Under the pieces are notes generated by a model, which did no database searches, was not told the origin of the DNA, and worked only from the letters and a program-made list of their open reading frames with translations. The translations under genes were made by a program, and so were the position numbers. A DNA stretch of 30,473 bases from a virus. Shown one piece after another: positions 1-30,473 of this stretch. The DNA lies in IMG/VR virus record IMGVR_UViG_3300030020_000072, positions 1 through 30,473 of that record; one strand, written 5' to 3'. The first letter of the stretch is position 1; every line of letters begins with the position of its first letter.

Positions 1-254
1 GGAGGTGGGGGGTGTTATGGGCGGCCCAGCGGGTGAGCGCGAGACCCCCAAGGCTTGATTAGAACAGAGGTGATTTACCCTGAATAGGCTTGAAATACAG
101 GGGGTTGATGAGGTTTGTTCCGTCTTCAATCGTGATGTCATTCAGAATGGGTTTGCTTCCAAATGCTCTGAGGCGCGATTTTTGCAGCGAGGCCGCCGCG
201 TGACGTTGGCCGACGCCTCGCGATGGGGCCGCGACCCCACCGCAGAATGGGTCT
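1..254. other. Unassigned left margin, no supported gene
   Basis: No gene can be supported here. A minus-strand reading frame ending at 59 has a fairly protein-like last 40 residues (roughly 59-190), but it has no convincing start and runs through the terminator at 255-292, so it could only be a gene remnant or flanking host DNA. Two near-identical 13-mers, CAGAATGGGTTTG (143-155) and CAGAATGGGTCTG (243-255), lie exactly 100 bases apart. An inverted repeat GCGAGGC/GCCTCGC lies at 187-193/215-221. As it lies beyond the early-operon terminator, this is where a phage end could sit, but no end can be assigned. Confidence 0.4.
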
Positions 255-292
255 GAAAAACAAAAACCCCGCCGGCAAATACCAGCGGGGTT
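255..292 (-). terminator. Rho-independent terminator of the leftward early operon
   Basis: On the minus strand, arms AACCCCGC and GCGGGGTT (285-292 and 65 onwards at 265-272) form a stem extended by an inner GG/CC pairing, followed directly by a T-rich run TTTTTGTTTTT (266-255). It lies 18 bases after the stop of the last early gene (310-870). This marks the end of the roughly 12-kb leftward transcription unit. Confidence 0.85.
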
Positions 293-309
293 CGAGTGGG
301 CGCGATGGA

Positions 310-870
310 TCATCTTTCCCATGGCTTTTTGTATGGCAACCCCACGAAATCAAACACACCCTTTTCACTTTCCACCCGATGGACTTCCCGGCCATCAGCC
401 CGGGTGAAGCCAGCAGCATACGGGTTCCACTTCCAACCTTTTGCCTGGGCAGCGGTGGCGATGGCCATATTGTTTTCGGCGCTGCCGGTCCGGCAAACCA
501 GATAATTAAACCAATTCCCATACGTGGCAGTGAACAGATCCACCGGGATACCAGAGGCGGCATGAACCGCCATTTTGTTCTTAGCACCCCACATGGTGGA
601 ACCGTTGACATTCTTACGCTGTTGAAGAACCCCATTTTGAAGCAACTGGCTCAATACTTCGCCGGCCAGGCAAACCGGCGTTTTGGTGAAAAATTCTAAA
701 TTTCGCAATTCGGTTTTGGGGATGAACAGGATTTCCACGTCCCCCACCTCCAATTTCCGGCGACGCAAGCTACCGGCCACGATCAACCGGTCCGTGACCG
801 GTGCGAGTGCAGCGCAAAGCTCTTTGGCCACCGCCAAAGCCTTTTCCCGCGGAAACTTCACTTTGCTCAT
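310..870 (-). CDS. DNA polymerase beta/PolX-like nucleotidyltransferase
   Basis: This 186-aa protein resembles the palm and thumb parts of family X DNA polymerases. Visible are the nucleotide-binding GS-RRR signature (residues 33-38), a metal-binding VGDVEI motif (D44 and E46, so D-x-E rather than the usual D-x-D) and PVDLF with a third acid, D111. A segment like the family's TGS..N follows (128-133). The N-terminal 8-kDa lyase and helix-hairpin-helix regions of full PolX are absent. It is the last gene of the early operon, and its start overlaps the methyltransferase stop as ATGA. A role in gap filling during or after transposition is an inference; a nucleotidyltransferase of the toxin type is an alternative. 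Confidence 0.75.
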   Translation of the reverse strand: MSKVKFPREKALAVAKELCAALAPVTDRLIVAGSLRRRKLEVGDVEILFIPKTELRNLEFFTKTPVCLAGEVLSQLLQNGVLQQRKNVNGSTMWGAKNKMAVHAASGIPVDLFTATYGNWFNYLVCRTGSAENNMAIATAAQAKGWKWNPYAAGFTRADGREVHRVESEKGVFDFVGLPYKKPWER

Positions 871-2213
871 GATAGCAATGCCTTGGCGTGGGCCCGGGCG
901 AGTTGGACGGGGACGGCGTTCCCGATCTGTTTCACCTGGTCGCCCCGGTTGCCGGTGAACTGGTAATCCTTGGGGAACGACATCGCGGCCGCCAGCTCCT
1001 CGGGTTGGAGCATCCGGAACAAAATATCCAGCTCGGCCACGGCCCGGCCCGTCTTGGGTTCCACCAAAAGAAACCGGTCTTTGGTGGTCACGGTATCAAG
1101 CGGTTCCTGCAAGGAACGAGCGCCACCCGTGCCGTAGTATTTGCAGATGAATGGTTCCACCAGAGCAAACCGGTTCGACGTGTCTTGGGTGGGCAATGGG
1201 TCACTCACCGCCACGTTCCGGTTATCGTTGTTCTTGGTTTCCCCGGCGTGATAACTGGTGATGAACGGTTCAACCAACGCCAGTTCGCCACGGTGGGCGG
1301 TGGTAATGGTGGGCACCGGTTTGTCGATGGAATGCGAAGCCCGTTCACCGTGATGGGTGATATGGGTAATGAAAGGCTCGGCCAAGGCAATATGTTGGCC
1401 CCCACTGGTCACCGTGGGCGTGGGCAAATCCACCGTCCGGACATCGTTCGTGCCATACAGCATGACCAGAAACGGTTCAGCATTCTGGCCACCGAACTTG
1501 CGCAAGCCGGCGGCAATGCGGCGCAGCGTGTTCGCCGAAAGGGGTTTTTTGCGGCGGAAAATGCTCTGGCCTTTCCGTTCCCAATCAATGATTTCGCGGG
1601 CCGTCCGCCACGGTTGCGCGGCCGTGCCGTGGCTGGCTTCCGGCCAGACAATGGGTTTTCCCCGGCGACCCATGATGATGAGACGACGCCGGCTGGTGGG
1701 GTCGCCAAAATCGGCGGCATTCACCACGCGGTATTCGACATTGAAACCCATGGACCGGAGCGCCTGGATGAAAGCTTGGAAGGTTTCACCCTTGCGGCGT
1801 TTAAGGGGTTTCCCGGTCACGCCCAGCGGTCCCCAGTTCTGGAACTCGCGGACGTTTTCGATCATGATATTTTCGACCGACAGATCAGCGGCCCAGCGAC
1901 AGACATGCCAGGCGGTGGCCCGGGATTGGTCATTCTTGGGCCGTCCGCCGGCGGCGACGCTGTGATGGGTGCATTCCGGGCTGGCCGCGAGGAGATTCAG
2001 CCGGCCACCGGGGACCGCTTCCACCGGGCGGATATTGTCCAAGGATTCGCACAGATGCCGCACGCCCGGATGGTTCAGGCTGTGCGTGCGGATAGCCGTG
2101 GTCCAATGATTGACCGCCAACAGGTCGGCGCGATGGCCCAGATCAGCGCAGGCGGACAAAATGCCCGTGCTGGTGCCGCCCGCGCCACAGAATAAGTCGG
2201 CGATGCGTTTCAC
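867..2213 (-). CDS. DNA (cytosine-5-)-methyltransferase
   Basis: This 448-aa C5-cytosine methyltransferase has motif I DLFCGAGGTSTG (6-17) for S-adenosylmethionine and motif IV ASPECTHHS with the presumed nucleophile C81 (SPEC instead of the common PPCQ). It also has motif VI IENV (118-121), motif VIII DPTSRRR (171-177) and motif X GNAVP (431-435). The target-recognition region holds four imperfect 32-38-residue repeats, each opening with EPF (about 246, 279, 315, 353). The GTG start at 2213 overlaps the preceding stop as GTGA. No restriction enzyme is adjacent, so protection of phage DNA from host restriction is the likely role. Confidence 0.92.
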   Translation of the reverse strand: MKRIADLFCGAGGTSTGILSACADLGHRADLLAVNHWTTAIRTHSLNHPGVRHLCESLDNIRPVEAVPGGRLNLLAASPECTHHSVAAGGRPKNDQSRATAWHVCRWAADLSVENIMIENVREFQNWGPLGVTGKPLKRRKGETFQAFIQALRSMGFNVEYRVVNAADFGDPTSRRRLIIMGRRGKPIVWPEASHGTAAQPWRTAREIIDWERKGQSIFRRKKPLSANTLRRIAAGLRKFGGQNAEPFLVMLYGTNDVRTVDLPTPTVTSGGQHIALAEPFITHITHHGERASHSIDKPVPTITTAHRGELALVEPFITSYHAGETKNNDNRNVAVSDPLPTQDTSNRFALVEPFICKYYGTGGARSLQEPLDTVTTKDRFLLVEPKTGRAVAELDILFRMLQPEELAAAMSFPKDYQFTGNRGDQVKQIGNAVPVQLARAHAKALLS

Positions 2214-2392
2214 GATGCTTTATTGGACGTTCCAAGGTTTGCCAACGCGGCTTCCAGACGTTGCAGTGTGACACTGGTTTGGGGCTGAAACGTCTTTTCC
2301 CGCCGGGTCCAATCCACTTGGCTCCGGTGGCCACGGGGTTCGCGGCGTCCGGCGCTGGTGGCATACTTACGCGAAAGGCTATACCGGCTCAT
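2210..2392 (-). CDS. Small basic hypothetical protein
   Basis: This encodes a 60-aa Arg/Lys/Ser-rich protein with no domain I recognise. Support is positional: its ATG overlaps the stop of the 2389-2811 gene (ATGA) and its stop overlaps the GTG start of the methyltransferase (GTGA), so it is exactly fitted between two real genes. Its basic charge suggests nucleic-acid contact, which is inference only. Confidence 0.65.
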   Translation of the reverse strand: MSRYSLSRKYATSAGRREPRGHRSQVDWTRREKTFQPQTSVTLQRLEAALANLGTSNKAS

Positions 2393-2811
2393 GAATCCTC
2401 CCAGTTGATTTTGTCATCCACCCATTTGGAAGCGCCCCCCAAATCATCCAGCAACTGCCGGGCTTTATCGCGGCGTTCAAACCACGCCAGGGAACGAACC
2501 CGCATTTCTTCATGTTCCTTTTCCAGTTTGGCCAGATGGGTTGCTTTGTCCGTGCCATGATACAACTGGATGTGCTCTTCAGATTCTTCTTTGGCTTGCT
2601 CAATATATTGCCGTGACCGAAACAAGCCTGCCGAATCTGCCACATTCCCCGGGGGCTTCGGGTCAAGGGCGTTCATGACGTTTTCGAGACCGGCCAAGGT
2701 TTCCGCCGCGGATTCCCCCGGCTGAAGTTCGACCGTCAGCTCGTAGCGGACGTGTTCATAATTCCCCAGGTTGAACAACCGGCCAATGGTGATATTAGTC
2801 ACGCGGCTCAT
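2389..2811 (-). CDS. Conserved-looking early protein coupled to Gam
   Basis: A 140-aa protein whose N-terminal part reads as a beta-rich domain (TNITIGRLFNLGNYEHVRYE, residues 5-24) followed by a charged, probably coiled-coil stretch rich in Glu, Lys and Gln, and a C-terminal segment with WVDDKINWED. The ATG at 2811 was chosen because it overlaps the Gam stop (ATGA); the frame is open further upstream, but only inside gam. Tight coupling to Gam suggests it works with the DNA-end-binding protein, but no function can be assigned. Confidence 0.75.
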   Translation of the reverse strand: MSRVTNITIGRLFNLGNYEHVRYELTVELQPGESAAETLAGLENVMNALDPKPPGNVADSAGLFRSRQYIEQAKEESEEHIQLYHGTDKATHLAKLEKEHEEMRVRSLAWFERRDKARQLLDDLGGASKWVDDKINWEDS

Positions 2812-3362
2812 GCGACCTCCACTTCGGTCGCGTCTTTGAGCAGCGCGGCCACGGCCTTTTCGATGTCGCTGTCGGTGGATTTGATGACCACCTGGTCGCC
2901 GGTATCGCCCACCGTGCAACCCAGTTTCTTCAGCTCGCTCACCGGCAATTCGGCCAGCATCTTTTTGTCCGGCGATTCCTTCACCAGCAGATAGGCCGGG
3001 GCATCTTCGCCGAAGGTCTTCCGGATCAGCGAAACCACCTTTTCGGCATCGTCAAATTCAATGCCGCCTTTGCCCTTCTGGAAACCCACCTTCACCCCGT
3101 GAAACGTATGGGTCCGGGGCTTCTCGAACAGGTGCGGGGCACTGCTGATGGCCGCGTGAAGGTGCCATTTGCTGGCGGCGGCATTGGACACGGCGGATTT
3201 CAGCTTGGCGTTATATTTGCGCTTGATGGCGGCAATCTCCTGTTCCAGTTCGGAAACGGTATGGGCCAGAACTTCATGGGAACCGGAATAATGCTTGGCC
3301 AACTCTTCAATGGTCGCCAGGGTAATTTCCGGGGCGATGGGGGTATCAAGGTTGCTGATCAT
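2808..3362 (-). CDS. gam: Mu Gam-like host-nuclease inhibitor, DNA-end-binding protein
   Basis: This 184-aa protein matches the Mu Gam family in length and plan: an N-terminal helical region (residues 15-50, with heptad-like ELEQEIAAIKRKY) followed by an alpha/beta core (HTFHGVKVGFQKGKGGIEF, about 83-101) and a C-terminal domain with KESPDKKMLAELP. Gam proteins are bacterial relatives of Ku that bind linear duplex ends and block exonucleases such as RecBCD, protecting phage DNA. The start at 3362 lies behind an A/C-rich leader (3363-3391) without a Shine-Dalgarno site, and the stop overlaps the next gene. Confidence 0.85.
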   Translation of the reverse strand: MISNLDTPIAPEITLATIEELAKHYSGSHEVLAHTVSELEQEIAAIKRKYNAKLKSAVSNAAASKWHLHAAISSAPHLFEKPRTHTFHGVKVGFQKGKGGIEFDDAEKVVSLIRKTFGEDAPAYLLVKESPDKKMLAELPVSELKKLGCTVGDTGDQVVIKSTDSDIEKAVAALLKDATEVEVA

Positions 3363-3391
3363 ATATATGTGGTGTTTTTGGTTGATGGTTA
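3363..3391 (-). promoter_or_regulatory. A/C-rich heptad leader before gam
   Basis: The junction from the upstream stop codon (TAA, 3391-3389) to the gam ATG reads, on the minus strand, CCATCAA then CCAAAAA then CACCACA. It has no purine-rich Shine-Dalgarno sequence. The core AACCATCAACCAAAA recurs before the 7736 gene and, nearly intact, before the 12169 gene and the internal scaffold start at 22882. A translation-initiation role is inferred from this recurrence. Confidence 0.5.
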
Positions 3392-3541
3392 CGAAACTTG
3401 GGACACTTCCCGCGCGTAATGCGCGAGCTGGTCATCGGGCAGGCTGGTCAGCCATTCGCGGTAATAGGCCGGGTTCGGCACCGTGTCTTTCATGAAGTTG
3501 TACACGGTCTCAATGGCGGTTTGGCGTTCGGGTTGGCTCAT
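3389..3541 (-). CDS. Small hypothetical protein (50 aa)
   Basis: This short gene fills the space between the DUF551-like gene and gam. It starts at ATG 3541, two bases after the upstream stop at 3544, and stops with TAA at 3389. The peptide (MSQPERQTAIETVYNFMKDT at the start) is acidic and well mixed in composition, with no membrane segment. It contains PNPAYYREWLTSLPDDQL in its second half. Function is unknown; position and codon usage support it as real. Confidence 0.65.
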   Translation of the reverse strand: MSQPERQTAIETVYNFMKDTVPNPAYYREWLTSLPDDQLAHYAREVSQVS

Positions 3542-3543
3542 GG

Positions 3544-3801
3544 TCAGACGTCCAGTTTGGTGGCGGCTTGGTTCAGGTCCATCCAGCCCAGCACGGGCCG
3601 GTAAATGCGGCTGCCTTCATCCAGCCGCCACGTCGTGCCGTCGTGATACCCCAGAACGATGGGATATTCCGGATCCGGCATCCGGATCAGGACCGTGATG
3701 TCGGAATCCGGCAGGCCGCGGTGCCATTGGGCAGGCGCGGGGCGGTTCCGTTCTCCGGGGATGTTGGTGGTCGGCATGATTTCGCTCAGGATTTTACTCA
3801 T
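3544..3801 (-). CDS. DUF551-like small phage protein
   Basis: An 85-aa protein whose second half (SDITVLIRMPDPEYPIVLGY, then GTTWRLDEG and VLGWMDL) follows the pattern of phage DUF551 proteins: a variable N-terminus, strands around I-V-L, and a conserved W near the C-terminus. Such proteins are common in early accessory regions and have no known activity. The start at 3801 overlaps the upstream stop as ATGA; the longer frame upstream lies within the preceding gene. Confidence 0.65.
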   Translation of the reverse strand: MSKILSEIMPTTNIPGERNRPAPAQWHRGLPDSDITVLIRMPDPEYPIVLGYHDGTTWRLDEGSRIYRPVLGWMDLNQAATKLDV

Positions 3802-4115
3802 AGGTGCATTTGGAGTTGATGGTTGACGGCAAATTCGCGTTGTTCGGCATACCAGGCGGACCAACCCGCCACGGTGCGGGCCTGGTAAATGCCTTCATGG
3901 GATTGGCGACCGGGCATCAGTTCGATGGCCCCGATCTGAAACAGTTCGGTGGACCGGGGACGAAAGCTCAACAGGTCGATTCCCGCCCGGCCGGCGACTT
4001 CCCGCGTGGTGCCGGGGCCATGGTCCAGCCATGCCTGATGCACCCGCTGCCGGTCTTCGTTCAACCGGGAGCGCAGCGCGTCGAAAGTTTCGTTCCGGAA
4101 ATCAATCGGTTTCAT
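3798..4115 (-). CDS. Winged-helix DNA-binding-like protein
   Basis: This 105-aa protein looks like a winged helix-turn-helix: FDALRSRLNEDRQRVHQAWL (about 9-28) as the first helices, then TTREVAGRAGIDLLSFRPRS as the helix-turn-recognition helix, and a C-terminal strand and helix segment with YQARTVAGWSAWYAEQ. It could be an early or middle transcription regulator, but no partner site is visible. The ATG at 4115 overlaps the previous stop. Its last codons contain the sequence AACCATCAACTCCAA, a degenerate copy of the operon's A/C leader, placed just before the start of the next gene at 3801. Confidence 0.65.
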   Translation of the reverse strand: MKPIDFRNETFDALRSRLNEDRQRVHQAWLDHGPGTTREVAGRAGIDLLSFRPRSTELFQIGAIELMPGRQSHEGIYQARTVAGWSAWYAEQREFAVNHQLQMHL

Positions 4116-4444
4116 ATCACTGGGGGATGGCCCGCTTTGATTTTTTTGGTAACTTCCCGCCTGGCGCGAACCCGCCACCGGCGAGCCTGGGCTTTGCTGG
4201 GTTTCCAGCCGGGTTCCATCATTTCCGAAATCCGTTGCATAGCGCGGTCGCGTTTTTGGAACCAGCGGCCATCAACCAAGGCTTGAACCATGGTCTGAAT
4301 GCCGTCTCGAAAGCCTGAAAAATAGAATTTATCCAATGAACCGTAGCCCAAACCGGTTTTTTTCATTGTCAAAAAAACCCGAATAGCGGCCCGAACCGCC
4401 CGTTTTTCGTGGTCAATCAGTCTGATTTTGTTCCGTTTTTTCAT
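4112..4444 (-). CDS. Basic hypothetical early protein
   Basis: A 110-aa, strongly basic protein (MKKRNKIRLIDHEKRAVRAA start; C-terminal RRWRVRARREVTKKIK). The mid-section GLGYGSLDKFYFSGFRDGIQ is less charged. No family is recognised; the charge suggests nucleic-acid binding. It is joined by ATGA overlaps to both neighbours (4444 and 4115), so it is clearly part of the operon. Confidence 0.7.
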   Translation of the reverse strand: MKKRNKIRLIDHEKRAVRAAIRVFLTMKKTGLGYGSLDKFYFSGFRDGIQTMVQALVDGRWFQKRDRAMQRISEMMEPGWKPSKAQARRWRVRARREVTKKIKAGHPPVI

Positions 4445-4890
4445 CGGTTCATCCTCAGTTCGCGCAGGGTTTGGGCCATTTCCTGCCGTTGCGCTTCGGT
4501 CAGTTTCACTTTGGGGGCGCCCGGTGCCGGCGCGACCGGGGCGGGCGCGGGTGCAGACGTCTGTACGCCGTCGCCGGGGGCGGCTTCCAATACCCGGTCG
4601 GGCCGGAGATTGCCCCGGGCCCGCGACAGGGCCAAATCTTCATCGAACTTCAGAAACCCGGCTTCGGACCGGGCGAGCAGGTTGCTTAACTTCAACGCGC
4701 CTTCGTTCCGTTTGCCCAGGGCAATCTGTTTCCGGATATACCGTATGACATCGCGCAGATCATGGCCGTTGTACCCCGCGCGAAACCATTCCAGCCACAG
4801 CCGTTCCACTTCCGGGGTCTGCCGCATGTTCAGCACGTTGCGCTGATACCAGGCGTGGATGGCGTTGATGCGTTGGAGCAGTTCGCTCAT
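4441..4890 (-). CDS. Hypothetical early protein with Pro/Ala linker
   Basis: A 149-aa protein with an N-terminal helical domain (residues 1-90, containing VERLWLEWFRAGYNGHDLRD and VIRYIRKQIALGKRN), a low-complexity Pro/Ala linker (about 111-125) and a C-terminal helix (KLTEAQRQEMAQTLREL). The domain-linker-helix plan resembles small phage replication or loader accessory proteins, but I cannot name a family. The start at 4890 overlaps the upstream stop (ATGA) and has a GGAGG eight bases upstream, so it is one of the few Shine-Dalgarno-led genes here. Confidence 0.75.
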   Translation of the reverse strand: MSELLQRINAIHAWYQRNVLNMRQTPEVERLWLEWFRAGYNGHDLRDVIRYIRKQIALGKRNEGALKLSNLLARSEAGFLKFDEDLALSRARGNLRPDRVLEAAPGDGVQTSAPAPAPVAPAPGAPKVKLTEAQRQEMAQTLRELRMNR

Positions 4891-5132
4891 AGGTTGAACC
4901 TCCCCACCCGTTTGTTACAATTTCCGCATTTGGCGACTGAACCCAAACGATAGTGCAACCCATCATGCAAGGTCGTGTTATCTCCTGCATGGCTATCAAA
5001 TCTGATAAAATATTGCCCCCAGCCTGACATTTTTGCCGAAACAAAAAACTCCTCATACCCGCAAAAAGGGCACGCTGTAACAGGTTGGCCGTTTTTATCA
5101 ACCACGGCTGCTTTTACCGAATCTTCAGACAT
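4887..5132 (-). CDS. Small zinc-ribbon protein
   Basis: An 81-aa protein with two CxxC knuckles, ACPFCGYEEF near residue 21 and KCGNCNKR near residue 70, as in zinc ribbons. The ATG at 5132 is set by a GGAGG six bases upstream and overlaps the end of the previous gene by eight bases. Such ribbons in phage early operons often bind nucleic acids or recruit host proteins; the specific role is unknown. Confidence 0.75.
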   Translation of the reverse strand: MSEDSVKAAVVDKNGQPVTACPFCGYEEFFVSAKMSGWGQYFIRFDSHAGDNTTLHDGLHYRLGSVAKCGNCNKRVGRFNL

Positions 5133-5616
5133 GGGCAACCTCCGGTTGGGCCTCGCGCTGGCGCAGGGCGCGGCCCCGTTTATCAATGGTAAACTTCAGA
5201 TTCCACAGTTGGGTTTCCGTGGCGTCTTCCAGGCTGCATTTATACTGGTTCCGGCAGATGCTCGCGGCGTAGGCCAGTGTGAGCCCGGCCGTCTGGCAGG
5301 CTTGCACCAGTTTGTATTCGGCGATGCGCCGTTGATTGCCTTCGGCGTGGACTAATGTGTTCATCGCCCGGCCGGATTCGCCCAGCAGATCCTGAAAGTG
5401 GGCTTTGACCGCCCCGTAATCGGCCTGAGAACAGCAGCGCAGGCCATGCTTCCGGCAGGCGGTGATGACATGCTCATGCCGGAAAGCTTCGGCGGCGGCG
5501 CTGCTGGTGTCCGGCGTCTCCCCACGACCCCGCGCCTTCGCGCATTCCAGATTGAACGCCCGGCGGGCGAGCTGGCTCAGGATGCGCTTTTGATCGTTGG
5601 TGAGGGGAGCGGACAT
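5125..5616 (-). CDS. Hypothetical early protein (163 aa)
   Basis: Mostly helical 163-aa protein, starting LTNDQKRILSQLARRAF and ending with ETQLWNLKFTIDKRGRALRQ. Between these are HEHVITACRKHGLRCCSQAD and a Q/R-rich helix EGNQRRIAEYKLVQ. The final segment faintly recalls early Mu regulatory proteins of the GemA/gp16 neighbourhood, but the match is too weak to name. The ATG at 5616 follows the upstream stop (TAA at 5618) after a single base. Confidence 0.7.
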   Translation of the reverse strand: MSAPLTNDQKRILSQLARRAFNLECAKARGRGETPDTSSAAAEAFRHEHVITACRKHGLRCCSQADYGAVKAHFQDLLGESGRAMNTLVHAEGNQRRIAEYKLVQACQTAGLTLAYAASICRNQYKCSLEDATETQLWNLKFTIDKRGRALRQREAQPEVAHV

Positions 5617-5617
5617 A

Positions 5618-5761
5618 TTATTCAGCTTCGGGGTAGAAACCGTGGTCGTAGGCCCACTGCACACTGCGCACGCCGATGACATCGAGCGTGATCAGGGACA
5701 TGGTCCACTTTTGCAGTTTGGGGAACAGCGGTTTGGTTGGGTTTTGCATAGAGGTCTTCAT
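5618..5761 (-). CDS. Very small hypothetical protein (47 aa)
   Basis: A 47-aa peptide between 5761 and 5618. Its ATG overlaps the stop of the 5758-5976 gene (ATGA) and its TAA precedes the next ATG by one base, so it is precisely embedded in the operon. The sequence has an amphipathic middle (PLFPKLQKWTMSLITLDVIG) and no cysteines. Function unknown; reality is inferred from the coupling. Confidence 0.6.
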   Translation of the reverse strand: MKTSMQNPTKPLFPKLQKWTMSLITLDVIGVRSVQWAYDHGFYPEAE

Positions 5762-5976
5762 TCTTTGATGTATTTGACTTCGAAGTCACTGGCCATCAGA
5801 TTGGCGATGACCAACAGGGTGGGCGCGTGCAGATAGAACAGGTGGCCTTCCACGTTGATGATGATCTCGGCCCGGTCGGCCCGGGGCCGGGTAACTTTCA
5901 TCACCCGGCCTTCGTGGAAGATGTCTTCCACTTCGGTTTCCTTGTGGGGCTCCGGTTGGGTGGTTTGGTCAGACAC
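5758..5976 (-). CDS. Small hypothetical early protein (72 aa)
   Basis: A 72-aa protein, hydrophilic at the start (SDQTTQPEPHKETEVEDIF) and then strand-like (AEIIINVEGHLFYLHAPTLL). The GTG start at 5976 is chosen over longer alternatives because the strongest Shine-Dalgarno site in the window, AGGAGGT at 5988-5982, lies five bases upstream. It overlaps the end of the preceding gene by eight bases. No family recognised. Confidence 0.7.
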   Translation of the reverse strand: MSDQTTQPEPHKETEVEDIFHEGRVMKVTRPRADRAEIIINVEGHLFYLHAPTLLVIANLMASDFEVKYIKE

Positions 5977-6376
5977 AACCGACCTCCTGGGCTTGGCGGA
6001 GCAGTTCGGCGGCATCTTCGCCGGCCAGCCGCGCCCGGAGCGCGATGGCCCGGCGGAAAGCCGGTTCCCGTTCGGCAAAGGTGTCGTAGGGGATGCGGGT
6101 CAGACCATGCGTCCGGGGGTCACCGTAGGTCACGGCAAACACCATCCGGCTGTAACTGTGGCGGCAGTAGTTATATTCCGAAATGCCGGCCACGCCCGTA
6201 TTGCTCCGGGGCGACGTGCGCCCCACGATGGCATAAAACCGGTCCCGTTCAGCCTTGGCCCGTTCCAACGCCGCCGCCTTGTCCGTTCCGAACGGGAAAT
6301 TGGCGTAATACCGCAGGCCCTTGCGCTTGATGGTCACGCGCCACGCCTGATTGCGATAGTTGATGATGTGTTTCAT
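5969..6376 (-). CDS. AP2/integrase-type DNA-binding domain protein
   Basis: A 135-aa protein with two AP2-like stretches. The N-terminal one (NQAWRVTIKRKGLRYYANFP, then AAALERAKAERDRF, residues 8-48) resembles the integrase-type three-stranded sheet plus helix. The second (NTGVAGISEYNYCRHSYSRM onwards, 59-115) begins with the NTGV.G signature seen in phage AP2 domains and ends in a long Arg/Ala helix. Phage AP2 domains usually accompany homing endonucleases, but no nuclease domain is present here. The gene begins seven bases after the B ATPase stop, so it may assist target-DNA binding; that is inference. Confidence 0.65.
   Translation of the reverse strand: MKHIINYRNQAWRVTIKRKGLRYYANFPFGTDKAAALERAKAERDRFYAIVGRTSPRSNTGVAGISEYNYCRHSYSRMVFAVTYGDPRTHGLTRIPYDTFAEREPAFRRAIALRARLAGEDAAELLRQAQEVGCV
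5982..5988 (-). promoter_or_regulatory. Strong Shine-Dalgarno site deciding the GTG start at 5976
   Basis: AGGAGGT on the minus strand is spaced five bases from the GTG. It contrasts with most starts here, which have no purine-rich site, and shows that the anti-Shine-Dalgarno pathway is used by at least some genes of this phage. Confidence 0.75.
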
Positions 6377-6383
6377 ACCGGTT

Positions 6384-7424
6384 TCAGGCCACGTTCGTGA
6401 TCCGCGTGCGCATGGACTTCACGGCGGCGATGGCGCGGCTCACATCGCCGGCCGTCACGGGGTTTTTCTTGGTGGCTTCGTACAGCTTGCGGGTCACCTG
6501 GCCCACAAACCGCCAGTTGCCGTACTGGGGACTGGCTTCGGCCAGATCCCGGGCGGCATTGTCGCGGGTCGGGTCGCTGTCGAACTTCACCCCCCGGCGA
6601 TCCAACATCAGCAGGATCTCCTCGGCGCTGGGGCTGGCCAGGTAAACCCGTTCCGCCAACCGGTTGCCGGTGAGCTGCACGGCTTCCTCGTAGTTCCCGC
6701 CCAGCAGGCGCGTGAGCAGGGCCGGGATACATTCCAGCACGATGACACTGGGCGTCTGGTTGATGAGCGTCTTGACCATGTTGAGACCCCGCGGCCCCAG
6801 GTGATGGGCTTCATTGATGATGAGGATGATCTTGCGGGCCTTCAGTGCGGCGATGACTTCGGCGATGATGTCAGACGGATAGCGCGGGGCCTTCGGCGTC
6901 TGGCCGGTGGCTTTGTCGGCCTGTTGGACGATGCTCAGGGCGGCGTAGATGGCGCGGGCCGGGACCGCCAGGCTGTCGCGCCACGTTTCGGCGGCTTCCA
7001 CAGCCACGGCGGAGTTCGGGAACTTTTTCAGCAGATGCCGGCGGACCGCATCTTTGCCGGTGGCCGTGTTGCCTTCAATGATGACCAGCCGGGCCACGCA
7101 ATCTTCATCCTCGCGGCTGGCGCGAAGCACGGCGGCGGTGGCATTGGCGATGTTGTCAAAGTCATCGTATTCCAGCTCGGCGGGGATGTCGCGGGTGCGG
7201 AGGGATTTGACCACTTCCACCGCGGCCTGAAGGTTGCGGAGCTGGTTGTCGATGTTGAGCTCGCTCAGGTCATCCTTGTCGTCCAGGATGCGCTTGTACG
7301 TCTTGCTGGACCCCACGCTGGCGATCTCCTTGCAGAGACGGCCATCAGACCAGCCGCGCTCCTGCTGGTAGTTGCGGACTTCGGCGGCAAGCTGCCGCAA
7401 TTGAACAATTTTGATTTCGTGCAT
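6384..7424 (-). CDS. B: MuB-like transposition AAA+ ATPase
   Basis: A 346-aa AAA+ ATPase of the MuB/TnsC-like type. An N-terminal region (1-75) fits the HTH-containing domain of MuB. The ATPase core has Walker A GNTATGKD (118-125) and Walker B IILIINEAHHL (199-209), where N204-E205 replaces the usual DE. MuB binds target DNA as ATP-dependent filaments, captures target sites and activates the transposase. The gene follows A with one small gene between, as expected for the A-B pair. The ATG at 7424 follows a pyrimidine heptad array and a T-rich run, with no Shine-Dalgarno site. Confidence 0.85.
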   Translation of the reverse strand: MHEIKIVQLRQLAAEVRNYQQERGWSDGRLCKEIASVGSSKTYKRILDDKDDLSELNIDNQLRNLQAAVEVVKSLRTRDIPAELEYDDFDNIANATAAVLRASREDEDCVARLVIIEGNTATGKDAVRRHLLKKFPNSAVAVEAAETWRDSLAVPARAIYAALSIVQQADKATGQTPKAPRYPSDIIAEVIAALKARKIILIINEAHHLGPRGLNMVKTLINQTPSVIVLECIPALLTRLLGGNYEEAVQLTGNRLAERVYLASPSAEEILLMLDRRGVKFDSDPTRDNAARDLAEASPQYGNWRFVGQVTRKLYEATKKNPVTAGDVSRAIAAVKSMRTRITNVA

Positions 7425-7430
7425 TTTAAA

Positions 7431-7465
7431 AAAAAGGTAAAAGGTTTAAGGTGGAAGGGTTCAGG
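7431..7465 (-). repeat. Heptad CCTNNNN array at the junction before B
   Basis: Five consecutive heptamers on the minus strand, each starting CCT (for example CCTTCCA and CCTTAAA), begin inside the stop codon region of the small basic gene (TGA at 7463-7461) and lead up to the B start at 7424. Similar arrays occur at 11338-11379, 22250-22277, 26985-27012 and 27430-27457. Confidence 0.65.
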
Positions 7466-7736
7466 CGCAATTCGCGCATTTGCCCATCAGGGTTTCATGG
7501 GCGGCGTGTTCCATGGCTAGCTCTTCGCGCGCACGGCGGAGAGCGCGTTTGAACGAGCGGCGGTCGGATTTCCCCCGGAGAGCCTTCGGGAAATTGCGGC
7601 GGATGGAACCGTCCACCATGCGGTTATACTCGAACCCACTGGCGTCCGTGAACGTATGTTCAACGGTCACCTTGTCTTTGCCGGTGAACCGGCGCAGGGT
7701 TTTACGAGTGTGCGGGGCAATGTTCTTCATGTGCAT
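7461..7736 (-). CDS. Small basic protein between transposase A and ATPase B
   Basis: A 91-aa, Arg/Lys-rich protein: KNIAPHTRKTLRRFTGKDKV at the start, a middle strand region and a basic helix RRSFKRALRRAREEL, ending with a CxxC-like KCANCA. Position between A and B and charge suggest DNA binding in the transpososome, which is inference. Two starts are possible, ATG 7736 and ATG 7730. The A/C leader AACCATCAACCAAAA abuts the first and lies six bases from the second, so 7730 may be the true one. Confidence 0.7.
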   Translation of the reverse strand: MHMKNIAPHTRKTLRRFTGKDKVTVEHTFTDASGFEYNRMVDGSIRRNFPKALRGKSDRRSFKRALRRAREELAMEHAAHETLMGKCANCA

Positions 7737-7757
7737 TTTTGGTTGATGGTTGATTTA
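7737..7757 (-). promoter_or_regulatory. A/C-rich leader between A and the small basic gene
   Basis: From the stop of A (TAA 7757-7755) to the next start the minus strand contains a duplicated heptamer, ATCAACC twice, followed by AAAA. It shares AACCATCAACCAAAA with the gam leader (3363-3391). No Shine-Dalgarno sequence is present. Confidence 0.5.
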
Positions 7758-10058
7758 TTGGAACAAATGGGCGGTTTGCGCTTCCAGCGCGGCCAGTTCG
7801 GCGGCGCGTTCGGCGCGGGAAAGGGGGGCGGTCTGTGGTGATTCCGGCCGGACCGCACGGTCGTTTAACTCAGCGGGGGCGGGAATCGAACGTCCCTTGG
7901 TGGGCCGCCCCAGCTCACGATCACCACTGCGTGTATGAATTTCCCCACCAAGTGTCTGCGGCCCGGCCGCCTGGGGCAGCCGGTTCGCGCGGTCCGGCGT
8001 GGCAGCGGGAGCGGTGGACCGTTCCACCATCGTCACCTTGCTGATGCCGTCGCGCGTTTCCGTCCTCGCATATTCCATGCGGCCGCTGGCCCCGATGCCG
8101 CGCGTCTCGCGGTGCATCGCCTGGCCAAATTTCTGCCGGGCCAGATACCCGGCCCGCTGATCGTCCGTGCCAAATTCCGTGATGAACCGGATGTGGCCCG
8201 CCGTCTCGCCGATGAGCTGGGCATCGCCCAGGATGTCGCCGGCCTGCCGGTTGTTCGCGTTCTCCATCAGGATCACCTTGGCCCGGCACTTCGGTTCGCG
8301 GGGATTGAAATGCAGCCGGACCTTTTTTCCGTGGTACAACGGCAGGTAATCCGCGCCGAACTCAAACGGCACACTGAAATTCTCAAACATCGGCACCCGG
8401 GTGGCCACAATCATTCCTTTGACCGTGCGCTCCACCGAGTAGGGCGAGAATATCCATTGCATCTCGTCGCTGAACTGGCGCAGCGGCCGGGCGGCGACGG
8501 CATCGGCAAACAGATCATCGGGCACCCAGCGACCGTATTGGGCGCTGTTGATGTGGCGGAGATTGTGCGTACGGACTTCCTCTTCGAAAACCGTCACCAC
8601 ATCGGCCAACGTGGGGAAATAGTGGCGTGGGTCTTTGTGACCGGCCTTGCACGCTTCGTAGGTGGCACAGTTGGCTTCGTTTTCGTTCTGGTAGCGGCCC
8701 ATGTCCGCGTGCGGAAACTGCACCGCCAGGCGCGTCCAGACGCGATTGAAGACGCTCTCAATGGGCTTCGCGTGCGGGCTGTGGGTCCGCCAGTGCTGGC
8801 AGCCCAGCAATTCAATCGCCTGTCGGACCAGCTTGGCATTGAACGTGCCGCCTTCGAATTGAAACCCTTGGTTCGGAATCCCGTGGGTGCGCACGACCGC
8901 GCCCATGCCGTTCAGGATGTCTTCGGCGCGATAACTGCCGCGGGGACGGATGACGTAATCCCAGGCGAGAATCTTGTCGGTCCGGCAATCGTTGTACACC
9001 AGCCATTGGAACCGGCCCAGCAACACGCCAAACTTCTGGCTGCACGGCGTGATGGCTTCGGCGGTCGGCACACAGACGGCGATTCCCGGCGTGGCGTCAT
9101 CGCCGCCGAACCAGTCGCCCGGCTGCATGATCTGGCGTTCGCCCAGCCCGTTGGTGAACCGGCGCTGGCTGCCGGGAGCGTTCAGATTGTCCAGGTTCCA
9201 GTTATGCGGCGAGCGGTGCAGGCGCACCAGCGAGGCATTCACGATGATCTGCCGGGCGATGCTCGGGGGCACCAGCGGCTTGCCGGCGCGTTCGCGGGCG
9301 AGGATTTGTTCCCGGAGCTCTTCCGGGCAGGTCGGCAATTCGCCCAGTCCCAGCGCCACGATCAGGCGACCGCGCATCTGTTCGGTCCAGCCAAAGGGCG
9401 TGGCCGGGAGGCTGATGGTCCGGCGCACGGCTTCGGGCACGGAACCGGTTTCCAGCGTGCGATTCGTGAGCAGGTAAAAGAACCGGGCGGCGGGAACGAA
9501 CCACGGCGGCACCGTCATGCTGCTGGGGGCCACGCGCTGGGCCGGCAAGAGCCCCGCGAGCCCGTGGCGCTTGAACCGCGCAAAGGGCGCGGACTCGCCG
9601 CTGAAGAAACTGGCCGGCTTGCCCAGGGCCGCGGCCGCGGTGCGCAGCGAATGCGCTCCGCCCGCGAGCAACCGTTCAAACTCCCGGCAAACCCCCGCCA
9701 ATGCCTCGGCCTCCAAATAGGCTTCGGCGGTCTCGCGGCGGCTGCCGGTGACCGGGGCCAGATAGGGCTGGGGCGGAATGGAAGTGTGGGCACTACTGGA
9801 ACGGCCACGGCCCCGGGAAGTTACCGTTTCGCTAGCTGCCCCGGAAGGCGCGGTAGGTACTGGGGAAAACCCGGCAGGTTGGTCCATGGTCTTAGCGTCG
9901 GTCATGCCCGAAAAGGCGTCGCCCGCTTCGGGCGTTTCGTCCAAGTCGAAATAGGCGGAAGCTGCCGCCGATGCAGCTTCCGGCAGTTGAGAAGCCACCG
10001 TCACGGGTTGGACTTCGGCGTCCGCTTCGGCAGTGGTGAACGGGGAGGTAAGATTCAT
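7755..10058 (-). CDS. A: MuA-like DDE transposase
   Basis: A 767-aa transposase of the phage Mu A type, longer than the 663 residues of MuA. Residues 1-100 are low-complexity Ala/Pro/Ser-rich, followed by helical DNA-binding domains (about 105-300). The RNase H-like core has a first acid at D320/D321 (WFGGDDATPG), a second position in FEGGTFNAKL where MuA has Asp but this protein has E402, and the third acid E434 in AKPIESVFNRV. A Mu C-like beta-barrel and a basic tail follow (about 540-767), the tail being where MuA contacts MuB. It should cut phage ends and join them to target DNA. The D-E-E triad is unusual. Spacing to the upstream gene is 24 bases. Confidence 0.9.
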   Translation of the reverse strand: MNLTSPFTTAEADAEVQPVTVASQLPEAASAAASAYFDLDETPEAGDAFSGMTDAKTMDQPAGFSPVPTAPSGAASETVTSRGRGRSSSAHTSIPPQPYLAPVTGSRRETAEAYLEAEALAGVCREFERLLAGGAHSLRTAAAALGKPASFFSGESAPFARFKRHGLAGLLPAQRVAPSSMTVPPWFVPAARFFYLLTNRTLETGSVPEAVRRTISLPATPFGWTEQMRGRLIVALGLGELPTCPEELREQILARERAGKPLVPPSIARQIIVNASLVRLHRSPHNWNLDNLNAPGSQRRFTNGLGERQIMQPGDWFGGDDATPGIAVCVPTAEAITPCSQKFGVLLGRFQWLVYNDCRTDKILAWDYVIRPRGSYRAEDILNGMGAVVRTHGIPNQGFQFEGGTFNAKLVRQAIELLGCQHWRTHSPHAKPIESVFNRVWTRLAVQFPHADMGRYQNENEANCATYEACKAGHKDPRHYFPTLADVVTVFEEEVRTHNLRHINSAQYGRWVPDDLFADAVAARPLRQFSDEMQWIFSPYSVERTVKGMIVATRVPMFENFSVPFEFGADYLPLYHGKKVRLHFNPREPKCRAKVILMENANNRQAGDILGDAQLIGETAGHIRFITEFGTDDQRAGYLARQKFGQAMHRETRGIGASGRMEYARTETRDGISKVTMVERSTAPAATPDRANRLPQAAGPQTLGGEIHTRSGDRELGRPTKGRSIPAPAELNDRAVRPESPQTAPLSRAERAAELAALEAQTAHLFQ

Positions 10059-10082
10059 GGTGGCTTCTGGTTTAAATCGGAA

Positions 10083-10862
10083 TCAGGCTTGCAGCAGCAG
10101 GCGTTCGGCGTGGCTGAGGCGTTTCTGGGCGTGGATCTGGTCGGCCATGTTTTCCAGCAGCCAATCCGGGGCCGTGCGCAGGAACTCATTGAAGGCCGTG
10201 CAGATGGAGGTTTGCTGCACCGGGGACAGCTTGCGCCAGCCGGTGATCTGTTTGCGGCCGGTGCCATCGGATTTGGTCTGGACCGTCAGGAACGTGGTGA
10301 TGTGCTTCAGCTTCGTGGCGGTGAACTTCTCAAACGCCTTGCGGTCGGGTTGCTTGCCCACGCCGCCCTTGGCCTGCCCCATGCCGGCCCGCACGATCCG
10401 GCTGGCATCATCGCCCCCGGCAAACACGCCTTCCACGGCATCCTTCATGGTGGTGTTCGCCGACAGGTCGAAAAACATCTGCTTGTACTTGAGCTGTTCC
10501 GGCGTGAGTTCGGCGTCCGGGATGTCAATGATCAGGCCCCCGTCATCCGGCAGATTGGCGACGTCCATCCGGGCGCAAATGACCTTGTGAACATTCTCCC
10601 AACCCCGCATCCAGCGCCGGGCCGTTTCGTAATGGATTTCCGGGATGGCGTCTTGGATGTAAGCCTGAAAATCGCCGTGCGGCATTTCCGCTTTCTTCTG
10701 AAGCAACATCCGGCCGGCGAGCAAACATTTTTGCGAGGCGTGTTCCAGTGCGGTGAGGGCTTCTAAAACGGATGCCCGTAAAGGACTTCCGGCCGTGATG
10801 ATGGTCACTTCCTGAGCCGGGCGCAGGACCACAGTGTTTGATTTGGGAGTTACATTTTTCAT
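10083..10862 (-). CDS. DUF3102-like early protein
   Basis: A 259-aa protein. Residues 28-95 (LEHASQKCLLAGRMLLQKKA, then MPHGDFQAYI and ETARRWMRGWENV) match the pattern of DUF3102-like phage and plasmid proteins: a helix with K, a HG.F/W element and a T/SxxTA.RWM-like helix. The remainder includes a basic KAFEKFTATKLKH stretch and a helical C-terminus (ENMADQIHAQKRLSHAERLL). The ATG at 10862 follows the upstream stop by four bases; the longer frame is rejected because it runs into that gene. It lies just before the transposase and may help replication or regulation, unproven. Confidence 0.7.
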   Translation of the reverse strand: MKNVTPKSNTVVLRPAQEVTIITAGSPLRASVLEALTALEHASQKCLLAGRMLLQKKAEMPHGDFQAYIQDAIPEIHYETARRWMRGWENVHKVICARMDVANLPDDGGLIIDIPDAELTPEQLKYKQMFFDLSANTTMKDAVEGVFAGGDDASRIVRAGMGQAKGGVGKQPDRKAFEKFTATKLKHITTFLTVQTKSDGTGRKQITGWRKLSPVQQTSICTAFNEFLRTAPDWLLENMADQIHAQKRLSHAERLLLQA

Positions 10863-10866
10863 AAAA

Positions 10867-11340
10867 TTATCGGGTGCCCATGGGCAGAGAGATTTGTTTG
10901 GGGACGCTGGCGAACACCCAGCGGCGGCGGAAAAAATCTTCCAGCGCCTGGCGGGGCACATAGATGCCGCCATTGTGCGGCACCGCCTTCAACTCCTCGC
11001 GGAGTTCAATCAACGTGCGGCGGCTCACCCGGAGCAGCTCGCGGACCTCCCAGTTGCACAGCCCCACAAACTGCCCGGGAACCGCTTCCCGGCGGGGGAT
11101 GATGGCTTTCAAAACCGCTTCCAGGCTGAGGCCCGAAGCCTGGGCGGGGTTGATGACTTCCTTGGCCCAGAACCGCAGCTCGCGCTTGATGTTCATGGCC
11201 GGGGCGATGTTAAACACCCAGGTGAAACTCTCGGCATTGTCGCCCAGACCATCCACCATCTCATGGACCGCTTCCACGCTGATGCCTCGCTCAGTGGCGA
11301 TGTAATCGGCGGTGACCAACGTGATGCGGGGATGGATCAT
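10867..11340 (-). CDS. DNA-binding protein with C-terminal helix-turn-helix
   Basis: A 157-aa protein. The C-terminal part (VGLCNWEVRELLRVSRRTLI, then VPHNGGIYVPRQALEDFFRR, about 91-140) looks like a MerR/excisionase-type winged helix-turn-helix. The N-terminus (ITLVTADYIATERGISVEAV) has a second HTH-like element. Its place between the lytic switch and the transposase fits an early regulator or a transposition cofactor. It could be an analogue of a late activator such as Mor or C, but no similarity to those can be claimed. The start codon ATG (11340) is the end of a heptad array. Confidence 0.7.
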   Translation of the reverse strand: MIHPRITLVTADYIATERGISVEAVHEMVDGLGDNAESFTWVFNIAPAMNIKRELRFWAKEVINPAQASGLSLEAVLKAIIPRREAVPGQFVGLCNWEVRELLRVSRRTLIELREELKAVPHNGGIYVPRQALEDFFRRRWVFASVPKQISLPMGTR

Positions 11341-11379
11341 TAGGATGGTGGCGCAGGGCGCTCGGGTTTAGGCGTTAGG
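11338..11379 (-). repeat. Six-unit heptad array spanning a gene junction
   Basis: On the minus strand six 7-base units, nearly all starting CCT or CC, run without a gap from the stop codon of the 11375-11617 gene (inside the unit CCTAACG) to the start codon at 11340 (inside the unit CCTAATG). The array therefore supplies both the stop and the start codon. Confidence 0.7.
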
Positions 11380-11617
11380 TTTGCGGACGGACATTCACTT
11401 GGGCGATGGCTTTGAAGACCTCGCTCCGTTGCAGGGTCAATTCGCTGATCTGGCGGGCCAAGGCCGCGTGCTGGTCGGTCAGCTCGGCAATCATCTGCGT
11501 GAGCTGGGTTTCCTGAAACCGCAGGTCGGCCAGTTCCATCGTGCCCCGGTGGGAACGCTGGACAAACACCTTGCGGGATCTGCCGGCGACAGTCGGACCA
11601 ATTAATTTTGCATTCAT
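11375..11617 (-). CDS. Small coiled-coil early protein
   Basis: An 80-aa protein with a basic N-terminus (NAKLIGPTVAGRSRKVFVQR) and a long coiled-coil-like helix from about residue 28 (ADLRFQETQLTQMIAELTDQ, then LARQISELTLQRSEVF). The ATG at 11617 follows the upstream TAA by one base; the longer frame is within the previous gene. Function unknown. Confidence 0.7.
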   Translation of the reverse strand: MNAKLIGPTVAGRSRKVFVQRSHRGTMELADLRFQETQLTQMIAELTDQHAALARQISELTLQRSEVFKAIAQVNVRPQT

Positions 11618-11618
11618 A

Positions 11619-11834
11619 TTACTTGGGGAACAAAACGGACCGGCCATTTCCCAACTGAATCAAAATGCCATCGTGAAATAGGTTCACTGCTTCGGCATAA
11701 ACCCACAGGTCGGACCGGGTTCCCTTACGTCGCTGGATGCGGCGAAAGTTCAAATTGAGAAACCCGGGTTTTAAGGAGCTACCGAAAGCACCCAGCATCT
11801 GCCAACGTCCTTTCGCCCTTGTTGGAAGTTTCAC
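11619..11834 (-). CDS. Hypothetical early protein (71 aa)
   Basis: A 71-aa basic protein (KLPTRAKGRWQMLGAFGSSL start; LQ/LG-rich end ILIQLGNGRSVLFPK). It starts at GTG 11834, overlapping the stop of the upstream membrane protein gene as GTGA, and ends just before the next ATG. No family recognised. The exact fit between neighbours is the main evidence. Confidence 0.6.
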   Translation of the reverse strand: MKLPTRAKGRWQMLGAFGSSLKPGFLNLNFRRIQRRKGTRSDLWVYAEAVNLFHDGILIQLGNGRSVLFPK

Positions 11835-11989
11835 GAGTTCCCTCCGCTGAGAACAACCGCGACGATGATGGCCACGATGACCAGCGCGACGAAACAGCAG
11901 GCCGCGATGATGACCATATCCCGGCGCAACTCCTGCTGGGCCTTGATGTGTTCGAGACGGATCAGATTGTCGATGCGGTTGATGTTCAT
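11831..11989 (-). CDS. Tiny single-pass membrane protein (52 aa)
   Basis: A 52-aa protein with a charged N-terminal helix (NRIDNLIRLEHIKAQQELRR, residues 4-23) and one strongly hydrophobic transmembrane segment (about 25-47, MVIIAACCFVALVIVAIIVA). It ends SGGNS. The Arg-rich flank predicts the N-terminus in the cytoplasm. Such proteins early in a lytic operon can alter host envelope function or exclude other phages; no direct evidence here. Its stop overlaps the GTG of the next gene. Confidence 0.65.
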   Translation of the reverse strand: MNINRIDNLIRLEHIKAQQELRRDMVIIAACCFVALVIVAIIVAVVLSGGNS

Positions 11990-11992
11990 AGG

Positions 11993-12169
11993 TCAGTCGA
12001 TTTGAGTGTCACGATTGCCGAAGATGAGCACGTCCACCGTGAAGGCGAACAGGATGACGGTGAAGAGGGCGGCGGTGCCCAGCCAATACCCGGCCGTTTT
12101 CAGCAACGGCCAGAACCGGTATGCGGATAATCCCGCGCCGCCAGAGGCAATCAGCAGATGTGCATTCAT
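11993..12169 (-). CDS. Tiny membrane protein (58 aa)
   Basis: A 58-aa protein with a weakly hydrophobic N-terminus (HLLIASGGAGL) and a clear transmembrane segment (about 28-51, GYWLGTAALFTVILFAFTVD), ending in NRDTQID. The ATG at 12169 overlaps the upstream stop (ATGA). It is one of a pair with the next gene (11831-11989). Holin-like or exclusion functions are possible but untested. Confidence 0.65.
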   Translation of the reverse strand: MNAHLLIASGGAGLSAYRFWPLLKTAGYWLGTAALFTVILFAFTVDVLIFGNRDTQID

Positions 12170-12369
12170 TGTGTGTCCTTTTGGTTGATGGTGAAAATAA
12201 ACTCGGCTTGGGCCCGTTCGCCTTCGTCCATGTGGCGCAGCATCAGTGCCGCGGTCTGGCGAACACCTGTTCCCGCCTTGGTGAAGCGGATAATTTCATT
12301 GAGCAACGCGCGGCGTTCGGCCAGCGAATCAGGCAGAGTCTTCAGCGTATGGATGGCGAGCAGGTTCAT
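12166..12369 (-). CDS. Small hypothetical early protein (67 aa)
   Basis: A 67-aa helical protein (NLLAIHTLKTLPDSLAERRA, then LNEIIRFTKAGTGVRQTAAL). The ATG at 12369 overlaps the HTH gene stop as ATGA. Its last codons contain ACCATCAACCAAAAGGACAC, a copy of the A/C leader motif, placed nine bases before the start of the next gene at 12169. No function known. Confidence 0.65.
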   Translation of the reverse strand: MNLLAIHTLKTLPDSLAERRALLNEIIRFTKAGTGVRQTAALMLRHMDEGERAQAEFIFTINQKDTQ

Positions 12370-12554
12370 TTCGAGAGTTCCAATTCCTTGAATAGTTTGG
12401 GAGCGGCAACCGGGAACGGGGTCGGATTGTTCCAAGCGCAATAGGCAGTCTGGCGGGAGATACCCAACCGCCGACAGAGTTCGCTCACGGTCATCTGCCT
12501 TTCCCAGCAGGCGTTACGCAAACTCTTCTTATTGACTTTTTTCAAATCCGACAT
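12366..12554 (-). CDS. Cro/Ner-like helix-turn-helix regulator
   Basis: A 62-aa protein made mostly of a helix-turn-helix: RNACWERQMTVSELCRRLGI followed by SRQTAYCAWNN (about residues 10-41). It is the first gene of the leftward lytic operon and diverges from the repressor gene, the usual place for Cro or Ner, which shut down repressor and early transcription. The ATG at 12554 is preferred; an upstream ATG in frame would place coding sequence across the operator and promoter. Only a weak purine stretch precedes it. Confidence 0.8.
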   Translation of the reverse strand: MSDLKKVNKKSLRNACWERQMTVSELCRRLGISRQTAYCAWNNPTPFPVAAPKLFKELELSK

Positions 12555-12566
12555 ATTGTTTCTTTG

Positions 12567-12628
12567 TGTAACGTGACAATACGTCATGTTACAGTACATC
12601 GTCAAGCGAAAAAGTAACGTGGCATTAC
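12567..12628. promoter_or_regulatory. Operator region of the lysis/lysogeny switch
   Basis: An inverted repeat TGTAACGTGAC / GTCATGTTACA (12567-12577 and 12583-12593; one mismatch, 5-base spacer) overlaps the leftward -10. A third half-site GTAACGTGGC lies at 12614-12623, inside an imperfect palindrome with GTAA/TTAC ends (12614-12628), close to the repressor start. The arrangement suggests a cooperative or autoregulatory operator; no clear rightward promoter for the repressor was found. Confidence 0.65.
12576..12605 (-). promoter_or_regulatory. Leftward lytic promoter
   Basis: On the minus strand a -35 TTGACG (12605-12600) is separated by 18 bases from a -10 TATTGT (12581-12576). It is followed 21 bases later by the ATG of the Cro-like gene. 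The -10 and part of the spacer are covered by the inverted repeat 12567-12593, so repressor binding would block RNA polymerase. Confidence 0.65.
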
Positions 12629-12638
12629 ATTTATTTTT

Positions 12639-13184
12639 GTGAATCCGCAAAAGGCTGAATTTATTGAACTTGCAAGACGTTCTGGCTGGTCACAGGCAGA
12701 GATTGCGAGAAAATTAGAGATGACGCGGGGCGGGGTGAATGGAATCATCACCGGCCCCACCATCCCCAGTCTGGTGGCTTTGAAGCTGTTCCGAATGACG
12801 TTGGCTCAGGAAAAGCCCGAAGCCTTGGTTGGCACCGGGCCCCCTGATCTCACACTGGAACCATGGGAAAAGAAGTTGGTCAGCGGCTTGCGGCAATTAT
12901 CGGACACCTCCCGGCGTCATGCCATGGAGGTGATTAATGCGGTGATGACTACCTACCCCGGTTCACCTGACCCCGTTGCCATTTTGAGCGACAAGGAGCA
13001 GTCGGAAGTGGACGTTGCAGCTTCCAATCTGGCACAGAAGGCGGTGGAACAAATCCGGGGGACTGATAAATATCCCCGGTCACGTAAAGCTGTTTCGCCC
13101 ACCGGTAAAGCTTCCGGGCCAAGGCCAGCCTCTGCGCTCCATTCAATTTCCCCGCAAACGCCTCCAACTCCGGTTCCAAAATAA
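12639..13184 (+). CDS. Lysogeny repressor, XRE-type helix-turn-helix
   Basis: A 181-aa protein with an N-terminal HTH (RSGWSQAEIARKLEMTRGGV, about 14-33) and a middle helical region (LEPWEKKLVSGLRQLSDTSR). The start is GTG 12639: the frame is closed by TAA at 12615, and the next ATG would remove the HTH. No Shine-Dalgarno site precedes it and the leader is very short. It diverges from the Cro-like gene across the operators, typical of a cI/c-type repressor. The last 40 residues are Pro/Ser/Lys-rich, with codon third positions less GC-rich than the body, and lie opposite the minus-strand ORF 12949-13191. Confidence 0.8.
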   Translation: MNPQKAEFIELARRSGWSQAEIARKLEMTRGGVNGIITGPTIPSLVALKLFRMTLAQEKPEALVGTGPPDLTLEPWEKKLVSGLRQLSDTSRRHAMEVINAVMTTYPGSPDPVAILSDKEQSEVDVAASNLAQKAVEQIRGTDKYPRSRKAVSPTGKASGPRPASALHSISPQTPPTPVPK

Positions 13185-13191
13185 TCGTCAT
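12949..13191 (-). CDS. Antisense small protein overlapping the repressor 3' end
   Basis: An 80-aa reading frame with a protein-like N-terminal half (LEPELEAFAGKLNGAQRLAL, then ARKLYRWAKQLYVTG) and high GC at codon third positions down to about 13060. After that, composition degrades towards a Pro/Ser-rich tail. It resembles small phage proteins with an RWAxQL helix. It has GGAAG nine bases before ATG 13191. The frame is convergent with the repressor and overlaps its last 236 bases, so one or both C-termini may be read-through tails. It may be a separate minus-strand gene or a decayed one. Confidence 0.5.
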   Translation of the reverse strand: MTIILEPELEAFAGKLNGAQRLALARKLYRWAKQLYVTGDIYQSPGFVPPPSVPDWKLQRPLPTAPCRSKWQRGQVNRGR

Positions 13192-13305
13192 ATTTTTTCT
13201 TCCACGATGAGAATTTAGGTGAGACATTGGCGGTCATAGCGAATAAGTACCCGGCAATTTAATAACAGGATAATCTACGGAATCTCTTGCATATCTGGAC
13301 CAACC

Positions 13306-13920
13306 ATGAACTCTATTGATGCCAATCAACCGGTTTGCCTTCGTTGCCAGATGCCGGTTTCCGTGGTGGCGGCTCCCGTGCGACAAAAACGGTCGCTCTG
13401 GTTTAGCCGGCGCGGCAATCTGGGCGTGGGCGGTTCCATTTATTTTACACCCGGCAAACACGTTTGCAGTTTTTGCGGTTCCGGCAATCTGGTGCCCGCC
13501 GGTTCCCCCAAGGGGTTGAAAATCCTTCAGCCCACGGGGCTGACGGTGACCGGTCGGCTTTCTCCGCCAAAAACGCGTTTGGGTTGCCTTCCCCTGATTT
13601 TTCTGGGTGGCATGATTCTGGTCGGCTGGGCCTATTTTCGCCCGGACCCCACTCCGCCCCCCGCGCCGCCAACCATTTCCCCGGCCGATGTCTTGCGAAA
13701 GAAAGAAGCGGATGACCGCGCATCGGGCGTGGCCCAGGCGCTGAAGTTCAATCAGGATGCCGCCGCCCGGGGTGATGCCTATGGCGAATTGCGCATGGGC
13801 GAACGCTACCGCGATGGTGACGGGGTGAAAAAGGATCTGGCCAAAGCCCGGGAATATTTCACCAAATCGGCCGCCCAAGGCGACCCGGAAGCCCAAAAAA
13901 ACCTCAATAATCTCCCCTGA
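13306..13920 (+). CDS. Membrane-anchored zinc-ribbon and Sel1-repeat protein
   Basis: A 204-aa protein with two CxxC knuckles (C11/C14 and C54/C57) forming a zinc ribbon, a transmembrane segment (about 92-111, LGCLPLIFLGGMILVGWAYF), a proline linker (112-123) and a Sel1-like repeat (about 153-196, ARGDAYGELRMGERYRDGDG then AREYFTKSAAQGDPEA). Sel1 repeats bind other proteins. The Sel1 part should be periplasmic and the ribbon cytoplasmic, or the reverse. It stands alone between the repressor and the lysis genes, followed by a palindrome (13925-13950), which suits a lysogenic-conversion gene. No clear promoter or Shine-Dalgarno site was identified. Confidence 0.75.
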   Translation: MNSIDANQPVCLRCQMPVSVVAAPVRQKRSLWFSRRGNLGVGGSIYFTPGKHVCSFCGSGNLVPAGSPKGLKILQPTGLTVTGRLSPPKTRLGCLPLIFLGGMILVGWAYFRPDPTPPPAPPTISPADVLRKKEADDRASGVAQALKFNQDAAARGDAYGELRMGERYRDGDGVKKDLAKAREYFTKSAAQGDPEAQKNLNNLP

Positions 13921-13924
13921 AATT

Positions 13925-13950
13925 CAAAACACACATCGATGTGTGTTTTG
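13925..13950 (+). terminator. Perfect 26-bp palindrome, probable terminator
   Basis: CAAAACACACATC and its exact reverse complement meet at 13937/13938, giving a 26-base perfect palindrome five bases after the Sel1-protein stop. The RNA would form a long hairpin ending in TTTTG. A short T run makes it a weak terminator; it could also be a protein-binding site. Its AAAACACACA arm recurs in the inverted repeat at 13991-14028. Confidence 0.5.
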
Positions 13951-13990
13951 GTCCCGTGGTAACCACGTTCCGGTTTTAGGCCGGGCATGG

Positions 13991-14028
13991 TTCAATGCGT
14001 GTGTCGCAGTTAAAACACACACATTGAA
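13991..14028 (+). promoter_or_regulatory. Hairpin/inverted repeat over the start of the barrel-protein gene
   Basis: TTCAATGCGTGTGT (13991-14004) and ACACACACATTGAA (14015-14028) are inverted repeats with one mismatch and a 10-base loop, ending two bases before the ATG at 14031. As RNA it would sequester the translation start. As DNA it could be an operator. It shares the ACACACA arm with the palindrome at 13925-13950. Confidence 0.5.
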
Positions 14029-14030
14029 CT

Positions 14031-14576
14031 ATGAAAAATAAAATCCTCTTGCTGTTGGCGGTGGCGGGTCTGGCGGTTTCGGCCCCAGCCCAAACACTGA
14101 CCACGAACGAAACCACGGCGGTTCAGTCCACCCAGACGTTCTTTACGTCGGCGGAAAATTATTTCACCGAGATCAACACCAATTTCACCTGGACAAACGT
14201 GACTTTGGAAGCGTCCACGGGTTACAAACAGGTCACCGGCGTGAATGCGGCGTCGGTGGTGGATGTCCAGTATGACCTGGGCAATTGGGGTGCGGGCATT
14301 TCGGCCCAGTTCTCCGGGGTCGGTTCGCCGATCAATGCCTTGCAGGCCAGCGGCAGTTATGCGCTGATCTCGCGTTACGATACCAAGTTGGAAGGTTATA
14401 TCCGCGTGGGCTACGATTGGAACGTGAAAGGGGGTGTGGCCGAACCGGGCATTCTGATCAAGAAAAAGCTCACGGCCAATACCTTCGCCGACATCGGTAT
14501 CAGTCTCCCGGTCTATACGGTGGGCAAATTGAACCGCAATCCCACGCTGGAAATCGCCACCGGCTTTACCTACTAA
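14031..14576 (+). CDS. Secreted outer-membrane beta-barrel-like protein
   Basis: A 181-aa protein with a Sec signal peptide (MKNKILLLLAVAGLAVSAPA, cleavage near AQ at about 20-21) and a mature part of alternating strands rich in Gly and aromatic residues, ending in ATGFTY with the terminal aromatic residue typical of outer-membrane barrels. Segment lengths suit an eight-stranded barrel. It lies at the head of the late region but is not virion-like; surface alteration or superinfection exclusion is plausible. The A/C-rich leader and hairpin upstream replace a Shine-Dalgarno site. Confidence 0.7.
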   Translation: MKNKILLLLAVAGLAVSAPAQTLTTNETTAVQSTQTFFTSAENYFTEINTNFTWTNVTLEASTGYKQVTGVNAASVVDVQYDLGNWGAGISAQFSGVGSPINALQASGSYALISRYDTKLEGYIRVGYDWNVKGGVAEPGILIKKKLTANTFADIGISLPVYTVGKLNRNPTLEIATGFTY

Positions 14577-14589
14577 GGCACTGCGTGCC

Positions 14590-14625
14590 GGCCACTGATT
14601 GCGTCAGGGCCACCAAAAACGTCTT
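14590..14625 (+). terminator. Possible weak terminator after the barrel-protein gene
   Basis: GGCC-A-CTGA and TCAG-GGCC (14590-14611) can pair around a TTGCG loop, and a T5 run follows about nine bases later (14623-14627). Imperfect stem and spacing make this uncertain. Confidence 0.3.
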
Positions 14626-14742
14626 TTTATAACAAACCAGAGAGCAGTAACGGCGGTTTCCGGGGTAATCCGGCCAGATCGGGCGACCGACAACATTCAA
14701 AGTCCCAGACGGCTCAAAACCCCGGTGCAATTTTCCTCCCAC

Positions 14743-15564
14743 ATGACCACCAGCCATCATCCGAATGGATTCAACCTGACCCGCGCGCGGTCGTTGGGGT
14801 ATTACTCTCAGGCAGCCTATGAGGAACTGCCGTCCGATTTGCCGAAAGCCAAGATGTTGGAGGATGTCAGATTTGATACCCGCGTGCTGGTGGATGAACG
14901 CAAGGGCTGCATCACGCTCGCTTTTCGCGGCACGGTCAGCTTGCAGGATTGGCTGATTGATTTGGATGTCGCCAAGACATCGCTGGCCTATCGCGTGGCG
15001 GTTCACAGCGGGTTTCTGAAGGCGGCGGAAGAGTTGTTCCAGATGTTGCTGGCCGAACTGCTCCCGGCCGGCGCGGATAAGTCCGCGCTTAAATCGATTT
15101 ACGTCACGGGCCATAGCCTGGGCGGGGCCTTGGCCACGTTGGTGGCGTTCTTTCTCCACCGGGAAGGATTCCCGGTGGCGGGCGTTTATACGTTCGCCAG
15201 CCCCCGCGTGGGCAATGCCGCCTGGCGTCGGGATTACCAGCGCCTGCTCGGGGCCAAGACGTATCGCATTATCGCCCAGGGCGACCTGGTGCCGTTGGTT
15301 CCGGGGCTGCTGGATGGTTACCGTCATGTGGGCACCGAAATCATGCTGGAACGGTCCGGCCGCGTGGTGGCCCGTCCGCCGCATTGGCACGAACTCCTTT
15401 TGGATGGCGTGGCCTATTGGAACGCCGCCCGGAAATGGGATTTCGCCGCCGTCATCCAGAACCATTCTTTGGCCGATGACTATCTGACCCTGTTAAATCT
15501 GGCGGAAGAAAATCACCGCCGGTTTTTCAATATCACCGGCCTAGCCTGGAACAAATATGATTGA
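14743..15564 (+). CDS. Class 3 lipase in the lysis-gene position
   Basis: A 273-aa alpha/beta hydrolase of the Lipase_3 family. TGHSLGGALATL places the nucleophile at S125, followed by D181 (GDLVPLVPG) and H241 (NHSLADDY), in the order of the family triad. The oxyanion-hole region LAFRGTVSLQDWLIDL (about 62-77) also matches. No signal peptide is seen. It stands where Mu-like phages carry the endolysin, before small membrane proteins, so it may attack membrane lipids during lysis; a lysogenic role is also possible. The ATG at 14743 was chosen because the homologous domain begins about 15 residues later; the frame is open to 14599. Confidence 0.85.
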   Translation: MTTSHHPNGFNLTRARSLGYYSQAAYEELPSDLPKAKMLEDVRFDTRVLVDERKGCITLAFRGTVSLQDWLIDLDVAKTSLAYRVAVHSGFLKAAEELFQMLLAELLPAGADKSALKSIYVTGHSLGGALATLVAFFLHREGFPVAGVYTFASPRVGNAAWRRDYQRLLGAKTYRIIAQGDLVPLVPGLLDGYRHVGTEIMLERSGRVVARPPHWHELLLDGVAYWNAARKWDFAAVIQNHSLADDYLTLLNLAEENHRRFFNITGLAWNKYD

Positions 15565-15832
15565 TACGAACACGATTGCCCAGACGGCTCAGGCGGCTGC
15601 CCTGGCGAAATCATCCCTTCAACCGTACCTTCCCGCTCTGGCCATTGCCGCGGCGTGGGCCGGACGCGAGCTGAAAAATTTTAATTTTTGGCTGGTGGAC
15701 ACTTCCGAGTTCATCATGAAACACGGTGGCATCGGTTACCTGCTTTGGAAGTTAATCTGGAACCCGCCCCAACCCAGCTCGCCCAATCCTGCTGGCTCCC
15801 CGGCCACCGAAAAACCTTTCCCCTCACCTTGA
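15557..15832 (+). CDS. Small membrane-associated protein, possible lysis gene
   Basis: A 91-aa protein overlapping the lipase end by eight bases. A hydrophobic stretch (YLPALAIAAAWAGRELKNF, about 24-42), a second one (GIGYLLWKLIWNPP) and a Pro/Ser-rich C-terminus suggest one or two membrane segments. Position in the lysis module makes holin or antiholin a candidate, without a family match. Confidence 0.6.
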   Translation: MIDTNTIAQTAQAAALAKSSLQPYLPALAIAAAWAGRELKNFNFWLVDTSEFIMKHGGIGYLLWKLIWNPPQPSSPNPAGSPATEKPFPSP

Positions 15833-15849
15833 ACCATCCCTTTTTTATC

Positions 15850-16260
15850 ATGCTCGCCCAAGCTGACATTTCCACGTTGCCCGCCGGATTTCTCAAAGAC
15901 GTCATCATTGTGATGGTGGCGGCCATCATCCTGATGACCGGCTTGATGACGGCCGTATTTATGGGACTGCAATATTTTCTGGAACGGCGGCGCATTGCCC
16001 GCGAAGAGGCGGCGGCGGAAAACCCGGGGGTGATGAACATCGGCCCCACGCCGTTGCCGGTCACCAAGGTGTATCCCACGGCCACGCTCCGCGACCTGAA
16101 TGACCACGGACGCCGGCTGGACGACCACGACAAGCAGCTCAATTCCCTGTGGACCACCATGCGGGAAGAGGACAAACAGATTCGGGCCGAACAGGCCGCG
16201 CAATATCAATCCATCAGCCTCGCCCTGGGCCGCATCGAAGGGAAACTCTCCAAGGAATAA
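15850..16260 (+). CDS. Single-pass membrane protein with coiled coil, holin/spanin-like
   Basis: A 136-aa protein. A long hydrophobic segment (about 17-44, DVIIVMVAAIILMTGLMTAV) is followed by ERRRIAREEAA, then a charged heptad-like region (DHGRRLDDHDKQLNSLWTTM, and QYQSISLALGRIEGKL at the end). This resembles inner-membrane lysis proteins with a coiled-coil tail. The ATG at 15850 was picked just before the hydrophobic segment; the frame upstream overlaps the previous gene. Confidence 0.65.
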   Translation: MLAQADISTLPAGFLKDVIIVMVAAIILMTGLMTAVFMGLQYFLERRRIAREEAAAENPGVMNIGPTPLPVTKVYPTATLRDLNDHGRRLDDHDKQLNSLWTTMREEDKQIRAEQAAQYQSISLALGRIEGKLSKE

Positions 16261-16264
16261 ATTT

Positions 16265-16543
16265 ATGTCGCTCTCCAACGAACAGAAACAAGATCTCCGC
16301 CACGCCATTCTCGAAGGGCTGGTCAACCGGCACCCCGCCGCGCTCTCGCCCCGCCAGATCCAGCGGGCCGTAAAGAAGGAAGTGGATTTTCTCTTTGAGG
16401 AATCCGATGTCCTCGCCTCGCTCGAACTACTGAAGGGCATGGCCCCGGCGCTGGTGAACAGCACGGAAGATCCGCTGGGCGGTGGCCATTATTGGGCCGC
16501 GACTTCGGCGGGTGTGCTGCACGTCGAGCGTAACCACGCCTGA
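16265..16543 (+). CDS. Small hypothetical protein, probably winged-helix
   Basis: A 92-aa helical protein (LSNEQKQDLRHAILEGLVNR, ALSPRQIQRAVKKEVDFLFE, then EESDVLASLELLKGMAPALV and HYWAATSAGVLHVERN). The helix-helix-strand end resembles a winged helix. It occupies the slot of the small Mu gp25/gp26-type genes before the terminase small subunit. No family name is claimed. Confidence 0.65.
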   Translation: MSLSNEQKQDLRHAILEGLVNRHPAALSPRQIQRAVKKEVDFLFEESDVLASLELLKGMAPALVNSTEDPLGGGHYWAATSAGVLHVERNHA

Positions 16544-16566
16544 ACGCGGACCAACGGACACCATTT

Positions 16567-17277
16567 ATGGAACTCGCTGACAATGCTCTGAAAGGGAAAA
16601 TCGCCCGGCTCCCGGCCACGGTGCGCGATGAGGTTTCGCGCCGCCTGAACGATGGCCAGCCCGGCAGCGTGATTCTGCCCTGGCTGAACGCATTGCCGGC
16701 GGTGCAGGCCGTGCTGGCGGCGTCGTTCGACGGGGTGCCGGTCAGCGATGAGAATCTCAGCGTCTGGCGGCGCACGGGTTTTGTGGAATGGAAACGCCGG
16801 GCGGAACGCATTGAACGCACGCGCGAACTTAGCCGGTACGCGGCGGAAGTCTCGCGGGCCAATGGCGCGAGCATCGCGGATGGCGCGGCCAGCATCGCCG
16901 CCGGCAAGCTTTTGGAGCTGCTGGAAGTGATTGATGAAGCGTCCATCCTGGATGAACCGGGCGAGGACGAAAAGGGCAAGAAGACTCCCGCCGAAATTCT
17001 GGTGGCCGTGGCCGGGGCGCTGGGCAGCTTGCGGACCACCGAACAAAACGAGGTTCGCCTCAAACAGAATGACCGGAGGTTGAAACAGGGCGATGCCAAG
17101 CTGGCCTTGGAACGGGAAAAGTTCCAGCGCGATACCGCCGGCATTGCGTTGAAGATTTTGGGCGATGACCGGGCGAAGGCGATTGAATCCGGCACCGGCA
17201 GCATGGCGGAGAAGATTGAAGCCCTCGGCCAGCTCATGTTCCCGGATACCTGGAAGCCGGCCACGCCCGCGAAATGA
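16567..17277 (+). CDS. Mu gp27-like small terminase protein (DUF3486-type)
   Basis: A 236-aa protein. The N-terminal region (LPATVRDEVSRRLNDGQPGS, ILPWLNALPAV, GVPVSDENLSVWRRTGFVEW) follows the DUF3486 family, which supplies the small terminase subunit in Mu-like phages. After this come an Ala-rich helical region and a long charged coiled coil (EVRLKQNDRRLKQGDAKLAL). Its neighbour is the terminase large subunit four bases downstream. Confidence 0.75.
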   Translation: MELADNALKGKIARLPATVRDEVSRRLNDGQPGSVILPWLNALPAVQAVLAASFDGVPVSDENLSVWRRTGFVEWKRRAERIERTRELSRYAAEVSRANGASIADGAASIAAGKLLELLEVIDEASILDEPGEDEKGKKTPAEILVAVAGALGSLRTTEQNEVRLKQNDRRLKQGDAKLALEREKFQRDTAGIALKILGDDRAKAIESGTGSMAEKIEALGQLMFPDTWKPATPAK

Positions 17278-17280
17278 ACC

Positions 17281-18963
17281 ATGGCCACCAATTACCATCC
17301 CCGGTCCGGCCAGGTGGCCTTTGAACGCGATGTGGATCTGCACCGCATCGCCGCATTCCTGACCCGTCGCCAATACGGCAAGACCACCAACGGGGCCCGC
17401 ATCTCGCTCAAGAAGATGATGCGGACCGCCGGGCATACGGTGGTCTTCGGTTCCGTGAAGTTGGATCTGGGCCGGGAAATTGTCCGCAAAGAGAGCGAGC
17501 AGATGGCCAAGGCGTTTCAGCTCATGGCCGATGCCGCCAAACGGGCCAAGATGGAGCTGGCGTTCGTGGATGGCGCGACCGGCAAGGAAGTCCGCCCCGA
17601 AGAAGTGGCGAACAAGAAGCTGGCCAGTGAGCGCCGGCAGATCATCACGCCGGACGATTTGGCGGACATCTACGAAGCCCAGCGGTTGGAGTTTCGGCTC
17701 TGGCATTCCAATACCATTTACAGCCGTACGAAAGTGGTGGCGCTCACGCCGGATGCCGTGGGTGAGACCGGCGATTTGATTCTGGATGAAGTGGGCCGGG
17801 TGAAAAAATTCCGCGAGGTCTGGGAAGCGGTCAAACCCATCATTTCGTCCAATCCGGAATTTCGCTGTCTTCTGACCACCACGCCGCCGCCGGATGACGG
17901 GCATTATTCGTTTGAACTGTTGGCCCCGCCCATCGGCTGGAATCCCGAAGCCAATCCCCAGGGCAACACCTACACATCCGAACTGGGCGTGTTCGTGCGG
18001 CGGGTCACGGCCTGGGATGCCGCCGCGGACAACATCCCGCTGTATGATGACGACACCGGCAAGCCCCTTCCGCCGGATGAATCCCGGGCCAAGGACCACG
18101 ACAAGGATTCGTGGGACCGGAACTATGGCGTCAAATTCGTCATCGGCGGGACGTCGGCGGTTTCGCTGTTGCTGTTGGAACACGCCCAGCAACGGGGTCG
18201 CCCGGGGGGCGAACAGCCGTGCGAGTTCTTCCAGGTGGAATCGGATTCCGACATGGATGCCGCCTTGCGCTGGTTGGGAAAGAATCTGACCGATGGTCCG
18301 GTGGGCCTTGGCTGGGATTTGGCGACCACGGAAAAGCAGACCAGCAATCCCTCGGTGGTCACAGTCATGGAAAAGCTGGGAAGCGAATACGCCGCCCGGG
18401 CCATCTTCACCTGGAAGACGGCGGACCCGGCCATCGCCTTGGAGCGCGTCCAGAACATCCTTGCCACCGTGAAAGCCCGTCCGGCGGGGGGCCGCGCGCG
18501 GCGGTTGTGCATTGATGCCACCAATGAACGGTATTTTTCCAGCGACGTCCGCACGGCGTTGCGGGGCGACGTGTTCGTGGATCTGATTGTCGCCAGCGAA
18601 ACTATTGAACGCCCCGGCCAGCCGAACATCAGCATGAAGCAACTGTTGGGCGACCAGTTGGTCGGCGAGTTGGAAGACAGTCATCTGGCGTTGCCGGCCA
18701 GCCGGTATATCCGGGAAGACTTTCGCCTGGTCAAAAAGGAACGGGGCCAGTTCGTTTGCGAACCGGACGGCCAAGGTCGCCACGGCGATACTTTTGATGC
18801 CACCAAGCTGGCGCTCCATGCTTTTGAAACCGGCCGGGGCAAAACCATCGTGCCCACCCCGGAAGTGACCGCCGCGGCCCTGGCCGGCCCGGATCTGAAC
18901 CCTGAAGCCGCCGCCCGGCGGGCAATTGCCCGGCGCCGCCTTCAAAGACCCTCCGGACTATGA
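17281..18963 (+). CDS. Mu gp28-like terminase large subunit
   Basis: A 560-aa DNA-packaging motor. The ATPase half has a Walker A-like FLTRRQYGKTT (26-36), Walker B GDLILDEVG (164-172) and coupling motif LLTTTPP (197-203). The nuclease half has GLGWDLATT with D346, LCIDATNERY with D412 and HGDTFDATKLA with D503/D506, the expected metal-binding acids of the RNase H-like fold. It cuts and translocates phage DNA into heads, including some host DNA in Mu-like phages. The ATG at 17281 starts four bases after the gp27-like stop. Confidence 0.9.
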   Translation: MATNYHPRSGQVAFERDVDLHRIAAFLTRRQYGKTTNGARISLKKMMRTAGHTVVFGSVKLDLGREIVRKESEQMAKAFQLMADAAKRAKMELAFVDGATGKEVRPEEVANKKLASERRQIITPDDLADIYEAQRLEFRLWHSNTIYSRTKVVALTPDAVGETGDLILDEVGRVKKFREVWEAVKPIISSNPEFRCLLTTTPPPDDGHYSFELLAPPIGWNPEANPQGNTYTSELGVFVRRVTAWDAAADNIPLYDDDTGKPLPPDESRAKDHDKDSWDRNYGVKFVIGGTSAVSLLLLEHAQQRGRPGGEQPCEFFQVESDSDMDAALRWLGKNLTDGPVGLGWDLATTEKQTSNPSVVTVMEKLGSEYAARAIFTWKTADPAIALERVQNILATVKARPAGGRARRLCIDATNERYFSSDVRTALRGDVFVDLIVASETIERPGQPNISMKQLLGDQLVGELEDSHLALPASRYIREDFRLVKKERGQFVCEPDGQGRHGDTFDATKLALHAFETGRGKTIVPTPEVTAAALAGPDLNPEAAARRAIARRRLQRPSGL

Positions 18964-19136
18964 CCGTTCACCCCCCTTTTTGGATGCCCCGCCCGGCTTC
19001 CGTAAATGCCCCAGGACGATTTGGGGGGTGTGAAGACACGTTCCCGGCACCGTGGCCACCTTCGCGGGGCTTCGCGGGGGCATAAAACGCGGTTTTAACG
19101 ACCCACCAAACCCAACATTTGACCCCCAAACCACCT
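18964..19136 (+). other. Intergenic spacer between terminase and portal
   Basis: About 170 bases with no gene. Noted are an inverted repeat CACCCCCC (18969-18976) / GGGGGGTG (19023-19030), a duplicated TTCGCGGGG near 19070-19080, and an A/C-rich stretch (19108-19136) just before the portal start. A promoter, attenuator or processing hairpin is possible; none is clear. Confidence 0.4.
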
Positions 19137-21002
19137 ATGGCAATCAAAGAACTCAAAATCCTCGGCAAGACGGTCCTCAGTTTCGGCTCCCTGACCGATG
19201 ATTCCCCGGGCGGCATCCCCGGCAAACCGACCAAATTTCTCTCGCCCCGGTACGAGCCCACCAACATCACCCAGAACGCCGATGTCCTCCGGGTGCAATC
19301 CGCCATCCGCCTGGCGGAAGTGGGCGACACGCAAGAGCTGTTCCGGTTCTACCGGGACGTCCTGCTCAGCGATGATCATGTCCAAGCCTGTTTGGAAACC
19401 CGCAAGCTGGCCACGCTCAGCAATACCATGTGCGTGCTGCCCTTCGAAAAGAAGAATCCCGATGATCTGTTGCTCGCCGCCGCCTTCAATCAAGCGGTGG
19501 ACGATTGCGAAAATTGGGACATGGGCATGATTGCCCTGATGGACAGTGTATTCTGGCCGAACTCCATTGTGGAACGGTTGTTCAAACCCGCCACCCCCGG
19601 CCGTCCGGGTACGCCCAAGCTTCAATATACCCTGCGCAAATTCGTTCCGGTCAATCCTCAGCTCCACTGTTATCAATGGGCCTACATGACCGGGGGCGTG
19701 GGCTTGGGCACCGCCAGCGCGGTCCAGCTCGGCAACCTCGCCGCCGAATTGAACCGGGGCGATAACGTGGATGCCACGATTTCGCCGTACACCATCGACT
19801 TGGAACGGTGGGAACCGTATCTGAAACTCTGGCCCATCGACCAGGGCGGGCGCATCATCTATGACGTCACGAATGCCTGCTATCTGGACCCCGTCCGGCA
19901 TGTGGTGCATCGCGGTCATCTCATGCAGACGTTCCGGGACAACTGGGGTGGTCCGGGTCGGTCCATCCTGATGTGGTGGCTCCTGCGGGGGCTGGGCCGG
20001 ATGTGGTTCGGGGAAGGCATGGAACGGTATGGCAAGCCATTCATGGTCGGTTTTACCGATGCCACAGACCCGGATGCCGTGGGGTTGCTCCGCGATGCCA
20101 TGGATCTGGCCAAGACCATCAATGGCGTGGTTCTGGACGAATCCAGCCGGATGGAACTGAAAGAAGCCATGGTCGCCGGGATGGCCCAGGGCTATCAGGC
20201 GTTCCATGCCATGTGTAACGAAGCGATTTCATTTCGCATCACCGGCCTCCGGGAATCCCAGAAGCCGGCGGGCCTAAATGCCGGGGCGGCTGATTTCAGC
20301 GCGAATGTCCGGGACGACGTCCGCCAACTGGACGGAAAACTGCTCGCTTCCACGGTCATCCGTCAGATCGTGAATCCTTTTGCCCAGATCAACGGGCTGA
20401 AGGGCCGCGTGAAAATCGTTTGGGGCGGTCTTTCCGATGCCGATGCCGCATCGTTTGCGGATCTCCTGGTCAAAATGAAAACTGCCGGGTTCACCATCAC
20501 CGATGATGCCATCGACACCGCCAATGAACGGACCGGCCTAACCTGGCAACGCGTCCAGACCGCCCCCCTCATGCCGGGGGGGCAACTTGGGGCACCGGGT
20601 GCGCCGGGTCAAACGGACTCTGATGACGATGACGATGGTGACGATGGTGACGCTGATCCGGAGGATGGCGATGATGACATCACGGATGATGATGTCACAC
20701 CGCTTTCCTCGCGCCTCGCGCCCCGTGCCTCGCGCCTCGCCTGGCTTTCGGCTACCCGTGCGCCGGCCAAATCGCCCGTGGATGATGTCGCCAGCGCCCA
20801 CAGCGCGGCGCTCGCGCAAGCCTTTCGCGGAGCCCTCGCGCCGGTCCGGCTAATCCTGCTGTCCAGTACCAGCCGCGCCGATGCTGAAAAGAAATTGGCC
20901 CAGCATTTCGCCGATTGGCCCGCCGCCCGGATTGCGGGCATCGTGGAAGAGGCATTGCAGGTTTGCGCCGCCAAGGGCGCGGCGGAAGGCACCCCGAAAT
21001 AA
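19137..21002 (+). CDS. Mu gp29-like portal protein (DUF935 type)
   Basis: A 621-aa portal protein. The conserved core runs from about residue 30 (YEPTNITQNADVLRVQSAIR) through FYRDVLLSDDHVQACLETRK and PYLKLWPIDQGGR to FGEGMERYGKPFMVGF. The family normally runs about 500 residues. Near 490-521 lies an Asp-rich stretch, then a heptad repeat (20707-20741) encoding Ser/Arg/Leu/Ala, then a helical end. Portals form the dodecameric ring for DNA entry. ATG 19137 is preferred over the in-frame TTG 19119, because MAIKELKILGK begins with a more usual codon and the A/C leader directly precedes it. Confidence 0.88.
   Translation: MAIKELKILGKTVLSFGSLTDDSPGGIPGKPTKFLSPRYEPTNITQNADVLRVQSAIRLAEVGDTQELFRFYRDVLLSDDHVQACLETRKLATLSNTMCVLPFEKKNPDDLLLAAAFNQAVDDCENWDMGMIALMDSVFWPNSIVERLFKPATPGRPGTPKLQYTLRKFVPVNPQLHCYQWAYMTGGVGLGTASAVQLGNLAAELNRGDNVDATISPYTIDLERWEPYLKLWPIDQGGRIIYDVTNACYLDPVRHVVHRGHLMQTFRDNWGGPGRSILMWWLLRGLGRMWFGEGMERYGKPFMVGFTDATDPDAVGLLRDAMDLAKTINGVVLDESSRMELKEAMVAGMAQGYQAFHAMCNEAISFRITGLRESQKPAGLNAGAADFSANVRDDVRQLDGKLLASTVIRQIVNPFAQINGLKGRVKIVWGGLSDADAASFADLLVKMKTAGFTITDDAIDTANERTGLTWQRVQTAPLMPGGQLGAPGAPGQTDSDDDDDGDDGDADPEDGDDDITDDDVTPLSSRLAPRASRLAWLSATRAPAKSPVDDVASAHSAALAQAFRGALAPVRLILLSSTSRADAEKKLAQHFADWPAARIAGIVEEALQVCAAKGAAEGTPK
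20707..20741 (+). repeat. Heptad CCTCGCG repeat inside the portal gene
   Basis: Five back-to-back 7-base units, mostly CCTCGCG, one CCCCGTG and one CCTCGCC, in frame near the portal C-terminus. The unit type matches the junction arrays elsewhere, so a junction repeat may have become coding sequence or been inserted into it. Confidence 0.65.
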
Positions 21003-21011
21003 ACGCGTCCC

Positions 21012-21824
21012 ATGGACACCAGCTTCGCCCCAGCGCCGAACAAGGAAGCGGCTGCCATCATCGCCGACAAACCGGCGGTCGTGAAGCGGGTGTTCAACCA
21101 GTTGCTCCCGGAGCTGAAGGCCCGCGCCTTCACCGTGGCCGGCATTGAATCGGCCAACGCCCTTCAACGCATCCAAACCGCCGTGGCCAGTGTGCCCTTG
21201 GGCGACCAGACGTGGGACCAGGCGAAGCGGTTGCTGGTGGACGAGCTGGAACCGTACCTCGGGGGTGGCGCGGATTACCGGGCGGAATTGGTCATGCGGG
21301 TGAATACCTTCACGGCCTTCAGTGCCGGGGTTCACAAGGTCGGCATGGAAGATGAAGACACGACCGCGTTTCAATATCTCCACGGCGAATGCGAAGTCCC
21401 CACGCCCTCGCATCTCGCGCTGAATGGTATCGTGGTGCCGAAGGATGATCCGTTCTGGGACACGCACACCGGCCCGTGGGGTCATTTGGGGTGTGTGTGC
21501 TACAAGCGCCCGATGAACGTGGATCTGGTGGCCGATGAAAAGGCCAAGGATGCCAAGAAGAATCCGGAGGATCACAATGTCCTTGCGCCGGGCGTGCTCA
21601 AAAAACTGAACGACGGCCAGATCATCCGGGGCACCCATCACTACGATGTCAGCATTGATGGTCCGGACAACGACGGTTTCAAATGGAGCCCGGGCGACCT
21701 GCGGATCTCCCTGAAGGAATTGGAAGCGAAGTATGACCCGGAAGTGTGGAGCGCGTTCCAAGCCTATTGCCAAAGCCAGATGTTGACGAAAGGCCAATCC
21801 TTGTGGGATTGGTTGAACGGTTGA
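21012..21824 (+). CDS. Mu gp30/F-like minor head morphogenesis protein
   Basis: A 270-aa protein of the SPP1 gp7/Mu F head morphogenesis class. The signature is SHLALNGIVV...PWGHLGCVCYKRPM (139-174): a His, a GIVVPKDDPFW strand and the PP/W-H-xx-C-x-C zinc-like end. Helical N-terminus (about 10-100) and a charged C-terminus (PEVWSAFQAYCQSQM). It probably acts with the portal during procapsid assembly. It starts nine bases after the portal stop. Confidence 0.85.
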   Translation: MDTSFAPAPNKEAAAIIADKPAVVKRVFNQLLPELKARAFTVAGIESANALQRIQTAVASVPLGDQTWDQAKRLLVDELEPYLGGGADYRAELVMRVNTFTAFSAGVHKVGMEDEDTTAFQYLHGECEVPTPSHLALNGIVVPKDDPFWDTHTGPWGHLGCVCYKRPMNVDLVADEKAKDAKKNPEDHNVLAPGVLKKLNDGQIIRGTHHYDVSIDGPDNDGFKWSPGDLRISLKELEAKYDPEVWSAFQAYCQSQMLTKGQSLWDWLNG

Positions 21825-21825
21825 T

Positions 21826-22260
21826 ATGGCCAACGTCTCTTTCAAAGTTCAGCGCGACGACATCAGCCCGCATCTGGCGAAGTTGGCGGCGACGGCGCGG
21901 CGTCCGGAAAAGGTGTTTCGCGCGATGGGCACCACGTTCCTATCGCTGACGATGGGGACGTTCAATGATGTGGGGGCGGAATATCGGCCGGTGGCCTGGG
22001 CGAAGAAAAAGGATGGCACCCCCAGCAAGCTTCAGAAGTCTGGCACGCTCTCCCGGAGCTTTCACCTGGACGTCACGTCATCCTCGGCCACGGTCGGTTC
22101 ACCGGTCATCTATGCCGCCACGCACCAGTTCGGGCGCGGCCCCATCCCGGCCCGGCCGTTCTTTCCCGTGGTGGACGGCAAGTTGACCCCGAAAGCCGAA
22201 GAGAAGATCCGGCGGGCCGGCGAACGGGCGCTGGAACGGCAAATCGGTTCTGAAGGTTAA
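21826..22260 (+). CDS. Mu gpG-like virion morphogenesis protein
   Basis: A 144-aa protein of the Mu G/gp31 virion morphogenesis family. Typical parts are an N-terminal strand and helix region, LTMGTFNDVGAEYRPVAWAK, TLSRSFHLDVTSSSATVGSP, and the signature GRGPIPARPFFPVVDGKLTP. It starts one base after the gp30-like stop. In other phages the family helps tail attachment or completion. The end lies in a heptad-like array (22250-22277). Confidence 0.8.
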   Translation: MANVSFKVQRDDISPHLAKLAATARRPEKVFRAMGTTFLSLTMGTFNDVGAEYRPVAWAKKKDGTPSKLQKSGTLSRSFHLDVTSSSATVGSPVIYAATHQFGRGPIPARPFFPVVDGKLTPKAEEKIRRAGERALERQIGSEG

Positions 22261-22277
22261 AAGTTCAAGGTGGAAGG
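22250..22277 (-). repeat. Heptad repeats at the gpG-like gene end
   Basis: Four 7-base units, of which three end in AAGG (for example TTCAAGG and TGGAAGG) and one reads TTAAAAG. They span the TAA stop (22258-22260). On the minus strand they read CCTTNNN. The orientation is opposite to that of the other arrays relative to transcription. A 15-base palindrome GCGTGGTCACCACGC follows at 22338-22352. Confidence 0.5.
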
Positions 22278-22389
22278 CGGAAAAACACCCCGCCAACCCA
22301 TCGCCCAAGGTGGCCGTGAAGCAGTCACACCCATTTGGCGTGGTCACCACGCTGACCCCTGAGCATGGTTGCTTTAGGGTGGCAACGTG

Positions 22390-23424
22390 ATGGTTGACGA
22401 ACTCATTCCGTTGAAAGTTTCCAATGGTGCCCTGAAGGGCCCCACGCTCCCCGTTCGGCTGAAGGTGTTAAGCTGGGGCGCGAACGATTCGACCGTGGGC
22501 CCGAAAACCGTTGGTCCCAAGACCGTGGCCGCGCTGGCCGGCAATCAGCGCACGTTAGGCTATGAGCGCGTGGCGATTGATTTCGACCATTGCAGCCTCA
22601 GTACCAACTCCACCTACAAGGAACTGCTCAAAAACGGCCAGCCCCCGCTGATCTTCGGCTACGGCAAGCCGGTCGTGGTGGAAAACGAAGGCACCTTCCT
22701 GGAAGACATCACCTGGACCCCGTTGGGCGAGCAGCACGCCCGCAACTTCGAAGACCTGTCTCCCACCGTCCGCGAACGCGATGGCGAAGTGGATTTCATT
22801 CATTCCGTGGCCCTCACGCCCAATGGTTGCGTGCATGGGCTGCAATTTTTTTCCGTCAACCACAACCAAAATACACCAACTATGCTCACCAAAGCAGTCT
22901 TGGCCGACCTCCTCGGCCTGAGCGCGAATGCGGAAGATTCCGTTATTCTCGCTGAGTTAAAAAAACGCCTGACGCAGCCCGCCGTGGATCTCACGCCGCT
23001 GTCGTCCCGCATCGCCAGCTTGGAAACCAAGCCCGCCCCGGCCGCCGCCGGCACCGATCTGACGCCGCTTGCCACGCGGATTGAAAAGCTCGAAACCGAG
23101 TTGACCGCCCTGCGCACCACGGATGTGAATCTGAAGCGCGAAGAGTTGGTCGCCCTGTTCGCCCGCGAAGGCAAGGCTCCCAAGAAAAACGCGACCACCG
23201 CGTACACGACCGAAGAGCTGAAGGGATTGGACTTGTCCACGCTCCAATTGCTGCACGCCAATACGCCCGTGACCGTCGCGCTGAGCGCCCGGACCGGTGG
23301 CCACCAGACGGAAAGCAAGAAATCGTTCAAGGACGCCAATGGCAAGGTGGATCTCGCGGCCGCATTGGATGCGGAAAACGCCGCGGCCGGCCTGAGCCTT
23401 GACCCGCCGTCGAATATCGCCTGA
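22390..23424 (+). CDS. I: Mu gpI-like prohead protease, fused to scaffold
   Basis: A 344-aa protein. The N-terminal half (about 1-160) resembles the Mu I protease: VAIDFDHCSL near residues 58-68, LIFGYGKPVVV, and FIHSVALTPNGCVHGL (about 136-151) where a catalytic His-Ser region is expected. The C-terminal half is scaffold-like: MLTKAVLADLLGLSANAEDS, a coiled coil TPLATRIEKLETELTALRTT and LDLSTLQLLHANTPV. Protease and scaffold act in procapsid maturation. ATG 22390 is preferred over the preceding in-frame GTG. Confidence 0.82.
   Translation: MVDELIPLKVSNGALKGPTLPVRLKVLSWGANDSTVGPKTVGPKTVAALAGNQRTLGYERVAIDFDHCSLSTNSTYKELLKNGQPPLIFGYGKPVVVENEGTFLEDITWTPLGEQHARNFEDLSPTVRERDGEVDFIHSVALTPNGCVHGLQFFSVNHNQNTPTMLTKAVLADLLGLSANAEDSVILAELKKRLTQPAVDLTPLSSRIASLETKPAPAAAGTDLTPLATRIEKLETELTALRTTDVNLKREELVALFAREGKAPKKNATTAYTTEELKGLDLSTLQLLHANTPVTVALSARTGGHQTESKKSFKDANGKVDLAAALDAENAAAGLSLDPPSNIA
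22855..22881 (+). promoter_or_regulatory. A/C-rich leader before the internal scaffold start
   Basis: Within gene I, AACCACAACCAAAA is followed ten bases later by the ATG at 22882. It nearly equals AACCATCAACCAAAA before gam (3363-3391), before 7736 and before 12169. Because the stretch also has to code for protein, its match to non-coding leaders is informative. Confidence 0.5.
22882..23424 (+). CDS. Z: Nested scaffold protein (Mu gpZ-like)
   Basis: A probable internal start within gene I gives a 180-aa product with the coiled-coil scaffold half. In Mu, the scaffold Z is made from an internal start in the protease gene, so this follows the family rule. The ATG sits at the domain border and behind an A/C leader. 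The separate product is inferred; no experiment can be seen in the sequence. Confidence 0.6.
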   Translation: MLTKAVLADLLGLSANAEDSVILAELKKRLTQPAVDLTPLSSRIASLETKPAPAAAGTDLTPLATRIEKLETELTALRTTDVNLKREELVALFAREGKAPKKNATTAYTTEELKGLDLSTLQLLHANTPVTVALSARTGGHQTESKKSFKDANGKVDLAAALDAENAAAGLSLDPPSNIA

Positions 23425-23472
23425 ACCGGCATCGTTCCCACCTCCCCAATCATAACCAATCATTAAAAAAAT

Positions 23473-24474
23473 ATGTCTCGCCAATATCTCACAGCGATAG
23501 ATCTTGCTGCCCGCCGTGGCACCGATAAAGAAATCGGCATGGTCCAGCAGATCATCAATTACGCGCCGGAAGTCCAGTTGATCCCCGGCCGGGTCATCGA
23601 AGGCACGTTCACCGAAGCCAAAGTTCAGGTCGGCATCACCCAGGGCGGTGCCTTCCGGGCTTACAATTCCGGGGTGATTCCCGGGGCCGGTGAATACGAA
23701 ATGCGCCGGTTCGACGCCTTCTATTTCGACAGCGAACTCGAAATCGATGAAGCCATCGCCAAGAAAGCCAGCCAGTATGGCGACAGTCTGGGCGACTTGC
23801 AGGCGGATGAAATCGCCGGGGCTTTGCAGGCCAAGGCCATTCAGTTCAGCCAGCAGTTCTACGGGGGACTGGCCATCAACCAGAACGGTTTCCCGGGTCT
23901 CATGGATCTTCTGAAGATTTACCAGAAGGTCACCGATTCCCGCACCGGCAAGCCCATCGTCAATTATGTGGACGCCAATCCGGGCAGTACCAATCCGGCC
24001 ACGGAATGCGTCTGGTACGTCTGGGTTCATCCTCAGGCCGTCAGCTTCATCTACGGTGGTGGAAGTGTCATCGAAACCAATCCGTGGGTGTGGCAGTATG
24101 TCAACATCCCCGGGGTTAAAGGTAGTCCGAGCTTGCGCCGCCGCGCGTTGCTCTCGAACATCTCCGGGTTCGTCGGCCTGAGCTGCGCCCATCCGTGGGG
24201 CGTGGTCTGCATCAAGAATATTGATGCGACCCATCCCTGGACGGATGCCCTGTCCGCCCAACTGGATGCGCTGTTGCCCGCCGGCATCACTCCCACGCAT
24301 TGCTTCGCCACCAAACGCGCCCGGGCGCTCCTACAACAGCAACGCACTGTGGTGTTGTACGGGTCCGGGGCCACGCGCCCGAACCAGGCGACCATCGCGC
24401 CCATCCCCACGAATGATGTGAACGGTGTTCCCATCTACGTGACGGACGGCATCCAACTGAACGCCGCCTTCTGA
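23473..24474 (+). CDS. T: Major capsid protein (Mu T-like position, HK97 fold likely)
   Basis: A 333-aa protein in the major head slot right after protease/scaffold. The N-terminus (SRQYLTAIDLAARRGTDKEI) and the middle (DEIAGALQAKAIQFSQQFYG, DEAIAKKASQYGDSL) fit HK97-fold capsid proteins. Its C-terminus has GVPIYVTDGIQLNAAF. The length suits a capsid protein. Whether it is closer to Mu T or to the Bordetella phage Bbp17 type cannot be settled; the cement-like gene downstream favours the latter. The A-rich leader before the ATG lacks a purine-rich site, and a strong hairpin follows (24482-24507). Confidence 0.8.
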   Translation: MSRQYLTAIDLAARRGTDKEIGMVQQIINYAPEVQLIPGRVIEGTFTEAKVQVGITQGGAFRAYNSGVIPGAGEYEMRRFDAFYFDSELEIDEAIAKKASQYGDSLGDLQADEIAGALQAKAIQFSQQFYGGLAINQNGFPGLMDLLKIYQKVTDSRTGKPIVNYVDANPGSTNPATECVWYVWVHPQAVSFIYGGGSVIETNPWVWQYVNIPGVKGSPSLRRRALLSNISGFVGLSCAHPWGVVCIKNIDATHPWTDALSAQLDALLPAGITPTHCFATKRARALLQQQRTVVLYGSGATRPNQATIAPIPTNDVNGVPIYVTDGIQLNAAF

Positions 24475-24481
24475 TTCCGAA

Positions 24482-24507
24482 GCGGGGGGAGGAAATCCTC
24501 CCCCCGC
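24482..24507 (+). terminator. GC-rich hairpin after the capsid gene
   Basis: GCGGGGGGAGGA and TCCTCCCCCCGC (24482-24493 and 24496-24507) form a perfect 12-bp stem with a minimal loop, seven bases after the capsid stop. A short TTT follows within four bases. It probably ends or stabilises part of the capsid transcript. Confidence 0.7.
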
Positions 24508-24544
24508 CCTTTAAATCCCCGTTTTAATCCAATCAAAAAATCGC

Positions 24545-24982
24545 ATGAAAAACCAAAAAAATTCGCTGGTCTCCTCTCTGATCCTGGTCGCTTTCGTCCT
24601 GGTCGCCTCGCTGGTCACCCTTCAGGCCCAGCAGTACTACACCAACTCCACCCCCCCGAACGGCTATCCGCAAGGCTATTCCGCCGGGTATTCCCAACCG
24701 CTGGCCCCGAGCCAGACGCTGGGCAACCAGGTGGCGGATGGCATCTTTTCCGGCCAGTTTAACACGGGCACCAATGCCGCGGTGACGAACCTGTTCTCGG
24801 CCCTGTTTCCGGCCACCACGAACCTGTACGCCGCCCCCGCGGTGTATGTGCAGCAAATCAATCCGACCATCGGCGGGTTGGTCGGCACCAATCAGGTGTT
24901 GTTCGTCACGACCACCAATTGTGCCGTTTACTTCGGCGGCGCCACCAACGTCAATTATTCGCTGACCGTCATCGGTCACTGA
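24545..24982 (+). CDS. Secreted Asn/Thr-rich small protein
   Basis: A 145-aa protein with a Sec signal peptide (SSLILVAFVLVASLVTLQA, about 10-28, cleaved before QQ) and a mature part rich in Gln, Tyr, Asn, Thr and Gly, ending GATNVNYSLTVIGH. No enzyme motif or domain is recognised. It lies between capsid and cement-like genes, where an exported product is unexpected. It may be a surface or adhesion protein made late. Without a Shine-Dalgarno site, the ATG is preceded by CCAATCAAAAAATCGC. Confidence 0.65.
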   Translation: MKNQKNSLVSSLILVAFVLVASLVTLQAQQYYTNSTPPNGYPQGYSAGYSQPLAPSQTLGNQVADGIFSGQFNTGTNAAVTNLFSALFPATTNLYAAPAVYVQQINPTIGGLVGTNQVLFVTTTNCAVYFGGATNVNYSLTVIGH

Positions 24983-25044
24983 AGCCAGGCGTCATCGTCG
25001 CCGGGAAAACTCTGTTACCAATCGCAACTTAAATTCTAAAAATC

Positions 25045-25503
25045 ATGAAAGACTCGCAGCTCCATCTGGAACAATATCTGCCCGCCGCGGGCGCGGCCGT
25101 GGCCACCGGTTACTTGGATCTTGGCATTGACAATCCGGGCACTTCGCTGTCCGGCATTGGCAACACCAGTTTCAGCAACAACTGGCGGCTGGGTTTCATC
25201 CGGGTTTCCGTCCCGGCGTTGCCCAACAACACCAACAATGCGAACGCCATCACGCTGACCTTCCAGGACAGCGCGGACGGGGCGCAAACCTTCCAGCAAG
25301 GTGGCACCGGCACCGCCGCGGGTCTCCCGCTGGTCCAGGTGCAAGTGTACGGGGTGGCCAATACCGGCTCGCCGGCCACTGTGGTGGCGGTCCCCGTGCC
25401 CCCGGGCACGCGCGGTCCCATCAACTTCAACCTGTCCGTCCCCGCCGGCAGCGGGAACAACACGGCCGGTCTGGTCAGCTTTGACTGGGTGGACGACGTC
25501 TGA
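25045..25503 (+). CDS. Capsid cement/decoration-like protein (Bbp16 type possible)
   Basis: A 152-aa beta-rich protein: AVATGYLDLGIDNPGT near residues 19-34, then NWRLGFIRVSVPALPNN and ITLTFQDSADGAQTF, and a C-terminal VPPGTRGPINFNLSVPAGSG. The plan (an initial D-L-G element, strands with V/L and Gly-Asn loops) resembles Bbp16-type capsid cement proteins adjacent to their capsid genes. The match is by pattern and position only. Two hairpins follow it (25511-25535 and 25545-25584). Confidence 0.55.
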   Translation: MKDSQLHLEQYLPAAGAAVATGYLDLGIDNPGTSLSGIGNTSFSNNWRLGFIRVSVPALPNNTNNANAITLTFQDSADGAQTFQQGGTGTAAGLPLVQVQVYGVANTGSPATVVAVPVPPGTRGPINFNLSVPAGSGNNTAGLVSFDWVDDV

Positions 25504-25510
25504 TGATGTT

Positions 25511-25535
25511 CCCAGGCGTCTGAACAGCGCCTGGG
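25511..25535 (+). other. Hairpin after the cement-like gene
   Basis: CCCAGGCG (25511-25518) pairs with CGCCTGGG (25528-25535) around a nine-base loop, eight bases after the stop. Without a T tract it is likely a processing or stability hairpin next to the stronger one downstream. Confidence 0.5.
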
Positions 25536-25544
25536 TTGGTCGCT

Positions 25545-25584
25545 GGCGGGTGGTCGTTAGTGCATTTTCGACCACCCGCCTTTT
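25545..25584 (+). terminator. Strong terminator before the methyltransferase-glycosyltransferase gene
   Basis: GGCGGGTGGTCG (25545-25556) and CGACCACCCGCC (25569-25580) form a perfect 12-bp stem with a 12-base loop, followed immediately by TTTT (25581-25584). It separates the capsid unit from the downstream gene, so that gene needs read-through or its own promoter. Confidence 0.75.
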
Positions 25585-25623
25585 CCTGAAACTCAATGCA
25601 CACGACCAAAATCCTTCCTCAAA

Positions 25624-27003
25624 ATGCACAACTCCAAAAAGCCCAAAATCCCCGCGTGGATGGCCCTCGAGGTCCTCGAATATGATCTGGACCTGAATCC
25701 CGCTCCGGAAACCATCCTGGACATCGGCGCCAACATCGGCGCATTTTCCCTGCACTATTCCCAGAAGTGGCCGAATGCTCACATTTTTGCTTACGAGCCG
25801 GTCAAAGCCAATTTTGAAGAATTGGCATTCTTGGAAAGCGAACGCATTCACCCGATCTGCTGTGCCATTCGTGGCGAAAATGCGGACGGGTATGACAACA
25901 TCTTCATCGGTGACCATGGGGTCACTTGCAGTTTCCACCAGCGCGGCCGGCAAACCACTGCCAAAGAAAAGGTCATTTGCATGTCCGCGAATAACTGCCC
26001 GGATGCTGATCTGATCAAGATTGATACGGAAGGCTGTGAGCTGGAAATCATTTTTGCGTTGCCACTGGATAAAACCCGCGCCCTGGTGGTTGAATATCAC
26101 GCCGCGGCGGATGTCGATAAAATCGACGTCTATCTCACTGCTAAAGGTTTTTCCCAGTTGGAACACATCCCGCATTATCCGGGGTTTGGCGTTTTGAAGT
26201 ATGGCCGCATCAATGCCGGTGTTTCTCTTCCCAAGCCGCCGCCCGCTCCCGCGGCAACCAGTGTTCCGGCTCCCGCCGCGAACGGCCCGGCCCGCAAGGT
26301 GTACATCGCCGTCGCCGCCCATTTTGCCAGCAACGATTTGATGTTCGTCCAATCGCTGCTCGCGCTGGTGGCCCGTCCGCCGTTGCCGTTGGCGTTTGGG
26401 TTCTCCGCAGATCCCAGTGTGGAACGTGCCCGGAATATTCTGACCGCCAATTTTCTGGCGACGGATTGCACGCACATCCTGTTCATTGATTCGGACATTG
26501 GCTTCAGCCCGGCCGATGTCGCCCAAATTTCCCGGCACGATGAGCTGGTGGTCGGCGGGATGTATCCCTTGAAAAGCATGACGCCGGATGTCACCTGGTG
26601 TGGCAACGCGCTGGACGCTGGCCAGCAGCCCGGCGCAGCGGAGCGCCCGGACAGTCTCACGCCGGTCAAATACATCGGCACGGGCTTCCTGTGTATCGCG
26701 CGGCAGGTTTTTGAGCATATCGTCGCCGTGGATGGCCCGGCGATTGAATACAAACAGGATTTTCCGCCGCATCGCCGCGAGTTCGCCTTCTGGCGGCAAG
26801 GGGTGGCCGCGGGCCGGTTCCTCACGGAAGACTGGCTTTTCTGCCAGCGTTGGCTGGAACTGGGCGGCAAGATTTTCGCCGACCGCGCCGTCGTTCTGAA
26901 ACACGCCGGCCGGGCCGAATGGCCCTTGCCCTTCCAAGCCGGCAATCCGTTTGTTAAACCGGAAAGGGTCCCCGCCAATCCCAGCCCCGCGCCTCGCGCC
27001 TAA
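25624..27003 (+). CDS. FkbM-type methyltransferase fused to GT-A glycosyltransferase
   Basis: A 459-aa fusion. Domain 1 (about 10-200) is an FkbM methyltransferase: LDIGANIGAFSLHYS (32-46) binds S-adenosylmethionine, AYEPV follows (57-61), and LIKIDTEGCE (130-139) carries the family's D-T-E-G motif. A Pro/Ala linker (about 205-225) joins domain 2, a GT-A glycosyltransferase with ILFIDSDIGFSP and the metal-binding D289-x-D291, plus TEDWLFCQRW (401-410) where the catalytic base is expected. Substrates are unknown; sugar O-methylation with transfer onto a virion protein or host glycan is inferred. The 3' end is a heptad array that includes the stop. Confidence 0.82.
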   Translation: MHNSKKPKIPAWMALEVLEYDLDLNPAPETILDIGANIGAFSLHYSQKWPNAHIFAYEPVKANFEELAFLESERIHPICCAIRGENADGYDNIFIGDHGVTCSFHQRGRQTTAKEKVICMSANNCPDADLIKIDTEGCELEIIFALPLDKTRALVVEYHAAADVDKIDVYLTAKGFSQLEHIPHYPGFGVLKYGRINAGVSLPKPPPAPAATSVPAPAANGPARKVYIAVAAHFASNDLMFVQSLLALVARPPLPLAFGFSADPSVERARNILTANFLATDCTHILFIDSDIGFSPADVAQISRHDELVVGGMYPLKSMTPDVTWCGNALDAGQQPGAAERPDSLTPVKYIGTGFLCIARQVFEHIVAVDGPAIEYKQDFPPHRREFAFWRQGVAAGRFLTEDWLFCQRWLELGGKIFADRAVVLKHAGRAEWPLPFQAGNPFVKPERVPANPSPAPRA

Positions 27004-27012
27004 CGCCTATTC
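26985..27012 (+). repeat. Heptad array from the fusion-gene stop to the gp36-like start
   Basis: Four 7-base units, including CCTCGCG and CCTAACG, run into the ATG at 27014. The unit CCTAACG contains the stop codon TAA (27001-27003). The identical unit CCTAACG plays the same part at 11373-11379. Confidence 0.65.
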
Positions 27013-27013
27013 T

Positions 27014-27436
27014 ATGCCCTACTGCACCCAACAAGAAGTTCAAGAGGAAATCGGCGGCTGGAACCGGGTGCAAGAGGCATTGGACGACTCGGGCACTGGG
27101 AACCAGGTGGAGCTGACCGCCCGCCTGGGTAATCTCATGGCGCGGGCCAGCGCGGCCGTGGATGCCTTCCTGCAAGGCCGCTACATCACGCCGCTCTCGC
27201 CGGTTCCGGCGATTGCGGTGGAAGCGTCCATCATTTTCACGGCGGAGATCCTGTATGGACGTCGCCGGCAGAGTACGGACGAAAAGAACCCGTACACGGC
27301 CCGGGCGAACGATCTCCGCGACCGGCTCAAACGCATCGCCGACCGAAAAGAGAGCTTGGATGCCTTGGAACGCCCCGCCTTCACGCCGGGCGCGGTCCTG
27401 AGCAAACCCAGTTCGCTGAACGGTTCCTCCCTGTAA
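27014..27436 (+). CDS. Mu gp36-like head-tail joining protein (DUF1320)
   Basis: A 140-aa protein of the Mu gp36 (DUF1320) family. Pattern: PYCTQQEVQEEIGG at the start, LMARASAAVDAFLQGRYITP (about 42-61), EASIIFTAEILYGRRRQ (70-86) and a charged tail. It probably belongs to the head-tail connector. ATG 27014 is right after the heptad array. Confidence 0.8.
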   Translation: MPYCTQQEVQEEIGGWNRVQEALDDSGTGNQVELTARLGNLMARASAAVDAFLQGRYITPLSPVPAIAVEASIIFTAEILYGRRRQSTDEKNPYTARANDLRDRLKRIADRKESLDALERPAFTPGAVLSKPSSLNGSSL

Positions 27437-27457
27437 CCTCCAACCCTGAACCTTTCC
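27430..27457 (+). repeat. Heptad array between gp36-like and gp37-like genes
   Basis: Four 7-base units (for example CCTGTAA and CCTCCAA) lead from the gp36-like stop (TAA 27434-27436, within the first unit) to the GTG at 27459. The pattern equals the arrays at 7431-7465 and 11338-11379. Confidence 0.65.
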
Positions 27458-27458
27458 C

Positions 27459-27956
27459 GTGACCGAAGAACAACAACTGATGCACATCAAGTCCGGCCTG
27501 GAAGACTGGCGGCGGACCTACAATGGGCAGATTCACATCGCCCATGATCATGCGCATCTGTTGAAAATCTTGGGTGGCGATGCCGGCACGCCCCGCATCG
27601 GCATTTTGCTGTACGGCGAGAAGCCCCGGAACGAAGCGGACAGCGATTTTGAGACCCGGATGGACCGGACGTTCTGGATTGCCCTGTCCCGGGGCTGGAC
27701 GCTGGAATCCTACGCCGGGAAATCGCTGGTGGAAGGCATTGCCGGCGGACCGCCGCTGTATCAGCTCCTGCGCGATGCCAAGGTGGCCGTGCGCAATTTG
27801 CGCTTTGATGCGGATTCCGAACCGGTTCCGTATTACAAGGGCTACGAAATGCTGACCTTTGAAGGCCAGGCGCTGGATGCGTACCGCATCGAAATCACCG
27901 TGACCTCGGATGACCAGGCCGAACCCGGCCCGGACGATTTGACCCCCGGACAATAA
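27459..27956 (+). CDS. Mu gp37-like tail-connector protein (DUF1834 type)
   Basis: A 165-aa protein that follows the gp36-like gene as gp37 does in Mu. Recognisable parts: DDLTPGQ end, GIAGGPPLYQLLRDAKVAVR (about 90-109), ILLYGEKPRN and MLTFEGQALDAYRIEITVTS. The family match is by gene order and weak pattern. GTG 27459 is chosen at the end of the heptad array; ATG 27480 is a possible alternative. Confidence 0.6.
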   Translation: MTEEQQLMHIKSGLEDWRRTYNGQIHIAHDHAHLLKILGGDAGTPRIGILLYGEKPRNEADSDFETRMDRTFWIALSRGWTLESYAGKSLVEGIAGGPPLYQLLRDAKVAVRNLRFDADSEPVPYYKGYEMLTFEGQALDAYRIEITVTSDDQAEPGPDDLTPGQ

Positions 27957-27969
27957 GTTGAATAACCCC

Positions 27970-30473
27970 ATGAAACATCTCCTCAAACTCCTCTTAGTCC
28001 TGACGATTCTTTCCCAGAGTTGCCGCCCCGTGTTCGCCGGGAATGCGGTCATCACCATTTTGGATGGCCAGATGAATCCGCTGGCGAATGAAAATTGTGT
28101 GCTGTCCTATTTTGGGGCCCCGCACAGCATGGCGGGCGGCAGCGCCGTGCAATGGCGCACCACGGCCACCAGCGGCACCAATGGTGTCATCACCCTCACC
28201 AACGCGGCGCCGGGCGGCTGGCAGGTCAAGCCGATGGACATGAACACCGTGGCGTTTACCTTTTTGATGCCCGTTACAAACGGCACTATTTATGTGCAGA
28301 GCTGGACCACCGCCAGCGCCGGGAATACGCTTCCGCCCGATACCATGAGCTTTGGCTGCAATGCCTCGGATCTGCGCTATGATTTTTCCGGATTAGCGGC
28401 GCAGGAATACACCAATCTGACGATCTGGGCGCTGACCAATTTTGATTTGGCGGGTTCGGGTCCGGCGGCCGCCGCACAAGTTATCTCCACCGGCCAGGCG
28501 GCCACGTTCGGGAGCCTGACGGCCACCGGCAGCGTGTCGGTCAGTGGCAATGTCGCCGTGGTGGGCACCAATTCGGCGGCGTATTTTGCGGGCAATGGCG
28601 GCAGCCTGACCGGCCTCAATTATTCAAATATTTCCAACTCGCCGACGTTGTACAACGGCCAAACCGCCACCAACAGTTTTGACCCGACCAATTCAGCGGC
28701 GATCGTGCTGGCTGCTATGGTGTCGAGCAATTACGTTCCGACCACCACGAATTACGTCGCCATCGGCACGGCGAATCCTGGAACCGTTTTGGGAATAAAA
28801 ACGATCAATGCCAACGCCGGTTTGAACGGCGATTATCTGCCTTACTGGCCAACGGTCATCACAAATATTTACGGTTCCGGTGAGATGGTGTTCAAACAAT
28901 CGGGCGGCACCAATTACCTGATGACCAATCCCTACGGGGCAGAGAATGGCGCGTGGCTGTTCACTGCCACCACGAACACCAGCGGCGGAGCGTATTACAA
29001 TGGCGCTTTTTGGCAGGGTCAGGCCGCTAACTCTTCGCAGGCCAACCCGTGCTGGTTCGGTCAATTCGGCCAGCCCGCGTGGACGGCCAATCCATCCGGC
29101 AACCAGTCTGCGTTGGTTGGCACGGCTCCGCCGGTCTGTTTTTTTAACACCTACACCAATTCGGTAACCGCCCCGGCGGCGACCTTTGGAACGGTTTACG
29201 CGGGCAACCTGACCGGCAACGCCTCCAATTTGGTCAACGTCACCATTAGCGGCCAGCAGACCGCCTACGGTGTCGCCCAAGTGGGTATCAACCTCGGAAC
29301 GAATTACTCGATGGAATTGAATATTGCCGGGGCTACGAATGTAGCATTGTCCGGCCAAGCCCAATGGGGTGCGCTCATGAAGCCGTGTTTTAATATTCTG
29401 ATGATTGGGGCTCTGGCCAACTCACCCGGTGCAACCGAAACCGGCATTGTGCAATGTGTCCAAGCCATCGAGACCTTGCCATCGTGGTCTCACCTGACGA
29501 ACTGGTTTCAGCCGATTGTGGAAATTCAGCAGGGCATGTTCATGCGGCGCAGCTCCACCGGCCAGCTTCAATGGAATACCAACCAATATCCGTCCGGCCC
29601 TTCGTTCATCCCCAATTTTCTGCATACCAACGGCTTCACGCTGAACCCGATTTATGATTTTTACTGCACGTCTTGGGGGCATATTCCACCGGGAGCCTCC
29701 GGCGTTTGCATGAACACCATCGGCGGCAGTTCGACCAACTACATTTACACCAACACGAGCGGCACCATCACCCCTTCGTTTTTGACCAATCTCACATCCT
29801 ATTCCGATTTGACCTTGCCGGAAACCATGTTGGCTGATGCGAAGTTTCTGCAAACGAATGGCTGGAATTTCGGTGAAGCGGATTTGCCGGCGCAACAGTT
29901 GGCCCCGCTGGCGGCCCAGATTCAAATCCAGTGTGAGCAGGAAATTGCCCTCGCGGTTCAAAAGTGCATTACCCAATCGAACGACCAACCCATGATTATC
30001 ATGGATTTTGACACGTCTGCCTTCAACAACCTTTACCCGTACGGCAGCCAGACCGCCCAGTTCCACAATATATTCTCTTGCGATCAGGGCCCGGGAATCA
30101 ATGGCGACGCCACGATGATGGTTCACGGGCAGGCGTTTGCCGGAACGCAGTTTTTTTATCAGGGCGGGTACAACGACGGATCTCAATATGGCGCGGTATC
30201 ATCTGCCAACGGGCCAGCCTATCTAATCACCTGCGCGATGACCGGCGAGTTTCCGACCACGCCCATGAATGCGTATAGCCCGTACACCATCAATTACGTC
30301 ACAAACAATCTTCTGTTGACCACCTATGGCACGAATGACCTCTGGCAGATGGTGGAAGCGGACCCGCTCCAAGCGGAGCCCGTGCCGTGGATTGTGAATG
30401 GCGGTTCCGGTGGCTACAACACGAACGATAATTGGTCGATCTGGTATCGCAACCTGTCCGGCAACCGGTTCGC
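27970..30473 (+). CDS. Tail-fibre-like protein with GH27-type glycoside hydrolase domain (cut by window end)
   Basis: An open frame of at least 834 residues, continuing past the window. It begins with a signal-like segment (MKHLLKLLLVLTILSQSCRP, cleavage near VFA-G at about 24). Residues 25-440 are Asn/Thr/Gly-rich beta material typical of fibres and adhesins, with AGNGGSLTGL and AGNLTGNASNL. Residues about 450-834 look like the GH27 alpha-galactosidase barrel: YPSG...NFLHTNGFTLNPIYD (540-563), DAKFLQTNGWNFGEADLP with putative nucleophile D638, GGYNDG (732-737) and a C-terminal ADPLQAEPVPW...WSIWYRNLSG. It could cleave host-surface galactosides for adsorption. It may instead be an exported enzyme. 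Confidence 0.7.
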   Translation, partial: MKHLLKLLLVLTILSQSCRPVFAGNAVITILDGQMNPLANENCVLSYFGAPHSMAGGSAVQWRTTATSGTNGVITLTNAAPGGWQVKPMDMNTVAFTFLMPVTNGTIYVQSWTTASAGNTLPPDTMSFGCNASDLRYDFSGLAAQEYTNLTIWALTNFDLAGSGPAAAAQVISTGQAATFGSLTATGSVSVSGNVAVVGTNSAAYFAGNGGSLTGLNYSNISNSPTLYNGQTATNSFDPTNSAAIVLAAMVSSNYVPTTTNYVAIGTANPGTVLGIKTINANAGLNGDYLPYWPTVITNIYGSGEMVFKQSGGTNYLMTNPYGAENGAWLFTATTNTSGGAYYNGAFWQGQAANSSQANPCWFGQFGQPAWTANPSGNQSALVGTAPPVCFFNTYTNSVTAPAATFGTVYAGNLTGNASNLVNVTISGQQTAYGVAQVGINLGTNYSMELNIAGATNVALSGQAQWGALMKPCFNILMIGALANSPGATETGIVQCVQAIETLPSWSHLTNWFQPIVEIQQGMFMRRSSTGQLQWNTNQYPSGPSFIPNFLHTNGFTLNPIYDFYCTSWGHIPPGASGVCMNTIGGSSTNYIYTNTSGTITPSFLTNLTSYSDLTLPETMLADAKFLQTNGWNFGEADLPAQQLAPLAAQIQIQCEQEIALAVQKCITQSNDQPMIIMDFDTSAFNNLYPYGSQTAQFHNIFSCDQGPGINGDATMMVHGQAFAGTQFFYQGGYNDGSQYGAVSSANGPAYLITCAMTGEFPTTPMNAYSPYTINYVTNNLLLTTYGTNDLWQMVEADPLQAEPVPWIVNGGSGGYNTNDNWSIWYRNLSGNRF

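Follow-up and report, generated by a model that had tools for sequence, protein, structure and literature searches.

The virus record IMGVR_UViG_3300030020_000072, which is covered in full by the window analysed here (30,473 bases), carries arrays of seven-base units, mostly beginning with CCT, at several of its gene junctions. This raises the question as to whether the arrays are an element specific to this lineage, mobile or generated by slippage, and whether they affect translational coupling, as the initial annotation proposed. Genes were called with a small gene finder based on a codon model, trained on the homology-supported genes of the window, and include those for a MuA-like transposase, a MuB-like ATPase, a Mu-type portal, a MuF-like protein, a head protease, the capsid and connector proteins. 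By its MuA-like transposase, MuB-like ATPase, Mu-type portal and MuF, the carrier is a Mu-like transposable phage, with the genes of the left half on the minus strand and those of the right half on the plus strand. The left end of the phage also holds a cytosine-5 DNA methyltransferase gene (867-2213, minus strand; PF00145), and a protein with an FkbM methyltransferase domain is encoded amid the structural genes (25624-27003, plus strand), in the same place as in the related phages G216, G210 and G212.

Table 1 Heptad arrays of the window and the genes next to or around them.
Feature	Position	Strand	Units or annotation	CCT letters matched
Heptad array	7431-7465	-	CCTGAAC CCTTCCA CCTTAAA CCTTTTA CCTTTTT	15/15
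Heptad array, six units	11338-11379	-	CCTAACG CCTAAAC CCGAGCG CCCTGCG CCACCAT CCTAATG	15/18
Heptad array	22250-22277	-	CCTTCCA CCTTGAA CTTTTAA CCTTCAG	11/12
Heptad array	26985-27012	+	CCCCGCG CCTCGCG CCTAACG CCTATTC	11/12
Heptad array	27430-27457	+	CCTGTAA CCTCCAA CCCTGAA CCTTTCC	11/12
Sixth heptad array, within portal CDS	20707-20741	+	CCTCGCG x3, CCCCGTG, CCTCGCC	
MuB-like AAA ATPase	6384..7424	-	phrog_296 DNA transposition protein, PF13401	
MuA-like transposase	7755..10058	-	phrog_310	
HTH gene	10867-11340	-		
Mu-type portal protein	19119..21002	+	PF06074	
Neck gene	21826-22260		TAA stop under array 22250-22277	
Head-tail adaptor gene	ATG at 27014	+	3' neighbour of FkbM-domain gene	
Gene starting GTG	27459-27956		next after adaptor gene	

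All five junctions singled out in the initial annotation carry period-7 CCT arrays whose units can be read directly (Table 1), and each array contains the stop codon of the upstream gene. The first lies between the gene at 7461-7736, whose TGA it contains, and the MuB-like gene, whose ATG is 6 nt away; the second extends from the TAA of the gene at 11375-11647 up to the ATG that opens the HTH gene. On the right, the array at 26985-27012 encodes the final residues of the FkbM-domain gene and its TAA and adjoins the ATG of the head-tail adaptor gene, and that at 27430-27457 reaches from the adaptor gene's TAA to the GTG start of the next gene. The proposal that the arrays run into the following start stands for these four, which end no more than 7 nt from a start or include the start codon, but not for the array over the neck gene stop, from which the next start is ~110 nt off; this array runs against the direction of transcription, and the other four are oppositely oriented. 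The unit CCTAACG does carry a stop twice, as had been noticed (11375-11377, minus strand, and 27001-27003, plus strand). The window units share the CCT core, the other four bases being variable. No inverted pairs were seen among the arrays of the window; three of four neighbouring pairs in clade phages and 9 of 30 in the cellular genome G190 are inverted. The sixth array sits in a variable C-terminal stretch of the portal gene, and G216 (locus L131) has CCTGAAA units in the matching part of its own portal gene.

An exact phase-7 CCT run of at least four units occurs only once in the window, at 7465, and the remaining arrays have broken anchors, so that the case for arrays depends on degenerate matching. 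Allowing four units with at least 11 of 12 CCT letters, the whole window contains five sites at period 7, compared with none or one at each of the other periods from 4 to 14, and dinucleotide-shuffled versions of it yield 0.05 period-7 sites. The initial annotation named as decisive whether shuffled junctions of the same composition contain such runs as frequently. They do not: 0.02 arrays were obtained against four observed at 11 or more of 12 letters (maximum one in 200 shuffles), and 0.33 against five at 10 or more of 12 (maximum two). Even the weakest of the five, at 11338-11379, has an expectation of 0.017 per window for six units at 15 of 18 letters. Chance or base composition, which could appeal to the single strict run and to the visibility of the other arrays by degenerate matching only, is hardly credible against shuffled values of 0.02-0.05 for four to five observed arrays and the recurrence of the period-7 junction pattern in relatives, and we rejected it on the window and junction shuffles. 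The reversed CCT pattern was dropped as an independent control, because units such as CCTTCCA hold TCC at period 7.

Relatives of the phage were found with a terminase query, eleven at first and more later, to give a final set of 20 clade records; a MuA query against viral contigs returned no relatives. The 20 records contain 67 arrays at lag 7, compared with 4, 5, 21, 4, 11 and 5 at lags 4, 5, 8, 10, 11 and 13, respectively. Lags divisible by three are raised too, which is what coding sequence would produce. Array presence varies among clade phages, several having none or one, and most of the lag-7 arrays (54 of 67) fall within the 22% of clade sequence around junctions, with 12 arrays being intragenic. 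Among the junction arrays, 30 of 55 include the stop of the gene upstream and 31 of 55 lie no more than 12 nt from a start. An anchor-free scan of fragments of G190 and G161 (genomes from the phylum of G001, a phylum inferred via locus L174, Verrucomicrobiia), of the archaeal genome G005 and of the phage relatives shows period 7 exceeding the other non-codon periods, with different favoured anchors: GAC and AGA in G190, ACC and CCT in G161, and CCT in G005. The general signal is period 7, and CCT is only the current vocabulary of the window phage. CCTNNNN as such is not the element, contrary to what had been proposed, as the relatives and genomes from the probable host phylum use many anchors at period 7. 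Lineage specificity can be kept for the CCT vocabulary, given that junctions of G216, G211 and G212 are without CCT arrays, but not for heptad arrays, since others are present there. The suggested slippage-type repeat of heptads with few sequence constraints fits the non-chance arrays at gene junctions. A universal heptad vocabulary was considered and rejected, with 209 families in 344 further arrays from 240 loci.

Among relatives, the junction position is conserved while the heptad word changes. For example, the neck-protease junction has CCTTCCA/CCTTGAA in the window (minus strand), TTTCAGG/TTTCAAG in G216 and TTTCAGG in G211, and in G210 it has GAAACGT, then an inverted partner and then TTCGATG units. 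At the FkbM-adaptor junction, CCTCGCG/CCTAACG in the window corresponds to AAATCGT/AAATCCG in G216 and CTGATCA/CTGATTA in G212, with a CCCTCTCC...GGAGAGGG palindrome (GAGAGGG type) taking the place of heptads in G210. The MuF-neck junction has heptads in G211 and the palindrome in G216 and G210. Arrays co-occur at homologous junctions in 9 pairs, where a length-weighted permutation gives 2.97 (p 0.013). A chromosomal site with aligned flanks in G190 and G054, which belong to one genus, carries an inverted pair in both genomes, made of GAGACTT/GTCTCA heptads in one and GGGATTC/ATCCCGC in the other. Only one strain pair was found (L125/L126), and its members are 100% identical over 17,432 bp. 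As a separate observation, CCCTCTCC...GGAGAGGGCCGGGGTGAGG palindromes fill gene junctions of G216 and G210 where relatives carry heptads.

The words used at different junctions of one phage are related. The 7-mer overlap among arrays of one phage (0.25-0.57 in seven of nine phages and 0.14 and 0.00 in the other two) is higher than that with number-matched arrays of other phages (0.004-0.18; Wilcoxon p 0.008 for the nine phages). Single families recur at distant junctions, AAATCGT being present four times in G216 and CCTTCAG four times in G210, where it forms a near-identical stretch of about 33 bases. G210 and G211 have terminases that are 82% identical, yet share only 0.01-0.03 of their array vocabulary; for G216 and G211 about 40% is common. 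The heptad vocabulary is therefore common within a phage and does not track phage phylogeny. With regard to the host, a prophage-like contig of G190 (C152) has arrays with 38 of 45 and 29 of 43 7-mers in the arrays of its own bin, versus 1 and 4 in the other genome. The two best arrays of a second prophage-like contig (C189 of G134) have 29 of 38 and 35 of 42 own-bin 7-mers versus 4 and 4, these being 2 of its 11 arrays that match their own bin strongly, while the rest match weakly. A third prophage region (G127) has no arrays. These data suggest that phages carry the heptads of their host, on the strength of two binned contigs for which binning errors or host flanks are possible. No sampled genome stands out by vocabulary as host of the window phage; hosts of window-type phages probably belong to the phylum of G001 (Verrucomicrobiota, again by way of L174).

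Heptameric repeats have been described in bacterial chromosomes. Heterogeneous heptamer repeats, (GGGANTN)n in Xanthomonas and GGGGA(C/T)T in Nostoc, mostly have about four units in Xanthomonas, where they are dispersed, mostly intergenic near the end of the upstream gene and often in inverted pairs; related species retain them between the same gene pairs although their sequence varies widely, and in Xanthomonas axonopodis they are found on neither of the two plasmids (Rehm et al. 2015, PMC4692102). The phage arrays resemble them in their period of 7, their shared core with variable positions and their mainly intergenic location near the upstream gene end. They differ in being phage-borne, in having as the constant part CCT rather than the G-tract of a three-tier quadruplex, and in that the heptads at a given junction are unrelated among phage relatives. 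The four G-tracts of at least three G that a quadruplex needs were not encountered in the window, where a unit mostly supplies only GG on the AGG strand. In marine Beggiatoaceae, Cyanobacteria and Bacteroidetes, TAACTGA direct repeats comprise two to six units, sometimes variant, of one fixed heptamer in nearly a single orientation; many end just before a start codon and some overlap the end of the upstream gene (MacGregor 2015, PMC4679880). The phage arrays are likewise heptamer direct repeats, often near starts and overlapping upstream gene ends, and G212 has similar units (CTGATCA/CTGATTA), but the phage vocabulary is loose, occurs in both orientations and differs per phage; the unit TAACTGA is absent among the window units listed. 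The survey of Mrazek et al. (2007), to the extent that it is cited in PMC4679880 and PMC4692102, reports an excess of 7-nt units in long simple repeats of prokaryotic genomes; here, the units are degenerate and in a virus. The phage arrays behave like heptamer repeats of this broad kind and are most likely among them, and they represent neither the G-quadruplex subtype nor TAACTGA. Our literature search, of incomplete coverage, found nothing relevant on heptamer repeats in phages. What appears to be new is that a virus clade carries them, that words are replaced while the junctions stay fixed, and that the vocabulary hints at host specificity.

On balance, and with some reserve, we favour the view that the arrays are degenerate heptameric tandem repeats like the heterogeneous heptamers of bacterial chromosomes, residing in a Mu-like phage and spreading in a host-linked manner. 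A replication-associated process in the host, such as 7-nt slippage combined with template switching, would expand, homogenise and spread the arrays, and the phage would thereby acquire the vocabulary of the host in which it replicates. The arrays would persist at junctions, from the stop of one gene to the start of the next, because insertions are tolerated in this expendable stretch, and most of them are probably spacer DNA with no function that depends on sequence. Speaking against this view, adjacent units are scarcely more alike than units two apart, a weak slippage signature that is partly confounded by detection, and slippage from local sequence has to be supplemented by dispersal or biased generation to account for one family at several distant junctions.

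Purely local slippage would be a simpler origin: each array would arise independently from seven local bases when the polymerase slips, preferentially by 7 nt, and would then diverge through point mutation. Among the longer simple repeats of many bacterial genomes, heptamers are the most frequent, and slippage across a polymerase contact of 7 nt has been proposed (Mrazek et al. 2007, again by way of PMC4679880 and PMC4692102); the differing families at homologous junctions fit such an origin. Simple local slippage fails, however, to explain one family at several distant junctions, as for AAATCGT and CCTTCAG, and the excess of own-phage over cross-phage vocabulary overlap also speaks against it. 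We consider this explanation unlikely.

A second alternative is that the arrays are sequence-specific regulatory elements, for instance post-transcriptional leaders or binding sites as proposed for TAACTGA, that replace the ribosome-binding site and couple translation. Shine-Dalgarno-like 4-mers are found upstream of only 4 of 40 window genes, and the closeness to starts of four of five window arrays and of 31 of 55 clade junction arrays is what such elements would show, although any filler falls near a start where gaps are short. On the coding strand, arrays close to starts contain little G (skew -0.34 versus -0.16 in all leaders). The AAATCGT family of G216, G211 and G212 is in the coding orientation in seven of seven cases, no more than 6 nt before a start, and is the only family with a fully consistent orientation; the seven cases are not fully independent, as the three phages are related. 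This consistency is unexpected for neutral spacers and counts against the spacer view. Against a regulatory element are the completely different units at homologous junctions, the 12 arrays inside genes and the orientation of same-family pairs within one phage, which agrees relative to transcription in 32 of 44 pairs and is opposite in 12; where the genes are on opposite strands, it agrees in only 9 of 15. As 7 equals 1 modulo 3, a stop-bearing unit would close all frames, but a three-frame stop signal was rejected, with stop codons equally present on the coding and reverse strands (79 versus 77 frames, 9 versus 13 arrays). The absence of an overall coding-strand bias argues against a general RNA signal. 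The effect on translational coupling contemplated in the initial annotation is thus not supported as a general one, given also both orientations and the intragenic arrays. We regard a regulatory element as quite unlikely overall, and it is possible that some arrays have been locally co-opted as unstructured leaders.

The arrays could also be small mobile repeats that insert at gene ends as a unit, or recombination linkers providing short homology for module exchange between phages and prophages. Fillers look interchangeable, with heptads or a palindrome at the FkbM-adaptor and MuF-neck junctions, and copies of one family are dispersed. Since a fixed length, a fixed end sequence and an associated enzyme were all not seen, and 209 families among the 344 further arrays are unlike a single element, this explanation is very doubtful.

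Returning to host-linked degenerate repeats, bacterial heptamer repeats are widespread, and the colinear, compact phage clade is a natural experiment in which one junction can be followed through several relatives. A fixed position with changing words, which tend to be alike in one phage and in two cases partly match the host bin, makes the question of origin testable, and the heptad vocabulary could provide a sequence-based means of matching phages with their hosts. A bolder version, to which we give little credence, is that a sequence-specific process of the hosts writes lineage-specific heptads at junctions and rewrites those of incoming phages, in which case the vocabulary would record the current host.

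Several further observations concern heptads elsewhere. Contigs C4 and C168 of G190 (L265-L268, L346) have very dense arrays, 42 in 80 kb of C4, with many neighbouring direct or inverted pairs, and are far denser than the other contigs of the bin. The Woesearchaeota archaeon G005 (locus L144; e.g. L305-L324) has CCT heptad runs in which neighbouring units nearly all differ (CCTAATA, CCTACGT, CCTAACG, CCTTCGT, CCTTCCG) and the unit order is similar at separate sites; its five-unit CCT matches number 209+299 versus none for the reversed pattern, a control that is not independent. These runs may be a longer dispersed repeat made of heptads. Finally, three exact copies of [AC]ACCATCAACCAAA are located near gene starts in the left half of the window (3377-3390, 7738-7751 and 12180-12193, minus strand), where 0.63 would be expected with two mismatches allowed. 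One copy also lies directly upstream of the MuB gene of G212, and the motif is possibly an early regulatory or leader motif that is itself partly heptad-like.

Follow-up and report, generated by a model that had tools for sequence, protein, structure and literature searches.

What kind of protein does a Mu-like phage encode behind its gp36- and gp37-slot genes when it looks like a tail fibre, starts like an exported protein and has a C-terminal module faintly reminiscent of the GH27 alpha-galactosidases? We addressed this question for the last frame of the window, which is the entire IMG/VR virus record IMGVR_UViG_3300030020_000072 (30,473 bases). We favour, with moderate confidence, the view that it is a modular, receptor-binding protein of tail-fibre type from a temperate Mu-like phage.

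Genomic setting and domain layout

The record is that of a temperate Mu-like phage. Its left arm, on the minus strand, encodes Gam, an AAA ATPase, a C5 DNA methylase and a long protein judged transposase-like by position and by eye, the last without a Pfam hit. The only isolate with a related capsid is Akkermansia phage Chantilly (25.7% identity), and this likeness, together with the style of the sequence, indicates that the host probably belongs to the Verrucomicrobiota. By scanning with capsid, N-domain and portal alignments we found two syntenic phages (L002 and L004) and several more distant ones, among them L033, L034 and G011 (L051). The frame of interest, 27970-30471 on the plus strand, is open for 834 residues up to the end of the sequence; the record stops at 30473 and thereby cuts the end of the protein. 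It lies directly downstream of the gp36- and gp37-slot genes, and the features that bear on its identity are as follows.

17281, plus: terminase-like gene, assigned by eye
19119, plus: Mu portal gene, right arm
23473, plus: capsid gene, right arm
24545-24982, plus: gene for a small signal-peptide protein, directly behind the major capsid gene
25624-27003, plus: FkbM-methyltransferase (PF05050, TIGR01444) fused to a glycosyltransferase-like part
26993..27436, plus: Mu Gp36-like neck gene (PF07030, E 7.4e-12, on frame 26951-27433)
27459..27956, plus: gp37-slot neck gene, assigned by its position after Gp36; synteny conserved in L002 and L004
27970..28038, plus: predicted Sec-type signal peptide, residues 1-23, MKHLLKLLLVLTILSQSCRPVFA/GN, putative cleavage VFA/GN; hydrophobic stretch and AGN conserved in L002 and L004
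28039..28380, plus: constant N-terminal domain, residues 24-137, delimited by identity with L002 and L004; related N-domain in G011
28381..29286, plus: fibre-like middle, residues 138-439, assigned by composition (almost without charged residues) and motif
28588-28617, plus: AGNGGSLTGL motif of the fibre-like middle, residues 207-216
29287..30471, plus: C-terminal module (residues 440-834), truncated at the record end; eight cysteines and a weak GH27-like signal
29542..29661, plus: stretch of 39 residues matched by PF16499 (profile positions 60-98)
29881..29883, plus: codon of the candidate nucleophile D638, placed on that column by hhalign and by two of the three profile alignments

Several neighbouring genes are noteworthy in their own right. 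The FkbM-methyltransferase/glycosyltransferase-like fusion sits within the head/neck operon and has counterparts in L002 (12077-12808, where the second half alone is kept), L004 (12015-13412) and L033 (14621-16015); glycans of the virion or the host are possible substrates for modification by its product. A class 3 lipase gene (14599-15564; PF01764, E 2e-28), which phages do not usually carry, precedes the packaging genes. At 14031-14576 lies the gene for another signal-peptide protein, 181 residues long; by eye it has the look of a small outer-membrane barrel, and it gave no confident family match.

A constant N-terminus and exchangeable C-termini

Comparison with the related phages shows how the protein is built. 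The protein in the same slot of L002 shares the signal peptide and the N-domain, with 60% identity over residues 22-137, and that of L004 is 45% identical over residues 1-110. Past the N-domain, these two proteins and ours have nothing in common except a short xGNGxxLTxL motif, and the C-termini are unrelated. The N-domain of the L004 homologue resembles the carboxypeptidase-regulatory-like family PF13620 at E 0.00028, below the cut-off. Among the more distant phages, the L034 protein opens with a hydrophobic stretch and continues into fibre repeats, on which a PHROG of virion structural proteins scores E 5e-17; its likeness in the N-domain is one of alignment only. The G011 fibre, 1048 residues long and encoded directly downstream of the tail-tip genes, begins with a signal peptide and a related N-domain (E 3.5e-6). 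The C-terminal module itself had no homologue in the viral_contigs, genome_contigs, phages or plasmids collections or in 13 related phage records, and tblastn of the protein against phages and plasmids returned no match.

Taken together, the constant N-terminus, the swapped C-terminus within a conserved slot (window, L002 and L004) and the similar starts on proteins with fibre repeats point to a modular tail fibre with a signal peptide as a trait of the lineage. The location of the G011 member next to tail-tip genes and the Mu-type portal and Gp36 genes upstream of our frame also count in favour of a fibre. The initial annotation had called the N-terminal half fibre-like, citing AGNGGSLTGL, and this description gains from relatives in which the signal peptide and N-domain are retained while the rest is exchanged. 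On the other side, the slot in the window lies between neck and tail-tube genes, whereas fibres usually sit at the tail tip; a signal peptide is unexpected on a virion protein assembled in the cytoplasm; and the C-terminal module is without detected homologues. Fibre function and host-surface binding are what we infer from this balance. In such a fibre, the N-terminal domain behind the Sec signal peptide would be the constant, anchoring part, the middle would form a low-charge shaft, and the C-terminal 395 or more residues would serve as an exchangeable tip that touches the host surface.

Two further observations concern the C-termini of the syntenic phages. For the L004 fibre (L004 14333-17206) we considered an SGNH hydrolase on account of the blocks AYGDSV and GDGTHLTNDAY, seen by eye, and discarded it, as PF13472 has no match in that record. 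Directly after the L002 fibre, 14904-16796 encodes a second signal-peptide protein (start near 14970), whose C-terminus appears LamG-like by eye and has no Pfam match.

A possible GH27 likeness of the C-terminal module

A competing reading is that the C-terminal module is a true, divergent TIM barrel of GH27 (clan GH-D) carried on a fibre, in which D638 would be the strand 4 nucleophile and which would cut or bind host glycans. It was prompted by motifs that the initial annotation had read as a GH27 order, and every string quoted there is present in the frame: YPSG at residues 540-543, HTNGFTLNPIYD at 552-563, DAKFLQTNGWNFGEAD at 623-638 ending in D638, GGYNDG at 732-737, ADPLQ at 797-801 and WSIWYRNLSG at 822-831. 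The motifs thus cover residues 540-831 and not the span of 540-640 first given.

Family models gave a local signal only. With hmmscan, neither the whole protein nor its C-terminal part matched any Pfam, PHROGs or NCBIfam model above cut-off, and sequence searches of the PDB with the protein returned chance-level matches only. PF16499, the GH27 model, has a single match in the whole window, at 29542-29661 and exactly on the YPSG/HTNGFTLNPIYD site; its 12.4 bits (E 0.00107) fall short of the curated cut-off of 23 bits. The same model matched none of the 13 related phage records at E<=10, and models for GH31, GH36, GH97 and GH114 found no match in the window. GH27 is hence the only one of the families tried to match, as had been proposed, yet it does so below threshold. 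The Melibiase_C/GH27 C-terminal beta domain (PF17801) has no match in the window; the record ends where that domain would begin. AlphaFold2 models built without relatives, for the whole frame and for residues 440-834, reached a mean pLDDT of 33 and 34, a confidence too low to read a fold and one that we attribute to the sequence having no relatives.

We then compared the whole module with a home-made GH27 alignment of 17 sequences, taken from plasmid and phage records by means of a hand-written GH27 consensus. (That consensus found no GH27 in viral_contigs; in the phage collection it matched 20 records, nearly all of them unannotated faecal contigs that may be bacterial.) Against 1000 shuffles, the module ranked about 7th with the resulting HMM (HMMER), and hhalign against the alignment gave P 0.015 at a probability of 3%. 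In glocal profile alignment, 17 of 1000 shuffles scored as high (z 2.3), compared with z 6.7-11.6 for GH36 controls and z 3.5 for the E. coli GH31 enzyme YicI. Ordered blocks from all 17 sequences left 6 of 1000 shuffles as high (z 3.1) and put the module above all 42 control frames; GH36 controls reached z 2.7-10.9 in this assay. With blocks from the classical subset, 412 of 1000 shuffles scored as high. These are several tests of one hypothesis, with 0.6% to 41% of shuffles as high, and they provide weak evidence, near chance and inconsistent between alignments. The proposal of a GH27-like C-terminal half retains its local PF16499 match at the expected site, but no accepted threshold is reached and the whole-domain scores are marginal. 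The composition is also discordant, as lysine and arginine make up 1.8% of the module versus 6-11% in GH27.

The individual active-site positions were examined in hhalign and in three unguided profile alignments. D638, the putative nucleophile of the first reading, falls on the GH27 nucleophile column in hhalign and in two of the three profiles, at scores near chance. An Asp also landed on this column in 4 to 6 of 40 shuffles, so the agreement on D638 is by itself modest evidence. GGYND was aligned with GGWND in two of three profiles, and YPSG with FPSG in two. What fell on the acid/base column (the strand 6 Asp) varied with the profile (D713, D679 or a gap), and D705 was placed there by eye only. 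A layout of the module as eight strand-helix units in GH27 order, with D638 on strand 4 and D705 on strand 6, can be drawn by eye; the unguided alignments fail to reproduce it as a whole.

In human alpha-galactosidase A, W47, D92, D93, K168 and R227 hold the sugar. The Trp of MGWNSWN, the strand 2 Asp pair, the Lys two before the nucleophile and the Arg of WRxxGD were gapped or replaced in all three alignments, with Q520/Q521 standing for the Asp pair in the classical profile and E636 for the Lys in the other two. The release of alpha-galactose suggested earlier finds no footing here: with these canonical residues absent, alpha-galactosidase activity is not indicated even for a GH27-type fold, and an active alpha-galactosidase appears unlikely from the sequence. 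Since most residues that hold alpha-galactose are missing, binding or another activity of the tip seems likelier than alpha-galactosidase activity. Overall, the solitary PF16499 match among the families tried, the ordered-block score and the placement of D638 speak for the divergent barrel; scores below every model cut-off, GH36 controls that are mostly far higher, the unsettled acid/base column, the lost sugar-binding residues and the scarcity of positive charge speak against it, and we regard a barrel that cuts or binds glycans as doubtful. The tip is possibly a much-diverged or dead GH27-type barrel, a suggestion that we offer tentatively.

Signal peptides in the structural operon

Tailed-phage virions assemble in the cytoplasm, and signal peptides on their proteins are unexpected. 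The start of our protein, already described as a signal peptide in the initial annotation, is conserved in the same-slot homologues. The fibres of the window, L002, L004, L034 and G011 all have a hydrophobic start, and the AGN junction follows immediately in three of them; the L034 and G011 fibres are without AGN. A second, different protein shows the same property. Behind the major capsid gene, six related phages encode a small signal-peptide protein (24545-24982 in the window, 11010-11450 in L002, 11085-11507 in L004, 13725-14126 in L033, 13484-13951 in L034, and in G011). The L034 and G011 versions of this small protein close with WIALG/WIAIG, a motif reminiscent by eye of H-type lectin-like phage proteins.

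We presume that the fibre-like protein uses its signal peptide; the eight cysteines of the C-terminal module would suit an oxidising environment. With the signal in use, the protein would be exported, could form disulfides and would encounter virions or the cell surface beyond the cytoplasm. An alternative places the protein outside the virion: the infected cell or a lysogen would export it, and it would act at the cell surface, perhaps as an adhesin or receptor-masking factor. The signal peptides conserved here and behind the capsid gene agree with such a role, and added genes can sit at such positions between structural genes; but in three related phages the same slot pairs a constant N-terminus with exchanged C-termini, as is typical of fibres, and a related N-domain heads the G011 tail-tip fibre, which makes this reading unlikely.

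We consider it similarly improbable that the hydrophobic start is an assembly or membrane-contact segment, the protein staying in the cytoplasm for normal virion assembly. Such a segment would suit the established site of assembly and the missing AGN of L034 and G011, but two different proteins carry hydrophobic starts, which the small one shows in six phages, and three fibres retain the AGN junction despite differing N-terminal sequences. Least probable, and in our view very unlikely, is the full combination in which the lineage exports both the fibre and the capsid-adjacent protein via Sec and one fibre has borrowed a GH27 barrel as a receptor-binding or -destroying tip outside the cytoplasm.

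Comparison with known systems

For the preferred modular tail fibre, the closest parallel is found in tail fibres and tailspikes that join a constant N-terminal anchor to an exchangeable receptor-binding or depolymerase C-terminus. Our protein and its relatives share this N/C pattern, with fibre repeats in L034 and G011; they differ in the signal peptide at the start and, in the window, L002 and L004, in the slot, which falls between the neck genes and the tail-tube genes. A fibre bearing a GH27-type barrel would, to our knowledge, be an unusual phage depolymerase, and our search of mainly freely available papers turned up no phage tail protein with a GH27 domain. With the GH27 alpha-galactosidases (PF16499) the module has in common the 39-residue local match, the order of several motifs and D638 near the nucleophile position, whereas it stays below every cut-off, lacks the sugar-binding residues, has no placed acid/base and carries very few positive charges.

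At the level of the genome, the phage shares with Mu-like transposable phages the head and neck genes and the left arm of Gam, AAA ATPase and a gene that is transposase-like by position, whereas its structural operon holds extra genes, namely those for two signal-peptide proteins and the FkbM-methyltransferase/glycosyltransferase-like fusion. Signal peptides on two proteins of this operon, in up to six related phages, are at odds with the textbook view of wholly cytoplasmic tailed-phage assembly; such proteins would either join virions late or work at the cell surface.
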